Below are positions 1 through 64,000 of a DNA stretch of 64,000 nt, piece after piece; the stretch's first letter is position 1; the number at the start of each line of letters is the position of its first letter. The stretch is from Niabella soli DSM 19437. GTDB taxonomy: Bacteria > Bacteroidota > Bacteroidia > Chitinophagales > Chitinophagaceae. The notes beneath the pieces are model-generated. The model was not told the origin of the DNA. It saw only the letters and a list, made by a program, of their open reading frames with translations, and did not search any database. Position numbers and translations under genes: made by a program. The DNA is taken from assembly GCF_000243115.2 (NCBI RefSeq), contig NZ_CP007035.1:2356001-2420000 (forward strand). The letters run 5' to 3'.

Positions 1-348
1 ATCAACGGCTGCAATCAGCGCCCAGCCTACATCCACACCCAATCCGTCTTTGAAAGGATCAGGATTGGTATAATCATTCACATCCGTACTCCCGATGATC
101 CAGGCGTCCTTCTCTAACTGAAGCGTCACATTATTTTTTAACAAGACGGTGCCAGACACATAACGGCCCGCAGGGAATATAACATGCCCGCCTCCTTTTG
201 CATTGCATGCGTCAATGGCCTTCTGGATCGCGACGGTATTTAAAGTAGTGCCATCCCCTTTTGCACCATAATCGGTCACTTTTATATCGGCTGCCTGTGC
301 CGCAAAGCCAAGGAACAACAACAGTAAGAGCAAACAATTTTTTTTCAT
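1..348 (-). CDS. GH28-like polygalacturonase-type beta-helix enzyme, partial (C-terminus outside window)
   Basis: Translating the minus strand from the ATG at 346-348 gives 116 residues with no stop before the window edge. A leucine-rich signal peptide ends near AQA (about residue 19). It is followed by DYGAKGDG, a TVAIQKAIDACNAKGGG segment, FPAGRYVSGT and LKNNVTLQLEKDAWIIGSTD, the usual N-terminal start of the GH28/pectate-lyase-3 beta-helix. GH28 enzymes hydrolyse galacturonosyl or rhamnogalacturonan linkages, but the catalytic Asp residues lie beyond the edge, so activity cannot be judged. It starts 17 bp after the GH29 stop codon and is probably the next gene of the block A operon. Confidence 0.8.
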   Translation of the reverse strand, partial: MKKNCLLLLLLFLGFAAQAADIKVTDYGAKGDGTTLNTVAIQKAIDACNAKGGGHVIFPAGRYVSGTVLLKNNVTLQLEKDAWIIGSTDVNDYTNPDPFKDGLGVDVGWALIAAVD

Positions 349-365
349 ATCAACAGGAACCCGGC

Positions 366-1790
366 CTAATCCAATGCCCCGGTCTTCATTTTTTGTGAGT
401 GTTTACTATTTACATTCGCCACCGGGCCTGCTACAACCAACTGCACCACCGAAGCAATTTTATCAGGCGCTGCGGCGGGCAGCTCAACCGTAATTGTTCC
501 ATTTTCATTTTTTGCTTTTAGCGCTTTCCCGTTCACCAGCAGGTTGGCACTGATCACCTTATTTTGTAATGCCGGCACTACCAGTTTACCATCTGATGGC
601 CAATCAAAAACGAATAAATTCAGCGCAGTATTGGCTCCCGCTGCTTTCATCGTACACCGGCCCCAGGATAAATCGGGCAAAGGGCTGGCATGTGTGGCAT
701 AGATCGCTTTGCTGTTCACCTGCATCCATTTGCCAATGGCCGCCAGGCGCTCTACGCTTTCTTCGGGCACCGAGCCATCATCTTTCGGCCCGATGTTCAG
801 CAAATAGTTGCCGCCTTTAGAGGCTATATCAACCAAATTATGAATAAGCGTTTCAGTAGATTTCCAGTTATGATCCCAGCTCTTATAGCCCCAACTGCCA
901 TTCATCGTCATGCAGGTTTCCCAATCTGTTCCATCCAATTCTGCCTGTGTAGGAATTTTTTGTTCGGGCGTTTTGGTATCGCCAGGGAAATTGGGCCGCT
1001 TCAACCGGTCATTAGTAATGATATTGGGTTGCAGTTGCAATACATCTTTTAATTTTTGCGCCGCTGCATCCGTCATGTTGGTGGGGGTATCCCACCACAA
1101 CACAGCAATATCACCATAGTTGCTTAAAATTTCCTTCACCTGGGGAACCGAAACATCGTTTATATACTGATCAAATGTTTTTGTTTCCTGTGCCGGATCC
1201 CAGTGGCCGTTATGCGCTTTGGTGTACGCATCAATCTTTGCCGAGTCCGGGTTGGGCCAGCCTTCGCGCATTTCCTTACGCGCAACCGCCCCGCCAGGGT
1301 TATTCCAATCCTGCGCCTGTGAATAATAAAAGCCCAGTTTCATCCCGTATTTCTTGCAGGCTGCTGCCAATGGCTTCAGCAGGTCTTTGCCATAGGCGGT
1401 GGCATCTGCAATATTCCATTTGCTGGCATTCGATTTAAACAAAGCGAATCCATCATGGTGCTTGGCCGTAATGATGATGTATTTCATCCCGGCGTCTTTC
1501 GCCATTTTTACAATCGCATCCGGGTTATAATTAACCGGGTTAAAAGATTTAGCGCGTTCCTGGTATTCTGCAACAGGTATCTTACAGCGGTTCATGATCC
1601 ATTCCGCGCCACCACGAGCCTGCTGATGCCCGTGATAAACCCCGGCCCATTGCGAATAAACGCCCCAATGGATAAACATGCCAAAACGCGCTTCCCGCCA
1701 CCATTTCATGCGGGCGTCCTTATCGGCTGTCTGGCTTTTTGCTGTTCCCGCCAACAGGCATACCAGCATAAATAATGCGATCCTTTTCAT
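366..1790 (-). CDS. GH29 alpha-L-fucosidase (first copy)
   Basis: A secreted GH29 enzyme that would release alpha-linked L-fucose in the periplasm. The chosen start, MKRIALFML at 1790, gives a clean signal peptide ending near SQT; an in-frame ATG 36 bp upstream adds residues that look untranslated. The mature protein opens with the GH29 hallmark WWREARFGMFIHWGVYS, followed by TAKHHDGFALF and the strand VLWWDTP, whose Asp (about residue 234 from this start) is the expected nucleophile. GGNYLLNIGPKDDGSVP and the W-x-Y-N-G type wall SWGYKSWDHNW are also family features. It lies between PL6 and GH28. The upstream gap carries a repeat unit and a hairpin (1804-1860). At 474 residues it lacks the long C-terminal domain of the second copy. 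Confidence 0.92.
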   Translation of the reverse strand: MKRIALFMLVCLLAGTAKSQTADKDARMKWWREARFGMFIHWGVYSQWAGVYHGHQQARGGAEWIMNRCKIPVAEYQERAKSFNPVNYNPDAIVKMAKDAGMKYIIITAKHHDGFALFKSNASKWNIADATAYGKDLLKPLAAACKKYGMKLGFYYSQAQDWNNPGGAVARKEMREGWPNPDSAKIDAYTKAHNGHWDPAQETKTFDQYINDVSVPQVKEILSNYGDIAVLWWDTPTNMTDAAAQKLKDVLQLQPNIITNDRLKRPNFPGDTKTPEQKIPTQAELDGTDWETCMTMNGSWGYKSWDHNWKSTETLIHNLVDIASKGGNYLLNIGPKDDGSVPEESVERLAAIGKWMQVNSKAIYATHASPLPDLSWGRCTMKAAGANTALNLFVFDWPSDGKLVVPALQNKVISANLLVNGKALKAKNENGTITVELPAAAPDKIASVVQLVVAGPVANVNSKHSQKMKTGALD

Positions 1791-1803
1791 TTGTATATTT
1801 TTT

Positions 1804-1860
1804 GTTATAGATATTGCGCTCCTCACGGAGCTGCTCTGCGAAGCTTCCAGCTTCGCAGCC
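1804..1860. repeat. Intergenic repeat unit plus hairpin before GH29
   Basis: Positions 1804-1834 closely match 9269-9299 (gttatagatatt, then gctcct, then a gag-ctgc end), so this is one dispersed copy of the 25-bp unit found in tandem at 9251-9325. It runs straight into a hairpin in which ctgcgaag at about 1836 pairs with cttcgcag at about 1851, followed by a T-run. The same tgcgaag/cttcgca stem recurs in the terminator after gdhA. Seen directly; function unknown. Confidence 0.6.
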
Positions 1861-1876
1861 TGGTTTTTTCAAAACC

Positions 1877-3250
1877 TTATTTAACCGTCGCTCCTACTTC
1901 CGCTGCACTTAAGACATGCGCTACCATTTTTTCATCACTATACTGATCGGCGCCGATATCCCATTTCCCCTTCCGCAATTGGCCATCCATGTCGACAGCT
2001 ACTACCGGATAAGCGGCATCGCCCTTACCAATAGCCGGACTTCCTTTTGCCAAGCGGTAAATGCCCGCGGCTCCTTTAACCAACATCGGGTCTTTTTGCT
2101 GGTAACCCGAGGCAGGAATGTCGCCTGCCTGTTTTACTTCAAAGAACAGGTTATTTTTCCATACGGGATCTTTTAAATCACCCATAAGGGAGACCGCCTT
2201 TAGCCCGCCCTGAACAATATTATCTGCGACCGTAATGGCGGTAGCGCCCATTCCGTTTTTCCGGGCCTGTAATATGATATTCTCTCCGTTATTCACGAGT
2301 GTATTAAAAGCGATCAATACCCGATCGGGCCGGTCATGCGCCGTTAGTTGTGCACCGTCGGCTACTTCCCCGTCGCCATTGCCAATGGTAATGGCCGGTT
2401 TGCAATTTTCAAAATAATTACTAAAGATAGCATGATCATCGCCATAAATCCGCAGTCCCGGAGTATTAAAGAAATAGTTACTATAGACCTGGCATTTGTT
2501 GCCATGGCGGAGGGTAAACTGTGCCGGGCAATCGCGGATCGTATTATAGCGCAATACCACTCCCGACGCTTTTACAGAGATGAGCTCATTTTCTCCCGCG
2601 CACTTTTCAAAAAGATTATATTCCACCACACTATTGCTGGTAGAAAGGCTGAAGCCGCTTAATCCGAATTGCAGGGTCTCAGCACCATTTGCCCCGCCCT
2701 GATCCGGAAAATTATAGAAATAGTTATGATGAATATGGAGGCGTTCTGCTATCTGTTTTCCTTCTCCCCGTATAGCCAATATGCGCCCCATGGAGTTTTT
2801 GTTCTGAAAGGTATTATAATCAATTTCATGATCATTACCGGCAATGGTCAGGTATTCTCCTTTGCCCGGCATTTCAAAAATATTATGGGTCCAACGGCAA
2901 AAGGAAGTACCCGGGGCGCTACGCGCTTTGGAAGCGGCATGGGTAAATTTAAATCCGCTGATGATCACGTAGGTTGCGGGTTTTATCAGCTCAAAACCGC
3001 CCACTCCCGCAATTTCAGCCTTCCCAATGCTTTCTGCTTTTATAATGATCGGCTTTTCTTTTGTGCCGGTGCAGGCAATGGTAATATTCGCGCCGGCAGC
3101 GTACACGCCATTTTTGAGTACGATCTCTTCTCCGGGTTTCGCCCTGTTAATGGCTTGTTGTAGTTCATCGATAGAAGTAACAGTAACCGGGCCGGCAAAC
3201 AACCGGGCCGAAAATTGCAGGAGTAAAATAACTGCTATATATTTTTTCAT
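1877..3250 (-). CDS. PL6 polysaccharide lyase (alginate lyase / chondroitinase B type)
   Basis: A secreted right-handed beta-helix lyase that should cleave uronate linkages by beta-elimination, leaving a 4,5-unsaturated uronate. The signal peptide covers about residues 1-19. The helix shows the PL6 pattern NGAETLQFG (188-196), ENELISVKAS (220-229) and FTLRHGN (245-251). Lys227 and Arg248 lie 21 residues apart, the same spacing as the Lys250/Arg271 catalytic pair known in chondroitinase B, and Glu220/Glu222 sit where calcium ligands are expected. PL6 members act on alginate or dermatan sulfate; the neighbours do not settle the substrate. It is followed by GH29 and preceded by the jelly-roll lyase-like gene 33 bp away. 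Confidence 0.88.
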   Translation of the reverse strand: MKKYIAVILLLQFSARLFAGPVTVTSIDELQQAINRAKPGEEIVLKNGVYAAGANITIACTGTKEKPIIIKAESIGKAEIAGVGGFELIKPATYVIISGFKFTHAASKARSAPGTSFCRWTHNIFEMPGKGEYLTIAGNDHEIDYNTFQNKNSMGRILAIRGEGKQIAERLHIHHNYFYNFPDQGGANGAETLQFGLSGFSLSTSNSVVEYNLFEKCAGENELISVKASGVVLRYNTIRDCPAQFTLRHGNKCQVYSNYFFNTPGLRIYGDDHAIFSNYFENCKPAITIGNGDGEVADGAQLTAHDRPDRVLIAFNTLVNNGENIILQARKNGMGATAITVADNIVQGGLKAVSLMGDLKDPVWKNNLFFEVKQAGDIPASGYQQKDPMLVKGAAGIYRLAKGSPAIGKGDAAYPVVAVDMDGQLRKGKWDIGADQYSDEKMVAHVLSAAEVGATVK

Positions 3251-3283
3251 CCGAATGGGTTTAATACAATTAGTTCGTGATAA

Positions 3284-4681
3284 TTAATCATGCACTGCCG
3301 TTGGATTGGGGTTCGGGTTCTTTTCATACACCCTGAAATCCGTCAGCCACAGGGATTCATTTTTCAACAGCGGGCTTTGTCCAACGGGATTCTGATTCAG
3401 CTTCCCGCCGGCAAGGCTCCGGTAGATGCCGTATTTATTACGGATATAGGAACTGCCTTTTCTCCACATATCGATATTATCATCTTTAAAATCAAGTAAT
3501 ACTTTACCGTCACGTACCCGCACTATTTTACAGGAATACGAACCGTTATGCGTGTAGTGCACTTCTTCTTTTACCTGTACCCATTCGCCTTCAAAATCAG
3601 ACAAAGGGATGTTATCTACAATCGTTCCTTTGCCGGTGCTGGCGCCATCAACGGAATGAATGATCTGGATCCGTTTATTGGAACCATTGCTGTTTGCGCG
3701 GGGGGTAATAGTGATTAACGGACTACCATTATAAGGACCATCCTGCGCCTTTAGCTGGTGAATATGACAGAAGCTGGTAGTAGGCTGAAAACCCGGTGCT
3801 AACCTGAATTTCCATTCCAGTATTTGCCACTCATCCCAGTTCCCCTGCACTTTTGCCCAGGTGGTATTATTGGTGGCAGACTTCATTTCATTGCGCTGCC
3901 GGTCAACCGTACCGGAGCTGCAACGGTCCCCGTCTATAACCGGGTCAATATGTATATTAAACCGGAAAACATATTTATTAAAATAAGGATCCAATTCTGC
4001 GGCGCAATGCACGCCATTCGGGTCACCGCCATAACCGCCGGTGCAATGGGGATTTTCCGTATAATCAAATCCAAATTTTTTCATGTAGGTATTGATGTCA
4101 TTGTACGGTTTATCCTGCAAGGCAGCATCTGATTCCATTGCGGAACTCAACTGGTAGCCGCGGTAACCCGGCCCATCCATAACCTGCTGCGCGCAGGAAG
4201 CGCCGGACTTGATCCAGCCGGTTGTTTTCACGCGCGAATAAATGGTGTCCAACTTTAATTCAATCACATACTGATCTGCCGCACCCAGCCCATCCACTTT
4301 GACAAAATTTGCGGAGGGAATATCGCAGGCAGTGTTCCCGCTGGTGTTGGTGATTTTTCCCGTCCAATCCGCCCCGTTCACTTTTGCCGACACGATATTG
4401 GCAAAAGTGGGCCCTTCGGCTCCCCGGTTTCCAAGATCCAGGATAAAGTAGCTGGCATCCTTAGCCTGGTCATTTTTTGTAATGGTATAGGTCCATACTG
4501 TATTATCATTATCCGATGGCGCTGCCAGGCTAATATTGTAGGCGCCGGTATTCACAGCACCCGACTGGGCAGCCGGGCTAAGGCCTGTTAGTTCCTTGCT
4601 GAGCGGACTTTTGGTGCCACAGGCAAAGACAAGCATTGTAAGAGCAACAACCGTAGTGCCTGTTTTTCTTAAACTTTTCAT
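3284..4681 (-). CDS. Jelly-roll polysaccharide lyase-like lipoprotein (PL7/PL13/PL20-type fold)
   Basis: A 465-residue lipoprotein: the signal ends in MLVFAC, a lipobox Cys at about residue 21. Residues ~45-165 look like a separate beta-sandwich domain with Asp/Asn-rich repeats. The C-terminal half carries GTVDRQRNEMK, WQILEWKFRL, a CHIHQLKA segment and SPLITITPR, then a long YTHNGSYSCKIVRV beta region. The R-x-E-x-K and H-x-H-Q patterns resemble the concanavalin-like polysaccharide lyases (heparinase I PF14099, PL7, PL20). I cannot assign a CAZy family with certainty. The ATG at 4681 is preferred over a TTG six bases upstream. Placed between PL6 and GH88, it probably acts on the same uronate polymer at the cell surface. 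Confidence 0.55.
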   Translation of the reverse strand: MKSLRKTGTTVVALTMLVFACGTKSPLSKELTGLSPAAQSGAVNTGAYNISLAAPSDNDNTVWTYTITKNDQAKDASYFILDLGNRGAEGPTFANIVSAKVNGADWTGKITNTSGNTACDIPSANFVKVDGLGAADQYVIELKLDTIYSRVKTTGWIKSGASCAQQVMDGPGYRGYQLSSAMESDAALQDKPYNDINTYMKKFGFDYTENPHCTGGYGGDPNGVHCAAELDPYFNKYVFRFNIHIDPVIDGDRCSSGTVDRQRNEMKSATNNTTWAKVQGNWDEWQILEWKFRLAPGFQPTTSFCHIHQLKAQDGPYNGSPLITITPRANSNGSNKRIQIIHSVDGASTGKGTIVDNIPLSDFEGEWVQVKEEVHYTHNGSYSCKIVRVRDGKVLLDFKDDNIDMWRKGSSYIRNKYGIYRSLAGGKLNQNPVGQSPLLKNESLWLTDFRVYEKNPNPNPTAVHD

Positions 4682-4889
4682 ATGCAACTCTTTATTTTAT
4701 TTTATGAATACGGTAACGAGGGCGTTCCGCTATTTACACTACAAATAACCTATTTATTCCGGGTGAACGGCTGTCAAAAATTTGCTTTGTGTTCAACCAT
4801 TTTAACCTGGCGCCCGTTCCATTACGCCTTTTGCCTGTGCCTGAATGGTTTCCCAAAGACCGCTCCGCTGTGGTTGAGGTGACGACCGG

Positions 4890-6086
4890 TTAGAACAACT
4901 TCTTTCCGTCTTTCAACTTTTCCAGCCTCAGCAATGCTTCAAGATAATAGTAATCTGCGTAACTCAACGGCACATCCACTTCACTATTCGATGGTTTGGA
5001 ACCCGTGCTATGTAATAAAATAAATCCAAAATCTTTTCCAATGGGAGCCCGGTACTTATTGGTAATGTTTGTCAGGATCTTTTGCGCAAGCCCCCTGTAA
5101 TAACTTCCCTTTTTACTATAGGTGCTCAGTTCCAGCAATCCTGACGCTATTACTGTAGCAGCCGAAACATCACGCGGTTCATCGGGGATCCGCGGCGCGT
5201 TAAAATCCCAGAACGGAACCAGATCCTTTGGCAGGTTGGGATGGTTAAAAATAAATGCGGCGATGTGCTCCGCCTGCTGCAGGTACTTTGGATCCTTTGT
5301 TTCCCGGTAACACATCGTATAGCCATACAAACCCCAGGCCTGACCCCGGGCCCAGGCAGAAGCATCTGAATAGCCCTGGTGGGTGGTTCTTTTAATTACT
5401 TTACCCGTTGTGGAGTCGTAGTCCACCACATGATAAGAACTATAATCGGGGCGAAAATGGTTCTGCATTGTCTTATTGGCATGGCTTACCGCAATGTTGT
5501 AATAAGTTTTATCGCCGGTAAGCTTTGAGGCTTCAAACAACAATTCCAGATTAAGCATATTATCAATGATCACCGGATACTCCCATTTTTGTTTGTTATG
5601 ATCCCAGGAGCGGATGACGCCGGCGGTTTTATTAAAACGTGTACTCAATGTTTTGGCTGCCTGCATCAACACTTCTTTATAATGCTGATCTTTTGTAAGC
5701 CGGTAACCATTGCCCACACTGCAATACACTTTAAAGCCCATATCGTGTGTGCCGCCATTCCATTGCTCTTTTTCGATGTTTGCCGTAAAGCTTTCCGCCC
5801 GTTTTTTCCATTCCGTGTTTTTGGAATACTCATATAAATACCACAACTCTCCCGGAAAAAACCCTGATGTCCAGTCCCCGGATTTCACCAATCGCAACTG
5901 ATCTTTTTCAATGGTCCGGGGAGACACCAGCTCCTTCGAGCCATTTTTGGCTTTATCAATTTCGGCCAGCATCACTTTGGTCTGCTGCTCTGCCTCTTGA
6001 AATGTTGCCGGAATATTGAGTTGCTGCGCTTGTGCTGCACCGGTAAATAAAAAGACGGCTGCTATTGCAAATATCTTGTTTTTCAT
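4890..6086 (-). CDS. GH88 unsaturated beta-glucuronyl hydrolase
   Basis: Hydrates and removes the 4,5-unsaturated uronate that a lyase leaves at the non-reducing end of oligosaccharides. The signal peptide ends at AQA (about residue 20), so it is probably periplasmic. The family (alpha/alpha)6-barrel signature is clear: SGDWTSGFFPGELW, GTHDMGF with Asp115, and YPVIIDNMLNLELL with Asp175. The two Asp residues are 60 apart, close to the Asp88/Asp149 pair of characterised GH88 enzymes. SDASAWARGQAWGLYGY and PRDVSAATVIASGLLEL follow. The start lies 3 bp from the stop of GH29, so the two are surely cotranscribed. Its presence supports a real lyase pathway in this block. Confidence 0.92.
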   Translation of the reverse strand: MKNKIFAIAAVFLFTGAAQAQQLNIPATFQEAEQQTKVMLAEIDKAKNGSKELVSPRTIEKDQLRLVKSGDWTSGFFPGELWYLYEYSKNTEWKKRAESFTANIEKEQWNGGTHDMGFKVYCSVGNGYRLTKDQHYKEVLMQAAKTLSTRFNKTAGVIRSWDHNKQKWEYPVIIDNMLNLELLFEASKLTGDKTYYNIAVSHANKTMQNHFRPDYSSYHVVDYDSTTGKVIKRTTHQGYSDASAWARGQAWGLYGYTMCYRETKDPKYLQQAEHIAAFIFNHPNLPKDLVPFWDFNAPRIPDEPRDVSAATVIASGLLELSTYSKKGSYYRGLAQKILTNITNKYRAPIGKDFGFILLHSTGSKPSNSEVDVPLSYADYYYLEALLRLEKLKDGKKLF

Positions 6087-6089
6087 TTT

Positions 6090-7964
6090 TTATTTTTTTA
6101 TCAATCTTAGTTCCAGCGGGCGCATCAATTCCTGCTTTGTAATAGCGGCGGGTTGCATTAATATCCGGTGCAAACCGGGTTTCAATTTTATACTACCCAA
6201 TTCCTGGTCTTCAATCGCCTCTCCCTTCGCCGTTGGTTCGATTGCGTCTTTGGCCAGCAGTTTTCCATCCACCAGGATATTGCAGGCACCGCCGGTATTC
6301 GTGCCCCGGATCCTTTTGAGCACTACGCGGTATTCCGATTCCTGCTCATTTCTAAAATTCCAGCTAATGGTCTGCGCCGCCGACTTCCAGCCATCTACAT
6401 AATAACGATCGGTTTTCCCATCTCCAAAACCAAACCCTTTGCCCATTAGCGTAGCATCAAAAGCCAGCATCCGCGTCAGCGGAATATTTGGCGCCAGGTA
6501 GCGCACCGAGTCAAATTTTTCCGGTGATGACAGTTCTAACACCACTACCGTGTTGACAGTATCCGGCGCTGTTTTGGGAAGTTCCATAACTACATCTTTT
6601 TTATTGAGCCGGCTTATTTTTAAAGTCTTCGATGGATCGGTTAACAGGTAAGCTTTTTTATAAGCAGACAATAATCCGCCCACATACAATTTCCCATCCG
6701 CGGGATAATTAAATACATGCAGGTATAACCTTCCAGGTTTTGCTGTACTAACGCCCCAGCTCTGCATGGGCAAAGGAGTAGCATGGGTCCCATAAATACT
6801 TTCACCGTTTTTTTGCATCCAGTTGCCAATGCCCTTTAAGATCGCCTGGTCTTCCGGGGCGATTGCGCCGTCGCCCATCGGGCCAATGTTCATCAGCAAA
6901 TTGCCGCCTTTAGCCGCCGCACTTGCCAGCAACCGGATAAAATGGCCAACAGGCTTATGCGAATGATCAAACTTGCTATACCCATAGCTTTCATTGGTGG
7001 TGGGAATCGCTTCCCAATCACCGGTCACGGGATAAAATTCTGCCGGCCGGTCGGCGGTGTTCTTATAATCACCAAAATTATTTTCGGAGTTTCGTACCAG
7101 GCGCCCATTCACTACTACGTTGGGGTCGGCTTTACGAATAGCTTCCAGAATGCGGATATTTTCAGACAGCGGCAATTTGTGCGGCGTGTCGAACCACAAA
7201 ATATCCGGGTGATATTTTTGGATCAGTTCCAGTATCTGGGGAATGGCCTTTTCATTCACATATTTTTGGGCCTTTTTTAATAAGTCCGGATGCAGGTTAT
7301 ACCAGTTCGTGCCCCCTTCCAATTGCAGATCACCGCCGGGGTTTTTATACTCCCAATCATTCCCCGGTGCATCAGGATGCTCCCAGTCGAACGCATGCGA
7401 ATAATAAAATCCGAATTTCAATCCCTGCTTTTTACAGGCTGCGCGCAAAGCCGCCATCGGATCGGTTTTGAAAGCTGTTTGCGCCGCTATGTTAAAATCG
7501 GAAACCTTCGAGGGATACATCGCAAAACCATCGTGATGTTTGGCTGTAATAATGAAGTAGCGCATGCCGGCATTTTTGGCATCGGCGATCCATTCATCGG
7601 CATTAAATTTTACCGGGTTAAATTTATGCGCCAGCTCCAGGTATTCCCTGCGTGTAATTTTTTCCTTGCGCATCAGGTGCTCGGCATAGCCACCCACTTT
7701 TTTACCTTTCCATTCGCCACCGGCGAGCGAATAAATACCCCAATGTACAAACATCCCAAATTTAGCCTCACGCCACCATTGGATGCGCTGGTCATGATTT
7801 TTCATGGATGCGGTCCACCAGCCATTTATGGCGTCATGCACGGCCCTGGCATCGCGCGCATTGCCTTCCTTATTAAACATATCCTTGTCCTCATCACCTT
7901 TCACCTGCGCAACGGCGGAAAGGAATGAAGACACACATAAAATAAAAATCGCTATTTTTTTCAT
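6090..7964 (-). CDS. GH29 alpha-L-fucosidase (second, longer copy)
   Basis: A 624-residue secreted GH29 enzyme with a signal peptide ending near VAQ (about residue 20). WWREAKFGMFVHWGIYS, TAKHHDGFAMY and DILWFDTP are present; the nucleophile is predicted at Asp259. After the barrel there is a beta domain and an additional C-terminal beta-sandwich of roughly 120 residues (from about 490), absent in the other copy. Two different GH29 proteins in one cluster suggest different fucose linkages or different oligosaccharide sizes. Upstream of the start lies a hairpin-forming repeat (7994-8023). Confidence 0.92.
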   Translation of the reverse strand: MKKIAIFILCVSSFLSAVAQVKGDEDKDMFNKEGNARDARAVHDAINGWWTASMKNHDQRIQWWREAKFGMFVHWGIYSLAGGEWKGKKVGGYAEHLMRKEKITRREYLELAHKFNPVKFNADEWIADAKNAGMRYFIITAKHHDGFAMYPSKVSDFNIAAQTAFKTDPMAALRAACKKQGLKFGFYYSHAFDWEHPDAPGNDWEYKNPGGDLQLEGGTNWYNLHPDLLKKAQKYVNEKAIPQILELIQKYHPDILWFDTPHKLPLSENIRILEAIRKADPNVVVNGRLVRNSENNFGDYKNTADRPAEFYPVTGDWEAIPTTNESYGYSKFDHSHKPVGHFIRLLASAAAKGGNLLMNIGPMGDGAIAPEDQAILKGIGNWMQKNGESIYGTHATPLPMQSWGVSTAKPGRLYLHVFNYPADGKLYVGGLLSAYKKAYLLTDPSKTLKISRLNKKDVVMELPKTAPDTVNTVVVLELSSPEKFDSVRYLAPNIPLTRMLAFDATLMGKGFGFGDGKTDRYYVDGWKSAAQTISWNFRNEQESEYRVVLKRIRGTNTGGACNILVDGKLLAKDAIEPTAKGEAIEDQELGSIKLKPGLHRILMQPAAITKQELMRPLELRLIKK

Positions 7965-7993
7965 TGCCTTTATCTTATTGAGATTCCTCCGCT

Positions 7994-8023
7994 CATTCCG
8001 CTACGCTTCATTCGGTCGGAATG
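7994..8023. repeat. Hairpin-forming intergenic inverted repeat
   Basis: cattcc at 7994-7999 pairs with ggaatg at 8018-8023 around an 18-nt loop in the 95-bp space between the PL5/PL38-like lyase and GH29. There is no T-run, so it looks more like a small dispersed hairpin than a terminator. Confidence 0.45.
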
Positions 8024-8059
8024 ACGATCCTTTTGTAAATTCACTTACTACTATTCTTG

Positions 8060-9241
8060 TCACCGCTCCATCCATATCAGCGGGTTTCTTACCGGCAGGT
8101 TACGGATCACTTCTTCCACTTTGGGAAAATGATTCAATCTTGCCCAGGTGGCCATCCATTGCTGATCATCAAATGCCGCGGCTCCAAACACCAATGCCGG
8201 CTGGGCCACGGGCCAATCATTCCAGTACATTACATCCTGTTTGAAAGGCCATTTTGTTTTATCGTTGATATAAGGATACAAATAGGCGATCCCTTTTTTT
8301 ATGGAACGGCCATCTGCGGTCTGATAATGCCAGAGATCATCCTGCTTTGAAGAAAGGATCTGGCAGAGTGTGACCATCGCATCCAGGTTAAAGAGGGAAT
8401 AGCCATAAGGCTTGGTCCTAGCCAGTTCTTTTGGAAAGCTGCCATTTTCCGCCATCTGATTAGGAAGCAACACCGTTTTATAGCGGTTGCTGCAAAACGT
8501 CATCAGCTTTTTGTCCCCGGTAAACTTTGCAAAGCAGGCTACCTGCATCGTCCAGCAGGTGCCATGGTTATTGGCAGCATTCATTTCATCGATACCATAT
8601 TTATGTGTTGTTACCCATTGCAGGTATTGTGTAAACCAGTCTTTTATTTTTTGCAATGCGGACCGGTCCATACCCGGTGCATCCTGCATGATATATAAAC
8701 CCTGCGCCACCTCCATTAGCTGAATGGCATCAATAATACCAATGCCCCGGCCGGTAGCACGACCTTTGATGGCCTGCGCATAGAGCAGGTTTGGGTTCAT
8801 CAACGTGGCTGTATCTACAAACCACGCCCTGCAATGCTCCATTGCCTTTTTTAAATATTGTTCTTTATGTGTGATGCACCATGCCGAAGCCAACGTACCA
8901 ACAATGCGACTGAAGCGGATCATCGCCAGGCGATGCGCTACAAAATTATCCGGATTGGACCTACCGTCTTTTTGAATATACGGGCTGTCCGCACTCACCG
9001 GGTTAGGCCACCAATAATCTCCTTCGCTAAAAAAATCATGCCGGCCACCCGCACTGCGCGCGCTGGTTTGGGCCGTTACCGTTATGGGTTGTTCCTTCAA
9101 TGCCTGATCGGCGGCGGCCAACACTTTACTACGCAATACGCTTGTGGTCTGATCGTAAAAGCGTTTCCCTTGGGTCCTTTCCGTTTGCGCTAACGTGGGC
9201 AAAACCAACAACGTAAATAGGATCGTCAAAATTTGTTTCAT
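8060..9241 (-). CDS. PL5/PL38-type alginate or glucuronan lyase (PF05426-like)
   Basis: A 393-residue alpha/alpha-barrel lyase with a signal peptide (to about residue 19). GDYWWPNP at 74-81 and ANNHGTCW at 223-230 are typical of the alginate_lyase domain. Asn225-His226, Arg275 and Tyr279 or Tyr281 match the Asn-His-Arg-Tyr catalytic set of PL5, with spacings close to the known His192/Arg239/Tyr246 set. PL38 members with this domain cleave beta-1,4-glucuronan, PL5 members cleave mannuronate; which applies here cannot be read from sequence alone. It would supply unsaturated oligosaccharides to the GH88 two genes downstream. The upstream space is filled by a tandem repeat. Confidence 0.8.
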   Translation of the reverse strand: MKQILTILFTLLVLPTLAQTERTQGKRFYDQTTSVLRSKVLAAADQALKEQPITVTAQTSARSAGGRHDFFSEGDYWWPNPVSADSPYIQKDGRSNPDNFVAHRLAMIRFSRIVGTLASAWCITHKEQYLKKAMEHCRAWFVDTATLMNPNLLYAQAIKGRATGRGIGIIDAIQLMEVAQGLYIMQDAPGMDRSALQKIKDWFTQYLQWVTTHKYGIDEMNAANNHGTCWTMQVACFAKFTGDKKLMTFCSNRYKTVLLPNQMAENGSFPKELARTKPYGYSLFNLDAMVTLCQILSSKQDDLWHYQTADGRSIKKGIAYLYPYINDKTKWPFKQDVMYWNDWPVAQPALVFGAAAFDDQQWMATWARLNHFPKVEEVIRNLPVRNPLIWMER

Positions 9242-9250
9242 GTTCCAGAG

Positions 9251-9325
9251 ATATTTCGCTCCTACGGAGTTATAGATATTGGGCTCCTACGAAGCTGCCG
9301 ATATTACGCTCCTATGGAGCGGTCA
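9251..9325. repeat. Three tandem 25-bp repeat units overlapping the end of GH31
   Basis: Units at 9251-9275, 9276-9300 and 9301-9325 all begin atatt, carry gctcct at the same position and have an exact 25-bp period. The third unit contains the GH31 stop codon (9312-9314) and encodes its last few residues. A related single unit sits at 1804-1834. Seen directly; origin unknown. Confidence 0.8.
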
Positions 9326-11453
9326 TAAAACGGAATGTTATTTTGTTATAAGACTGAATGGCTTTGTTATGGGCTGCATCCACTGCACCTTTTAATTTCC
9401 CCTGTGCATCTTTGCTGATGGTAATAGTGCGCCAGTCGAATGCGCCTTTTTCATAATCCATCGTAACGCCATCATCATCGTACAATTTGTAGGCTCCCGG
9501 TTTGCTTCCATATACCCTTATCTCCAGATCCACTTTTTGTCCTTTTTCGGGAGCATGCAGCAGGGGCGGCATCAGGGGTATAATACCGCCATCTTTTACA
9601 TACACGGGGATCTTATCCAGGCCAGGCGCAACGGTGATGATCTCTCCATCCCCGGCATAAGCGCCCGTATAGAAATCGTACCATTTTCCTTTGGGCAAGA
9701 TCACTTTTCTTGATTGCTGCCCGGTAAACAAAGGCGCTACCAGCAAATATTCCCCTGCCATATACTGATCCTTTACTTCTTTGGAAACGGCTTCCAGGTA
9801 GGGATTATCTTCCAGGTTCTTTTTTACCGTTGTGTTCGTTTTATTTTCAAACCCCGGCTCCAGACTCATGCCGCGAAAAACGGGCGTTCCTTCGTAATGA
9901 TATTTTGCAAACTCCGAATACCAGTAGGGCATCATACGCATCCGCAACAGGGCGAGTTCTTTTATGGGTGCCGCAACATCTGCATAAGACCAGGGTTTGG
10001 TGCCACTGGACCAGGCGTTGATCATGGCCATGGGCGAAAAGATCACGGTCTGAAAACGACGGATCCATTCTTCAGATGTTTTGGAGGCACGGGCTTCGGG
10101 CGTCCATAGTACGCCAATATACCCACTATTGATCAGCGCTGTGATAAAATCTTCATGATTATAATAATCATTATAAATAACATAAGGATAGGTATTGGCG
10201 CCCGCATTGGAAGCACGTACCAGTCCATAGGTGCGTTCATTTTTTTCTTTGAACATATCTAAACTATACCGCATGGCCAATACCCCATAGGTTTGCCGCA
10301 TTTGCTCACCGGTGAGCCCACCGGGAAAACGCGCCACATCCGGCCACAGATAATAATCATACCCATCCACCTCATCAATCTTATAACCGCTTACGCCAAT
10401 GTCCACCTGGTCTTTCTTTAACTGACCAAAGAAGATCTTCCGTGCTTCCGGAATCGTAAAATCCGGCACTTCGCCGGTCCATACCGTATGTGATCCGGTA
10501 TAAGGAGCAATCTGTTTATAGAAAGAAGCCTGTTTGGAAACATAGGGATTGATCCAGAGATTGAGACGAATATCCTTCTTCAGCATGTCTTTTACAAAAC
10601 CCGCGGGATCCGGATAGCGCTTTTTATCCCATTCAAATGTTCCAGGGTAAGCGCGGCTTTGCCAGCCGGGCTCCAATCCCACAAAGTCCAGCGGATACCC
10701 TTTCAAACGGAACGAATCCACTTCCGCTTTTACTTCATCGGAAGTGAACAGTGATTTAACACGTTGCGTAAAACCCAGCCCCCACCGGGGTGGCAGCGCA
10801 CCGCCACCGTTAAACAGGTTGTACCGCCGCACCGCATCCAAAGCGGTTGGGCCGGCAAATACGTATATTTCGGTACCGGCAGCAGGCACCAGTATTTCAA
10901 CGGCATCCGAGTACGGACGCGAGCTCCAGCTTTTATCCTCATTGCGGTTTTTCTCCACCGGCGGATGTTTGCTGTCTTTTCTTACTGCAGTGCCGGCATA
11001 TACAGTAATATATCGCGCTGTATTAATAAATACGCCGTAACCCGCGCTGGACACATAAAAAGGAACCGGCGCGTGTGTTCTGCCATTATCTTTTCCGCCA
11101 TAATGGTCCATATGCAATTGCAGGATCTTTCCCCGCTGGTACACGGTCTGAAAATTTAAGCCCAGGCCAAACAATTGCTCCTTTTCCGCCAAAGGAAACC
11201 GCAAATACGTTTTTCCATCAGTAAGGGTAGCCTGTATCTCTTCCTGTTTTAACGGAAAAGATGCTTCCCCCATTTTTTGCAAAGCAGCAAGGGAAGGAGT
11301 GGATCCGGAGGCCTTTACTAAATCATACTTTTCCGGCTGTCCGGCCACTCCTTTCCACACACCCGGCGCCACCTGCTGCCAGGTAAGTTGCTGGGCGTCT
11401 GCCTTACTTAACACAACGAGTAGAAAAAACGTTAGAATTTTTTTATAGATCAT
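9312..11453 (-). CDS. GH31 alpha-glycosidase (alpha-glucosidase/alpha-xylosidase type)
   Basis: A 713-residue secreted GH31 enzyme with a signal peptide ending near ADA (about residue 20). An N-terminal beta domain with QLFGLGLNFQTVYQRG leads to the barrel at PPRWGLGFTQR (221-231). SGYKIDEVDGYD around 355-366 is the nucleophile region, with Asp360 as the likely nucleophile. FETTYP-type anchors are replaced by lineage-specific sequence, so the sugar cleaved (glucose, xylose or galactose) is uncertain. The final residues are encoded by a tandem repeat unit, which may have replaced the original C-terminal end. A 576-bp hairpin-rich gap separates it from GH95 upstream, so it may be transcribed separately from the SusC1 operon. 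Confidence 0.85.
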   Translation of the reverse strand: MIYKKILTFFLLVVLSKADAQQLTWQQVAPGVWKGVAGQPEKYDLVKASGSTPSLAALQKMGEASFPLKQEEIQATLTDGKTYLRFPLAEKEQLFGLGLNFQTVYQRGKILQLHMDHYGGKDNGRTHAPVPFYVSSAGYGVFINTARYITVYAGTAVRKDSKHPPVEKNRNEDKSWSSRPYSDAVEILVPAAGTEIYVFAGPTALDAVRRYNLFNGGGALPPRWGLGFTQRVKSLFTSDEVKAEVDSFRLKGYPLDFVGLEPGWQSRAYPGTFEWDKKRYPDPAGFVKDMLKKDIRLNLWINPYVSKQASFYKQIAPYTGSHTVWTGEVPDFTIPEARKIFFGQLKKDQVDIGVSGYKIDEVDGYDYYLWPDVARFPGGLTGEQMRQTYGVLAMRYSLDMFKEKNERTYGLVRASNAGANTYPYVIYNDYYNHEDFITALINSGYIGVLWTPEARASKTSEEWIRRFQTVIFSPMAMINAWSSGTKPWSYADVAAPIKELALLRMRMMPYWYSEFAKYHYEGTPVFRGMSLEPGFENKTNTTVKKNLEDNPYLEAVSKEVKDQYMAGEYLLVAPLFTGQQSRKVILPKGKWYDFYTGAYAGDGEIITVAPGLDKIPVYVKDGGIIPLMPPLLHAPEKGQKVDLEIRVYGSKPGAYKLYDDDGVTMDYEKGAFDWRTITISKDAQGKLKGAVDAAHNKAIQSYNKITFRFMTAP

Positions 11454-11610
11454 AACTAAATTTCAATCGATAATACAATTTCATTGTTTGAAGGTGAATA
11501 GTGAATCAATGTCGTTTCCTTAAGCTTTTGGAACGGATCTTTTTCAAAATTGGATTGCTACTATTGTCTTTTCATTTTTATTGATGCCTTCATTTTATTT
11601 TGTTTCTTCT

Positions 11611-11707
11611 CTTACTTTTTTCAGTCGATAAAAAAGTAAGCAAAAAATCTTTTTTCCGCCGGGAGGTGAATTCCACCCCCTGTTTCGCAGCCCGGCTGGG
11701 GTGGAAT
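11611..11707. repeat. Multi-hairpin dispersed-repeat-like segment
   Basis: Arm 11611-11621 (cttacttttt plus t) is perfectly complementary to 11630-11640 with an 8-nt loop. attccacccc at 11670-11679 pairs with ggggtggaat at 11698-11707. The GC-rich, multi-stem layout in a non-coding gap resembles a dispersed intergenic repeat; no other copy is visible in the window. Confidence 0.5.
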
Positions 11708-11978
11708 CGGTTAACTCTGCGCTACAGGCCTGGTTTTGGCGCCTTTCTGCTGTTCTGTTTTTAAAAAGCTGCCTGGCGGCGTCAAAACCGCCGTTTCGCT
11801 TGATTTGCCCTTTCACTGCCCGGCGTAAATCCTTCTAAGTAACATCCGTATTAAAAAATATCAAAAAAGAACGAACTCTGAATGCTAATAAATATAATGC
11901 CCTTCTACATTCCTTATTCAATATTTCTTATTCTACATTCTCCGAAACCCGCCGCTTAAGGAAACGGTATTGAATAGT

Positions 11979-12025
11979 GAATGGGCAATGGTGAATGCCG
12001 CCTGACGATTGACCATTGCCTATTC
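11979..12025. repeat. Inverted repeat after the GH95 stop codon
   Basis: gaatgggcaatggt (11979-11992) pairs at 13 of 14 positions with accattgcctattc (12012-12025). It sits 4 bp past the GH95 stop. Similar gaatagtgaat/gcctattcact words appear at about 11490 and 54710, so this is probably a dispersed repeat that may also slow or end transcription. Confidence 0.5.
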
Positions 12026-12029
12026 ATTT

Positions 12030-14597
12030 CTACAAGGGCACGATCGTATATCGTTTTCCTTTTTCCGTTTTAAAGTCGATCGTATACCCCTTTGTCTGAT
12101 TCACTTCTACCAATCCCTTCCGGGTATTATTATCATAGAAGGTTTTGCCATAATGGGTCAGCAGTGCATTGTCTACAGCACCCGATGCCTCTACTGATTT
12201 TATCTCCAGTACTTTTACGGGTTGTAGTGTATGCAGCCTGCAAATGCCTCCTTTTTCAGCATAAATAATCGCTTTGCTTAGCCGGCTGTTGCTCCAATCG
12301 ATTGATACGTTGAAATCACCCCGGGCTCTGATACCACTGATACTTCCCTTTTTCCATACGGAAGGCAGGGCCGGCAACAGGAACAAATACCCTTCATGAC
12401 TTTGCAATAATAGTTCCGTCATGCCTGCCGTAGCGCCAAAGTTTCCATCGATCTGAAACGGAGGATGGGCATCAAATAAGTTAGGATAGGCGCCGCCGCC
12501 GCCCATTACTGCCCGTTTTTCGCGCGGGTCGATATAATGAAATGCATCACTCAGAATTTTATAGGCATGCTCCCCGTCGTGTAAACGCGCCCACCAGTTT
12601 ATTTTCCAGGCCATCGACCAACCGGTACTTACATCGCCCCGAAAGATCAATGATTGTTTGGCAGCAGCAGCCAGTTCCGGCGTTTCACTTAGGGTTATCT
12701 GGCTCCCCGGATAGAGCCCGAATAAATGCGACAAATGCCGGTGCTGGTCTTTGGGATCGTCCCAGTCCTTAAACCACTCCTGCAACTGGCCATACTGACC
12801 AATATGAAAGGGATATAATTTTTCTTTTATCGTAGAAAGCGTTGCCGCAAAAGCGGCGTCGGTTTTTAAAACAGCGGCCGCTTTGATCACATCCGTAAAT
12901 AATTCCCGGATAATAGACATATCCATCGTACTGGCCATTGCCACTTCATATTCTTTCCCGTTTACCTTCATGGTATTTTCAGGCGACGTGGATGGGTTGG
13001 TTACCCAGTAACCAGTAACCGGGTCCTTTACCAGCCAGTGCTGTAAAAACTGTGCTGCGCCTTTCATTAAAGGATAGGCCGTATTCCTGAGGAATGCTTC
13101 GTCCCCGGTATATAAATAATGCTCCCACAAATGCGTACTGAACCAGCCGCCGGCCATGGGCCAGCAGGACCAGCGCGTTTTGGCCGAGGGATCCACCCAT
13201 CCCTGCCCCCCCGGGGGTGATGTCTTTGCCCATATATCAGAATTATGATGCACCGTCCAGCCTTCCTTAATTCCATAATTAACTTTTGCCGTAACCGCAC
13301 CGTTCACCGCTAACTCCTTCATGAAATCAAACAACGGCTGATGACATTCAGAAAGATTAGTGTTTTCGGCCGGCCAGTAATTCATTTCCGTGTTGATATT
13401 AACGGTATAATTACTGCCCCAGGGCGGTTGTACCTGGTCGTTCCAGATGCCCTGTAAATTGGTAGGCTGCGATCCCGGGCGGGAGGCAGCGATCATTAAA
13501 TAGCGTCCAAACTGGTAATACAGCGTTTGCAAACCAAAATCATCGGGAGCTTTTGTAAATACTTTCAGCCGCTCATTAGTAGGCAGTTTCGCGTTTGCTG
13601 ACCTGTTCTCAATTGCAAAGGATACCCTGTTGAACAAACGCCGGTAATCGGTTGTATGATTTTGCAAAAGCCGTTCAAACGGCATCACCTGCACCCGCTG
13701 CATTGTTGCGGTTGCTTCCACATGCGGATCTTTTCCCTCTTTACCCGGCGATTTATCAAAACCATTAAAACTGGTGGCATTGGTAAGGTAAATGGTAACA
13801 GCGTTCGCGTTCGAAACAGTGAGCTGCTCATCGGCCCCGTTTACCGTTCCCTCCTGTGCTATTACTTTAACCTGTACTTCAAAATTCGTTCCTTCCCCAT
13901 TCCAATCGTCATATACCACCTGCTCTTTTTCGTACGCCCGGTTGGCCACAAATTTTGGTGCCTTGCCTTTCAACAGCAACCCGTTTTTCCCGTTCAAAGC
14001 CACTTTATATTTGAGTTTGCTGGAAAGCGCCGCAGTAAAACTGACCGCATTTTTTTTATCGGCTGTAATGCGGATCACCATTGCCTTATCCGGATAACTG
14101 ATAAACGTTTGACGGGTGTACCGGACCCCGTGCAAGGTATAATTTACAGTAGCTGTGGCGGTATGCAAATCAAGATCGCGATAATAAGCCGAAGCAATTG
14201 TATCTGCTCCCTTAAGCTTCAGCCACAGATCGGCCATAGGAAGGTATCGCGCTGAATAAGGACCATGCATTTGTTTCCATACGACAGCGGCACTGTCGTA
14301 TTGCCCGGCAAAAACCAGTTTACGTACTGCTGCCAGTATCGCAGGACCACCAGGCGTGTTGCCCGGATTAGGTGCGCCCGACCAAAGCGTATTATCATTT
14401 AGTTGGAAGCGCTCTGTACCCACGCCTCCAAACACCATTGCCCCGGTTTTGCCATTACCAAGGGGCAGCGCTTCTTCCCATATTGAAGCAGGTTTTGTAT
14501 ACCACAACTTCAATTCCTGTGACGACTGCGACCGCTGCGCTGCTACCACAACACTCATGGAAGACAGTACTACCAGTAATATACTTTTGATCATCAT
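12030..14597 (-). CDS. GH95 alpha-L-fucosidase / alpha-L-galactosidase
   Basis: An 855-residue secreted GH95 enzyme. The signal peptide (to about residue 20) is followed by [28 protein letters not shown], the family's N-terminal signature. [37 protein letters not shown] and [19 protein letters not shown] mark the catalytic (alpha/alpha)6 domain. GH95 inverts alpha-1,2-linked L-fucose or L-galactose, as found on xyloglucan, rhamnogalacturonan side chains and glycoproteins. The start lies 1 bp from the GH2 stop, so the genes are translationally tight. A tandem ATG pair (14592-14597) leaves the exact start open by one codon. Confidence 0.93.
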
Positions 14598-14598
14598 T

Positions 14599-17046
14599 TT
14601 ATAAATTTAGAAACACCACCGGGAGCTCTTCTACTTTAGCGCTGGCAACCGATCTGCCCCCATTAGCTTTAATACGGATAATGGCGCGCCCGTTGTATAA
14701 CTGCACCAGCCTTGATCCGGAGGAAGTACCTAAATCGTCCAGCAAAGTACCCTCTCCTGTTAAACCAAACCGGATCCAGTTGGCTGCATCCAGGCATTGA
14801 ATATCCTGAGCATCATACAACTTCGCTTCCAGGGTAATTATTCCGCTTTCTTCTTTAACCTTTTCCAACTTTACTTTTGCGGGCCTCCCCCATTGTTGTG
14901 TTTGATACGCAAAACTAATAGTATCTTTTACAACCAGGCGCCCCTTCCTGGCAATTACATAAGCGGTATTGGCGCCTTTTTGCAATACTACATTCCAACG
15001 CAAGCCGGCCGCCGGAAAGTCCTGGCTGTTGCGTTTTTTAGCTCCCGCCGATTTTCCGTTTATAAACAATTCTGCCTCATCACAATTGGAGTACACTTTG
15101 ATCATTTTTTCTTCCCCTTCCTTCCCCCATCGTACCGGCCAGCTATGCCCATAAATGTGCGCCATCGGCTTTTGCGCCCAGTAAGACTGAAACACATAGT
15201 AAGCTTCTTTCTTTGTGAGATCCCGTTCCACCACGCCTTTCTGATTCATGTAAGGGACGGGGTTATCGGGCCGTATAGGTGTGGAAAAATCTTTAAATAC
15301 CCATTGCGCGGTACCGGTAAGCCAGGGCATGGTTTCCTGTTCTTTTAAATGCCAGTCCATCAGGTTACAGATATAGGTCTCACTCCAATCGCCGTCCTTT
15401 GAAGCCCGCGCCGCCCCTCCGTATAAAGAAGCATCGCCCGAGCGCTCGTCCGCTGCACCCGTAGCCTTGATATTCTGCAATGCTTTATCCGGGTTTTCTG
15501 AATGCCGTCCGGCATGGCTGTCGCCACCCCACTCCACATGCAGAAAATGATCTACCGCGTCAAATTCTTTTTTTGTTACCTCTTTATATTCAGTATAAAT
15601 ACCGCGATACCAGCCCGCCCAAATAGAAGGGGAATAGACATCTACAATATCTTTACAAAAATCACAACGGCGTATCGCTGTTTTACGGGAAGCATCCAGA
15701 GAATGCGCCAGGGCATTCAGCTCCTTCATATAAGTACGGATCTTTTCTTTGTCAAACTCCGGAAAATCGCCCGGCCAGTCGTTCTCATTCCCCAGCCCCC
15801 AGATGATCACAGCGGGATGATTATAATGCTGTTGGATCATATTCATCAGCATCCGTTTTCCCTGTGCCTGGTATACAGCGCCCCCCAGTCCGCCGCGGCA
15901 CCAGGGAATCTCTTCCCATACCAATATACCCAGGCTGTCGCATAAGTTTAAAATGATGCGGGATTGCTGGTAATGTCCCAGGCGGATAAAGTTCACGCCC
16001 ATCTCCTTCATTTCGATCATTTCCTGTCGCATCAGGTCTTCTGTCATAGCAGCGGCTACTCCCGCATGGTCTTCATGGCGGTGGGTTCCCCGCAACAATA
16101 ATCGTTTTCCGTTCAATAAAAACGGACCATGTTTTTGAAACTCAAAACTGCGGAACCCAACGGGTGTAAGGGTTGTATGCGTACCGGCGCTAGTAGTAAG
16201 TGTTACTTCCAGTTTATACAAAGAAGGCGTTTCCGGCCCCCATAGTTGAGGGTTCTTCACCGGGAGATCCCCGATGGTGAGCGTGCCGTCAAAAGCCCCC
16301 AGTTCTTTTTCTGTTTTTTGAAGCGCTTTACCCTGTGGATCGAACAGCCTCAATTGTATTGTTCCCTTCTTTAACTGACCGGGGTTTGCGATGTTTAGTT
16401 TTACATTCAGGTTGCCATTTTTAATACCGGTAACAGTAGGCAAGGCAAAAACCTTATCTACATACGCGGCCGGTTCATATACCAGGTTTACATAACGATA
16501 CAACCCTCCGTACACATTAAAATCAGAAAGATCGGAGGGCATCATTTCCAGGTCGCGCGAATTATCGCAGCGAATAGAAATGGGAACCTTCCCTTTAAAT
16601 TGTTTTACCAGGCTATCCTGTTTTTTAAAAGCATTCACCGCGTCGGTAATATCCACCGTCCACTCATCATACCCCCCCACATGCGCGCCTACTTTTGTAG
16701 TGTACACATATACTTCCGTTTTTTGCCCGGCGCCTTCAAAATGCAATAGCGTTCTTCCCTTGGCGTAAGGATTCTGAACCCTTAGCTCCGTTTTATACCA
16801 CATCGGCCCCTGGTAATAATTTACGTCAGGATCCACCGCATCCCGCTCATTCGCGCAATGCGGGAGGGATACTTTTGTCCACAGGGGCAGGGCCTCGGGG
16901 TTGCCTTCTTTTACCGGCCGCACGGCTTCCCAAATGCCGCCGAGATCTTCTTTTAGAAATAACCAGCCGGAATTAAGCCTTACTGATTGTTGTCCAAACA
17001 CCTGAGCACACAAAAAGCATACTATTATGCCCAGTCTGAATTTCAT
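14599..17046 (-). CDS. GH2 beta-galactosidase-type enzyme
   Basis: An 815-residue secreted GH2 protein with a signal peptide ending FGQQ (about residue 19). The sugar-binding domain (about 50-190) carries [10 protein letters not shown] and is followed by an Ig-like domain and the barrel beginning near [10 protein letters not shown] (320-329). [10 protein letters not shown] places the acid/base at Glu421, and [11 protein letters not shown] the nucleophile at about Glu505. Beta-galactosidase is the most likely activity, though beta-glucuronidases and beta-mannosidases share this architecture. It follows the fasciclin-like lipoprotein by 9 bp and precedes GH95, so all belong to the SusC1 operon. 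Confidence 0.9.
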
Positions 17047-17055
17047 AAATATTTT

Positions 17056-17748
17056 TTAATTATTATTTATATAATCCACCACGCGGTCCACCACATGTAC
17101 CGGACCGTTGGTGGAAATGATCCCGGCGGTGCGTGCCTGAACCACTTTTCCGCTTCCGATAAAATCGTTGATGCTGAATTTCATATTCTGGTCATTTACC
17201 AGGCTGAAGAACATGACACTCTTGGGATTCTTAGAGTCCGCTCCTTCTGGCAGCATCGTTTTTACCTCTATGGGCGTTGGTCCAACCGTACCGAAGGTAT
17301 AATCACCATCGACAATTAAATACAGCAACCAGTTCTTTACGGAGTCTTTGGGATAATCTTCCCATTTTTTTGCCGTTACCGCAGGAGCGCCGATGAAATG
17401 ATAGCCAAAATAACAGTCATTGGTGATCACATTTTTATTTAGCCGCAATATCGCATCATTATGCAGGAAGATAAACGTTTTATTTTTTTGAAGATAAAGA
17501 CTGGTATCAATTCCTGAATATAAGATCCCCTGGTACATTCTTTTAAAGATCGTATCGGCGGGAGTGGTTCCCAAAGCCCGGTCTTTCAGGAATTGCCAGG
17601 CCGATTTATTAATATGCGGATCCAGCACTACCGGTTCAAAGTGCCAGTCGGTCTGGCGTTCCAGCCCAAATAGTTTTTTACAGCCAGTTCCAGCAACCAA
17701 CAGACATGCAATGCTAAAAATGAATAGTATTTTATAATTTGTTTTCAT
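17056..17748 (-). CDS. Fasciclin-like domain lipoprotein in the SusE position
   Basis: A 230-residue lipoprotein: MKTNYKILF leads to the lipobox LVAGTGC with Cys near residue 23. The body resembles a single fasciclin (FAS1) fold, with TFIFLHNDAILRL-type and GPVHVVDRVVDYI segments; the latter matches the H2-motif end of FAS1 domains. FAS1 modules mediate adhesion and carbohydrate or protein binding. The gene sits between SusD1 and GH2, where other loci place SusE/SusF glycan-binding proteins, so a surface glycan-binding role is inferred. The start at 17748 is chosen over one 24 bp upstream because it gives a normal signal peptide. Confidence 0.7.
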   Translation of the reverse strand: MKTNYKILFIFSIACLLVAGTGCKKLFGLERQTDWHFEPVVLDPHINKSAWQFLKDRALGTTPADTIFKRMYQGILYSGIDTSLYLQKNKTFIFLHNDAILRLNKNVITNDCYFGYHFIGAPAVTAKKWEDYPKDSVKNWLLYLIVDGDYTFGTVGPTPIEVKTMLPEGADSKNPKSVMFFSLVNDQNMKFSINDFIGSGKVVQARTAGIISTNGPVHVVDRVVDYINNN

Positions 17749-17781
17749 AATTTTTCTTTTATTATTGTCCACAGGTAATTC

Positions 17782-19227
17782 TTAATAAGGAGGATTTTGG
17801 ACCAGCTTGTTATTTGCATCCAGTACATTCCTGTTGATGGGCCATAGAATTGTTCTGGGATCGCCAAATCCTACAGCCGGTGACCCCATTCGTGTCTGTC
17901 TATACTTCAGAATAGGGTCCATCACTTCTATTACCTTGTCTGTCCGTTCTAAATCGAACCAGCGTTTTGCCTCCATGTAGAGTTCCAGTTTCCGCTCTGC
18001 CAGGATCGCGTTCTCCATTATCGGCTGGTTGTTCAAAGAGTCAGCCCTATACGCTGCCACTCCGGCCCTTGCGCGCACCTGGTTCAACAATTTTAGCGCC
18101 GTGGGACGGTCCTCTAACTTGTTGGCAGCTTCGGCTCGGAGTAATAATATATCTGCCCAGCGATAAATGGGAAACAATATGTTTGCCTCCGCCCCGTTTG
18201 GATAGAGTTGATTCCCTTTTGCATCTAAATTGGGCGCATAGAATTTTAAAAATTTATCATGGCTCGAATTTTTAAAATCAATTGTCTGCGGCCCCCTGAT
18301 ATCGGCCGGTGTTTTGGTCCAGTAAGTCCAAACAGAGTCCTCTACCTCAAAATCGCTGTTGGTATTGCCGGCTCCTATCAAAGTAGAAACATCTGCACCT
18401 CCGTCTAAGGTCCAATCCCAATATACGCTCCATATAGATTCTTTGGTAGCGGTGGGATTAATAAAAAGATTCTTCCAGGTGGCTGTCGGCTCCAGGCTAT
18501 ATTTTTTCAGCGCTACCAGATCATCATACCAGGTTATTGCTGAGGCATAGTCTTTTTTCCACATAGCCACATCCATCAGTAATGAATAAGTAGCTCCGAT
18601 ATTTGCCTCGTACACGTTATTGAGGGAGGGGTTGGACAGGGACGCTGCCAGTTTCAGATCGCGCAAAATAACAGTGTCTATAATAATATCCTTTGAGGTT
18701 CTGGCACGATTTGGCTCAATACTAATATCATCGTAAGGCTCTGTCCAAACAGGTACATCCCCCCAAAGACGTATCAGCCAAAAATAGCATAACGCCCTGG
18801 TAGTGTAGCATTGCGCCAGGTAATGATTGATTGCTTTTTGATCAATACCTGTTTGATATTTCGCTTTTACAATGGGAATATTCTTTATCCCGAGATTGGC
18901 CCGAAGGATCGTTACATAAAAATTTGTCCAGTCAGAACCTGTAATTCCCGCGGCAAGACCATTCATGGCGTAGGAAATATTTCCATATTGCCCTACTCTT
19001 ACTTCATCAGTACGGGCATCGCCGTAGAGGGTATAGTTATTATCAAAGATAGACTGTATCCCATCGTACATGGCGGCTACTCCTCCCTTAATATCATCTT
19101 CCGACTTCCAAAAAACGTCCGCTGCAATTTCCGTCTGGGGTTTTTGATCCAAAAATTTTTTACATCCGGTTAAAGAACAGGCCAGCGCCACAAAAAACAA
19201 ACCGTAAAATATATTTTTCATATTCAT
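17782..19227 (-). CDS. SusD-like outer-membrane glycan-binding lipoprotein 1
   Basis: RagB/SusD family lid protein that sits on its SusC partner and captures oligosaccharides at the cell surface. The lipobox is LTGC, followed by KKFLDQKPQTE, the standard mature N-terminus. The C-terminal RagB/SusD region has ILLLRAEAANKL, LLNQVRARAG, ILAERKLELYMEAKRWFDLER and a terminal WPINRNVLDANNKLVQNPPY. The start at 19227 follows the SusC1 stop by 4 bp; an in-frame ATG at 19221 is also possible. TPR-like helices around 130-250 are typical of the family. Confidence 0.93.
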   Translation of the reverse strand: MNMKNIFYGLFFVALACSLTGCKKFLDQKPQTEIAADVFWKSEDDIKGGVAAMYDGIQSIFDNNYTLYGDARTDEVRVGQYGNISYAMNGLAAGITGSDWTNFYVTILRANLGIKNIPIVKAKYQTGIDQKAINHYLAQCYTTRALCYFWLIRLWGDVPVWTEPYDDISIEPNRARTSKDIIIDTVILRDLKLAASLSNPSLNNVYEANIGATYSLLMDVAMWKKDYASAITWYDDLVALKKYSLEPTATWKNLFINPTATKESIWSVYWDWTLDGGADVSTLIGAGNTNSDFEVEDSVWTYWTKTPADIRGPQTIDFKNSSHDKFLKFYAPNLDAKGNQLYPNGAEANILFPIYRWADILLLRAEAANKLEDRPTALKLLNQVRARAGVAAYRADSLNNQPIMENAILAERKLELYMEAKRWFDLERTDKVIEVMDPILKYRQTRMGSPAVGFGDPRTILWPINRNVLDANNKLVQNPPY

Positions 19228-19231
19228 TGCT

Positions 19232-22200
19232 TTAAAAGTTAAGATTAACACCCAGCCCTATTTCGCGCCTCCGGGGGTAACGGCCATTGTCCTGTCCCAT
19301 TTGCAGAGGATCGTTCGACGGGAATTCGGGATCAAACCAGCTATAATTGGTCCAGGTAAGTATGTTGGAACCATAGGCATAAACGCTGGCGCCTTTTGTA
19401 AATATTTTCTTCGCCCACTGGGGTTTTATGCTATAGGTCAGCCGGGCGTAGGACAGCCTGATAAAGGATCCATCTTCAAGGAACCGGTCGCTCATCCGCA
19501 TGTTGCCGGTGGTTTGCCTCCTGCTCACTTCCGGAACATTGGTTATATCACCCGGCTTGAACCAGGCGTCATAAATTGTTTGGGGTCGGGGAATAATATG
19601 TGTGGTGCCGTAATTGTCGAGTGTCTGAGCTGCATTATTATAAATCTTATTTCCCCAGGTGGTATTAAATGTGAACGAAAGAGAAAATTGTTTGTAAGTA
19701 AACGTATTAATAATTGCTGCAAAAAATTTAGGCTGGGCATTCCCTAATATCTGGCGGTCGTTATCATCAATAACACTGTCTTTGGTAATATTATCGAAGA
19801 TCACATCGCCTCCTCTCAGTTTACTTCCTCTTCCGTACACACTGTGCACTACACCAGTGTAAGGTTGTCCTTTATAAGTATACCCAGTAAATTGGCCTGA
19901 CCCATCAAATACAGGAGTCAGTTGTTCCCAGTTGTCATTATAAGCATTGGATTGATCGTAAGCATATACGCCAAGTGATTTCCATCCGTAAAAGTCACCC
20001 AACTGTCCTCCTTCTCTTATCAGCCATCCGGCGTTACCGCCATCCGAGGCATTTCCTGAAACGAAAGACTCATGATTGTATAATGATTTAACCACTCCCT
20101 TATAAGTTGAATAGTTGGCGATCACATTCCAGTTGAAATCTTTTTTGGATATTACGGTTCCGTTTATCTGGAATTCAAATCCTTTTGTCTGGATGCTTCC
20201 CAGGTTCACCCGTACACTATTAAACCCTGTTTCTCTTGGCAGCGGCCGGTTATACAACAAGTCTTTGGTAGTTTTATCGTAATAATCAATGGCTACTGTG
20301 ATCCTGTTCTTAAGGAAACTCAGGTCCAATCCCGCGTTTGCCTGGATCAGGCTCTCCCAGGCCAGCCGGGGGTTACCAAATGAATTTCCGAAGGCAACGC
20401 CGGAAACGCCATTATAATAATCGCCGAATCCATAGCGGAGCAACGCGTCGTAATTACCGATACGCTCATTACCCACTTTACCATAGCTAAACCGGAAACG
20501 GCCATCTGATAAAATAGATTTTGTTGACTGCATAAATGCTTCGTCAGAAAAACGCCAGCCCACACCGACCGTTGGAAACAGCCCCCAACTGTTGTCCTTT
20601 CCAAACCTCGATGATCCGTCATAACGTACCGAACCATTTACGGTGTAACGGCCTTTATAGCTGTATCCCAAACGGCCAAAAACAGAGGCCAGTGAGTTGC
20701 CGCTTGCCGTGAACTCTGCAGGTAGAATGATTTGTGCCGAGTTAATAGAAATAATACTTTCTGTAGCATAGTTCCGGGCATCGGTAGAAGTTGCGTTTCT
20801 TTGTGATTTTTCCGCGCTAAATCCTGCTGTTGCATTAACGCTATGATCTTTGCCCATCCGGGCGTCGTAGTTTAGGTATGCCTGGTACTGCCATTCGGTA
20901 GAACGGTCAAACTCTTCAGAACCATTATTGGTCAAAGGATTGTTAGAGCTTAATATTTTAGGTGAAAAATAAAGGTCGTGCCCCTGGTCAAATAAGAAGG
21001 TGAAATTTGTTGTAAAGCGAAGATTCTTTAAGATCGAATATTGTATTTCGTTAAACAACTGCCCATTATACTGGTCTTCAAGATTCACTTCATACAAGGC
21101 TACAGACAAGGGATTCCGTCTTCCGCTGACATATCCGGTAAGGCTTCCGTCCGGATAATAGAGCGTAAAGTTAGTAGGTCGCTGAAAGGTCTGATTAATT
21201 GTATTGCCTTCATTAATATTGTTCCGTTTACGATACCCGAATTGATACCGGGTAATAAATTTAAATTTCTCAGATGGTGAAAAATCCAGGTTGGTACGGG
21301 CCTGTATTTGCTTTCCCCAACTGTTCAGGATCAGCCCCTGATCATTAACATAACGCACATTGGCATAGTAGTTCATGTTTTTGCTGCCCCCGCTGATCCC
21401 CAGATCTGCCTGGTCTTTTTTTGCCATGCGGGTCAACGCGTCCTGGTAGTCATTATCTGCATTAAACCCCGGGTTCAGAGAGTCGGCGCTTGTGCCGGCA
21501 GTGGAACTGTTAGGGCTTTGTTTTTGTCTGAATAACCGCACTTCGCTGGCGTTCGCCTGCCGCAGTTTATGTGCCAGGAAACCGTAGTTGCGCAAATAAC
21601 GGAAATCGATCCTGGGCTTTCCTTCGACGCCTTTTTTTGTTGTTATGATGATAACGCCATTTGCAGCGCGGGAACCATAAATAGCAGAAGAGGCGGCATC
21701 TTTCAAAATTTCTATTGATTGGATATCATTAGGATTTATATTATTTCCATTAGCGCCCACCACGCCATCAATCACATACAGCGGCTCATTGCCCGCACTG
21801 GAAAAAGTGGAGCCTCCGCGAATAGTAACCGAACTTTCGGCACCCGGCTCTCCGGAGTTGTTAATTACCAAAAGGCCGGCAGCCTGCCCCTGAAGCGCAT
21901 CGGCTATGTTTACGGCCTGCCGTTCTTCAATTTGTTTGGCACTGATGGAAGTAATGGCCCCGGTTACATCTCGTTTCTTTTGTGTACCATAACCAATTAC
22001 GATCACATCATTAAGATCTGTAGTGGCCTCAAAAAGAACAACATCCACCGTTTTTTTTGTTCCTACCGTCTCTTCCTTCTGTACATATCCTACCGAAGAA
22101 AACTCCAGTACGGCATTATTACCCGATACGCGTATAGTGTAGCGTCCCTCTGCATTGGTGTTAGCACCTGTACTGGTGCCTTTAACGATAACGGAAACGC

Positions 22201-22348
22201 CACTAACAGGGTTACCTTTCGAGTCGGTAACCTTACCTGTCACATTGATATCCTGCGCATACAAAATTCCCGAGCAACAAAACAGGAAAAAACAAAAAGC
22301 AATAATTCTGGTTAGGGTCTCCCCTGATTTTTTACAATAATCTTTCAT
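19232..22348 (-). CDS. SusC-like TonB-dependent outer-membrane transporter 1
   Basis: A 1038-residue importer of oligosaccharides. The signal peptide ends YAQ (about residue 32). A carboxypeptidase-regulatory-like domain (VTGKVTDSKGNPVSGVSV...) spans about 36-108, then VIVIGYGTQKKR at 115-126, then a plug with NIADALQGQAAG and PLYVIDGVVG. The barrel ends in aromatic Phe (GLGVNLNF). There is no N-terminal FecR-sensing STN domain, so it is not obviously tied to an ECF sigma/anti-sigma pair. It is the first gene of block A and carries the shared box-N40-TATTG promoter about 40 bp upstream. Confidence 0.95.
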   Translation of the reverse strand: MKDYCKKSGETLTRIIAFCFFLFCCSGILYAQDINVTGKVTDSKGNPVSGVSVIVKGTSTGANTNAEGRYTIRVSGNNAVLEFSSVGYVQKEETVGTKKTVDVVLFEATTDLNDVIVIGYGTQKKRDVTGAITSISAKQIEERQAVNIADALQGQAAGLLVINNSGEPGAESSVTIRGGSTFSSAGNEPLYVIDGVVGANGNNINPNDIQSIEILKDAASSAIYGSRAANGVIIITTKKGVEGKPRIDFRYLRNYGFLAHKLRQANASEVRLFRQKQSPNSSTAGTSADSLNPGFNADNDYQDALTRMAKKDQADLGISGGSKNMNYYANVRYVNDQGLILNSWGKQIQARTNLDFSPSEKFKFITRYQFGYRKRNNINEGNTINQTFQRPTNFTLYYPDGSLTGYVSGRRNPLSVALYEVNLEDQYNGQLFNEIQYSILKNLRFTTNFTFLFDQGHDLYFSPKILSSNNPLTNNGSEEFDRSTEWQYQAYLNYDARMGKDHSVNATAGFSAEKSQRNATSTDARNYATESIISINSAQIILPAEFTASGNSLASVFGRLGYSYKGRYTVNGSVRYDGSSRFGKDNSWGLFPTVGVGWRFSDEAFMQSTKSILSDGRFRFSYGKVGNERIGNYDALLRYGFGDYYNGVSGVAFGNSFGNPRLAWESLIQANAGLDLSFLKNRITVAIDYYDKTTKDLLYNRPLPRETGFNSVRVNLGSIQTKGFEFQINGTVISKKDFNWNVIANYSTYKGVVKSLYNHESFVSGNASDGGNAGWLIREGGQLGDFYGWKSLGVYAYDQSNAYNDNWEQLTPVFDGSGQFTGYTYKGQPYTGVVHSVYGRGSKLRGGDVIFDNITKDSVIDDNDRQILGNAQPKFFAAIINTFTYKQFSLSFTFNTTWGNKIYNNAAQTLDNYGTTHIIPRPQTIYDAWFKPGDITNVPEVSRRQTTGNMRMSDRFLEDGSFIRLSYARLTYSIKPQWAKKIFTKGASVYAYGSNILTWTNYSWFDPEFPSNDPLQMGQDNGRYPRRREIGLGVNLNF

Positions 22349-22384
22349 AAAAGCAATTTAAAGTTCAATCGTTTTCACAAGCTG

Positions 22385-22444
22385 CAATAATAGTACGATC
22401 TAAAGTGCGAATATGCCCGCATTTTGGCTCATAATTAAGTAATT
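22385..22444 (-). promoter_or_regulatory. SusC1 promoter with shared activator-like box
   Basis: On the minus strand: box AATTACTTAATTATG (22430-22444), then 40 bp, then TATTG (22385-22389) within TATTATTG, a 7/8 match to the Bacteroidota -7 consensus TAnnTTTG. The predicted start of transcription leaves a leader of about 30 nt before the SusC1 ATG. The same layout occurs before GH105 and SusC3. There is no clear -33 TTG, as expected for an activator-dependent promoter. Confidence 0.6.
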
Positions 22445-22540
22445 TTAGCATCTTACGATAACGTTTTCCCAACAGCGGTTTTTTAGCCGGTTAATCTCTA
22501 TAAAAAAAGCGTTTCCTTTTCCAAACAGGGAAAATCGTCT

Positions 22541-22576
22541 TTGAATGTGCTATACCTGTCCTTTATGGTAATATTG
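22541..22576 (+). promoter_or_regulatory. Candidate promoter of the divergent GH28-like gene
   Basis: TAATATTG at 22569-22576 matches the -7 consensus at 7 of 8 positions; a TTG lies at 22541-22543 but too far upstream. A ttttcc/ggaaaa inverted repeat (22517-22534) sits just above it. An alternative TTACTTTG is closer to the gene at about 22623. Weak evidence. Confidence 0.3.
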
Positions 22577-22650
22577 TTAACCAGAACGCCAAAAGAACTG
22601 CTGACGGATATGCTACTTTACATTACTTTGAAGTTTTAAAATTTAAAGTG

Positions 22651-25470
22651 ATGAAAGCCCTGGCAATAGTATTTATTCTTTTCTGCCTTCCGGCCGGCTT
22701 ATATGCGCAAACTGCCGCCCTCACCAATAACCGGTATGTGGCTGCGATCAGCCATGATACGGTTTACGTGGTTTCAGGAAACACATTTTCTTTTACAGTT
22801 GACACTCCTGAAAACGAGGGGCTGGTCAATACGACGCCAACCGCTGCTGTTTTTCTTTCAGCAGCAAACGCCCAGGAATCTGTTTACACCATAACTGACA
22901 AAAATGGGAAAACAAAGCAGAACGAAGTATTGGCCTCCGGCGATAAATTAACCATACAAGACAAAAAAGGAACCGTACGCCCGTTTCAGCTCCTGCTTAA
23001 AACAGCAGCCCTGGGCGGGCGCCTGGAGGTACTACAAAAAAGTTATACAAAAAATACCAGGAGCGACCTTCGTTTTGAATATACCGCGGGGCAAAGAAGC
23101 CCGGATGCGACGGTGCGTTTATGGCTGCCCGCAGGCGTAAACGTTACTCCTGAAAACACGACCGTAAATATTATCGGACGCGGCGAGGTATTATTAAAAG
23201 CGCTGAGCAAACAATCTGTAGGAAGAACCGGAACAAATTATCCTTATAAAAAAACAGGCAGCTTTACAATCTCCGATAACGGCCGTTTACTGATCCTGAA
23301 AAACCTGGACCTGCGCCCGGCGAATGGCCCTGACCTGAGTATTGTCATCCATAATGTTACTTTTTCAAACACAGGTGTCTTTTCTATAAAAGCCAATTAC
23401 ACCACTACGGCCCCGGCGGTGCTAACGAGCAGCGACCAGACTAATGCTTTTGTGGTGACCCCTACCCTCTCCGATCTGAAGCGGGTACCGTCCCCGACCT
23501 CCCGGTACAGCGAAACGGCAACCCTTTACACCACCACTACACTTACCTGGAGCACTATAGGAACGCCGGGCTTAAAAGTACAGTCATCTGTTGACGACGG
23601 AAAGAGCTGGCAGGGTGCCACGGCATCAGTTGATGGATCAAGGGGACGGGCCTTTATATCCGGCTTACAGCCAAATAAAAAATACCTGTTCCGGTTATCG
23701 GTTCAAACAGGGCCACAGGCGGGCTTTTCCAATACCGTTTCTTTCTACTCAGGAAAAATAGATATCAAAGATTTTGGCGTTACGGGTAACGGATCCGATG
23801 ATACCCGGCAAATAAACGAGGCCATCGCTACCATTCATAAAATGGGAGGCGGCACCCTGTTCTTCAGCAAAGGCGTTTATAATGCCCGGACCATTCATTT
23901 AATGAGCAATGTTTGGCTTTATATAGATAAAGACGCTACGATACAGGCACTGAAGCGCGGGGATGCGCCGGAGGCCACGTGGTTCAGCGACCGCAAATAC
24001 CGGTCCGGATTATCACCAACGGATATGGGGCCTTACGAAGATCCAGAAAACTGGACGACCAAACAGGATGTGGGTCATACGTTTTTTCGCAACGCGTTGT
24101 TCACTGCCGAAAGAGCCGATAATATAAAAATCATTGGGAATGGTACCCTTACAGGAAAGGGCAACCTGGTAACCAGCGACAAGGTTATGAATAATGCGCC
24201 GGATAACCGCAGCGATAAACTATTCTCCTTAAAACTGTGCACCAATATTGAAATAGGAGGCATTTACCGGAAAGAGGATCTTTGGTACGACAGCGCAGCA
24301 AACGCTCCCTATTATATAGTAAAAAATAAGGTCCGGGATTTCAATACAGACAATATGCTTCAAATCGATCGCGCCGGTCACTTTGTATTGCTGGCTACGG
24401 GAACGGACAACATAAATGTGCACGATACCTATTTTGCAAAACACGAAACATCCAATGCCCGGGACATCTATGATTTTATGAGTTGCAATAACGTAACCGT
24501 TACAAATATTTATTCCCGGGTGAGCTCAGACGATATTGTAAAGCCGGGATCCGACTGTTCACTGGGTTTTACACGCCCGGCGAAAAATTATAAGATCAGG
24601 AATATAATCGGTGATACGAACTGCAATCTTTTCCAGGTAGGATCGGAAACCGCGGACGACATAACGGATATCTGTGTAGACAATATTTATGTGCTGGGGG
24701 CTAATAAGGCGGGCTTCTCCATATCTACCAATGACGGCGGGCATGTTAAGAATATCCATCTTAATTGCGGGGAAACCGGCCCGGTACACCATCGTTCAAA
24801 AATGTTCCGCACCTATACGCCGTTCTTTATTTCTATCTCTAACCGGGGACGGGTGTTAGGCGCTACTGCAAAGCGTTTCCGTTTTACTGAAAACGGTCTG
24901 GCCCGGGATGAACTGCTGGTTACTAATGTTTCCATTGGCCAGGTAGAAAATATTTTACTGAATGGCGTTGATATTGCCGAAGTATATGCAGGTAGCGCTT
25001 TTAGCAGCAAGGACAAGCAATGGCACCCGTTTGACGGAACCCAGGGCACGGCCACCCCGATCGTGGCCGGGTATCAGCTCCCCGAAAATAAGAACGTAAG
25101 TGGCGGGCTTGACTTCCGGCTGCCGGATGGCCGGTCGACCGGTTATATTACCAATATTGTTTTTAACGATCTGCGGGTGTTGGTTAAAGGCGGGCACCCC
25201 GCTTCAGACAGCACGGCGATCCCGCCGGAACTGGGCGTAGGGCAATACAATGCTTCCAACCTGAAAGTGCAACCTTCCTGGGGCTTCTGGGGGCGTCATA
25301 TTAAGAACATCGCTATCAAAAATTCCAGCTTTGCTTTTGAAAAGCCGGATGGCCGGTATGCGCTTCTCCTGGATGATGTTCAGAATGCCCGGCTGGAGGG
25401 GATTAAGATCCAGGGAAAAACCACCATGCCGCTCATTAATAAAAATACCCGGACCATTACATTAAAATAA
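22651..25470 (+). CDS. GH28-like beta-helix glycosidase with long N-terminal beta domains
   Basis: A 939-residue secreted protein and the only plus-strand gene of the glycan region. The ATG at 22651 is preferred to the adjacent GTG. The signal peptide ends YAQ (about residue 19). Residues ~20-270 are beta-rich with no family I recognise, ~275-370 look like a fibronectin-III module (LKVQSSVDDGKSW, LQPNKKYLFRLSV), and the beta-helix begins at IKDFGVTGNGSDDTRQINEAI. RVSSDDIVKPGSD is the counterpart of the GH28 aspartate motif, but the usual NTDG and GHG motifs are altered. It is therefore a divergent GH28-like or related pectin-active enzyme. It diverges from SusC1 across a 300-bp regulatory space. 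Confidence 0.7.
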   Translation: MKALAIVFILFCLPAGLYAQTAALTNNRYVAAISHDTVYVVSGNTFSFTVDTPENEGLVNTTPTAAVFLSAANAQESVYTITDKNGKTKQNEVLASGDKLTIQDKKGTVRPFQLLLKTAALGGRLEVLQKSYTKNTRSDLRFEYTAGQRSPDATVRLWLPAGVNVTPENTTVNIIGRGEVLLKALSKQSVGRTGTNYPYKKTGSFTISDNGRLLILKNLDLRPANGPDLSIVIHNVTFSNTGVFSIKANYTTTAPAVLTSSDQTNAFVVTPTLSDLKRVPSPTSRYSETATLYTTTTLTWSTIGTPGLKVQSSVDDGKSWQGATASVDGSRGRAFISGLQPNKKYLFRLSVQTGPQAGFSNTVSFYSGKIDIKDFGVTGNGSDDTRQINEAIATIHKMGGGTLFFSKGVYNARTIHLMSNVWLYIDKDATIQALKRGDAPEATWFSDRKYRSGLSPTDMGPYEDPENWTTKQDVGHTFFRNALFTAERADNIKIIGNGTLTGKGNLVTSDKVMNNAPDNRSDKLFSLKLCTNIEIGGIYRKEDLWYDSAANAPYYIVKNKVRDFNTDNMLQIDRAGHFVLLATGTDNINVHDTYFAKHETSNARDIYDFMSCNNVTVTNIYSRVSSDDIVKPGSDCSLGFTRPAKNYKIRNIIGDTNCNLFQVGSETADDITDICVDNIYVLGANKAGFSISTNDGGHVKNIHLNCGETGPVHHRSKMFRTYTPFFISISNRGRVLGATAKRFRFTENGLARDELLVTNVSIGQVENILLNGVDIAEVYAGSAFSSKDKQWHPFDGTQGTATPIVAGYQLPENKNVSGGLDFRLPDGRSTGYITNIVFNDLRVLVKGGHPASDSTAIPPELGVGQYNASNLKVQPSWGFWGRHIKNIAIKNSSFAFEKPDGRYALLLDDVQNARLEGIKIQGKTTMPLINKNTRTITLK

Positions 25471-25663
25471 GCTATGCCGTCTTTGGTATTGATAATAAAC
25501 CGAGGCCACGCCTCTTGTATGTTCATGGGAGGGGTGAGTTCTGATCCGGTACGATGACATTCCTTATGCGACAGAAAGTCAGAGACTTATTCATCAGGTA
25601 AATCCGGAATTTATTCCGGGTTGAAGAGCTCAGCAGAGAATTAAGTGCCATCGGCACGACCCA
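25471..25663. other. Convergent intergenic space with small hairpins
   Basis: Between the plus-strand GH28-like gene and the minus-strand cytochrome. It contains gaggc/gcctc (25502-25514), ccggaat/attccgg (25604-25619) and gtgcc/ggcac (25645-25657). None has a strong T-run, so terminators are possible but weak. Confidence 0.4.
25641..25657 (-). terminator. Possible weak terminator of the dehydrogenase-cytochrome unit
   Basis: On the minus strand, GTGCC-GAT-GGCAC is followed by TTAATT just past the cytochrome stop codon. The stem is only 5 bp and the T-tract is broken, so the call is tentative. Confidence 0.35.
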
Positions 25664-26113
25664 TTATTTTTTCGCCGTCCGGTATTGGGTCACTTCCTGT
25701 TTTAAAACAGATGTGGCTTTATTACCAAAGCTTTTGCGGATATAGGTTAAAACGTCCGCCACCTGCTGATCGGTAAGCATTTTAAAGGGCGGCATGTTAT
25801 TGGAATAGTATTCCCCGTCGATTTCCACAGGATCCTGGAACCCGTTTCGTACGATCTTAATGAGTTTAGTTTTACTGCCTGATACTCCGGGAGCCCCGGC
25901 TAATGGCGGGTTCAGGTTAGGAACGCCGCCTCCATCGGGCTGATGGCAGGATAAGCAGAACTTACGGTAGATCAACTTTCCCCGTGTGAGGGATGTGGTG
26001 GGTGTGGTGGCATGATGCGCAGCGACCGGCTTCTTTACTGCCCCTTTTTTTGAGGTTTGAGCAAATCCATTCAGTGAAATCAATACCCAGCCTAAGATAA
26101 AGAAACGCCGCAT
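25664..26113 (-). CDS. Periplasmic c-type cytochrome
   Basis: A 149-residue class I cytochrome c with a signal peptide (MRRFFILGW to about FAQ). After a short Lys/Ala/Thr-rich linker it has GKLIYRKFCLSCHQPDGGG, with the heme motif C-x-x-C-H, and NNMPPFKMLTDQQVADVLTYIRK, which holds the axial Met. The ATG at 26113 lies 1 bp past the stop of the PQQ dehydrogenase gene; an upstream in-frame ATG would overlap it. It should accept electrons from that dehydrogenase and pass them to the respiratory chain. Confidence 0.88.
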   Translation of the reverse strand: MRRFFILGWVLISLNGFAQTSKKGAVKKPVAAHHATTPTTSLTRGKLIYRKFCLSCHQPDGGGVPNLNPPLAGAPGVSGSKTKLIKIVRNGFQDPVEIDGEYYSNNMPPFKMLTDQQVADVLTYIRKSFGNKATSVLKQEVTQYRTAKK

Positions 26114-26114
26114 A

Positions 26115-27377
26115 TTATTTTTTATATTCAATTTTATAAATAGTTCCCTTCACATCATCCGTAACATATAAGGCACCATCAGGACCCTGGGCCAATCCAC
26201 AGGGGCGGTGTTGTGCCTGTCGTGGGGATACTACTTCCGGCACTCCGGAAAAGCCATCAGCAAAAACCTCCCAATCGCCGGAAGGCTTACCGTCTTTGAA
26301 AGGCACAAACACTACATAATAGCCCTCCTGCTTTTCGGGCGTCCGGTTCCAGGAACCGTGAAAAGCCACGAATGCGCCATTCTTATATTTTTCCGGAAAT
26401 TGGTTGCCGGTGTAAAACAACAACCCGTTTGGAGCCAAGTGGCCCGGGAAGGCTACAACGGGGTCAATATACTTCGCGTCGCCTTCCTTTTTACCATCGC
26501 CGCCGTATTCGGGCGCCAGTATTTTCTTCTTTTGCAACTGGTCGTAATAAATAAACGGGAACCCCGCATCATCGCCTTTCTTGATCATATACATACATTC
26601 AGCCGGGAGCTCCGCCGATTGTTTTTCGGTATAAAGCGCGGGAAATATATCATGCAATTGATCCCGGCCATGCTGCATTACAAAAAGCGTATTGTTTTGG
26701 GTATTCCAGTCGAGCCCCACCACATTGCGCAAGCCCGTTGCATAACGCGTTCCCTGCGGGTAAGACTGATCCGGCTTATCGCTGCGGAACTGCCAGATAC
26801 CGCCGGCGGAATCCAGCAAAGGACATCCCGGTATTCCCATTGATCCCCGTTGCCGGTCTTTTTCCTGGCAGGAATTTAAAGGTGACCCGATATTCACATA
26901 AACGTTTCCGTCGTTATCCAGTACAATCGATTTTGTTTCATGCTGCCGTCCCATTTTTAAACCGGTGATGATGCGCTCGGGTTTATCCGGATTGATCACT
27001 TCGTTTTTGTCGTTCAACTGGTAACGAAATACTTCCTGGTTAGAGGAGGCATATAAATAACCATTTTTTACATAAATGCCGGTTCCGCCATAATCGCCAA
27101 AGCCCCCCGTCACGGTTGCTTTTCCATCGGCATTTTCTTTCAGCTCCACAATACCTTTACCTTTCCAGGGTCGCGCCATTTTTACATAGATCACTCCTCC
27201 GGGCAATACCACCAGGTGACGGGCTTTACCGGAGCTATCTATTATCTTTTTTGCCGAAAAGCCGGGAGCCAGCTTCAGACCGGCATTTGCCCCATTTCCA
27301 CTTTGGGCCGCTGCTGTCAGGCACATCGCGCTAAGCAAAAAAATTAAAACAACCGACCCCATACTATTTTTCATCAT
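26115..27377 (-). CDS. PQQ-dependent aldose-sugar dehydrogenase type beta-propeller
   Basis: A 420-residue secreted protein (signal to about AAAQ, residue 25) resembling soluble PQQ glucose/aldose dehydrogenases and sorbosone dehydrogenases. Key segments are GGVIYVKMARPWKGKG, KMGRQHETKSIVLDNDGNVYVNIGSP, GTRYATGLRNVVGLDWN, FVMQHGRDQLHDIFP and a FVAFHGSWNRTPEKQEGYYVV stretch, followed by HRPCGLAQGPDGALYVTDD. The Arg/His/Asp-rich loops fit cofactor and calcium binding. It would oxidise a sugar or its aldehyde in the periplasm and hand electrons to the adjacent cytochrome. The sugar is unknown; in this context a monosaccharide freed by the glycosidases is the natural guess. Confidence 0.82.
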   Translation of the reverse strand: MMKNSMGSVVLIFLLSAMCLTAAAQSGNGANAGLKLAPGFSAKKIIDSSGKARHLVVLPGGVIYVKMARPWKGKGIVELKENADGKATVTGGFGDYGGTGIYVKNGYLYASSNQEVFRYQLNDKNEVINPDKPERIITGLKMGRQHETKSIVLDNDGNVYVNIGSPLNSCQEKDRQRGSMGIPGCPLLDSAGGIWQFRSDKPDQSYPQGTRYATGLRNVVGLDWNTQNNTLFVMQHGRDQLHDIFPALYTEKQSAELPAECMYMIKKGDDAGFPFIYYDQLQKKKILAPEYGGDGKKEGDAKYIDPVVAFPGHLAPNGLLFYTGNQFPEKYKNGAFVAFHGSWNRTPEKQEGYYVVFVPFKDGKPSGDWEVFADGFSGVPEVVSPRQAQHRPCGLAQGPDGALYVTDDVKGTIYKIEYKK

Positions 27378-27520
27378 AGTTGCTATTGTTAATTAAATAA
27401 TTATTGTTTGGTCCGGAAAACAGCCGCTACAAATTTGAGTAGTTCTGTTCTCCGGTAAATACTGTTGATCAGCAAACTACTAATCAATGTTGGCAATGCC
27501 AGTAGGTAAAGTAACAATAA

Positions 27521-28387
27521 TCAGGCTAAAAACTCCCGTTGGTACATCAATGGGCTTCGCCCTGTAATGACCTTGAAATATTTATGGAAGCTTGTAAAGT
27601 TATTAAATCCGCTTTCAAAGCATAGGCGCTTCAGGCAGGTATTGGTCTCGATCAGTAATTTGCAGGCATGGCCCACGCGGAGTTCAATCAGAAACTGAGA
27701 GTAGGTCTTCCCGGTGCGTGATTTAAAATAACGGCAAAAGGAATTGGGGCTGATATTGGCCACATCGGCAATTTCCTCCAGGCGTATCTTTCGTTTAAAA
27801 TTTTTAATAGAATAGTCATAGATAGCCTGGATCCGCTCATTCTCGTCGGAATAATCATCCGGCTTAAACCCGACGGAAGACAATTGCCGGCACTCCGTTT
27901 CTCCTGAAATAATGGCCAATGCTTCAAACATCAATAAAATGCGCAGGCTCCCTTCCGCTCCCGAAAGGCGCTCCAGTATTTTTGCCACTTTAAGCCGGGC
28001 CTTGCCTTCTATTTGCAGGCCCCGTTTGGCGCGCTCCAGCACATCCTTTATTCCGCGGTTCTCGGGCAGGTTCAGGAATCCGTTGCCCAGGAAGTTCTCC
28101 GAAAAATGCGCTACGCGCACGTCTGTCTTTTTCAGAGGGTCCTCCTCAAAAAAAGTATCTTCAAATTTCCAGTAATGCGGCAGGTTGGGCCCTACCAATA
28201 CCACATTGCCGCTTTCAAACTTCGAAATGCTGTCTCCGATAAATTGAGTTCCCTCCCCGCATTTAAAATAAATTAATTCCAGCTCGGCATGTAAATGCCA
28301 ATGATTGTTTACGTGTGGCTCAGAATCTTTTCTCAAGCTAAATGATCGCAGCGGCTCTGTAGCAACTTTAAGTATTTGAGGTTTCAT
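27521..28387 (-). CDS. AraC-family transcriptional regulator with cupin sensor
   Basis: The only transcription factor in the window. Residues ~25-75 form a cupin-like ligand domain (NHWHLHAELELIYFKCGEG, VLVGPNLPHYW). Residues ~185-288 hold the two helix-turn-helix units, with LEEIADVANISPNSFCRYFKSRTGKTYSQFL-type and CFESGFNNFTSFHKYFKVITGRSP sequence. It sits in the middle of the glycan region, with its own long 5' space, and is the best candidate for the factor binding the AT-rich boxes before SusC1, GH105 and SusC3 (inference). The ATG at 28387 has no near alternative. Confidence 0.9.
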   Translation of the reverse strand: MKPQILKVATEPLRSFSLRKDSEPHVNNHWHLHAELELIYFKCGEGTQFIGDSISKFESGNVVLVGPNLPHYWKFEDTFFEEDPLKKTDVRVAHFSENFLGNGFLNLPENRGIKDVLERAKRGLQIEGKARLKVAKILERLSGAEGSLRILLMFEALAIISGETECRQLSSVGFKPDDYSDENERIQAIYDYSIKNFKRKIRLEEIADVANISPNSFCRYFKSRTGKTYSQFLIELRVGHACKLLIETNTCLKRLCFESGFNNFTSFHKYFKVITGRSPLMYQREFLA

Positions 28388-28473
28388 GGAATTATCTTTT
28401 CAAGCAATTATCTAATAACACAAGCGTCAATGTAAAAATATTGTTAACAGAATCTCAATGAAAAAAAAGTTAC

Positions 28474-28485
28474 GCAAACGTTTGC
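28474..28485. promoter_or_regulatory. Perfect 12-bp palindrome, LacI-family operator-like
   Basis: GCAAACGTTTGC is fully symmetric about a central CG, the hallmark of LacI/PurR-family operators. It lies 87 bp upstream of the AraC start codon. No LacI-family gene is present in the window, so any such regulator must be encoded elsewhere. It could equally be a site for the AraC protein or coincidence. Confidence 0.5.
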
Positions 28486-28697
28486 ACAAACAGGCCTTTT
28501 TGGCCTGAAATCGCCTTTTTCATAATTTAATTAAATATATTCTGTATATGTAAATAATTAATATAAATACAAATAGAAAACTTAGGAGTTTAAGAAAACC
28601 TTTTCGTAGATTTTTTTTCGGAAAAGCAGTATTTATCCCGCAAAAACGGCCTTTTTTTCATAGAAAATGTCGTTAAAATTAATGTAATTTTGACAAT

Positions 28698-28831
28698 TAT
28701 ACGCGGTTTTATTCAGATGTATAACATGCCCGTTTTCTCACAAAAAGCCCCGGTGGTTAGCTAACTATTTTATCTTCCGGCGGTACTATTTGCCAATGTC
28801 TTCTTCAGGCCCGACATTGCCCTTTTTTTTT
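28698..28831 (+). ncRNA. Candidate plus-strand small RNA ending in an orphan terminator
   Basis: caatgtc (28794-28800) pairs with gacattg (28813-28819) and is followed by a T-run (28823-28831): a plus-oriented intrinsic terminator with no plus-strand gene before it. A perfect 8/8 TAnnTTTG -7 element (28685-28692) lies about 100 bp upstream, though no good -33 TTG is seen. A transcript of roughly 130 nt would also contain the palindrome gttagctaac. Small RNAs beside polysaccharide utilisation loci are known in Bacteroides. Transcription here is inferred only. Confidence 0.35.
28794..28831 (+). terminator. Intrinsic terminator without an upstream plus-strand gene
   Basis: A 7-bp stem with a 12-nt loop, followed by ccc and nine T. 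On the minus strand the flank lacks a T-run, so it does not serve the minus-strand GH28 gene. Confidence 0.6.
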
Positions 28832-28900
28832 GGTACAAGTCTGATGGAGTTATAGCGTATTCAAAAAATTCAAACAGTGGCAATACAAACATGCAGTTTC

Positions 28901-30553
28901 TTATTCTTTAAGTAGCACCGCCCCGGCGGGAACGTCGGCGCCCTGCTGCAGTTTGGATTTCGCTTTTGACAAATCACCTCCCTCCACTTTTATATTCCGG
29001 GTATTGCGCCCTTCCACTGCTGCAAATGCTGTTACGGTATCCAAAACCCTGGGTGTGGCCACCAGTACATCCGCACTGTTTCTAAAACGCAGCACCTTGC
29101 TCCCCTGCCTTCCCTGGGTGCTCAACAGGGCAATAACGGCATGCTCCACATTGTCCAGCATCACTGCGGGCCGTGCATCCGCTGCTGCGAGTTTTAACCG
29201 CAGGTTATTTACCGAAAGTCCTTTTACGTTCCTGGCAAAAAGCGCATAAGCGGGCGGTGTTCCGATTTCAAAATATTCACCCGCCACCTTTGGCACTTCA
29301 GCAACCGCCTCGGCCGCTGTTCCGCCGCCGGGGAAGGTGATATGAATATCCTGAAAAGAAATATCCTCCATGTAATTATTATCAAAAGCGTTTAAAACAA
29401 TGCAGGAGCGCAGTTCACCTGAACGGTAGGCGCTTTGAAAAGCTGAGTCGGGCAGCGGCTGCGGCGTTACAACCGTTGCCTGGATATTATTGAATGCCAC
29501 CCGCTTTAAAACGCCCGCCGGAAGATTGTCGCCGGTAACGCTGGATGATTTCCGTTCACTGATACCAATATGAATGGGCCCTGTAACATTCTTCATAATA
29601 AGATTAGAAAAAGTCAGGTCTTCAAACCGGGAACCACGGCTGCAATAGATCTTTATAGGACAGCCATAGGTTTCATAAATCGTGCAATTGGTTATAGTAA
29701 CATTTTGCACAAACCCGCCGCCAAAGCGGAATACAGACCAACGAGTACTAAAAGTACTATCGCTGACGGTCACGTACTGGCAACTGCCGAACAAGGCGCA
29801 GGCATCATCCTGGGTACGTACGTCACAGGCATGAACGTGCACATATCTGCAACTGATAAAATGAAACCCGTCATTGTTATGAATGACGCGCCCTTTAATG
29901 CGGAGCCCGGAAAATTTCAGGTATTCGCTTTGTATCATCCTTATGGAATGATACGCACTATCCTTCAAAAAAATATCGTTTACCTGAACATTCGTGCATT
30001 TGTAAAATAAGATATGATAAGGGCGTTGCGCCCCCGATATTCCGGCAGGTGATGGTGCTCCTTTTGAAGGGCTGCGGAACTGAGCGCCGTTTCCGTCAAT
30101 GGTGCCCATGCCTTCTATGCCGATATTTTCTGCGTTCACAGCATACAGGAGCCCTACATTGCCATCCACCAGTGTTGAATCTCCGTGTAACGGAATTTCA
30201 GCAGCGGCAAAATATTGTTTACCGTCTGTTGTCCCCAGCAGCGTTGCCTGTGCGCTCAGGTAAAGCGTTACATTACTCTTTAATTGCAGGGTTCCGGATA
30301 CAAATATTCCCGGAGGAAAAAAAACGGTTCCCCCTTTATTTCTATTGCAGGTATCAATAGCGGTCTGGATGGCTTTTGTATCCAGTGTTTTTCCATCGCC
30401 TTTTGCTCCAAAGGCTTTCACATTATAAATACCAACTGCATTTTCCGGATCGGCCGGGGCTGGTTCGGCGGCGCCGGCGGATGCTGTTTTAAACAGGCCG
30501 GTACCTGCGGCTAAAGCCGCTGCTTTTGTGAGCCAGTTTCTTCTTGAAAGCAT
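28901..30553 (-). CDS. GH28-like glycosidase with twin-arginine leader
   Basis: A 550-residue beta-helix protein. The N-terminus MLSRRNWLTKAAALAAG matches a Tat export signal (S-R-R-x-W-L-x-K), so it is probably folded before export. GIYNVKAFGAKGDGKTLDTKAI and PPGIFVSGTLQLKSNVTLYL are the GH28/pectate-lyase-3 start. HNNDGFHF (Asp228) and QDDACALFGS (Asp249/Asp250) correspond to the GH28 catalytic aspartates; the histidine motif GHG is not recognisable. It is the last gene of the SusC2 block, 46 bp after GH36. A pectic or rhamnogalacturonan-type substrate is likely given GH105 in the same block, but this branch is divergent. Confidence 0.8.
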   Translation of the reverse strand: MLSRRNWLTKAAALAAGTGLFKTASAGAAEPAPADPENAVGIYNVKAFGAKGDGKTLDTKAIQTAIDTCNRNKGGTVFFPPGIFVSGTLQLKSNVTLYLSAQATLLGTTDGKQYFAAAEIPLHGDSTLVDGNVGLLYAVNAENIGIEGMGTIDGNGAQFRSPSKGAPSPAGISGAQRPYHILFYKCTNVQVNDIFLKDSAYHSIRMIQSEYLKFSGLRIKGRVIHNNDGFHFISCRYVHVHACDVRTQDDACALFGSCQYVTVSDSTFSTRWSVFRFGGGFVQNVTITNCTIYETYGCPIKIYCSRGSRFEDLTFSNLIMKNVTGPIHIGISERKSSSVTGDNLPAGVLKRVAFNNIQATVVTPQPLPDSAFQSAYRSGELRSCIVLNAFDNNYMEDISFQDIHITFPGGGTAAEAVAEVPKVAGEYFEIGTPPAYALFARNVKGLSVNNLRLKLAAADARPAVMLDNVEHAVIALLSTQGRQGSKVLRFRNSADVLVATPRVLDTVTAFAAVEGRNTRNIKVEGGDLSKAKSKLQQGADVPAGAVLLKE

Positions 30554-30599
30554 ATACTATTTTAAATTTATTAGCAGAAGCATGTACCCCAAGTGCCCA

Positions 30600-32753
30600 T
30601 CAGTTTTTTACTTCCGTTATTTCGACAACAGTACTGGTGAGCGATTGCAATTTTCCCGGAGCCAGGTTCAGACCCACTTCCATAAGATAGGCCCCTGAAA
30701 ATATATTTCCATTTTCAGCCAGCAAAGATTTAGTTCCCGGGAATAAATTAATTTCTTTGATCCGATATTGCTTACCCGCATCCAGTCCCTGCAACAATAC
30801 TTTTGAAAAGCTATCCTTCTTTCTAAGATTCAGGAAATAATTAAACAGAACCGACCGGGTTTTATCTTCATTCACGTACATAACAACGGCACGGTTTTCA
30901 TCATAGGGTGAGATCAGCCGGTAGAGATCGCCTTTCCAGATAACATTGCTGATATCCTTATATGTTTTTACCGCTGCCTTACTAAACTCCAGTTCCTGCG
31001 GAGTAAAATTATTTATGCGGATATCATAACCCATTTTTCCCATCATGGCCACATCTGTTTTAAATTTCAGCGACTGTTTGCCCATGCCGGTAACATGCGC
31101 TGCAATTGTATTTGCCGGAAAAAAATAAGAATATCCCCACTGGATGAAGATCCGTTCCAACGCATCGGTATTATCGCTGGGCCAAAATTCAGTAAAATAT
31201 TCCAGCGCCTTATAATCCGTGCGTCCACCGCCACCCGCACATAACATGATCGGAAGGTGCGGATATTTTTCGCGAATGCGTTTCATAACCGCATAAAATC
31301 CCTTTGTATAGTTGATATACAAATGCGACTGCCGTTCTTTTAAATAAACAGAATACGCATTCGTCATGCTCCTGTTGCAATCCCATTTTATAAAAGCGAT
31401 GCCGGGTGCCGTCTTCATTAATTGATCCACCGTATTAAACACGAAGTCCTGCACTTTCGGATTGGTGAGATCCAATACTAACTGGTTCCTTCCATAGCTC
31501 TCCGGCCGGTTGGGCAATTTCAAAATCCAGTCCGGATGTTTTTCATAAAGCTCGCTTTTAGGGTTTACCATTTCCGGTTCCAGCCAGATACCGAATTTTA
31601 TATTACGGGCATCCGCTTCCTTTACCAGCTTTGCCAATCCGTTGGGCAGTTTTGAGCGGTCGGGCTGCCAATCGCCCAGACCCGCCTTGTCATTGTTCCT
31701 TGGATATTTATTCCCGAACCAACCATCGTCCAGCAAAAACAGGTCTACCCCTAAACCCTTCGCTTCATCAAACAATTCCACCAATCGCTGTTCGTTAAAG
31801 TTGGTATGTGTGGCTTCCCAATTATTTAAGAGTGTCATGCGGGGCGCATTACCATCGAGCAAGGCCTCCTTCCGCACCCATTTGTGCAGGTTGCGGCTGG
31901 CCTGCCCCTTTCCTTTATCCGAATAGGTAAACACAAATCCGGGCGTTTCAAAAATTTCATTCGGGTTGAGATAATATTCCGATGCAAAGGGGTTGATCCC
32001 TGCCAGGATGCGCAACCCGTTTTTCTGATCCACTTCAAAAGTATATTTAAAATTACCCGTCCACCCCAGGGTACCGGCAATTAATTTTCCTTCTGTTTCA
32101 GTAGAAGGCTTATCTAATGAAACAAAGAAGGTCTGTGTCTGGTAGAAGTTCGTACGGGTGCCCAGTTTGCTTTCAATGCTCTTGATCCCGTTCTGGAGTT
32201 GCTCTTCTTTCATTTGCACCTCGCGCGCCCAGTCGCCGTGAAATTGGGTAAGCCAGTATTCATTAGCATTAAAATGCAGCAGGGAGGAGGCATATTGCGT
32301 CAGCAGCACCGGCTTCTTTTCCTGGTGCCGGATCTCCGTCCAGGTTTTGATCACATCTTCATCAATATAGGCGTTAAAATGAAGGATAACATAAAACGGA
32401 TAAACAGGATCTTTCAAACGAATTTGCGTGTGTACGCTATTTGCCTCCTTCGTTTGCTTATAATCTTCAAACTGCAGGTCCAGCGAGGGATTGCCATCAT
32501 TATGCACCGCCCGTATCGCTGGTTCAAACTGATTTTCCATACCCGCCGTCAGGTAAATCTCCCGGCCGCTGTTCAATGTTGCATAATCTGCTTTTACAAG
32601 TTTCTCTCCGATATATACCTGGATCACTTTTTTATCCTTGCCCACCTTGTAGACAAGAGCTGTGTTCTTTGTTTCAATAAATATTTTATCCGGCTGGGAT
32701 TTCCCCGCAAAGGATACAAACAGAAAAATAAGAATATAAAAAAAGGATTTCAT
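30600..32753 (-). CDS. GH36 alpha-galactosidase
   Basis: A 717-residue secreted GH36 enzyme releasing alpha-linked galactose. The start at 32753 (MKSFFYILIF) gives a simple signal peptide ending GKSQ; an in-frame ATG at 32774 is possible. The N-terminal beta-supersandwich is followed by the barrel with NNWEATHTNFNE, LDDGWFGN and GIWLEPEMVNP. The nucleophile is Asp458 in FIKWDCNRS and the acid/base Asp527 in WPSDNTDALER, 69 residues apart as in characterised members. GH36 also contains N-acetylgalactosaminidases, but these motifs fit galactosidases best. It lies between the six-hairpin protein and GH28. Confidence 0.92.
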   Translation of the reverse strand: MKSFFYILIFLFVSFAGKSQPDKIFIETKNTALVYKVGKDKKVIQVYIGEKLVKADYATLNSGREIYLTAGMENQFEPAIRAVHNDGNPSLDLQFEDYKQTKEANSVHTQIRLKDPVYPFYVILHFNAYIDEDVIKTWTEIRHQEKKPVLLTQYASSLLHFNANEYWLTQFHGDWAREVQMKEEQLQNGIKSIESKLGTRTNFYQTQTFFVSLDKPSTETEGKLIAGTLGWTGNFKYTFEVDQKNGLRILAGINPFASEYYLNPNEIFETPGFVFTYSDKGKGQASRNLHKWVRKEALLDGNAPRMTLLNNWEATHTNFNEQRLVELFDEAKGLGVDLFLLDDGWFGNKYPRNNDKAGLGDWQPDRSKLPNGLAKLVKEADARNIKFGIWLEPEMVNPKSELYEKHPDWILKLPNRPESYGRNQLVLDLTNPKVQDFVFNTVDQLMKTAPGIAFIKWDCNRSMTNAYSVYLKERQSHLYINYTKGFYAVMKRIREKYPHLPIMLCAGGGGRTDYKALEYFTEFWPSDNTDALERIFIQWGYSYFFPANTIAAHVTGMGKQSLKFKTDVAMMGKMGYDIRINNFTPQELEFSKAAVKTYKDISNVIWKGDLYRLISPYDENRAVVMYVNEDKTRSVLFNYFLNLRKKDSFSKVLLQGLDAGKQYRIKEINLFPGTKSLLAENGNIFSGAYLMEVGLNLAPGKLQSLTSTVVEITEVKN

Positions 32754-32818
32754 TTTATTTGTAATGGTCTTCATATAAGAAAAAGAGTATCGTTGTAATG
32801 ATTGTTTGGCAAGAGGGA

Positions 32819-32873
32819 AGTGGCGAGTAGTCAATAGGGGCAACCGGTTCCTTCCCACTAGCTACTCGCTACT
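32819..32873. repeat. Inverted repeat downstream of the six-hairpin gene
   Basis: agtggcgagtag (32819-32830) pairs at 11 of 12 positions with ctactcgctact (32862-32873), ending just outside the stop codon at 32884. It is rich in tag/act words like other short intergenic repeats here. It may form a hairpin in the transcript between the two genes. Confidence 0.5.
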
Positions 32874-32883
32874 TTCTACTCCC

Positions 32884-34929
32884 TTATAACTGAATAGCTA
32901 TCGTTTTACCTTCCTTAACTGCGTAAGTTTTATCTTTCCCATCGCCGGAAACCTTCACCGTCAGGTAGCTGCCCTTTTTTCTTACCACTTCTATATTGAA
33001 CACCGTTCCAAATGCATGAATATTTTTCAACCGCATATAATTCCATGCTGCCGGCAGGTTGGGCGTAAAATTAAAGGACCGGAAACCTGTAGGACGCATC
33101 CCTAATACTCCTTCGGTAAAAATGCGGCAATACAGTCCGCTTTCTGCCGACAGGTGCCGCTGGTTCCCCTCGGGGTAAGCTTCTACTGCATAAGGTACAT
33201 GCTCGCCCAGCAAACGCCTTTCTGAATAATATTTCAGAAAATCATAAGCCTTGGTTGTTTCACCTGCTGCAAATGCCCCGCGCAACCCATACAGTGTGGC
33301 TCTGTCCCAAAACGTTTTATTTCCGGCAAGGGAAGCCAGCCCGTCGGCAGTCCACAGGCGTTCCGAAAACAGGGCATCGATCGTTCCCTGCTTCCTGTCA
33401 AAGAGATCCATTACCAATGGTGTGGCAATCCAGGCGCGCAGGGTATCATTTCCTTTATAGTAACGATAGGTTTTAAATCCTTCCACCGTAGCACCAAAAT
33501 ATTTTTCAATATTGATACGCATCTGTGCGGCCTGATCGGTATAGCCTTTTACCTGCGCAGCGGGCTTCCCCAGGGCCTTTGCCAGCATTGCGGCAGACAC
33601 CAATCCATCATAATATAAACAACTCGTATTCAAATTTGCATTGCCCGAAGGAAACCGTCCCTCCAGTTCATCCCTGTTGCTCCACACCACGCCTTCATCA
33701 TTAATTTTTCGCTTGCAATACTCCAGGCACCATTCGATCAGCGGCCATAATACTCTTGCAGAATCAGCGCTACCGTTGGCTAGTGCAAAGCGACCGGCGC
33801 CATAGGCGATCATAGCCATATCGCCACGGTCTCCGGCTCCGTGCCAGGTGCCCCGGCCCTCGTCAATAATGGAGCTGGGTATGGGCTTATACTCAGGGTT
33901 CATATAACCGGCAAACAAACGGTAGGCGTTCATGGCAGACTTTGTTCCGATCTTATCGCCCAGGAATGCAAAAAAAGGATTGACATATTCCGCCTGGTCA
34001 TTAGCCCATATGGCGGCGTAGTACCGCAGGCCGCCAGGACTGTGCATGAATCCGCCTTTTGTATTATAGATACTTTCGGTGCCTCTTATCTTGGCAAAAT
34101 AAAACATAGTGTTCAATACACGGTCCGGTGTTTCCAGTTGCAGCAGCGAGGTAATTTCCTTTACTCTTTCCTGCCTCGCCGCTTCTTCCTTATTTATATT
34201 TACATCCATCAGCGGCGTAGCAGCCCCGGCAATGGCCTGGTAGCTGATACCAAATACCACAGAATCTCCGGGGGCAACGGTTTTCAGCCCGTCACCAACG
34301 GTGGCAACAATAAAGCGCAGCGGTCCTTCGCTAGCCCGTTCGGGAGCAGGCCGCACCTCCCGCCGCATATATTCCATTTCTATTTTTGCCGCCTGGCTTC
34401 CCTTATTAATAAAGACTAATTTTTCAACAGCAAGCGCTTTATCTACCGAGGGGAAAAACGATCTTTTTAAGATAATGGACCCATCCTTGCCGATCGAGCT
34501 CTCTGCGGTAAGCATACCATCAAACCGGATCGTTGCTGTTTTTTCCGGCTGATCTTCCATAACGGTGGCATTATACACACCCTTTTTCATCAGTTTATCA
34601 TTCAGCAAAATCCGGGGCAGGTTTTCATCATCCACACTATACATCATGGAAGATATGGTTCTGGCCGGCAACAGGCGAAAAGTGGGATAAACAAAAGTCC
34701 GTACATAGGAAGGTTTCTTTGATTCATCCACTCCGTATTGCAACCAAAGGGAAACTTTCTGTCCGCTCATTTCAATATGATCTTCGTGTGGAAGACGGTC
34801 TTTTACCTGCCAAAGGATACTTCCGTCCTGTTGTATAGCCCAACGGTCCTGCACCGGGGTTGCTTGCTGCGCATTGGCATTTGTAAAAAATGCCAATGCT
34901 GTACTAATAGCCAAATAATATTTCTTCAT
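32884..34929 (-). CDS. Six-hairpin glycosidase-like protein, family uncertain
   Basis: A 681-residue secreted protein (signal MKKYYLAIST to about NANA). Residues ~20-260 are a beta-sandwich; the rest reads as an (alpha/alpha)6 barrel, with KGGFMHSPGGLRYYAAIWANDQAEYV, GDRGDMAMIAYGAGRFA, VWSNRDELEGRFPSGNANLN and VEAYPEGNQRHLSAESGLYCRIF. Asp and Glu in WANDQAEY, SNRDELEG and LSAESGLY are plausible catalytic residues. The architecture is shared by GH78, GH95, GH127, GH142-like and related families; I cannot place it in one. It follows SusD2 directly. The ATG at 34929 is chosen because it starts a normal signal peptide. Confidence 0.6.
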   Translation of the reverse strand: MKKYYLAISTALAFFTNANAQQATPVQDRWAIQQDGSILWQVKDRLPHEDHIEMSGQKVSLWLQYGVDESKKPSYVRTFVYPTFRLLPARTISSMMYSVDDENLPRILLNDKLMKKGVYNATVMEDQPEKTATIRFDGMLTAESSIGKDGSIILKRSFFPSVDKALAVEKLVFINKGSQAAKIEMEYMRREVRPAPERASEGPLRFIVATVGDGLKTVAPGDSVVFGISYQAIAGAATPLMDVNINKEEAARQERVKEITSLLQLETPDRVLNTMFYFAKIRGTESIYNTKGGFMHSPGGLRYYAAIWANDQAEYVNPFFAFLGDKIGTKSAMNAYRLFAGYMNPEYKPIPSSIIDEGRGTWHGAGDRGDMAMIAYGAGRFALANGSADSARVLWPLIEWCLEYCKRKINDEGVVWSNRDELEGRFPSGNANLNTSCLYYDGLVSAAMLAKALGKPAAQVKGYTDQAAQMRINIEKYFGATVEGFKTYRYYKGNDTLRAWIATPLVMDLFDRKQGTIDALFSERLWTADGLASLAGNKTFWDRATLYGLRGAFAAGETTKAYDFLKYYSERRLLGEHVPYAVEAYPEGNQRHLSAESGLYCRIFTEGVLGMRPTGFRSFNFTPNLPAAWNYMRLKNIHAFGTVFNIEVVRKKGSYLTVKVSGDGKDKTYAVKEGKTIAIQL

Positions 34930-35010
34930 TATAGATGCGTTCAATAAATAACATTTACACAACTCAAACATATGATATCACCGTAAAAAATACAATTATA
35001 AATCCTTAGG

Positions 35011-36720
35011 CTACCACCCCGGGTTCTGCGGATAAGGGTCGCCGGTAATAGTCGCATCAATCTGTGCCTGTGGAATGGGCCGCAGGATGTGTTTGTCGAT
35101 AATATTGGGCGCCGCTTCAGGATTATGAAGCCGTACCCGTTCCAAAAGTTTACCAGTCCGCACCAGGTCCCACCAACGCACCATTTCACCACATAATTCG
35201 CGGGAGCGCTCATCCAGGATAAAATTTAGTGAAATATCTGCTGCCGTTATATCCATCAGTTGTGGATTAGCACCGGTAGCCGCTGCGCGTTCCCGCAAGA
35301 GGTTCAGATACTTTACGGCATTGGGAACATCGCCATCCATAAATGCCGCCTCTGCTGCAACGAGGTAGGTTTCCGCCAGTCTGAAAACAATCACCGGTCG
35401 TACCGAGGGATCATTTAAGTTGGCCCGCTTGGTATCAAAATATTTTTTCATTGCAGGCGAAAGATTATTCGCGTATTTACGTGGAGGCATCAGCAAATAT
35501 TTCGCGGCTTTTATCTGGGCATCTGAAGCATCCACACCCGGCATGTAAATAGCCGTATCGCCAAAAGCAAATTTGGGCTGCCCCGAAACTGCGCCCGCCG
35601 GCGCTCCTGCCGGAAGCGGGTTGGGCCAAACGGGATACCCTTTGGGATCGGGATTATTGGCATACCAAACTGTTTGAAATGTTTTACTATAGCGGCTGTC
35701 AATAACTTTTTCTTTATAAACAGTATCTGTAAGCCATCTTGTGGGTATGCACCGGATATATGGTCTGCCGTAATCCATACTGCGCACCATTCCGGGTTGC
35801 TTTTCATACTGAGGCACCCACATATGATTTAAAACATTATCTGCGCTGAAGTTGGATATACCGCTGTTGTTGGGCCCGTTATAAGCCAGGTTGGACGTAT
35901 GCTGCACGGACCAGAGCACTTCCGCATTGTCTTCATTTCCCTCGGCAAACACTTTTCCAAAATCCGGCAGCAGCCCTAACCCAATAGACGCACTTCCGCT
36001 GATCAGATCTGTTGCGGTAAGGTAGGCGTTGTGGTAGTCATCAGGCTTTTTCGCAGCCGATCCTGCGCGCGCCAGGTATACTTTTGCCAGTACATGTTTG
36101 GCTGCAGCCGCGGTAGCCTTCCCCGGCAACACCCCGGTACTTTTGGGGCTCGCGGGCAGTATGGCAATCGCCGCCTTCAGGTCCTCAATGATAAAATCAT
36201 ACATATCTGCCAAACTACTCCTTGTTGCGGATGTTGTGGGCGTTGCCTGAAAATCCTTATTGAGCGTTACCCCGCCGTAGAATTGCACCAGTATGAAATA
36301 ATAATTGGCGCGCAGGAATTTCACCTCACCAATAAGTTTATCTTTTGCAGCCTGCGGCAGGTCTACTTTAGCTGCATTATCAATAAGTCCGTTACAGGTA
36401 TTTATAAAAGTGTATGCAGCCTTCCAGATATTGGCAACCGATCCATTGGTGGAGGTGTAATTGCTGCTGTACAGGTTAATATCGCTGTTGCCATCGATCC
36501 CCCGCATAAACTCATCCGTTCCGATACAGGTCATGGTAAACAGATCCTGTGCGCCCCAGAAATTACGCATACCCGCATAAGCCGCGTCCACACCCTGCTG
36601 GAAGCCCTGTGTGGTGGAGAAAAAATCAGGCACCAGGGTGGCCTTCGGGTCCTCTACTAAAAATTTGCTGCATCCGGACAGCGCCATTATTATCGTAAAG
36701 AAAAATATAATTCGTTTCAT
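35011..36720 (-). CDS. SusD-like outer-membrane glycan-binding lipoprotein 2
   Basis: Partner of SusC2. Lipobox ALSGC followed by SKFLVEDPKATLVPDFFST; the mature N-terminus is typical of RagB/SusD proteins. The C-terminal part has VIVFRLAETYLVAAEAAFM, YLNLLRERAA, ILDERSRELCGEMVRWWDLVRTGKLLER and a final PIPQAQIDATITGDPYPQNPGW, all standard. The ATG at 36720 lies 10 bp past the SusC2 stop; an upstream ATG would overlap SusC2. Confidence 0.93.
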   Translation of the reverse strand: MKRIIFFFTIIMALSGCSKFLVEDPKATLVPDFFSTTQGFQQGVDAAYAGMRNFWGAQDLFTMTCIGTDEFMRGIDGNSDINLYSSNYTSTNGSVANIWKAAYTFINTCNGLIDNAAKVDLPQAAKDKLIGEVKFLRANYYFILVQFYGGVTLNKDFQATPTTSATRSSLADMYDFIIEDLKAAIAILPASPKSTGVLPGKATAAAAKHVLAKVYLARAGSAAKKPDDYHNAYLTATDLISGSASIGLGLLPDFGKVFAEGNEDNAEVLWSVQHTSNLAYNGPNNSGISNFSADNVLNHMWVPQYEKQPGMVRSMDYGRPYIRCIPTRWLTDTVYKEKVIDSRYSKTFQTVWYANNPDPKGYPVWPNPLPAGAPAGAVSGQPKFAFGDTAIYMPGVDASDAQIKAAKYLLMPPRKYANNLSPAMKKYFDTKRANLNDPSVRPVIVFRLAETYLVAAEAAFMDGDVPNAVKYLNLLRERAAATGANPQLMDITAADISLNFILDERSRELCGEMVRWWDLVRTGKLLERVRLHNPEAAPNIIDKHILRPIPQAQIDATITGDPYPQNPGW

Positions 36721-36730
36721 GTGTCTATTT

Positions 36731-39700
36731 TTAAAAGGTAACATTTACTCCAAGGATCATTGATCGTACAGGTGGCGTGTCAATGCCTACTGTTCCCGCG
36801 CCTTCAGGATCCAACCCTCCCGCTTTCCGGTAGGGTGCATAGAGTATAAATGGATCCGAGGCTGTAACATAAGCGCGGAACGCCTTTAATCCTAACTGGC
36901 TTACCCATCGCGCGGGAAGCGTATATCCAAGGCTTAGTGTACGGATCTTGATAAAGCTTCCGTCAAAATAGCCCAGCAGGGACCGGTAGGCCGGGTTGGT
37001 GGTGGCAGCATTGGGTTTGGGAAATTGATTCTGGTGATTATCGGGCGTCCAGTAATCTACCTGCATATTATTGTAAGTGCCCTGGTAAGTGTTCACAAAA
37101 TTTCCCCCGTACAGACTGCTGTTCATCATAAAGCCCATTCTCGCAAAAGCCACAACAGTAAAATCAAAGCCTTTAAAAGCGATGCGTTGCGTAGTACCTC
37201 CCTGCCATTTAGGCTGGCTGGTGCCTACGATGATCCGGTCGTAGGTTGCGTCAATTTTTCCGTCGGGCACGCCCTGGGGCCCACTCACATCCGCAACTTT
37301 AATAGTACCGATCACAGAAGACGTTCCCGTAAGGGTTAACCCTAATGATTTGGCCAGCGCAGAATCTGCTGAGGTATTCTGCCAGATCCCTAATCGCTTA
37401 TAATCATAAAATACATCAATGGGACTGCCAACAAACCATCCATTGCCTACATCGCTCAACACGCCATTGGCCAGTTGTTTAATAACACCTCGGTTGATTG
37501 AAAAATTAAAATCGCTGGACCAGGAAAAACCCTGTTCCCGCTTCGCCTGGATATTTTCTGTATGCAGGGTGATCTCCATCCCTTTATTTTCTGTTTTGCC
37601 AATATTGGTTACTATTTTATTAGGGATACCGGAGGTTGGAGGCAGTGTTTGCGGTAACAACAAGGAATTGGTGTATTGATGATACAATTCAATGGAGCCG
37701 CTGACCCTGTCCTTAAGTACGCTAAAGTCTATCCCGATATTAGCCGTTGCCGTATTCTCCCAGGTCAGCTTTGGATTGGGCGCGTTGGAAGGATACACAC
37801 CGGTGGTAGTAGTACTTCCGTAATTGTACACTAGCGGAGACAAAGACCCCAGCGTCTGGTAGGGATCAATAGCGGTATTACCCACCATTCCATATCCGGC
37901 CCTCAGTTTCAGGCTTGAGAATATTTCGGATCCTTTTAAGAATTTTTCATTCCCTAAGTTCCATGCCGCAGAAGCAGATGGAAAAACGTGATACTTATTA
38001 CCCGGAGCCAGGCGGGAAGAGCCGTCCGACCGCATAGTAAGCGTAAGCAGGTAACGGTTATCAAAGCCATAGTTCAATCTTCCCATATAGGATAAAATAT
38101 CCCATTTTGAATAAGCGCCCTTACCCGTCAGATTAGAGCCATACACGGGATTATAGAAGGCCAGGTAGTCCGCAGAAATATCTGTATTGTCAAATTGATT
38201 CGACTGGCTTTGCGATTGCTGCAAACTGTAAAGGCCTGTGAAATTTATATGATGTTTTGCTGCAAACGTTTTTTCATATACCAGTAAATTTTCTATCGTG
38301 TAGTCGGTGCTCAATGCCGTTCTGTTAGAGGAGGTGGAGGGCTTACCCAGGTTATAAGTCGTTTTGCTGGCATAGAAATTACCATACACATCACTGCGTA
38401 TCTCGGCTCCTGCATTCAGACGATACTTCAGTCCGTCCAGCAGATTGATCTCACCATAAAACGTAGTAAAAGTCCCCAACCGTTTCCGGGTTTCCACCAC
38501 TGCATTCTTTTCAAAATCCGCCAAAGGGTTCCACACCTGGCTGGCGCTGCCCGGAACAAAATTGTTGAGCACGGCTCCTGTTGAATCAAAAGGCGATACC
38601 AGGGGACTTGCCCGTAACGCCTGCGCCATCGGGTTGGCGCTTTCTCCTTTTCGGGTTGAAAAATTATTTAATGAGCTCAACCCGATTTTAATGCGTTTGC
38701 CTAATTTTTGGTCCACACTAATTTTGACAGAATAGCGCTCAAACGATTGTCCCGGATAAATCCCGGTTTGATTAAAGTACCCTCCTGAAACAGCATACTG
38801 GGTTTTATCTGTCCCCGCTGATACGCCTACCTGGTGATCCGTAATGATCCCCGTTTTGTAGATGTATTGTTGCCAGTTAGTGCTTCTTCCGGTTTTAACC
38901 CCTTCTACTTCTGCCGGGTCAAATACGCCGTTTGTAAGAAAAAGCGGATCATCCAACCCTGTATATTTACCGGGGTTGGCATTAATATTCGCCCATTTTT
39001 TTAATGTGGCAAATTCCTGTCCATTCATAACAGGAAATTCATCGGTTATTTTAGAAGTGCCTATATAACCGCTATAGGTAACCACAGGCGTTGATCCTGC
39101 TTTACCTCGTTTTGTGGTGATCAATAATACGCCATTTGCTCCGCGCGATCCGTAAATAGACGTGGCGGAGGCATCTTTTAATATTTCAACAGATACCACA
39201 TCATCCTGGTTCAGATCTGCTATACTACCATTAAACGGGACGCCATCTACTACGATCAACGGGCTGTTAGAAGCACCCAGTGAGCGGGAGCCCCGGATCA
39301 GTATACTGGGCGTTGCACCGGGCTTGCTGTTGGCGCCGCTTCGCTGAATATCCACTCCCGCTGCCTGTCCCTGCAAAGCATTGCTAAGGTTGGAGGCAGG
39401 AACATTTTTAATGGCCTGCTCGCTTACGGAGGCAATGGCGCCGGTGATATCCCTTTTTCGCTGGGTTCCGTAGCCCACCACAATCACTTCATCTCCAGTT
39501 TTAATATTTGTTTGCAGAACGATACTAAGGGGCTCCGGCCCGGTTACGCTTACTTCCTGTTGCAAAAAGCCCACGCCGGAAAAGACCAGCACCGCTTTAC
39601 TGTTCGCAACCTCAATGCTAAATCTTCCATTGGCATCCGTCGTTGTTCCACGCGTGGTGCCTTTCTCTATAATGTTGATCCCTGTTAACGGCTTGCCGCT

Positions 39701-39853
39701 TTCATCCGTAACCGTCCCTTCTACGTGAATTGCCGCCGGTATCGCATTGCCATTAAGGTTTATAACAGCCATCCCGGCCTGCAGGTCCTTTGCCCAAACC
39801 AACGCCGGGCATAGCAGGATGACCAAAGCAATTGTCCATAATCGTTTATTCAT
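36731..39853 (-). CDS. SusC-like TonB-dependent outer-membrane transporter 2
   Basis: A 1040-residue importer. Signal peptide to about VWAK; the carboxypeptidase-regulatory-like domain begins HVEGTVTDESGKPLTGINIIEKGTTRG, followed by EVIVVGYGTQRKRDITGAI and a plug with NLSNALQGQAAGVDIQRSG and PLIVVDGVPFNG. The barrel ends MILGVNVTF. Unlike SusC1 and SusC3 it lacks the box-N40-TATTG promoter just upstream; it may be read through from GH105 173 bp away, whose promoter does have it. An AAACGTTT palindrome (39999-40006) lies in the space between. Confidence 0.95.
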   Translation of the reverse strand: MNKRLWTIALVILLCPALVWAKDLQAGMAVINLNGNAIPAAIHVEGTVTDESGKPLTGINIIEKGTTRGTTTDANGRFSIEVANSKAVLVFSGVGFLQQEVSVTGPEPLSIVLQTNIKTGDEVIVVGYGTQRKRDITGAIASVSEQAIKNVPASNLSNALQGQAAGVDIQRSGANSKPGATPSILIRGSRSLGASNSPLIVVDGVPFNGSIADLNQDDVVSVEILKDASATSIYGSRGANGVLLITTKRGKAGSTPVVTYSGYIGTSKITDEFPVMNGQEFATLKKWANINANPGKYTGLDDPLFLTNGVFDPAEVEGVKTGRSTNWQQYIYKTGIITDHQVGVSAGTDKTQYAVSGGYFNQTGIYPGQSFERYSVKISVDQKLGKRIKIGLSSLNNFSTRKGESANPMAQALRASPLVSPFDSTGAVLNNFVPGSASQVWNPLADFEKNAVVETRKRLGTFTTFYGEINLLDGLKYRLNAGAEIRSDVYGNFYASKTTYNLGKPSTSSNRTALSTDYTIENLLVYEKTFAAKHHINFTGLYSLQQSQSQSNQFDNTDISADYLAFYNPVYGSNLTGKGAYSKWDILSYMGRLNYGFDNRYLLTLTMRSDGSSRLAPGNKYHVFPSASAAWNLGNEKFLKGSEIFSSLKLRAGYGMVGNTAIDPYQTLGSLSPLVYNYGSTTTTGVYPSNAPNPKLTWENTATANIGIDFSVLKDRVSGSIELYHQYTNSLLLPQTLPPTSGIPNKIVTNIGKTENKGMEITLHTENIQAKREQGFSWSSDFNFSINRGVIKQLANGVLSDVGNGWFVGSPIDVFYDYKRLGIWQNTSADSALAKSLGLTLTGTSSVIGTIKVADVSGPQGVPDGKIDATYDRIIVGTSQPKWQGGTTQRIAFKGFDFTVVAFARMGFMMNSSLYGGNFVNTYQGTYNNMQVDYWTPDNHQNQFPKPNAATTNPAYRSLLGYFDGSFIKIRTLSLGYTLPARWVSQLGLKAFRAYVTASDPFILYAPYRKAGGLDPEGAGTVGIDTPPVRSMILGVNVTF

Positions 39854-40026
39854 GTGTATTCGTTTTAGGAGAGACTAAAAGCTAAACAGGCTTAGAAGCC
39901 GGAACGTCGTTGAGGCGGTACGTTTGAGGCAAGTGAAAAATAAGCCTTTCATGTCTTCCCGCTCTTCCGGGTAGCCATTGGCTCACGACGTTCTGGACAA
40001 ACGTTTAAAATAAAAGCATTATCTGT

Positions 40027-41157
40027 TCATTTCAGCAGGGCCGTAGCACACCAGAGTAAAGGCGCCTGGCCATGCAAATCACCGGTAATACGCTTCCGGT
40101 TGAGATAATATTGATGGTCATTTTTCATATTAGTGCCTTCACACACTTCCGTAATGTCATTATCTGCATTGATGTATTTGATCAATGAGAGCCAGGCTTT
40201 ACGTGCCGCGGGAGCGTACGTGGCTTTGTTAAGCCAGCCTTCTTTTACGCCGGTAATAAATGCGAAAGTGAACATACCGGTACAAGAGGTTTCTTTCCAG
40301 GAAGTGGGGTCGTCAATGAGTTGCCGCCACATACCATCTTCGGCCTGGTGCTTTAATAAGGTAGCCATCATTTTTTTATAGCCTTCCATAATGCGGGACC
40401 GGTTGGGATTATCCTTCGGCAGCGAGCGCAATAATTCGCTCATCCCCGCAGCCATCCAGCCATCGCCCCTGCCCCAGAAATAGGGTACACCCGGCGCATG
40501 ATAAAATAAACCATTGGGTTGTTGCAGGGAATCCAGATAGAAAACCATCTCTTTAGCTGCTTTATCAATATACATACGGTCCCCGGTTGCCCTGTATGCC
40601 TGCGACTGAACAGCGGTGATCATGAACATGTCATCAATCCACAACCGCGTTTGCCAGCTCAATCCTTTATCATAAAAACGATGCGAATCGGGGGTTACCA
40701 TTTTCCCTTCTGGTGGGCCCCACTGCTTATCCGCCATCCGTTTGCCAATAGCCAGGTAACGGGGGTCTTTCGTTTGTATATACAATTCAAAAGGAACTGC
40801 ACCAAACACGGTGCGATCCACATGATCCGGCGTTGGGATCAACGTATCCCTGCTGCCCAGCAGTGGATCAAAACGCGCTACCAGTTGTTTGGTAAACGCG
40901 GTATTACCCGTTACTTTGGCAAAGGTTAACGCTCCGTACCAGGTGCAGGTTTCGGGGTAGGTGATCATTTTTGGCGGGCCCGGCCGGTTAAAATTCGTAT
41001 GCGGTGTTGCAATAAATCTTGACGTGATCCTATCGCCTATCTCTTTTGGTGATGCGCCCTCCGGCCAGTTTTTGAATTGGGGAACAGTTGTCTGTGCAGG
41101 AGCCGCTACCACTTCAAATAACACAGCTCCGATCATCAATGCTTTTACTATTCGCAT
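40027..41157 (-). CDS. GH105 unsaturated rhamnogalacturonyl/glucuronyl hydrolase
   Basis: Removes the unsaturated uronate from lyase products of rhamnogalacturonan or similar polymers. A 376-residue (alpha/alpha)6 barrel with signal peptide (to about APAQ). WQTRLWIDDMFMITAVQSQAY holds the catalytic Asp pair of the family, VPYFWGRGDGWMAAGMSELL the Trp-rich subsite, and HQAEDGMWRQLIDDPTSWKETSCTGMF the remaining signature. It complements GH88 in block A. It has its own promoter with the shared box and is probably the first gene of the SusC2 unit. Confidence 0.92.
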   Translation of the reverse strand: MRIVKALMIGAVLFEVVAAPAQTTVPQFKNWPEGASPKEIGDRITSRFIATPHTNFNRPGPPKMITYPETCTWYGALTFAKVTGNTAFTKQLVARFDPLLGSRDTLIPTPDHVDRTVFGAVPFELYIQTKDPRYLAIGKRMADKQWGPPEGKMVTPDSHRFYDKGLSWQTRLWIDDMFMITAVQSQAYRATGDRMYIDKAAKEMVFYLDSLQQPNGLFYHAPGVPYFWGRGDGWMAAGMSELLRSLPKDNPNRSRIMEGYKKMMATLLKHQAEDGMWRQLIDDPTSWKETSCTGMFTFAFITGVKEGWLNKATYAPAARKAWLSLIKYINADNDITEVCEGTNMKNDHQYYLNRKRITGDLHGQAPLLWCATALLK

Positions 41158-41266
41158 ATAACCGCGTTTAAAATTTCAATCTTCATTATTTACTCAGGAC
41201 CACACTCCCGGTCCACATTCCCTTCAATACAAGTTGCCAAGCAAATGGCCTGCCGGTGATCAAATA

Positions 41267-41326
41267 CAATACTAATGATTAAAAACAGCGGCGCAATTTG
41301 GCATATTATCCGTTTATTAAACAATT
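41267..41326 (-). promoter_or_regulatory. GH105 promoter with shared activator-like box
   Basis: Minus strand: box AATTGTTTAATAAAC (41312-41326), 40 bp, then TATTG (41267-41271) in TAGTATTG, a 7/8 match to TAnnTTTG. A TTG (41294-41296) lies exactly 19 bp upstream of the -7 element, the consensus -33 position for Bacteroidota. The box is identical over 15 bp to the one before SusC3. The predicted leader is about 100 nt. Confidence 0.65.
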
Positions 41327-41391
41327 CCGGCAGAAAGCTGCGGATGGATCCCGAAAGTGTTCCATTACGATAAGGAGTTTATAACGCCAAA

Positions 41392-41410
41392 CAGCGGGAT
41401 ATACCCGCTG
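41392..41410 (-). terminator. Likely terminator of the SusC3 operon
   Basis: cagcggg (41392-41398) and cccgctg (41404-41410) form a perfect 7-bp GC-rich stem with a 5-nt loop. It lies 33 bp past the DUF4998 stop codon and is followed on the minus strand by TTT only. Its place between that gene and the GH105 promoter suits an operon boundary. Confidence 0.6.
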
Positions 41411-41443
41411 TCTGACATATGAACAAGAGTTCTGTTATTTATT

Positions 41444-42181
41444 TTACGGCGTTACGGTTTTATAATCGGTATAAAACGTGTCGATTGCTGTTTTTGTTGG
41501 TGCAAATCCGGTGCGGAACTTAAAAGAGGTTCCGGGTTTATAACCGGTGATCGTATCTGCCGTTGCAAAACCGATAGGATTCCCTCTTTCCGAGAGCAGC
41601 CCCTTGAGATACAGGGTTACCAGTTGATCGGTACTGTTGGTGTACTGTAGTTCCACTACCACGGCCTGCTGGCCGGCGCCAAACCAACTCAGATAAACCG
41701 TTTTCCCGTCTTTTGATTTCGTAACCCCTTTAAGCGAGCGATTGAATATCGACTGGGCATAAGTATCCCCATAAGACGCTGCTGTTACTTCGGATTTTAC
41801 AGAAGAATGTCCAACGCCATCATAGGCGAAGACCTGAAAGGCATACAAACCTTCGGGCAATTTATTAACCATTGCATTGATCGTATCCACGCCGGCACTT
41901 CTTGTTACGGGGATGACCAAAGAATCGGTTTTATTATTCCAGAAAACCTTGCACTGCACAATCTTGGGATCCGACACAAGCATCCATCGGAGCAATACCC
42001 GGTTATCTCCTGAAAAAGCCGTCAGCGAATCGGGTCTGCCGGAATAAACGATCTCCCCGTTCTTTACAAAATCCGCATAGTTGCTATTCATCTTCCCACA
42101 GGAAAAAAGCATTGTAAGGAATAGCGCGCCTCCCAGCAAGCAGGGAGCACAATAGTTCGATAAATTATATTTCATCCTCAT
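41444..42181 (-). CDS. DUF4998 lipoprotein (surface glycan-binding type)
   Basis: A 245-residue lipoprotein. The signal ends TMLFSC, followed by GKMNSNYADFVKNGEIVYSGRPDSL and LLRWMLVSDPKIVQCKVFWNNKTDSL, the recognisable DUF4998 N-terminus; the rest is fibronectin-like beta structure (LPEGLYAFQVFAYDGVGHSSVKSE). Such proteins are encoded after SusC/SusD pairs and are thought to bind glycan at the cell surface. It ends the block D operon. An ATG two codons downstream is an equally good start. Confidence 0.78.
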   Translation of the reverse strand: MRMKYNLSNYCAPCLLGGALFLTMLFSCGKMNSNYADFVKNGEIVYSGRPDSLTAFSGDNRVLLRWMLVSDPKIVQCKVFWNNKTDSLVIPVTRSAGVDTINAMVNKLPEGLYAFQVFAYDGVGHSSVKSEVTAASYGDTYAQSIFNRSLKGVTKSKDGKTVYLSWFGAGQQAVVVELQYTNSTDQLVTLYLKGLLSERGNPIGFATADTITGYKPGTSFKFRTGFAPTKTAIDTFYTDYKTVTP

Positions 42182-42195
42182 TGTTACGGTTATTT

Positions 42196-43413
42196 TTATT
42201 TAAGCTGTCCCCAAATAGACAATTCAAAAACGTGAAAGAATCCTGTTCGGCCGGTAATAGCGCTCCAGCAGTCAACATTTTTCCAGGCAATGTAACGAAC
42301 AGCAGGTGCATTTTCAGGAAAGTCATACTCCTGGCCACTCTTAGCCAGATCAACGTCTTCGTTTGAGTTCTGGCCTTCCGGTAAACCGGAGGGTTTTACC
42401 ATGATCTGGTGATCCAGCAACACCCAACTGTTCACATCATTAGGCGTATTCGTGCCCCATATTTCCCATTCATGCGGGTTTCCATGCCCCCACTCAAATC
42501 CTCCGGTCCGTTGCCAGATCTTGTAGCGGCTGAACCGGGCTTTCACCCCCAGGTCAATGGGGATCCAAATGGGCTGATCTACGTTCTGTTTGGTATGGAA
42601 CATCGACGAAGTATTGCCATCATACAGATTTTTCATGGGATAGCTGCTCGAATAATCAACCGCTTCGATCATTGCGGCGCCGGACTGCGGAAGGGGCTCC
42701 CGCTGCGGGATCGGGTATTTCTTTCTAATGTCTTTAAATAAGGACTTGTCCAGGAGCACCTCATAAATGGGCTTTAGCTGAAACGCCATAGTATCGGAAA
42801 GGTTATTCCAGCGGTCTCTTACCACCAAAGCAAAATCCTGCAACGTAGAGTCCTGGCCCCTAACTTTAAACAGGCCCGCGGGCAATGCGGTATAGGCTGC
42901 ATCGATCTGGCGCCATTCCTTTTGCTCGGCATTCCATTTCAGTGCCATGATAACCATATTCGCTTTGTCTTCATTTGCAAACGATGCAAGGAAGCCACCA
43001 AACGAGGGCGTAACAGACAACGACTGGCGAACTTTTAAAACAGGGGGGGTAAGCGGTTTGATTTTAACAGTTACCGGGGCTGATAGTTTTTCTGCCCTGC
43101 TTACCGTGTACAATTTCACTTCATGTTCATCAGTATCTCCAAACCCCTCTACGATAAGATTGTTTGAGAAAAAAGAGGCTTTCACATCTTTTACTTCTCC
43201 TTTAAACAGGTATTCTGCTTTTACATAAAGCAGGTTGGAGCTGGCCGGCAACGTATAAGATATTTGCGCGCCACCGGAAATATTTTTTACCGTCGCATTG
43301 ACCACGGGATCCGGCGTTGATGGATCTGTATCTATCGGGGTATTTTCTGTTTTTTTACAGCCTATAAAGATTATGGAGCATAATCCAATAAAAAAAGCGG
43401 TTTTCATTTTCAT
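42196..43413 (-). CDS. DUF4959/DUF5000-type surface glycan-binding lipoprotein
   Basis: A 405-residue lipoprotein with lipobox IFIGC and mature KKTENTPIDTDPS. The N-terminal Ig-like part (DUF4959, PDPVVNATVKNISGGAQISYTLP) is followed by a middle DUF5126-like domain. The C-terminal galactose-binding-like domain (DUF5000) has MKNLYDGNTSSMFHT, IPIDLGVKARFSRYKIWQR and GNPHEWEIWGTNTPND. The architecture fits a SusE-position glycan-binding protein. The start at 43413 (or 43407) is chosen over the one at 43446, which would overlap SusD3. Confidence 0.82.
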   Translation of the reverse strand: MKMKTAFFIGLCSIIFIGCKKTENTPIDTDPSTPDPVVNATVKNISGGAQISYTLPASSNLLYVKAEYLFKGEVKDVKASFFSNNLIVEGFGDTDEHEVKLYTVSRAEKLSAPVTVKIKPLTPPVLKVRQSLSVTPSFGGFLASFANEDKANMVIMALKWNAEQKEWRQIDAAYTALPAGLFKVRGQDSTLQDFALVVRDRWNNLSDTMAFQLKPIYEVLLDKSLFKDIRKKYPIPQREPLPQSGAAMIEAVDYSSSYPMKNLYDGNTSSMFHTKQNVDQPIWIPIDLGVKARFSRYKIWQRTGGFEWGHGNPHEWEIWGTNTPNDVNSWVLLDHQIMVKPSGLPEGQNSNEDVDLAKSGQEYDFPENAPAVRYIAWKNVDCWSAITGRTGFFHVFELSIWGQLK

Positions 43414-43439
43414 ATATGTTTTTATTGAATTGATCTGAT

Positions 43440-45374
43440 TTACCATCCCGTATTCTGTACCAGGTTTGTATTGATCCGTAGTTCACTGGTTTGTATGGGC
43501 CACAAATAATTGCGCAATGCAAATCGCTGATTAAACAATAACATCGGGTTGTAATAAGGGATGGCATCTTTTTGCGTGATGTCCCAGCCTCTGATGGGTT
43601 CATTTAATTCTACATGGGCGATCTTCCATCGCAACAAATCCCAGAAACGCTGGCCTTCGAACATCAGTTCAATACCCCGCTCCTGCTGGATGATAGCCCT
43701 CAACCCCTGTTTATCTTTAAACTTCAGCGGGTCCCTGGAATGTTGCGTCCAGGAATCTTCAACAGATTGTAACCCGGCCCTGGCTCTTACCTGGTTGATC
43801 CAATAATACACCTCCGCACCGGGACCGTTCAATTCATTGAGCGCTTCCGCGTATAACAAATACAGATCCGACATCCGGAGCTCGGGCCAGGGATATTGTA
43901 CGGTATTGCTGGTGATATTTCCATCGGCGGCAACCGTTGTTTCAATATTCACTAATTTCTTCGGATAGTACCCTGTAATAGAATAGTTACTGATCCCCTG
44001 TCTGGCGGCTGTTTCGCCGGCTCTTCCTTTTACATACAGCAAACCTGCAGCAGCATATACATTGTAATTATTGACCCAGTTGCCGAACCAGATACCCCTG
44101 TCAAAGCCCAGGGAGGCATAAAAGCGTGGTTCCCTGTCAAAATTAAGCTTCACCGTTTCCTGGCCTTTGGCAATATAGAACTGATCTGCAGCCGCTGCCG
44201 TTTTTAATGCAAAGCGATCATTAAAATTCCAGTCCGGATCTTCAGTAATGGGCACTCCGTTCTTCGAATAAAATAACTCTGCCATTTTTATGGTAGGCGC
44301 TATAATGCTCTTTGCGTTTGAAGTGCTGGTAAAGGGTGCAATATTTGCCATCGAATAACGCTGCATATCGCCGGCACGGCTATCCGTATTAGGCCAGATC
44401 ACTTCAGGGTTATTCACTTTATTGGTTATAGCCGTACGAATGTCCAATTCCTGCCGGATCGTATCATTAAGGATATAGCCTGTATTCCCGGCAAAGGTGG
44501 ACAATGAATAGCCGTTAGTCTTGCAAAATTCAATTGCATCTTTACAGGCTTCTGCGGCCTTCGCCCATTTTTGAGGATCCACCGTTTGTGAAAACAACTG
44601 CCGCCCTTTATTATCGATTAAAGAGGCGTAAGCGGTATTCCCGTTGAATAAAGGGCTTGCAGCGGTAACCAGCACTTTTGCTTTTATCGCTTTTACAATG
44701 CATTTGGTTATTCTTCCCAGGTCTGCATTTTCTGTTCCTGAGATACGATCCGGCAGTTGGTCGCTTGCAGCCGCCTGGTCCAGCAACGATACAATATAAT
44801 TAACACAGGAATCCACCGGCTCCCGGTACACTTTTACTTCTTCCGGGGAAGCCGAAATAGGGAGATTGGTTTTTTCCAGCGGGATGGGGCCGTACATTCT
44901 GAATAAATAAAAATGATAATAGGCTTTCAGGAAAACAACTTCTGCTTTCCAGCGCTCCCGCTCATACTCGTTCAGATCCGGCACTTTATCTACATTTTCC
45001 AAAAAAGTATTGCACTTCCTGATGGCCTGGAACAAGGCAGTTCCGCGGGTTGACCCAGCCCAGAAATTGCCCAGCGGGTTATCCGCATTCTGCAGCCCCC
45101 GGGCAATATTGTTATAGGTAGCATCCACATCCCGGATCGGGTCCATGTACCATACTTCGTCTCCACTGTTAAACGCGGGATTATCATTAAAGGATGCGTC
45201 ATTAGGAAGATAAGAGAAGCAGGAAAATAAATAACGTTCTGCTGATGTTCGTAACGTAAAGGCGCTTTCAATGGTTGCTATACTGTCCGGCACCACATTC
45301 AGAAATTTTTTACAGCCAGGCAATATACCTATAGCGATAATTGCCAGTATTCCTATTTTTTGAATTGTTCTCAT
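43440..45374 (-). CDS. SusD-like outer-membrane glycan-binding lipoprotein 3
   Basis: A 644-residue RagB/SusD protein, longer than the other two. Lipobox GILPGC, then KKFLNVVPDSIATIESAFTLRTSAERYLFSCFSYLPND. The C-terminal domain has PELRMSDLYLLYAEALNEL, WINQVRARAGLQSV and IIQQERGIELMFEGQRFWDLLRWK, and ends LWPIQTSELRINTNLVQNTGW. It follows SusC3 by 9 bp. The extra length lies in insertions around the glycan-facing helices, consistent with a different ligand. Confidence 0.94.
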   Translation of the reverse strand: MRTIQKIGILAIIAIGILPGCKKFLNVVPDSIATIESAFTLRTSAERYLFSCFSYLPNDASFNDNPAFNSGDEVWYMDPIRDVDATYNNIARGLQNADNPLGNFWAGSTRGTALFQAIRKCNTFLENVDKVPDLNEYERERWKAEVVFLKAYYHFYLFRMYGPIPLEKTNLPISASPEEVKVYREPVDSCVNYIVSLLDQAAASDQLPDRISGTENADLGRITKCIVKAIKAKVLVTAASPLFNGNTAYASLIDNKGRQLFSQTVDPQKWAKAAEACKDAIEFCKTNGYSLSTFAGNTGYILNDTIRQELDIRTAITNKVNNPEVIWPNTDSRAGDMQRYSMANIAPFTSTSNAKSIIAPTIKMAELFYSKNGVPITEDPDWNFNDRFALKTAAAADQFYIAKGQETVKLNFDREPRFYASLGFDRGIWFGNWVNNYNVYAAAGLLYVKGRAGETAARQGISNYSITGYYPKKLVNIETTVAADGNITSNTVQYPWPELRMSDLYLLYAEALNELNGPGAEVYYWINQVRARAGLQSVEDSWTQHSRDPLKFKDKQGLRAIIQQERGIELMFEGQRFWDLLRWKIAHVELNEPIRGWDITQKDAIPYYNPMLLFNQRFALRNYLWPIQTSELRINTNLVQNTGW

Positions 45375-45383
45375 ACATTAATT

Positions 45384-48300
45384 TTAAAAGGATGCATCAA
45401 TACCAACTGTAAATGTTTTTTGTAAAGGATATTTTAAACCATCGCCACCCATTTCAACATCCCATAATTTAAATTTGCTGATGGTAAAAAGATTGCCCCC
45501 GGTGAAGTAGATCCTCAGCTTGGTCATTTTTATTTTATTAGACAAACGGGGCGGAACGGTGTACGCGGCCTGCACCTGTTTGAGTCTTAAAAAGGAGCCA
45601 TCCCGCATAAACCAGGTGCTGGGTTGGTTATTATTTGCATTAGTAGTATAACTCAGCCTGGGCCATAAGGCATAGAGGTTCCGGTTATCTTCTGACCAAT
45701 GGTCGTCAGCATACGCTTTTAACAACTGGTTTTTCAGCAGCACATTATCGGGGGCCGGATCATTGGAAGAATAGCGGTAGGAAATGAACGGAGCTGTCGA
45801 CTGCGGGTTGATCCAGAATGATTCCCGTGCGGAACCCTGGGCAAAAAAAGAAAATTCAAAATTCTTATAGTTTCCGGAAAGTCCGAAACCATAAACGATT
45901 TCAGGATTGGTAGGAAAACCGATGGGCACCATATCATTCTGGTTGATGACTCCATCCCCGGTCACATCGCGGAATTTTATATCACCGCCACGGGTGGGGG
46001 TACTTCCGAAAACCTGAGCGGGAGAATTTTGCACCTCTTCATCATCAACAAAAAGGCGTTCTGCTATATAGCCCCATTGCTGGTTCACCGGCTGCCCTTT
46101 TTTGTACGACCATGGATACGCATATTCAGGTTCTTCGTAAGCATCAAACCTATTCTTCGCATAGGTAAAGTTGCCGATAAACTGCACGCCAACATCCTTT
46201 CCGAAGCGCTGGTTATAGGTGGCGTTAATGTCAATAGAACGGGAACGCGCCTTTCCCACATTTGCTTTAGGCGTGGCTCCTTCCAAACCCATGGTCAGCG
46301 GTATGGAAGCCCGGTCCATCAGGATGTTGTAACGGTGCTCCAGGAAATATTCGGCAGTAATATCCAGTTTTCTGAACAAAGTGGCCTCTACTCCGAAGGT
46401 TGAGTTACGGGCCGTTTCCCAAGATATTTGGCTGTTGCCATAACGGGCCACCGATATACCGTTTCTTGTATAACCCCCATCCGTTCCGAAACTGAATTTA
46501 TAGTCCGGATCGTTCATATCAATATTAGACAGGTAAAAGAAGCGGTCGCTGGCGCTGCCTATCGCATCATTTCCCACAAGCCCCAGGTTTCCTCTGATCC
46601 GGAGTTTTGAAAACACATCTTTGAGCGGCTCAAAAAATTTCTCGTTAGAAACAGACCAGGCCAGGCCAAAGGACGGGAAGAATCCAAACCGGTGACTTCT
46701 GTCAAAACGCTCTGATCCGTTATAAGCAAAATTAACTTCTGCAAAATAGCGGTTATCATATGCATAAGTACCACGGCCACCCAGGGTAATATTACGGGAA
46801 GGAAGCGAACGCTGTAACGTAAGCTCATTACCGCTTGCGTCGTTTTGCAGCATAAAAATGGCCATACCCGTCAGGTTGCTTTTTCCAATGGAGCGGTTGT
46901 AATTCGAAGCCAGCTCGGCATGAAACGTAGAAAGCACACTTTTATCTCCGGGTACAAAATCAATATAATCCGAACCCGTATCCGGATTTAAATCGAGTAA
47001 GGTGAAAGTATTGGTATACTTATCGTAATTGGTTGGCGCTACATAAAAAGGTTTGTATGCCCGGGTAACCGTAAAATTAGCCCGGCGGTTCGTCGTCATC
47101 ATCCCGCGCAGTGATAACCCGGGAGTAATGATAGTAGACAGGTCCTGGTTCAGTTCGATCTGAGCGCCCATCAGCGAATTGGAATATTGTTTATACCCCC
47201 GCGTCATATCCGCATAGGGATTAAAGTAATTCCCTGTCTCCGCATTACCAAACAGGATGTGATTTACAAAGCGGTGTGCAGAATCGGGCTTATAGTAAGG
47301 CCGGAACAAAACAGGACTGGTGCGCATAATATTCATATACATGGCCGCGCCCGAGGTAATAGGCCCTGTGTACGTATCAAAGGTTCCGAAAAGCCGCACC
47401 ATCGCCGATGTGGTTTTAGTTACTTTAAGATTTACGTTCGATCGGATCGTATAGGTTTTAAGGTCAATATTCGTATTAAAATTATTACGGTGATCCACCT
47501 TTAAATTCCCATGATCCTGGTTCATGGAGCCTGCAATATAATAAGTAGCTATACCACCGCCGCCGCTCAGGTTCATATTCAATCGTTGGTTATTAGTAGT
47601 GGGGGTTAGCATCTCTTTTTGCCAGTCTACCGTGGGGAACATCTCGGGATTTATCCCGGAAATAGTATTATCAATTTTGCTTTGCGAATAGGGCAAAATC
47701 CCCAGCGGATTCCGGGTTAGCACCGCTTCATTCTCCAGGTTCATATACGTAATAGGGTCGGCGATCTGCACCATTCTTGTTGGCTGCGAAACGGAGTTTT
47801 CAAACCGCACATTGATCTTGGCCCTTCCCTCTTTACCTTCTTTGGTGGTAATCAGGATCACCCCGTTAGCACCCCGCGCGCCGTACAAGGCATTCGCTGT
47901 GGCGTCCTTCATAATTGAGAAACTGGCGATATCATCTACGTTTAAACGCGCTAATTCCGTTGTGGTATATTCCATCCCATCTATTAAAATCAAAGGATCC
48001 TTCTTATATCCGAAAGTAGTGGCGCCTCTGATAAAGAATTCGGCATTATCGGCTCCCGGCTCACCAGAGCGCTGGTAACCTATAATACCCGCAACCCTCC
48101 CCGCAAGGGCCTGTGTAAGGTTACTCGACGGAATTTTAAGATCTTCGGGTTTTACTGTTGTTACCGATCCTATTACAGATCCCTTTTTCTGAGTTCCGTA
48201 AGCTACCACAACCACTTCATCCATTTTGCTGTGCGAGATCGTCATTCTTACATCAATGACAGACTTTCCTTTCACAGGCATCTCCACCGGCGCATATCCG

Positions 48301-48575
48301 GTCATTTCAAATACAAGAATGGAATTCTCGTCAGGCACGTCCAGAATATATTTTCCGTTGGCATCCGTTGTAGTTCCGATTGATGTTTGATTTTTAACAT
48401 AAACAGTTACTCCAAATAAGACCCCCGCAGAGTCAGTAACAGTTCCCCGCACTTCCTTTTTGATTAGCGAAGGCGGTCGCTTAATAAATTCATTGCCCGA
48501 AAAAGCTTTTGACGTTACGACAAAAAGCAACACAATAAGCAGGAGGGTTCCTCTTTTAATTTTTAACCAATTCAT
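45384..48575 (-). CDS. SusC-like TonB-dependent outer-membrane transporter 3
   Basis: A 1063-residue importer and first gene of block D. Signal to about KAFS; the regulatory-like domain starts VRGTVTDSAGVLFGVTVYVKNQ, then EVVVVAYGTQKKGSVIGSVTTV and a plug with NLTQALAGRVAGIIGYQRSGEPG and PLILIDGMEYT. The barrel ends FTVGIDASF. The promoter with the shared box lies about 165-220 bp upstream, leaving a long leader of about 155 nt. Confidence 0.95.
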   Translation of the reverse strand: MNWLKIKRGTLLLIVLLFVVTSKAFSGNEFIKRPPSLIKKEVRGTVTDSAGVLFGVTVYVKNQTSIGTTTDANGKYILDVPDENSILVFEMTGYAPVEMPVKGKSVIDVRMTISHSKMDEVVVVAYGTQKKGSVIGSVTTVKPEDLKIPSSNLTQALAGRVAGIIGYQRSGEPGADNAEFFIRGATTFGYKKDPLILIDGMEYTTTELARLNVDDIASFSIMKDATANALYGARGANGVILITTKEGKEGRAKINVRFENSVSQPTRMVQIADPITYMNLENEAVLTRNPLGILPYSQSKIDNTISGINPEMFPTVDWQKEMLTPTTNNQRLNMNLSGGGGIATYYIAGSMNQDHGNLKVDHRNNFNTNIDLKTYTIRSNVNLKVTKTTSAMVRLFGTFDTYTGPITSGAAMYMNIMRTSPVLFRPYYKPDSAHRFVNHILFGNAETGNYFNPYADMTRGYKQYSNSLMGAQIELNQDLSTIITPGLSLRGMMTTNRRANFTVTRAYKPFYVAPTNYDKYTNTFTLLDLNPDTGSDYIDFVPGDKSVLSTFHAELASNYNRSIGKSNLTGMAIFMLQNDASGNELTLQRSLPSRNITLGGRGTYAYDNRYFAEVNFAYNGSERFDRSHRFGFFPSFGLAWSVSNEKFFEPLKDVFSKLRIRGNLGLVGNDAIGSASDRFFYLSNIDMNDPDYKFSFGTDGGYTRNGISVARYGNSQISWETARNSTFGVEATLFRKLDITAEYFLEHRYNILMDRASIPLTMGLEGATPKANVGKARSRSIDINATYNQRFGKDVGVQFIGNFTYAKNRFDAYEEPEYAYPWSYKKGQPVNQQWGYIAERLFVDDEEVQNSPAQVFGSTPTRGGDIKFRDVTGDGVINQNDMVPIGFPTNPEIVYGFGLSGNYKNFEFSFFAQGSARESFWINPQSTAPFISYRYSSNDPAPDNVLLKNQLLKAYADDHWSEDNRNLYALWPRLSYTTNANNNQPSTWFMRDGSFLRLKQVQAAYTVPPRLSNKIKMTKLRIYFTGGNLFTISKFKLWDVEMGGDGLKYPLQKTFTVGIDASF

Positions 48576-48737
48576 AATTATTTCAATAATGATGAAGCAA
48601 TCATCGATTAATACCGAAGCTGTTATTACAAGTATTCAATAGCAGGAAACGCGCGGCTGGCAAGCATTTGCGTTACTATACTCCCGTTAAACTATAAGTT
48701 CCCGTAAGCACTCATATGGCCTGTACAATCGATACTG

Positions 48738-48797
48738 CAATATTAAAATGCAAAAACCACCCCATCACTCAACGAATTAGCTGTTTATTAAACAATT
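48738..48797 (-). promoter_or_regulatory. SusC3 promoter with shared activator-like box
   Basis: Minus strand: box AATTGTTTAATAAAC (48783-48797), 40 bp, then TATTG (48738-48742) in TAATATTG, 7/8 to TAnnTTTG. The box contains the 11-bp palindrome GTTTATTAAAC. No TTG sits at the -33 position, which suggests dependence on an activator. A GTTTTT tract sits at the same offset from the box as in the GH105 promoter. Confidence 0.65.
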
Positions 48798-48946
48798 TTA
48801 TCAACCACGATCAGCACGCAAAAAAAGGATCATCCCAACCTATCCTAACGTGTGGACGTGAGGTTAATTTTAAGAATTTATAAAGCAGGGCAAAGCAGTA
48901 GTGTACGTTTGCTCTTACCATCAACAAATACTAAGAATAAATGGAA

Positions 48947-49057
48947 GTGCGCGCCCGGATGAACCGTTCGGACGGCAGTGCACCTGCAATATAAGCCCTC
49001 TCCCAAAAGAGTACCGCCGCGCTGGGCGGGAGTGGTGCCAACAGGCCAGGGCTTTTT
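48947..49057 (+). ncRNA. Candidate structured RNA or leader upstream of dnaX
   Basis: GTGC/GCAC (48947-48950, 48980-48983) bracket a first stem. GCCCT/AGGGC (48995-48999, 49048-49052) enclose CTCCC/GGGAG (49000-49004, 49028-49032), with a competing CCGCC/GGCGG pair, and are followed by TTTTT. The end resembles an intrinsic terminator about 70 bp before dnaX. The SRP RNA apical motif GGAAGG is absent on both strands, so it is not a recognisable 4.5S RNA. No family assigned. Confidence 0.3.
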
Positions 49058-49128
49058 CCAGTTTTCCACATCGCAACAAAACCTTCCTCTTTTATGTTAC
49101 ATTTGTTACTCAAAGCAGGAGATTTTTA

Positions 49129-50901
49129 ATGGATAAATTTATCGTTTCAGCCAGAAAATACAGACCCCAGACTTTTGATACAGTAGTGGGGCAGCAGCAC
49201 ATCACTACAACCCTTAAAAATGCGATCAAACAGAGCCAGTTAGCACACGCTTTTCTTTTTTGCGGACCGCGGGGGGTGGGCAAAACGACCTGTGCGCGCA
49301 TTCTGGCCAAAACCATCAATTGTGAGCATGCCACACCCGAAGGGGAGGCCTGTAATGAATGTAACTCCTGCATTTCCTTTAACCTGGGCACTTCGCTGAA
49401 CATTCATGAGCTGGATGCCGCCAGTAATAACTCCGTTGACGATATCCGGACGCTGGTAGATCAGGTGCGTTTTGCTCCGCAGGCGGGAAAATACAAGGTG
49501 TATATTATTGATGAGGTACATATGCTGAGCTCTTCTGCGTTTAACGCTTTTCTGAAAACCCTTGAAGAGCCGCCCTCCTATGCAATTTTCATCCTGGCCA
49601 CTACCGAAAAGCATAAAATTTTACCCACCATCCTCAGCCGCTGCCAGATCTTCGATTTTAAACGGATCACTACCAATGACACCGTAGAGCACCTGGAAGC
49701 GATCTGTGAAAAAGAGGGCGTAGTGGCAGATAAAGCGGCACTGCAAACCATTGCCCAGAAAAGCGAAGGCTGTATGCGCGATGCCCTGAGCATCATGGAT
49801 AAGATCGTAAGCTTCACCAACGGAGAATTGAATTATAATAATACTCTTGAGCACCTGAATATACTGGATGAAGATTATTATTTCCGCCTGATCGATCTCA
49901 TGATGCAACAGGACCTCTCCGGCGCCATGCTGTTATATGATGACATCAACCGGAAAGGATTTGAGGGCGACCTCGTATTAAACGGATTTGCCTCATTTAT
50001 ACGCAACCTGCTGGTAAGCAAAGACGAAAAAGTGGTGGCGCTCCTGGATACCGTGGAAAGCTTTAAACAGCGCTATATTAATACGGCCAAAAACATACCT
50101 CCCCCCGTTTTGATCAGCGCGCTGAATATTTTAAACGAAGCAGAGATCGGCTACCGCGCCGCCCGCAATAAACGGTTACATGTAGAACTGACACTGATAA
50201 AATTATGTTATCTGCAACAGGCGATCGAACTGGCTGCCGGCGATGCAACGCTGCATAAAAAAAAAATAGTTGAGCAAGCAACAGCAGTTCCCTTCCGGAA
50301 GATCCGGCCCATCCTTGCGCCATCAAAAGACGATAAGAAAGCGGGAGCACCCGGCGCCTCACCGGTGAAAACAACCGGCGCCCGGCTGATCATTGAAGAG
50401 CCCAAACCCAGACCTGAAGCAGTTCCCGCGCCAGCGGAAGCCAAACCTCCGGCAAGAAAAATTGCCAGCCTCGAAAAATTAAGAAAACAATTCAAGGAAA
50501 ACAATGTTGAGCAGATTGATATTCCGCTCACACAGGAAGCACTTAATGCTGCCTGGAAGGATTTTATTGTTCAATTAAAAGAAAATAAAAATTCAGCGGC
50601 CCAAAGCTTCGACCTGGCACAACTCAAAGTGCTGGATGAAAATTCTTTTTATGTTTATACCGCCAATGCCATAGAATACCGTTTTGTGGAAAGCTGTAAA
50701 ACAGAAACCTCCGAGTTCCTGCAACAAAAACTTTCCAACAGCCAGTTGCAATTCTATATTATAAAAAGAGAGAACAAGGAAGTACATGAAAGCAATGAGC
50801 CCAAACGGTTAACAGCGGTGCAGCAATACCAGAAAATGATTGAAAAATACCCCCTGGTAAAAGAATTGAAAGAAAAACTGAAAATGGAACTGGACCGGTG
50901 A
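49129..50901 (+). CDS. dnaX: DNA polymerase III subunit gamma/tau
   Basis: Clamp-loader ATPase of the replicative polymerase. The 590-residue protein starts at the ATG at 49129, preceded by AGGAG at 49117-49121; longer in-frame extensions have no family match. Walker A GPRGVGKTT is at 46-54, the zinc-binding cysteines at 65, 75, 78 and 81, and VYIIDEVHMLSSSAFNAFLKTLEEPP covers Walker B and the following segment. ILATTEKHKILPTILSRCQIFDFKRI holds the arginine-finger region. The tail is lysine- and proline-rich (about 410-470) and then helical, the tau-type extension. A terminator overlaps its end. Confidence 0.95.
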   Translation: MDKFIVSARKYRPQTFDTVVGQQHITTTLKNAIKQSQLAHAFLFCGPRGVGKTTCARILAKTINCEHATPEGEACNECNSCISFNLGTSLNIHELDAASNNSVDDIRTLVDQVRFAPQAGKYKVYIIDEVHMLSSSAFNAFLKTLEEPPSYAIFILATTEKHKILPTILSRCQIFDFKRITTNDTVEHLEAICEKEGVVADKAALQTIAQKSEGCMRDALSIMDKIVSFTNGELNYNNTLEHLNILDEDYYFRLIDLMMQQDLSGAMLLYDDINRKGFEGDLVLNGFASFIRNLLVSKDEKVVALLDTVESFKQRYINTAKNIPPPVLISALNILNEAEIGYRAARNKRLHVELTLIKLCYLQQAIELAAGDATLHKKKIVEQATAVPFRKIRPILAPSKDDKKAGAPGASPVKTTGARLIIEEPKPRPEAVPAPAEAKPPARKIASLEKLRKQFKENNVEQIDIPLTQEALNAAWKDFIVQLKENKNSAAQSFDLAQLKVLDENSFYVYTANAIEYRFVESCKTETSEFLQQKLSNSQLQFYIIKRENKEVHESNEPKRLTAVQQYQKMIEKYPLVKELKEKLKMELDR

Positions 50902-50916
50902 TCGGTACCGGTTTTT
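50894..50916 (+). terminator. dnaX intrinsic terminator overlapping the stop codon
   Basis: accggt (50894-50899) pairs with accggt (50907-50912) around a 7-nt loop and is followed by a T-run to 50916. The stem begins inside the last codons of dnaX. Confidence 0.7.
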
Positions 50917-51058
50917 ATACACTGATCTGCATAAGCCGTGTATCCCCGGCTACATCCACTTACCATTTGCAAATGCTGTGGGTAAAACAAACAGGCTGTT
51001 CTGTATGTTATAAGTTATACTCCCGGAAGGGTTGTTAAAAAACTAAAAAAATATACGC

Positions 51059-51781
51059 ATGAACACAGCAAAAATGCAGGTAGAGATATGGAGCGATATT
51101 GCATGTCCTTTTTGTTATATCGGGAAAAGAAATTTTGAGTCAGGAATTGAAAAATTTGCTGACGCGGCCAATATCAACGTTACCTGGAAAAGCTTTCAAC
51201 TGGACCCCACCCTTCCTGAAAAAACAACAGTAGACCACGAACAATACCTGGTCAAATACAAAGGGCTGCCGGCCGACCGGGTGAATCAAATGCTGCAACA
51301 AGTGGCACAATCTGCAAAGGCTGCAGGGCTCGATTTTCACTTTGAGAAAATTGCCACGGTAAATTCTTTTAACGCCCATCGCCTGATACAACTGGCGAAA
51401 ACAAAAGGGCTGGGCGATGCGGCAGAAGAACGTTTATTTAAAGCTTATTTCACCGAAGGAAAAAACATTGCAGACCGTATTACCTTAACCGAACTGGGAA
51501 AAGAAATCGGGCTTACTGAAAATGAAGTTACGGATGCATTAACCAGCGAAACGTATGCTGCTAAGGCGAATGAGGACATAGACGAAGCCCGGCAGTTGGG
51601 CATAAGAGGTGTTCCATTTTTTGTACTGGATCGTAAATATGCCGTTTCAGGTGCGCAACCCGCTGAAGTATTTACCCAGACGCTGGAAAAGGCTTTTTCA
51701 GAATGGCGGGCAAAAAATCCCGAGACAGCTTTTGAAGTTACGGAGGGTCCTTCCTGTACTGCAGACGGCAACTGCGGATAA
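51059..51781 (+). CDS. FrnE/DsbA-family oxidoreductase
   Basis: A 240-residue thioredoxin-fold protein of the FrnE subgroup, with no signal peptide and so cytoplasmic. The redox motif is C16-P-F-C19 in SDIACPFCYIGKR. The helical insertion contains FNAHRLIQLAKTKGL and LFKAYFTEGKNI, and the cis-Pro loop is GIRGVPFFVLDRKYAVSGAQP. The C-terminus SCTADGNCG adds two Cys. FrnE-like proteins catalyse disulfide exchange or 2-hydroxychromene-type isomerisation; the substrate here is unknown. It stands alone, about 160 bp after dnaX. Confidence 0.9.
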   Translation: MNTAKMQVEIWSDIACPFCYIGKRNFESGIEKFADAANINVTWKSFQLDPTLPEKTTVDHEQYLVKYKGLPADRVNQMLQQVAQSAKAAGLDFHFEKIATVNSFNAHRLIQLAKTKGLGDAAEERLFKAYFTEGKNIADRITLTELGKEIGLTENEVTDALTSETYAAKANEDIDEARQLGIRGVPFFVLDRKYAVSGAQPAEVFTQTLEKAFSEWRAKNPETAFEVTEGPSCTADGNCG

Positions 51782-52268
51782 TCTTTTGATGCGGCAAATA
51801 AGCCGCTGAGCCACTGAATCTCTGAAAACATTTAGCCGGCTACCGCCAACTATTAAAAAGGCGCCCCCATTACATTTAGCGGTCGTTTAAAAATTATACT
51901 AATAATAAACCGGAATCAAAATTATTTTTAAGGGGTGTACCTACGGCACACGAAATGATCTGTGGCCGTAACCAGCTACCAACAGGTTGTTCCGATGGAA
52001 CAAAACAAACGAAGCTGTTCTCTCAACACTTTGCACCAGAAAATTGTTGAATAATGCCTGCAGCATTACCCATTTTTAGAACTGCATATTATAATGATTG
52101 ATCGTGCCGCGTAGCGGCTACCCATTGAAAGCAATCGTTTTAAGTTTAATGGCGGCTTAGTATAAGATTTCCAAGGATCATGTGTTTCAGTGTCTCTGTG
52201 GCAAAATGCTTTCGCTGATTATAAAAAAAGCTACCAAATGGTAGCTTGTAACTTTTTGCTTTGTTTGT
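51782..52268. repeat. Gene-free 487-bp stretch with dispersed-repeat-like sequence
   Basis: No gene. The left end (about 51793-51830, with ccactgaa...ctgaaaacat) and right end (about 52180-52207, atgtgtttcagtg...gtggcaaaat) are imperfect inverted copies of each other. A gttccgatggaac palindrome lies near 51990, and gtgtacctacggcac near 51935 has the look of a dispersed intergenic repeat. This could be a decayed small non-autonomous element. A strong terminator for the minus-strand gene lies at 52221-52247. Confidence 0.4.
52221..52247 (-). terminator. Strong terminator of the DUF2795-like gene
   Basis: aagctacc (52228-52235) and ggtagctt (52240-52247) form a perfect 8-bp stem with loop aaat. 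On the minus strand it is followed by a run of T, 22 bp past the stop codon. Confidence 0.85.
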
Positions 52269-52490
52269 TTAATACTCGTCTTCGTTAAAAAGAAAATCTT
52301 CCTGGGTGGGATAGTCGGGCCAGATGTCTTCAATTGTTTCATAAACATCTCCCTCATCCTCCAGTTCCTGTAAATTCTCTACCACTTCAATTGGAGCTCC
52401 GCTTCTGATCGCATAGTCAATCAGTTCATCTTTGGTAGCTGGCCAAGGGGCATCTTCTAAATAGGATGCTAATTCAAGTGTCCAAAACAT
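52269..52490 (-). CDS. Small acidic DUF2795-type protein
   Basis: A 73-residue, strongly acidic protein: WTLELASYLEDAPWPATKDELIDYAIRSGAP, then VVENLQELEDEGDVYETIEDIWPDYPTQEDF. Both match a family very common in Bacteroidota, for which only a structural DUF2795 label exists; function unknown. The gene has its own terminator and appears monocistronic. Confidence 0.85.
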   Translation of the reverse strand: MFWTLELASYLEDAPWPATKDELIDYAIRSGAPIEVVENLQELEDEGDVYETIEDIWPDYPTQEDFLFNEDEY

Positions 52491-52750
52491 ATTACATTCG
52501 GTTTTTTATATTAAACAGTGTTCCTGAAGCAAGGTTCAGGTGGATTCAAAATTTTCGCAAAAGTAACTGTATTCCCTAACTTGTCAAACACTTATTTTCA
52601 CATACTAAAAAAACGGCGGGGGCCAACGGCAAAAACGGCATTTTTATCTGTTTGTCAACTAATTATAGGTAAATTAACTCAGACCACTTCTCGCCGGCTT
52701 TTGCAGGAGATATATTTATTGCCCCGGTAAATCGCTATATTTACGCCTCA

Positions 52751-53401
52751 ATGATTTCGGGAAGACAAATACACAAATCCTATGGTACGGTGCCGGTACT
52801 CAAAGGCGTGGATATCGATATAAATAAAGGCGAGGTCGTTTCTATCGTAGGGCCCTCGGGCAGTGGCAAAAGCACGCTGCTGCACATTCTGGGCACTTTG
52901 GATAAACCCGATTCCGGAACGGTGGTTATGAATGAAACACCCATCAGCTCACTGACCGGCAAACAACTGGCGGCCTTCCGGAATAAAAATATCGGATTTG
53001 TCTTTCAATTTCACCACCTGCTGCCGGAGTTTTCTGCCATAGAAAATGTTTGCATCCCGGGCTGGCTCGCGGGCCGTAAAAAGAAAGAGGTCCTGGAAAA
53101 AGCCAAAGAACTTTTAGCGGTGCTTGGGGTAGACCACCGGCTGGAAAATAAACCTGGTGAATTAAGCGGCGGAGAGCAACAACGCGTTGCTGTGGCAAGA
53201 GCGCTGATCAATCAGCCCCAGATCGTTTTTGCAGACGAACCAACCGGCAACCTGGACACTGCCAATGCACGGGAATTGCACGACTTGTTTTTTAGTTTAC
53301 GAAAACGGTTTCAGCAAACATTCTTAATCGTAACCCATAACGAAGAACTGGCTACATTGAGCGACCGTACCCTGCATATGAAGGATGGGTTGATTGCATA
53401 A
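52751..53401 (+). CDS. lolD: LolD-type ABC transporter ATPase
   Basis: A 216-residue ATP-binding subunit of the LolCDE/MacB group, which extracts outer-membrane lipoproteins from the inner membrane. Walker [10 protein letters not shown] is at about 36-44; the signature [15 protein letters not shown], Walker [12 protein letters not shown] and the H-loop THNEE are intact. No permease is adjacent, so the LolD name rests on similarity of type. It is fitting in a genome with many lipoproteins such as the SusD set. Confidence 0.85.
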
Positions 53402-53427
53402 AAAAAATCCGGTTGCCCGGACTCTTT
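53401..53427. terminator. Bidirectional terminator between lolD and a lipoprotein gene
   Basis: tccgg (53408-53412) pairs with ccgga (53417-53421), with an A-run before and ctcttta after. It lies between convergent genes and can serve both strands; the stem is short. Confidence 0.6.
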
Positions 53428-53451
53428 ATAAATACTTTGGGTATTGCACGC

Positions 53452-53856
53452 TTATCTTGAAAAAGCCTGCGTGGTGGTTACACCCGCACTGGCATTAACC
53501 AACGTTAAGGTTTTAAAACTACCCGCAAAATTTTCTTGTATCTTATAAGTAACATTATCAAATACCATTGTTTTTGTATCAATAATAGAATAATTATGCT
53601 GCACTCCTATCTGTTGGCCGCTGCCATCATAAGCCCATGCCGTACCGTTTTTATTAAAACTTACATATCCGCCCGCCGGCAAATTATCCATTGTGGCACC
53701 AGGGCTGGTTGTGGTGGTCCAGGCTACCCACCTCCCTGTCGACAGGGAATTATACATGGTGTCTAAACCCAGGGCATCCTTTGTACGCTGACAGGAAGCA
53801 AAACCTATGGAAGCCACAATTGCTGCTGCGAAAAATAATCTTGATATTGTTTTCAT
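53452..53856 (-). CDS. Small lipoprotein of unknown function
   Basis: A 134-residue protein with signal MKTISRLFFAAAIVASIGFASC, a lipobox Cys at about residue 22. The mature part is beta-rich (GRWVAWTTTTSPGA, GGYVSFNKNGTAWAYDG, KTMVFDNVTYKIQENFAG), reminiscent of the lipocalin-like beta-barrels found in Bacteroidota lipoproteins. I recognise no specific family. The start at 53856 is chosen for the signal peptide. Confidence 0.7.
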   Translation of the reverse strand: MKTISRLFFAAAIVASIGFASCQRTKDALGLDTMYNSLSTGRWVAWTTTTSPGATMDNLPAGGYVSFNKNGTAWAYDGSGQQIGVQHNYSIIDTKTMVFDNVTYKIQENFAGSFKTLTLVNASAGVTTTQAFSR

Positions 53857-54031
53857 ATTGATTCTTTTAAATTTTGGATTATACCTCTTACGAACCAATA
53901 TTTGTGCCAACCCTCATAAAAGGTTTTTATTTAACTTTTAACTTTCCTCACAATCAACAGCTTTATAAAAGCCGTTTCTTGTAAAGTCCTGTTAAAAGCA
54001 AACAGCCCATAAAATAACAACACGCTGGGAA

Positions 54032-54592
54032 TCAGGAAACACGCGGTTTCCAGGGAATATCAGCAATCCCGGATACAAATCCGGTATAGCGGGCCAATAC
54101 AAAAAGATAGTCGCTGAGGCGGTTCAGGTATTTGGGTACAACAGGCTCAACTGGCGACGTTTCTGATAAGCCAACGACCAGCCGCTCTGCTCTTCTGCAT
54201 ATGCAACGGGCGATGTGCAATTGTGCTACCGGTACACTCCCTCCCGGCAGAATGAATGATTTCATTTCAGGCAACTGGCCCGTCATCACATCGATTTCTT
54301 TTTCAAGCAATACAATATCTTCTTCATGCAGATCGGGCAAAGTCATTTTTGTTTTTTTATCCGGATCCTGCGCCAGCACAGCGCCAATCGTAAACAACCG
54401 GTCCTGTACTTCCTGCAATATTTCCTTTGAACGGACATCGGATAGCAGCTCCTTGCATAAGCCTGTATAAGAGTTCAGTTCATCCACGGTGCCATAAGCT
54501 TCTATGCGCAGATCGGCCTTGGAAACCTTGGTGCCACCGATCAGCGCCGTAGTTCCCTTATCTCCGGTTTTTGTATAAATACGAAAAGTCAT
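54032..54592 (-). CDS. pduO: PduO-type cob(I)alamin adenosyltransferase
   Basis: Transfers the adenosyl group of ATP to cob(I)alamin to form coenzyme B12. A 186-residue trimeric helical-bundle protein with the ATP-binding N-terminus YTKTGDKGTTALIGGTKV (residues 5-22), EAYGTVDELNSYTGL, a FILPGGSVPVAQLHIARCICRRAER helix and YLNRLSDYLFVLARY. The start at 54592 is the family start; the longer frame runs into repeat-like DNA. The downstream block (54597-54718) is low-complexity. Confidence 0.93.
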   Translation of the reverse strand: MTFRIYTKTGDKGTTALIGGTKVSKADLRIEAYGTVDELNSYTGLCKELLSDVRSKEILQEVQDRLFTIGAVLAQDPDKKTKMTLPDLHEEDIVLLEKEIDVMTGQLPEMKSFILPGGSVPVAQLHIARCICRRAERLVVGLSETSPVEPVVPKYLNRLSDYLFVLARYTGFVSGIADIPWKPRVS

Positions 54593-54596
54593 TCGT

Positions 54597-54718
54597 TGAT
54601 AATTTGTGGTTGGATGTTCGATGTTGGATGCTGGATACTTGACACTGGATGCAAAACGCTGAATGCTCAATCCCCTCACTCGCTACTACCTATTTACTAT
54701 TTGACCATTATCTCTTCA
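54597..54718. repeat. Low-complexity repeat-like spacer
   Basis: Short related words recur: ggttggatgttcgatgttggatgctggatact, then ctactacctatttactatttgaccattatc and cactattgcctattcactg. The latter resembles the inverted repeat at 11979-12025. Non-coding spacer between the adenosyltransferase and ABC genes. Confidence 0.5.
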
Positions 54719-55432
54719 CTATTGCCTATTCACTGCCGCTTCCCGCTCCACCGCAAGATCGCTTTCGATCACCCCATCGCGCAGCCGCACAATACGATGG
54801 GCATAGCGGGCAATATCTTCTTCATGGGTTACCAGTACCACGGTATTGCCATTACTGTGAATGCGGGTAAAAATATCCATGATCTCATAAGAGGTTTTCG
54901 AATCGAGGTTTCCCGTGGGTTCATCGGCCAGTATCAGTGACGGGTCGTTCACCAGTGCACGCGCAATTGCCACCCGCTGGCATTGCCCCCCACTCAGTTC
55001 ATTAGGCTTGTGATGCGAACGGTCTGTAAGATTTACCAGGTCCAGCATCTGCAGGGCTTTTTCATTACGTTCACTTTTCCGGATGCCCGCATAAATAAGC
55101 GGTAAGGCCACATTTTCCAAAGCGGTAAGCCGCGGCAACAGGTTAAATTGCTGGAAGACAAATCCTATTTCTTTATTACGCACCTCGGCAAGGGAATTGT
55201 CATCCATTTTACTTACATCCTTTGCATTAAGGACATAAGTGCCTGAGGTAGGCGTGTCCAAACACCCCAGAATATTCATTAAGGTACTCTTTCCGCTACC
55301 GGAAGGACCCATTAAAGCCACATATTCGTTCTTATTAATATTAAGGGTGATGCCTTTTAACACGGGCAGTTCCTGCTGGCCCATAAAGTAGCTTTTTCCC
55401 AGGTTGCTGATATGGATAATGGAAGTGGCCAT
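54719..55432 (-). CDS. MacB-type ABC transporter ATPase
   Basis: A 237-residue ATPase: Walker [10 protein letters not shown] (about 42-50), Q-loop [21 protein letters not shown], signature [15 protein letters not shown], Walker [15 protein letters not shown]. It belongs to the MacB/LolD/FtsE group that works with FtsX-type permeases on export of lipoproteins, peptides or macrolides. The start codon directly abuts the gatC stop (TAA then ATG), so the two are cotranscribed. The permease is not in the window. Confidence 0.88.
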
Positions 55433-55723
55433 TTATTTCTTGATCACCTTTGGCACTTTAAAAAAAACGCCATCTGTTTCAGGGGCATTCAACAATGCTT
55501 CCTCACGCGAAACTGACCCTTTAACTGCATCGTTCCGCAACACGTTGGTCACATCGCTCATGTGCATCAATGGCTCCACATCCTTCAGATCCAACTCATT
55601 CAGCTTTTCAACAAAACCGATCATCTTTTCCAGGTCGCCCATGAATTCGGTCTTTTCTTCAACAGAAAAAGTCAGTTTCGACAAATGTGCCAGTTTATCA
55701 ATTAACGCTTCATTCACTTCCAT
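55433..55723 (-). CDS. gatC: Aspartyl/glutamyl-tRNA amidotransferase subunit C
   Basis: A 96-residue subunit of the GatCAB complex, which converts Glu-tRNA(Gln) or Asp-tRNA(Asn) to the amide form. Typical features are EALIDKLAHLSKLTF near the start, a MGDLEKMIGFVEKLNELD helix and the DVEPLMHMSDVTNVLRND segment, with an acidic PETDGVFFKVPKVIKK tail. Length and motifs match the family. It lies immediately upstream of the MacB-type ATPase gene; gatA and gatB are elsewhere. Confidence 0.92.
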   Translation of the reverse strand: MEVNEALIDKLAHLSKLTFSVEEKTEFMGDLEKMIGFVEKLNELDLKDVEPLMHMSDVTNVLRNDAVKGSVSREEALLNAPETDGVFFKVPKVIKK

Positions 55724-55835
55724 AGGCCAAAGGTATTGATAATATCAAAAAAGATATTATCTAAAGAAAAAATTAGTCTGTTGAACTGCAAAGACGCAGT
55801 AGCGCAGGGTTATGGAACATCCAATGCTGGTTTCA

Positions 55836-55885
55836 AGGTTTAAGGTTCAAAGTTGTTCGAACATTGGACCTTGAACTTTAAACTT
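55836..55885. repeat. Long inverted repeat at the anmK stop codon
   Basis: aggtttaaggttcaa (55836-55850) and ttgaactttaaactt (55871-55885) pair over 15 bp if two G-U pairs are allowed. The stem ends one base from the anmK stop. No T-run follows, so it looks like a dispersed repeat more than a classic terminator. Confidence 0.5.
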
Positions 55886-55886
55886 T

Positions 55887-56969
55887 TCAGTCCAGTGCTC
55901 CCAGCCACATGGCCCCGCCGGCGCTGTCCCGTTTGGCCCCGGTAACCGAACTAAGCACCGTATTCTCCTCGCGCCAGCGCAATACGGCAATCAGCGCCAT
56001 GATCATCGCCTCTTTAAACTGCACCAGGTCTTTTTCCGGCACCACTACCTTCGCATGTAGCTGATTTTCCATCCGTTCTATTAAAAAGCGGTTCAGCGCA
56101 CCCCCGCCGGTTACCAATAGCTGATGCGTTTCCCGGAGGTAAGCAGGATCTGTGCTCAGTGCCTTATCCACCTGCTGCACCACGTGTTCCACATAGGTCC
56201 TTAACTGATCTTCCACACTACCCTCATATTTTTTAATAAGGGGATACACCGTTGCTATTCCAAAATCATTCGCGAGGGATTTGGGCGCCGGTTGGTTGTA
56301 ATAACTCAATCCATTAAGCTCCTGCAACAACGCATTGTTGATATTCCCGCTCCGGGCCAGATCGCCATCGGCGTCATATTCCTTTCCCAGTTCGCCCGCC
56401 AGCACATTCAGTACGCGGTTGGCAGCACAGATATCAAACGCTTTATAATCAGTTTCTTTTATGGATAGGTTAGCAATGCCGCCCAGGTTTAAAAAATACC
56501 GGTAATCGCTAAACAATAATTTTTCTCCGATGGGTACAATGGGCGCTCCCTGGCCGCCCAATGCCACATCCATCGCCCTCAGGTCCGAAACCACCGGCAG
56601 ATCCGTCTCGGCTGCAATGGCCGCCCCATCGCCTATCTGTCCGGTCAGGCCGCGTTCCGGAAGATGAAAAGTGGTATGGCCGTGGGAACCGATCACTGCT
56701 ATTTTATACTGCAGCGCATTTTGCTCAATAAAGGCATTCACCTGGCGACCAATATAATGCCCATAGTCTGCATGTAATAACTGATATTCGAGTGCAGACA
56801 ATGTGATAGCATTTTCCAGTTTTGCTTTCCATTCCGGCGCATAGGGTTGGCAATCGGTATGCTGAATTTCAAACTGCCACTTTCCCCCGTTTTCATGAAA
56901 TTCAACAAAAGCGATATCCAGCCCGTCCAGCGAACTGCCGCTCATAACGCCAATAGCCCTGTAAATCAT
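55887..56969 (-). CDS. anmK: Anhydro-N-acetylmuramic acid kinase
   Basis: Phosphorylates and opens 1,6-anhydro-N-acetylmuramate during cell-wall recycling. The 360-residue protein opens GVMSGSSLDGLDIAFVEF, the ATP-binding family signature. It also has VIGSHGHTTFHLPERGLTGQIGDG, LNLGGIANLSI, ANRVLNVLAGE and LLVTGGGALNRFL. The last matches the second ATP-contact region. It diverges from upp with 105 bp between them. Confidence 0.93.
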   Translation of the reverse strand: MIYRAIGVMSGSSLDGLDIAFVEFHENGGKWQFEIQHTDCQPYAPEWKAKLENAITLSALEYQLLHADYGHYIGRQVNAFIEQNALQYKIAVIGSHGHTTFHLPERGLTGQIGDGAAIAAETDLPVVSDLRAMDVALGGQGAPIVPIGEKLLFSDYRYFLNLGGIANLSIKETDYKAFDICAANRVLNVLAGELGKEYDADGDLARSGNINNALLQELNGLSYYNQPAPKSLANDFGIATVYPLIKKYEGSVEDQLRTYVEHVVQQVDKALSTDPAYLRETHQLLVTGGGALNRFLIERMENQLHAKVVVPEKDLVQFKEAMIMALIAVLRWREENTVLSSVTGAKRDSAGGAMWLGALD

Positions 56970-57074
56970 AATACAATTTTAGAGGCACCAAAAATAACGG
57001 ATTAAGGGCAGATGGCGGGCCCGGGGTTTGAAACCCAAAACAATTCGTTATTTTTAAACTTCAATACCTGCAGT

Positions 57075-57725
57075 ATGATTATTAATTTAAGCGAACAACA
57101 TAGTCTGGTCAGCAACTGGGTAAGCGAACTACGGAATATTGCGGTACAAAACGACCGGATGCGTTTCAGGAGGAACCTGGAGCGCATTGGCGAAGTGATC
57201 GCTTACGAGATCAGCAAGGAAATGGACTGGGAAACAGTGGATATTGAAACGCCGCTGGGCATTGCTCCCACCAAACTAATGCAGGAACAGCCCGTACTGG
57301 CCACGATCTTGCGGGCGGGGTTACCCATGCATCAGGGCTTGCTGAATTACTTCGACAAGGCCGATAATGCATTCGTTTCTGCCTATCGCAAACATCATAA
57401 AGACGGCAGCTTTACGATCAATGTAGAATACCTCAGCAGTCCGCCATTAGATAACCGGTTCCTCATCATCTCTGACCCCATGCTGGCAACAGGCGCATCG
57501 CTGGTGAAAACCATCCAGTATTTAAAAGATGTGGGCAATCCCAGGGTGATCCATATTGCCGCAGCCATTGCCTGTACGGAAGGAATAGAATACGTTACAA
57601 GAGAACACCCCGACCTGAAAATATGGTGCGGCGCTATCGATGATGAAATCACCGCCAAGGGCTATATCGTTCCAGGACTGGGAGACGCCGGCGATCTGGC
57701 CTACGGAGGAAAAGCACAGTATTAG
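57075..57725 (+). CDS. upp: Uracil phosphoribosyltransferase
   Basis: Salvages uracil to UMP with PRPP. The start at 57075 gives a 216-residue protein beginning MIINLSEQHSLVSNW. The PRPP loop is ISDPMLATGASLVKTI, and the uracil-binding C-terminus IVPGLGDAGDLAYGG is intact. The frame extends 63 bp upstream, but those residues fall outside the family's usual start. Confidence 0.93.
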   Translation: MIINLSEQHSLVSNWVSELRNIAVQNDRMRFRRNLERIGEVIAYEISKEMDWETVDIETPLGIAPTKLMQEQPVLATILRAGLPMHQGLLNYFDKADNAFVSAYRKHHKDGSFTINVEYLSSPPLDNRFLIISDPMLATGASLVKTIQYLKDVGNPRVIHIAAAIACTEGIEYVTREHPDLKIWCGAIDDEITAKGYIVPGLGDAGDLAYGGKAQY

Positions 57726-57915
57726 CTACCTGCTGTCCCATCCAGACTTAAAAAATATTTAAAAAAGCACCCGGGCCTAACTATTTCGATTGGCCAGGAT
57801 ACCTGTTTGATATTCAATTTTCAACGCTTCTTTTCATTTATTGAAAAACTAATGACTGTTAAAAAAATATTTATGTATTTTCCTCGCGGAAATTCCCCAT
57901 TCTATTTATAAAAAT

Positions 57916-59256
57916 ATGAACGAAGCAATCAGGCATTTTATCCAAAAAGTAAACGAGAGAAATATCGGAGAACCGGAATTTTTGCAGGCAGTCAGCGAAG
58001 TTGCAGAATCACTTATTCCCTATATTGAATCGCAGTCGCAATACAAAAAAAGTAAAATTTTAGAACGCCTTGTTGAGCCGGAGCGCGTGGTGATTTTCCG
58101 GGTTCCCTGGCTCGATGATAAGGGAGAGGTTCAGGTAAACCGGGGGTTCCGGGTTCAGATGAACAGTTCCATAGGGCCTTTTAAAGGAGGCCTGCGGTTT
58201 CATCCGTCCGTAAACCTGAGTGTTTTGAAGTTTTTGGCCTTTGAACAAGCTTTTAAAAACAGTTTGACCGGCCTGCCTATCGGCGCCGGAAAAGGCGGTT
58301 CTGATTTTGATCCAAAGGGCAAATCAGAAAACGAAGTGATGAAATTCTGCCAAAGTTTTATGACAGAGCTGTACCGGCATGTTGGAGATGATATCGACAT
58401 CCCCGCGGGGGACATTGGCGTGGGCAAGCGCGAGATCGGATATCTCTTCGGGCAGTACAAAAGGATTACCGGCACTTTTAACGGGGTGCTGACCGGAAAG
58501 GGCTATGAATGGGGCGGCAGCCTGATTCGCCCGGAAGCGACGGGTTATGGCCTTGTTTATTTTGTTGAAGAGATGCTGAAAATGAAAGATGATACATTAG
58601 TAGGTAAGAAAGTAACCATTTCAGGCTCGGGAAACGTGGCCCAGTTTGCTGCTGAAAAATGTATTGAAAAAGGCGCCAAGGTATTGACTATGTCTGATTC
58701 CGAAGGTTTTATTTATGATCCGGCAGGCATCGACCAGGCGAAGCTGGAATACATAAAAGACCTGAAAGATAATTTACGCGGCCGCATAAAAAAATATGCC
58801 ACTAAGTACAAATGCGAATACTTCCCGGGAGAACGCCCCTGGAAGATCAAATGCGATATAGCGTTGCCCAATGCCACACAAAACGAGCTGGATCTGCACG
58901 ACGCCAAAACACTTATCAAGAACGGATGCTTCTGTGTTGCGGAAGGCGCCAATATGCCCTGCACACCGGAAGCCATCGCCGTTTTTAACAAAGCCAATAT
59001 ATTTTATGCCCCCGGAAAGGCGGCAAATGCAGGCGGTGTGGCGGTTTCAGGACTGGAAATGTCGCAGAATTCCCAACGTTATTCGTGGTCGAGAGAAGAA
59101 GTCGACAATAAACTCAAAGGTATTATGCAGGACATCCATCAGCTTTGCCTTAAATATGGCAAGGATCCTCATGGACATATTAATTATGAAAAAGGCGCCA
59201 ACATTGGTGGCTTTGTAAAAATAGCCGAAGCCATGCTGGCACAGGGTGTGGTGTAA
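57916..59256 (+). CDS. gdhA: NADP-type glutamate dehydrogenase
   Basis: Makes glutamate from 2-oxoglutarate and ammonium. A 446-residue protein of the hexameric GdhA class. VNRGFRVQMNSSIGPFKGGLRFHPSV, the catalytic-lysine segment GLPIGAGKGGSDFDPKGKS and GSGNVAQFAAEKCIEKGAKV (Rossmann) are all present, and length is normal. The preference for NADP is inferred from the subgroup. It stands alone and ends at a strong terminator. Confidence 0.95.
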   Translation: MNEAIRHFIQKVNERNIGEPEFLQAVSEVAESLIPYIESQSQYKKSKILERLVEPERVVIFRVPWLDDKGEVQVNRGFRVQMNSSIGPFKGGLRFHPSVNLSVLKFLAFEQAFKNSLTGLPIGAGKGGSDFDPKGKSENEVMKFCQSFMTELYRHVGDDIDIPAGDIGVGKREIGYLFGQYKRITGTFNGVLTGKGYEWGGSLIRPEATGYGLVYFVEEMLKMKDDTLVGKKVTISGSGNVAQFAAEKCIEKGAKVLTMSDSEGFIYDPAGIDQAKLEYIKDLKDNLRGRIKKYATKYKCEYFPGERPWKIKCDIALPNATQNELDLHDAKTLIKNGCFCVAEGANMPCTPEAIAVFNKANIFYAPGKAANAGGVAVSGLEMSQNSQRYSWSREEVDNKLKGIMQDIHQLCLKYGKDPHGHINYEKGANIGGFVKIAEAMLAQGVV

Positions 59257-59281
59257 TATTTGCATTTTTCAATGTATATCG

Positions 59282-59311
59282 AACTGCGAAGTCTCCCGGC
59301 TTCGCAGTTTT
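59282..59311 (+). terminator. gdhA intrinsic terminator
   Basis: aactgcgaag (59282-59291) pairs perfectly with cttcgcagtt (59300-59309), 8-nt loop, then tt and a T-rich tract. The stem shares tgcgaag/cttcgca with the hairpin before GH29 at about 1836-1858. Confidence 0.85.
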
Positions 59312-59428
59312 ATTTTGTCGCTTTTAGTGATATAACTGCACGAAAAACAGCAACATTATCTGATTCGCCGCCCATTAATACTCACTTATAACATCATATC
59401 CTTATTTTTACAAAAAATAGCTACACCA

Positions 59429-60052
59429 ATGAAAAAAGTTTTTATTGCACTCCTTTCCGTAACACTGGTCCTTTCCTGTTCAAAATCTGATGTAAAAAAC
59501 GATGAAAAGCCTGCACACCAGCCCATCTCAGGAATGGGAGAAACTACCGGTGCACTGCAAGGCACAGCTTTCACACTGCCGCAGGGCGTAACACTTGTGA
59601 ACAATGAAATCAACGGGTATTTGTCAGGTGATGTATGCAAAGAATTGAGTTCAGGTTACTATGTAGCCGTATACTTTGTTCTTAAGAATACGACCGGCGC
59701 AGCTATCAGCGTTACCTTTCCTGCCGGGCTTACGATAAAAGCACTGGATGCCAGTTATCAAAACGGTTTTGTACTCCAGGAAGAAACGATCTCCATCAAC
59801 GCAGGGGCAAGTTGTCTGGTTTTACTAAACGGCTACTGCCTGAACGCCAGCAGGCATGCTTCATCCGATGGGGCACAATATACCTGGGGACCCGTAACGA
59901 ATGCTCCTGAAATGGTTTACCTTATCAATCTTTGTAAGAGCAAAAAAATTGATCAGGACACCGACCTGCAGGGCGCGATATGGTCCATCACGGATGGTGA
60001 TGGGTTGAATGACTATGACATCCAGAATATTAAAAGCCTACCCAATAAATAA
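59429..60052 (+). CDS. Lipoprotein of unknown function
   Basis: A 207-residue lipoprotein: signal MKKVFIALLSVTLVLSC with the lipobox Cys at residue 17. A short acidic/Lys linker is followed by a beta-rich domain (GYYVAVYFVLKNTTGAAISVTFPAG) with several Cys, and ends TDGDGLNDYDIQNIKSLPN, an Asp/Gly-rich segment that could bind calcium. I recognise no named family. A cgaaac/gtttcg hairpin follows at 60063-60079. Confidence 0.75.
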   Translation: MKKVFIALLSVTLVLSCSKSDVKNDEKPAHQPISGMGETTGALQGTAFTLPQGVTLVNNEINGYLSGDVCKELSSGYYVAVYFVLKNTTGAAISVTFPAGLTIKALDASYQNGFVLQEETISINAGASCLVLLNGYCLNASRHASSDGAQYTWGPVTNAPEMVYLINLCKSKKIDQDTDLQGAIWSITDGDGLNDYDIQNIKSLPNK

Positions 60053-60142
60053 AACGGCTCGTCGAAACTTTGGGTTTCGCAGTCTTATGCTATCGTTTGC
60101 AGCGATCTGTACGAATACTATTTTTATTCGTAACATTGTCCC

Positions 60143-60841
60143 ATGGCAGCAACGGTTTATTTAATTCCCACTTATTTGCATGAACAGAACCTGGAAGTAT
60201 TGCCTTCCTATATCCTGGAAACCATTGAAAAATGTGCTGTTCTTTTTGTTGAGAACGAACGCACCGCCCGCCGGTATCTCAAGCAATTAAAAAAAGAAAT
60301 CGTCATCGATCACTTTGAGTGGTTTGGCATCCAGAAGGCAGAAGAACAGGTTTTGCAGCAATTCCGGCAGCAGTTACAACAGCAAAAGACCATTGGCATC
60401 ATTAGCGAAGCCGGTTGCCCTGGTGTTGCCGACCCGGGCCAGTTGTTGGTTGCTGCCGCACAGGATGCAGGAGTTACTGTAGTTCCGCTAGTAGGGCCCA
60501 GTTCCATTCTGCTGGCGCTTATGGCCAGCGGACTAAACGGTCAGCAGTTTAGTTTTTTGGGGTACCTGCCTATTGATAACGGGCAACGCATTAAAGCGAT
60601 AAAGGAATTGGAAAATGAATCGCAGCGAAAAAACAGCACCCAGATCTTTATTGAAACGCCGTATCGCAACAACCAGCTACTGGAAACTTTATTGAAACAC
60701 TGTCATCCGCAAACCCGGTTGTGTATTGCCGTAAACATCACGGCACCCGATGAGGCCATCAAAACCAAAACGATTCTTCAATGGCAAAAGGAGGTTCCGG
60801 AACTGCATAAAAAACCGGCCATTTTTCTCTTAATACGCTGA
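60143..60841 (+). CDS. RsmI-like SAM-dependent methyltransferase
   Basis: A 232-residue tetrapyrrole-methylase-fold protein related to RsmI, which 2'-O-methylates 16S rRNA. VEVLPSYILETIEKC-type start, LFVENERTARRYLKQL, IISEAGCPGVADPGQLLVAAAQDAG and VVPLVGPSSILLALMASGLNGQQFSFLGYLP are recognisable. The length is shorter than classical RsmI (about 280), lacking its C-terminal domain; Bacteroidota commonly carry such a short paralogue. Its 3' end overlaps the convergent gene by 12 bp. Confidence 0.85.
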   Translation: MAATVYLIPTYLHEQNLEVLPSYILETIEKCAVLFVENERTARRYLKQLKKEIVIDHFEWFGIQKAEEQVLQQFRQQLQQQKTIGIISEAGCPGVADPGQLLVAAAQDAGVTVVPLVGPSSILLALMASGLNGQQFSFLGYLPIDNGQRIKAIKELENESQRKNSTQIFIETPYRNNQLLETLLKHCHPQTRLCIAVNITAPDEAIKTKTILQWQKEVPELHKKPAIFLLIR

Positions 60842-61267
60842 GGCGCCTGCATCCGTCATAGAAAGAATACTATCCACAACGTACACGGTATTACCCCGCC
60901 AGGGCAGCGCGCCGCGGTATTCTTTATAATGCAGGTCGAAACGCTTACCGCTATGCATCGCCAGCGAATCATATATACGTTTGCTTTCGATGGAGAACAC
61001 AAAATTATTCGACTGGGCACCACCGCCTACGGCGCCTTTGATGCCGGCCTGGATCAGCTCGCCCTCAAAGGTTTTAAAGACCTGTCCTTTACGCACCACA
61101 TTTTTCAAAATGCCTGATTTTACGCCATCGCCGAAAACATTATAATAATGCCAGTACATATAAGCACCTCCCAGCACAATAACAGCCAGCAGCACCCGCA
61201 ACAGGTAGCGGCCGCACCCTGAACGATTGTTTGTTTTCTTTTGGTTTTCAACTGGTAAGGTTTCCAT
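60830..61267 (-). CDS. Small membrane-anchored protein of unknown function
   Basis: A 145-residue protein. Residues ~1-20 are polar, ~22-44 form one membrane segment (LLRVLLAVIVLGGAYMYWHYY), and the rest faces outward with FKTFEGELIQAG, NNFVFSIESKRIYDSL and KRFDLHYKEYRGALPWRGNTVYVVDSI. Related proteins in Bacteroidota are sometimes mislabelled as 6-phosphogluconate dehydrogenase; nothing here supports that. Convergent with the methyltransferase gene and overlapping its end. Confidence 0.7.
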   Translation of the reverse strand: METLPVENQKKTNNRSGCGRYLLRVLLAVIVLGGAYMYWHYYNVFGDGVKSGILKNVVRKGQVFKTFEGELIQAGIKGAVGGGAQSNNFVFSIESKRIYDSLAMHSGKRFDLHYKEYRGALPWRGNTVYVVDSILSMTDAGASAY

Positions 61268-61383
61268 AAAAATTCGTTTTGTTATAAAAAATTAACGTAC
61301 AATATTCAAGATTGCATTATTTTTGTGCTTCGAAAGTACAATTTGTTTTTAAATGAATAACTTTTTAAAACATACAAAACACG

Positions 61384-61398
61384 TTGCATTTCATGCAA
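61384..61398. promoter_or_regulatory. Inverted-repeat operator candidate before the argG unit
   Basis: TTGCAT-TTC-ATGCAA has perfect 6-bp arms and a 3-bp spacer, about 180 bp before the GNAT start. An arginine repressor is a natural candidate for such a site given the downstream gene, but the match to known ARG boxes is not established. Confidence 0.4.
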
Positions 61399-61465
61399 AT
61401 ATCACTACCGGGATCTATGCGGTAGGGTTTGACGTGATAGTATGTTTTCCCCGACCGATGCGTAG

Positions 61466-61509
61466 TCCTGAATGCTGACAGGACGTACCCCTGACCTGGG
61501 CCCTGTCAG
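61466..61509 (+). promoter_or_regulatory. Alternative-pairing leader before the GNAT-argG unit
   Basis: ctgacagg (61475-61482) pairs with cctgtcag (61502-61509). tcctg (61466-61470) could instead pair with cagga (61479-61483), which would block the first stem. Such competing stems are typical of attenuator leaders, but no leader peptide or riboswitch motif is recognised. Confidence 0.35.
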
Positions 61510-61574
61510 TGAAACATCTCCGCTAAAATTTTTATCAGGACTGGTCGCCCCCGCAATTCATTCAATTACACATC

Positions 61575-62297
61575 GTGGACAATCTCAATCAGGAAATTAT
61601 CGTTAGGGTAGCCGAAGCTGCCGATAAACGGTTTGCAAAAATCATCACGGACGAAATGGAGTCTTCTGCCAAAGCCCGCGGAACGGGCATTGCCAAAAGA
61701 AGCCCTGCATATATTGAAAAAAAAATCGACGAAGGCAAGGCCGTTATTGCCCTTACCAAAAAAGGGGAATGGGTAGGCTTTTGTTATATCGAAACCTGGA
61801 GCCATGGAGAATACGTTGCCAACTCCGGTTTAATTGTTGCCCCTCCTTTTAGAAAAAGCGGTGTGGCCAAACAAATTAAACAGACCATCTTCAAACTCAG
61901 CCGCAAGATGTACCCCGAAGCAAAAATTTTCGGGCTAACCACCGGGCTGGCCGTTATGAAGATCAACAGCGACCTCGGATATGAGCCGGTTACTTATTCC
62001 GAATTAACACAGGACGAACAATTTTGGGCGGGATGTAAGAGCTGCGTGAACTATGAAATTCTTATGAGCAAAGACCGTAAGAATTGCATGTGCACCGCCA
62101 TGCTTTATGATCCTAAAGACCATTATGAACCTGAAGAAACAAAAGCGTTTTTTGAGGAAAATAAAACCGGGCTGGAACGCCTGCAGCGTTTTAAACAATG
62201 GAAATTCTTAAAAGCTTTCCGGAAAAAAGATAAAACCGGGGGTGGCGCAGGAGGCGGAACATTGAAATCGTTTTTTAAAGGGATGTTTCATTTATAA
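61575..62297 (+). CDS. GNAT N-acetyltransferase, possibly for arginine synthesis
   Basis: A 240-residue GNAT-fold protein beginning at GTG (61575); no ATG lies near. The acetyl-CoA region is GLIVAPPFRKSGVAKQIKQTIFKLSRK and the last third is lysine-rich. It lies 24 bp before argG. In Bacteroidota a GNAT gene often precedes argG, and it has been proposed to acylate glutamate as the first step of arginine synthesis. The context supports that; the protein itself does not prove it. Confidence 0.8.
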   Translation: MDNLNQEIIVRVAEAADKRFAKIITDEMESSAKARGTGIAKRSPAYIEKKIDEGKAVIALTKKGEWVGFCYIETWSHGEYVANSGLIVAPPFRKSGVAKQIKQTIFKLSRKMYPEAKIFGLTTGLAVMKINSDLGYEPVTYSELTQDEQFWAGCKSCVNYEILMSKDRKNCMCTAMLYDPKDHYEPEETKAFFEENKTGLERLQRFKQWKFLKAFRKKDKTGGGAGGGTLKSFFKGMFHL

Positions 62298-62321
62298 ATC
62301 AAATCATAAGTCAATAATATT

Positions 62322-63524
62322 ATGGCAAAAAAAGTTGTATTAGGGTTTAGCGGCGGTTTAGACACTTCCTTTTGTGTAAAATATCTTACTGATGAAAAAG
62401 GGTATGAAGTACACAGCATTATTGTGAACACCGGCGGCTTCAGCGAAGAGGAGTTGAAAAAGATTGAGGAGCATGCTAAAAAGCTGGGTGTAAAATCGCA
62501 TAAAGCAGTAAATGCCGTAAAAAACTATTACGACTCCATTATCCGCTACCTGGTTTTCGGAAATGTGCTCAAGAATAACACATACCCCTTAAGCGTATCT
62601 GCAGAGCGCTTAAGCCAGGCGCTGCATATTGCAAAATACGCCCGGGAAATCAATGCCGATGCTATCGCACACGGAAGTACCGGTGCGGGCAACGACCAGG
62701 TGCGTTTTGATATGATCTTCCAGATCATGGCCCCGGAAATAGAGATCATCACTCCTATCCGTGATATGAATCTCAGCCGCGCTTCCGAGGTAGAATATCT
62801 GCAAAGTAAAGGTGTGGATATGAACTTCGAAAAGTCAGTCTACTCAATAAACAAAGGCCTTTGGGGTACCAGCGTTGGGGGAAAAGAAACACTTTCCTCG
62901 AACGGCTACCTGCCGGATGAGGCCTGGCCTACTCCGGTTACCCAAACAGGTACCGAACCCGTTAAACTTTCGTTTGAGCAAGGGGAGCTTAAAAAAGTAA
63001 ATGATGAAACTTTTGACCACCCTACTCAGGCCATTCAACACTTACAGCAAATTGCAGGTCCTTACGGCATCGGGCGTGATATACATGTAGGCGATACGAT
63101 CATTGGTATAAAGGGCCGCGTGGGCTTTGAAGCGGCTGCACCCATCCTGATCATTAAAGCGCACCATGCACTGGAAAAACATGTATTGAGCAAATGGCAG
63201 TTACAGTGGAAAGACCAGCTTTCTTCGTTCTATGGCACCTGGCTGCATGAAGGCCAGATCCTGGACCCGGTAATGCGGGATATCGAAGCCTACCTGGAAA
63301 GCAGCCAGCGCAATGTAACCGGCGATGTGTTCCTGCAATTGCATCCCTACCGCTACCAGGTATTGGGCATAGAAAGCCCTTATGATTTAATGAACAATGC
63401 TTTTGGAAGCTATGGCGAAACCAACAGGAGTTTTACCGGTGATGATGTAAAAGGGTTTACCAAAATATTTGGCAACCAAACTTCCATCTACCACCAGATA
63501 AAAGAACATGCCAACAAGGGATAA
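62322..63524 (+). CDS. argG: Argininosuccinate synthase
   Basis: Joins citrulline and aspartate with ATP in arginine synthesis. A 400-residue protein with the PP-loop ATP motif LGFSGGLDTSFCVKYL at 7-22, followed by AIAHGSTGAGNDQVRFD and IITPIRDMNLSRASEVEYL. MNFEKSVYSINKGLWGTSVGGKE and KLSFEQGELKKVN match the family. It overlaps the next gene by 17 bp, so the two are coupled. Confidence 0.95.
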   Translation: MAKKVVLGFSGGLDTSFCVKYLTDEKGYEVHSIIVNTGGFSEEELKKIEEHAKKLGVKSHKAVNAVKNYYDSIIRYLVFGNVLKNNTYPLSVSAERLSQALHIAKYAREINADAIAHGSTGAGNDQVRFDMIFQIMAPEIEIITPIRDMNLSRASEVEYLQSKGVDMNFEKSVYSINKGLWGTSVGGKETLSSNGYLPDEAWPTPVTQTGTEPVKLSFEQGELKKVNDETFDHPTQAIQHLQQIAGPYGIGRDIHVGDTIIGIKGRVGFEAAAPILIIKAHHALEKHVLSKWQLQWKDQLSSFYGTWLHEGQILDPVMRDIEAYLESSQRNVTGDVFLQLHPYRYQVLGIESPYDLMNNAFGSYGETNRSFTGDDVKGFTKIFGNQTSIYHQIKEHANKG

Positions 63525-63867
63525 TAAAATAGTAAGCGGCGCACAACCGCTTCATTCCTATATCTGGGGAAGAGATTGCACTGCGGCTGTTTTGACCGAT
63601 AATGCATCGCTGTCCATAAAGCAGGAAACCATCCCCACCGGCAACGGTGAGCAATTGCACTTTCATCATACCGCTGTTCAGTTTTTTTTTATATTGAAAG
63701 GCAGGGCTGGCTTTGAGATTGATGCAGTTTTTTATACAGTAAACGCCAACGAGGGGATCCTGATTTATCCCGGCCAAAAGCACCGGGTTTTCAATGAAGG
63801 CATGGAGGAGCTGGAATTTATTGTGTATTCACAGCCTTCAACCAACAATGACCGTGTAAATTTGTAA
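63508..63867 (+). CDS. Small cupin-domain protein
   Basis: A 119-residue single-cupin protein. EQLHFHHTAVQFFFILKGRAGFEID and ILIYPGQKHRVFNEGMEELEFIVYS hold the two cupin motifs; the histidines in HFHH and KHRV are potential metal ligands. It overlaps the end of argG by 17 bp and so is translated with it. The substrate is unknown. Confidence 0.85.
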   Translation: MPTRDNKIVSGAQPLHSYIWGRDCTAAVLTDNASLSIKQETIPTGNGEQLHFHHTAVQFFFILKGRAGFEIDAVFYTVNANEGILIYPGQKHRVFNEGMEELEFIVYSQPSTNNDRVNL

Positions 63868-63921
63868 TAATAATAAGCTTTTCGTCAGAAAAGAGTTGTA
63901 GATCATAAAAGCAGCGGGGCT

Positions 63922-64000
63922 ATGATTTATATAACGCAGTTGATCTATATAAAAGGCGGACAGGAAGAGGTATTCAATCAGTTTGAAGCCATTGCGATTC
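63922..64000 (+). CDS. DUF1330-like protein, partial
   Basis: From the ATG at 63922 the frame stays open to the window edge and reads MIYITQLIYIKGGQEEVFNQ and on. This resembles the start of the DUF1330 small ferredoxin-fold family. Too short for more; the rest lies beyond the window. Confidence 0.5.
   Translation, partial: MIYITQLIYIKGGQEEVFNQFEAIAI

Follow-up and report, generated by a model that had tools for sequence, protein, structure and literature searches.

Most of what is known about how polysaccharide loci are regulated comes from gut Bacteroides, in which the best-studied regulators are hybrid two-component and sigma systems (in part after PMC3878776). Direct repeats with a 21-bp period have been reported for AraC-type regulators in the accessible portions of two studies (PMC3870299, PMC3878776). 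In the available text of the first, the predicted sites of RhaR, a stand-alone AraC-type regulator of Bacteroides with sugar-catabolic targets, form a tandem repeat of this period. HTCS_Rgu-1/2 of Bacteroides thetaiotaomicron combine pectin targets including SusC/SusD with an AraC-type DNA-binding domain and repeats about 21 bp apart, according to the accessible part of PMC3878776. CgrA (ZGAL_3159) of Zobellia is described in the portion available of PMC5698469 as a stand-alone AraC-family positive regulator of a carrageenan locus.

Here, we analyzed a 64-kb stretch of the Niabella soli genome (the window) with three SusCD transporter systems, several of whose promoters carry a shared 27-bp tandem repeat. 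At a probability of roughly 85%, we read this repeat as the operator of the AraC-family protein encoded at 27521-28387, which would activate SusC1, SusC3, the GH105 gene set, the gene at 3284-4687 and probably a PQQ-type dehydrogenase gene upon a pectin signal. The system resembles RhaR in its architecture and differs in its host family, Chitinophagaceae, in its pectin SusCD targets and in the GH28, GH36, FucP-type permease and galactarate/altronate-dehydratase-family genes found as targets in other genera. In contrast to HTCS_Rgu-1/2, the candidate here is a 288-residue cupin-AraC protein lacking histidine kinase and receiver domains, and CgrA belongs to a different phylogenetic group and acts on carrageenan rather than pectin, with no operator described for it in the available text. 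No published description of the operator was found in our literature searches, which covered subscription journals thinly and did not extend to RegPrecise. The genes concerned are the following:

3284..4687, minus strand: protein without assigned family, 467 residues, predicted new regulon member
19232..22348, minus strand: SusC1 (TIGR04056)
26115..27377, minus strand: PQQ-type glucose/sorbosone dehydrogenase-like protein (PF07995, PF22807)
27521..28387, minus strand: AraC-family regulator, 288 residues, candidate operator-binding protein (HTH_18 and HTH_AraC)
30600..39853, minus strand: SusC2, SusD2, a 695-residue protein and GH36, probably served by the GH105 promoter through presumed readthrough
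40027..41157, minus strand: GH105 (Pfam Glyco_hydro_88), first gene after a probably duplicated promoter
41444..45374, minus strand: open reading frames behind SusC3, namely SusD3 (as named in the preliminary description) and two accessory genes (by Pfam, DUF4959/5126/5000 and DUF4998)
45384..48575, minus strand: SusC3 (TIGR04056)

Architecture and sites of the predicted operator

The preliminary description had reported an AT-rich box separated by 40 bp from TATTG in front of SusC1, GH105 and SusC3, and we found this layout at all three promoters. The box AATTGTTTAATAAAC occurs identically on the minus strand at 41312-41326 and 48783-48797, as had been claimed, and these are its only two copies in the 4.70-Mb genome. 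Its 10/15 relative AATTACTTAATTATG is likewise present at 22430-22444. The box is the central part of a tandem repeat with a 21-bp period, GYYAA-N16-GNYAA, whose distance from a TAnnATTG-type -7 element is constant. The same consensus describes SusC1, SusC3 and 25 aligned sites outside the N. soli genome, the latter picked by matrix score and a TTTG -7 element. Invariant columns among these 25 sites include G1, A4, G22 and A25 of the repeats and A14 of the core, and the repeats are degenerate at GH105, the 3284-4687 gene and the PQQ gene. The box had been called partly palindromic, which was not borne out. Both the palindrome and the UP-element readings of the box were dropped, as conservation extends to flanking GYYAA units arranged as a direct repeat. 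The predicted elements, as read from the sequence, are:

4742..4749, minus strand: -7-like element GTTATTTG of the 3284-4687 gene, at the exact offset
4780..4806, minus strand: operator of the 3284-4687 gene, GTTAA-N16-GCAAA, new and missing from the preliminary description
22385..22392, minus strand: SusC1 -7 element TATTATTG
22423..22449, minus strand: SusC1 operator, GCTAA-N16-GCCAA
27430..27437, minus strand: -7-like element CAAATTTG of the PQQ gene, at the exact offset
27468..27494, minus strand: weak operator of the PQQ gene in the AraC-PQQ gap, GCCAA-N16-GCTGA
41267..41274, minus strand: GH105 -7 element TAGTATTG, with TTG at -33
41305..41331, minus strand: GH105 operator, GCCGG-N16-GATAA, first repeat degenerate, containing the box at 41312-41326
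48738..48745, minus strand: SusC3 -7 element TAATATTG at the fixed offset, with a predicted transcription start near 48733
48776..48802, minus strand: SusC3 operator, GATAA-N16-GCTAA, containing the box at 48783-48797

In sigma-A promoters of Bacteroidota a TTG at -33 is expected; besides GH105, it is present at SusC3 of N. pedocola and Niabella BIN29 and absent from SusC3 and SusC1 of the window. The -7 elements follow TAnnATTG at SusC1, SusC3 and GH105, and read GTTATTTG and CAAATTTG at the 3284-4687 and PQQ genes; the Bacteroidota consensus is given as TAnnTTTG, placed at -12 to -5, in the accessible text of PMC9723704.

Several of these promoters have counterparts within the genus. The SusC3 promoter aligns without gaps with those of the 86%-identical SusC3 genes of N. 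pedocola (G010) and BIN29 (G012), both of which keep TAATATTG, and in a further Niabella genome (G013) the operator and TATTATTG precede a SusC1-like gene (52%). Orthologues of the 3284-4687 gene in N. pedocola and BIN29 (72-74%) show a similar upstream element with TTTG one base closer. The 3284-4687 protein itself had no match in Pfam, NCBIfam, PADLOC or PDB sequences at the thresholds used and a single match, with an E-value of 0.3, at a lax threshold.

Near the start of the PQQ gene, AATTATTTAATTAAC at 27388-27402 had been offered as a further relative of the box. Its 13/15 match is correct; its reading as a relative of the same kind was not supported, and it is probably not the site of this gene, since the repeats and the -7 spacing are found, weakly, at 27430-27494. 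The matrix score there is only 7.3. The corresponding AraC-PQQ gap of genome G005 contains a one-mismatch site with CATATTTG, that of N. pedocola a site scoring 15.3 without a matching -7 element, and that of BIN29 was judged by eye. Before the divergent GH28-like gene, a possible site with a score of 9.5 and TTTG one base off lies at 22567-22631 on the plus strand, which we do not claim.

Recovery of the element from other genomes

The same operator was returned when GH36 promoters of other genera were searched for motifs without a seed and without the window sequence. One incomplete locus was omitted from the 28 GH36 regions taken and five of the remaining 27 gaps were too short, leaving 22 regions. 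Intergenic DNA was used; unmasked upstream DNA had yielded AraC coding sequence instead. Fifteen of the 22 regions scored above 13, and the 13 scoring at least 18 were kept for the matrix, with two sites scoring 13.5 left out. The exact -7 offset was seen in 10 of the 13 sites kept.

When all 127,872 window positions were ranked with this external repeat matrix, the first four were the sites of SusC3, SusC1, the 3284-4687 gene and GH105, in this order, each with a -7 element exactly at the expected offset and no more than 250 bp from a gene start. Among 500 column-permuted matrices, 499 placed no such site in their top four and one placed a single site there. In 60 window shuffles the best repeat-matrix score was 20.2, which exceeds what SusC1 and GH105 reached. 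Once the -7 block was included, the 3284-4687 site ranked first, SusC3 third and GH105 sixth, and shuffled windows contained on average 0.5 sites (maximum 3) as good as GH105. The 3284-4687 site was also the top genome-wide match of profile model R1, which had lower sensitivity than the matrix and the pattern and reported only two of the five window sites.

A genome pattern, fitted to the window sites and written after they were known, gave six matches at up to two mismatches, compared with one for the reversed control. Five lie in the window: SusC1 and SusC3 without mismatches, GH105 and the PQQ gene with two each, and the 3284-4687 gene. The narrower search for box-N40-TATTG proposed in the preliminary description, allowing three mismatches, also gave six matches (two when reversed), with SusC3 and GH105 matching perfectly and the other four at three mismatches. 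By box and TATTG alone SusC1 has five mismatches, equal to two other SusC genes among 56, and cannot be told from background; the wider operator does support it, because the external matrix ranks SusC1 second in the window and the genome pattern matches it without mismatch.

Of 394 family genomes, 16 contained matches to an exact family pattern, 21 sites in all, and the reversed pattern gave none. All 16 belong to the 74 genomes with a homologue of the local AraC protein, and 14 of the 21 sites lie within 400 bp of the homologue gene. The pattern was written after seeing sites and 14 of its 21 matches were already known, in part because AraC neighbourhoods had been searched. The seven sites new to that search (two in G060 and one each in G265 C13, G373 C47, G194, G124 and G025) are all in AraC-bearing genomes, and three of them adjoin the AraC gene. 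A genus pattern found 12 sites in 9 of 17 Niabella genomes (control: 0). Ten of these are outside the N. soli genome, six upstream of SusC-type genes and one upstream of another TonB receptor. The genes around 14 of the 21 family sites were inspected, as were those around all 10 outside genus sites and around the one own-genome match outside the window. Since the targets examined elsewhere include GH36, GH28, FucP-type permeases and galactarate/altronate-dehydratase-family proteins, they point to galacturonate or pectin. The element recurs in related bacteria, so several nutrient-uptake systems are probably under the control of a single switch.

The candidate regulator and competing explanations

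The AraC protein has a predicted structure consisting of a barrel and an AraC DNA-binding domain, with AraC_binding and cupin matches below threshold. Around genes for its homologues, sites with correct -7 placement occur at 15 of 23 loci from other genera and 4 of 6 from the same genus (19/29), compared with 0 of 102 control loci; the own-genome SusC control comprised 27 of 30 retrieved SusC loci, the three of the window being removed. No such site was found within 1.5 kb at the other eight and two loci, or within 4 kb of the gene in Niabella BIN26, whose AraC is 93% identical. Among 35 AraC-locus sites scoring at least 15, eight of them matrix training sites, 28 have TTTG, ATTG or CTTG within three bases of the expected place, at an offset of 0 in 21, -1 in six and +1 in one. 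The DNA-binding half is 75-89% identical in 32 AraC homologues (98% in BIN26) and the N-terminal half 54-79% (90% in BIN26). A LacI-type palindrome is found upstream of araC. Upstream of diverged GH36 copies, 20 of which were selected from a longer list, sites were found in 0 of 10 regions from genomes with an AraC homologue and in 0 of 10 from genomes without one, and this comparison is therefore uninformative on AraC dependence.

The predicted operator consists of two direct G-Y-Y-A-A repeats, 21 bp or two helical turns apart within 27 bp, at about -69 to -43 ahead of Bacteroidota-type -7 promoters. The cupin-AraC dimer most likely binds side by side on one DNA face near RNA polymerase and would turn the promoters on upon sensing a pectin breakdown product, probably galacturonate or a derivative. 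The regulon in the window would comprise SusC1, SusC3, GH105 together with the downstream SusC2, SusD2 and GH36, the 3284-4687 gene and probably the PQQ gene. The idea of a single candidate activator site, in constant phase ahead of three transporter-linked promoters and perhaps serving the local AraC protein, is supported by the recurrence of the operator next to AraC homologues with the same -7 spacing. Overall, the original observation holds more strongly than first stated; a further site, at 4742-4806, had been missed. For a stand-alone AraC-type regulator of Chitinophagaceae, this gives a predicted operator, a constant promoter geometry and a set of targets recognisable in the genome sequences of several genera, and the operator explains how several SusCD systems could share one switch.

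The operator could instead be real but recognised by a different protein, for example a hybrid two-component system or a second AraC-type regulator. In Bacteroides, hybrid two-component regulators likewise act through direct repeats spaced by about 21 bp (accessible text of PMC3878776), and the local AraC gene is adjoined only by the weak PQQ-gene site. However, sites adjoin AraC homologues in many genera, every genome with an exact family site carries a homologue, and in N. pedocola and BIN29 the homologue (73%) is divergent from SusC3. The N. soli genome moreover contains a single AraC match at E<=1e-80, and none of 31 Pfam-scanned proteins of the window is a hybrid two-component system. We therefore consider another regulator unlikely.

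Much less probable is that the AT-rich box represents a general UP-like promoter feature requiring no specific regulator. UP-like elements act just upstream of -33, which is where the AT-rich centre of the element is located. Yet the invariant columns include the repeat positions named above, the box is missing from almost every other SusC promoter in the genome, the control loci showed no site with a -7 element, and permuted matrices of the same composition miss these promoters.

Probable promoter duplication and the SusC2 genes

The upstream regions of GH105 and SusC3 align past the -7 element into the leader; none of 500 shuffled pairs aligned as well over the whole length and 3 of 500 did so for the leader, which was the best of seven leader pairs tested. 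Since the alignment reaches into the leader, the identical 15-mer was probably inherited through promoter duplication, and these two sites are therefore not independent. That shared ancestry is all there is to the layout, with no regulatory meaning and SusC1 matching by chance, is the least probable explanation, as the operator was recovered independently from other genera and SusC1 fits the genome pattern perfectly with an upstream region otherwise unalignable to that of SusC3 beyond chance (69 of 500 shuffles as good).

SusC2 had been said to lack the layout and to be read from the GH105 promoter. The first part stands, SusC2 having no operator in front of it; the second is favoured, and SusC2, SusD2, the 695-residue protein and GH36 are probably transcribed by readthrough. 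The minus strand showed no terminator-like site in the 173-nt gap between GH105 and SusC2, and the fold of this gap is unremarkable (z -0.98). We put at about even odds that a duplicated SusC3 promoter inserted before GH105 brought the pectin transporter SusC2/SusD2, STN-FecR-sigma-linked in N. pedocola, under a cytoplasmic sugar-sensing AraC, which would be a natural rewiring from outside to inside sensing by promoter capture. This suggests that promoter duplication may shift a locus between kinds of control. No STN match was found on SusC1, SusC2 or SusC3 of the window, and STN/FecR/sigma control of SusC2 was not found here. The N. pedocola SusC2 shows an STN match of 27.1 bits, just under the cut-off of 28.4, with FecR and sigma-70 genes upstream.

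Predicted operator structure and its occurrence in the genome

The preliminary description had placed a 15-bp AT-rich box exactly 40 bp before TATTG at SusC1, GH105 and SusC3, and on re-reading the sequence the boxes, their coordinates and this spacing all agreed. The genes concerned are:

3284-4687, minus strand, gene for a 467-aa protein
19232-22348, minus strand, SusC1
26115-27377, minus strand, PQQ-type dehydrogenase-like gene (PQQ gene)
27521-28387, minus strand, gene for a 288-aa AraC regulator, the proposed operator binder
within 30600-39853, minus strand, SusC2
40027-41157, minus strand, GH105
45384-48575, minus strand, SusC3

The exact 15-mer has two copies in the 4,697,343-bp genome, both inside the window. 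In the genome, box-N40-TATTG with up to three mismatches was found at six places, versus two for the reversed control. Among the genome's 56 SusC genes only SusC3 has the exact layout, and SusC1, at five mismatches, is tied with two others and is therefore unconvincing on the box alone.

SusC3 orthologues (86% identical) were found in two same-genus genomes, Niabella pedocola JCM 31011 and Niabella sp. BIN29, where their promoters align gap-free with that of the window and keep ATTGTTTA, TTAAT, GTTTTTGC and the TAATATTG -7 element. In both genomes the divergent neighbour of SusC3 is an AraC gene (73% identical). An unseeded motif search of the intergenic DNA before other-genus GH36 orthologues returned GCcAAtATaatTGAATAAAtaG.CAAC, which is the window's box flanked on both sides by direct repeats, GYYAA-N16-GNYAA, with a 21-bp period. 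A TnnnTTTG-like -7 element stands at exactly the window's offset in 10 of the 13 retained other-genus sites.

From these 13 sites, which represent six genera, a matrix spanning the 27 bp of the repeat region was made and used to score 127,872 window positions. SusC3 ranked first (21.3), followed by SusC1 (19.8), 3284-4687 (16.8) and GH105 (15.8). Each of these four sites has its -7 element at precisely the expected offset and a gene start no more than 250 bp away, while only one of 500 column-permuted matrices put one such site among its top four and 499 put none. Adding a -7 block changed the order to 3284-4687, SusC1 and SusC3 as the top three, with GH105 at rank six. Two observations count against the operator reading: the top repeat-matrix score in 60 first-order window shuffles averaged 14.2 and reached 20.2, so that single shuffles outscore SusC1, and the repeats are degenerate at both GH105 and the PQQ gene.

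A profile model built from 25 sites outside the N. soli genome, including two from Niabella, had its two best genome matches in the window, before 3284-4687 (E 0.09) and SusC3 (E 0.18). None of its six other genome matches has a complete layout in an intergenic place, and it missed the SusC1, GH105 and PQQ gene sites. A pattern search allowing two mismatches gave six places (reversed control, one), namely SusC1 and SusC3 with none and 3284-4687, the PQQ gene, GH105 and one place outside the window with two each; this pattern was composed after the window sites were known, so that what counts is how few other places it matches. Together with its second rank by the other-genus matrix, the mismatch-free match supports SusC1 as a site of the same type. 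At 22567-22631 on the plus strand, ahead of the GH28-like gene that diverges from SusC1, GGTAA-N16-GCCAA may be another weak operator, its TACTTTG -7 being displaced by one base.

Association with the AraC regulator

Homologues of the AraC protein (E<=1e-80) occur in 74 of 394 Chitinophagaceae genomes, often followed by a GH36 gene. The exact family pattern was found at 21 sites in 16 of the 394 genomes (reversed control, 0). All 16 belong to the 74, although 14 of the 21 sites were already known, partly via AraC neighbourhoods; in the cleanest subset, seven new sites, all lie in AraC-bearing genomes and three beside the AraC gene. Fourteen of the 21 are within 400 bp of the homologue, five lie 22-46 kb off on the same contig and two are on other contigs. 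A site with a correct -7 element accompanies 15 of 23 other-genus AraC loci (13 non-training sites, spread over 11 of the loci) and, within the genus, 4 of 6, compared with none among 102 control loci (27 SusC loci of N. soli itself, 27 SusC3-like, 28 GH105-like and 20 diverged GH36). Twenty diverged GH36 upstream regions all lacked a site, ten from genomes with an AraC homologue and ten from genomes without one, a control with the same outcome in both groups. Against AraC as the binder stand the 8 other-genus and 2 same-genus AraC loci that have no such site close by, Niabella BIN26, where no site lies within 4 kb of a 93%-identical AraC, and the window itself, where the AraC gene is adjoined by a weak site only.

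Comparison of homologues showed the DNA-binding half of AraC to be the better conserved. The predicted structure (mean pLDDT 79.7, pTM 0.57, 11 sequences) combines a cupin-like barrel, which resembles the sugar-sensing domains of RhaR, BgaR and AraC with modest scores, and an AraC DNA-binding domain; over its full length the model is matched best by other AraC-family regulators, with TM-scores that are low. If the -7 box occupies -12 to -5, as in passages of PMC9723704, the two repeat centres would lie near -67 and -46, both on the same face of the helix and adjoining the -33 region, and because of this placement we infer that the regulator would activate rather than repress. Passages of PMC3870299 and PMC3878776 report 21-bp direct repeats for AraC-type regulators.

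Upstream of araC a perfect palindrome, GCAAACGTTTGC, is present at 28474-28485, and GCAATCGTTTGC precedes araC in N. pedocola and BIN29, which suggests that a LacI-type regulator may stand above the AraC regulator.

Probable promoter duplication and the SusC2 system

The alignment of the GH105 and SusC3 upstream regions runs through operator and -7 element and on into the leader, and none of 500 shuffled pairs equalled it. For the leaders alone, which aligned best among the seven leader pairs compared, 3 of 500 shuffled pairs did equally well. No alignment was obtained between the GH105 leader and the SusC3 leaders of N. pedocola or BIN29, and a promoter copy would therefore stem from the N. 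soli lineage. In those two genomes GH105 is placed behind SusC2-SusD2 and has neither box nor operator, while in the window SusC2 is placed behind GH105. N. pedocola SusC2 (locus L128:679-6051) has a slightly sub-threshold STN match, with FecR and ECF-type sigma-factor genes upstream; window SusC2, the other member of this comparison, has no STN match, and neither FecR nor a sigma gene was seen beside it. Based on the promoter alignment and these differences, the SusC2 system was probably drawn into the AraC regulon by a copied SusC3 promoter, a direction of change that we infer from three genomes.

Proposed regulon content and candidate signal

The 10 same-genus sites outside N. soli precede a SusC adjoining dnaX (4), a frame-broken SusC3-like gene, a SusC1-like gene, another TonB receptor, a homologue of the 695-aa protein encoded with SusC2 at 30600-39853, a PQQ gene and a gene that diverges from araC (1 each). 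For other genera, the next genes, read for 14 of the 21 family sites, encode FucP-type permeases (6, of which four were checked by family search), galactarate/altronate-dehydratase-family proteins (3), GH28 (2), GH36 (2) and a GH95-like protein (1, ~560 bp off). Since altronate dehydratase is a step in galacturonate catabolism, the effector of the AraC regulon may be a pectin/galacturonate-type signal.

The 467-aa protein of 3284-4687, whose operator was absent from the preliminary description, has counterparts in two relatives that are likewise preceded by a similar operator. Searches of Pfam, NCBIfam, PADLOC and PDB sequences, at the thresholds applied, assigned it to no family; its N-terminus resembles a lipoprotein signal, and it may be a new pectin-related protein. 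A further carbohydrate-enzyme cluster, with two fucosidases, chondroitinase B-like, GH88-like and alginate-lyase-family members, GH31 and GH95, occupies 366-14597, downstream of the SusC1 genes. The window locus is flanked by dnaX and a dsbA-like gene (48901-51781). In BIN26 (locus L243) the AraC gene directly adjoins dnaX, as does an operator-bearing SusC in four other Niabella genomes, and dnaX thus marks a recurrent place for such loci.
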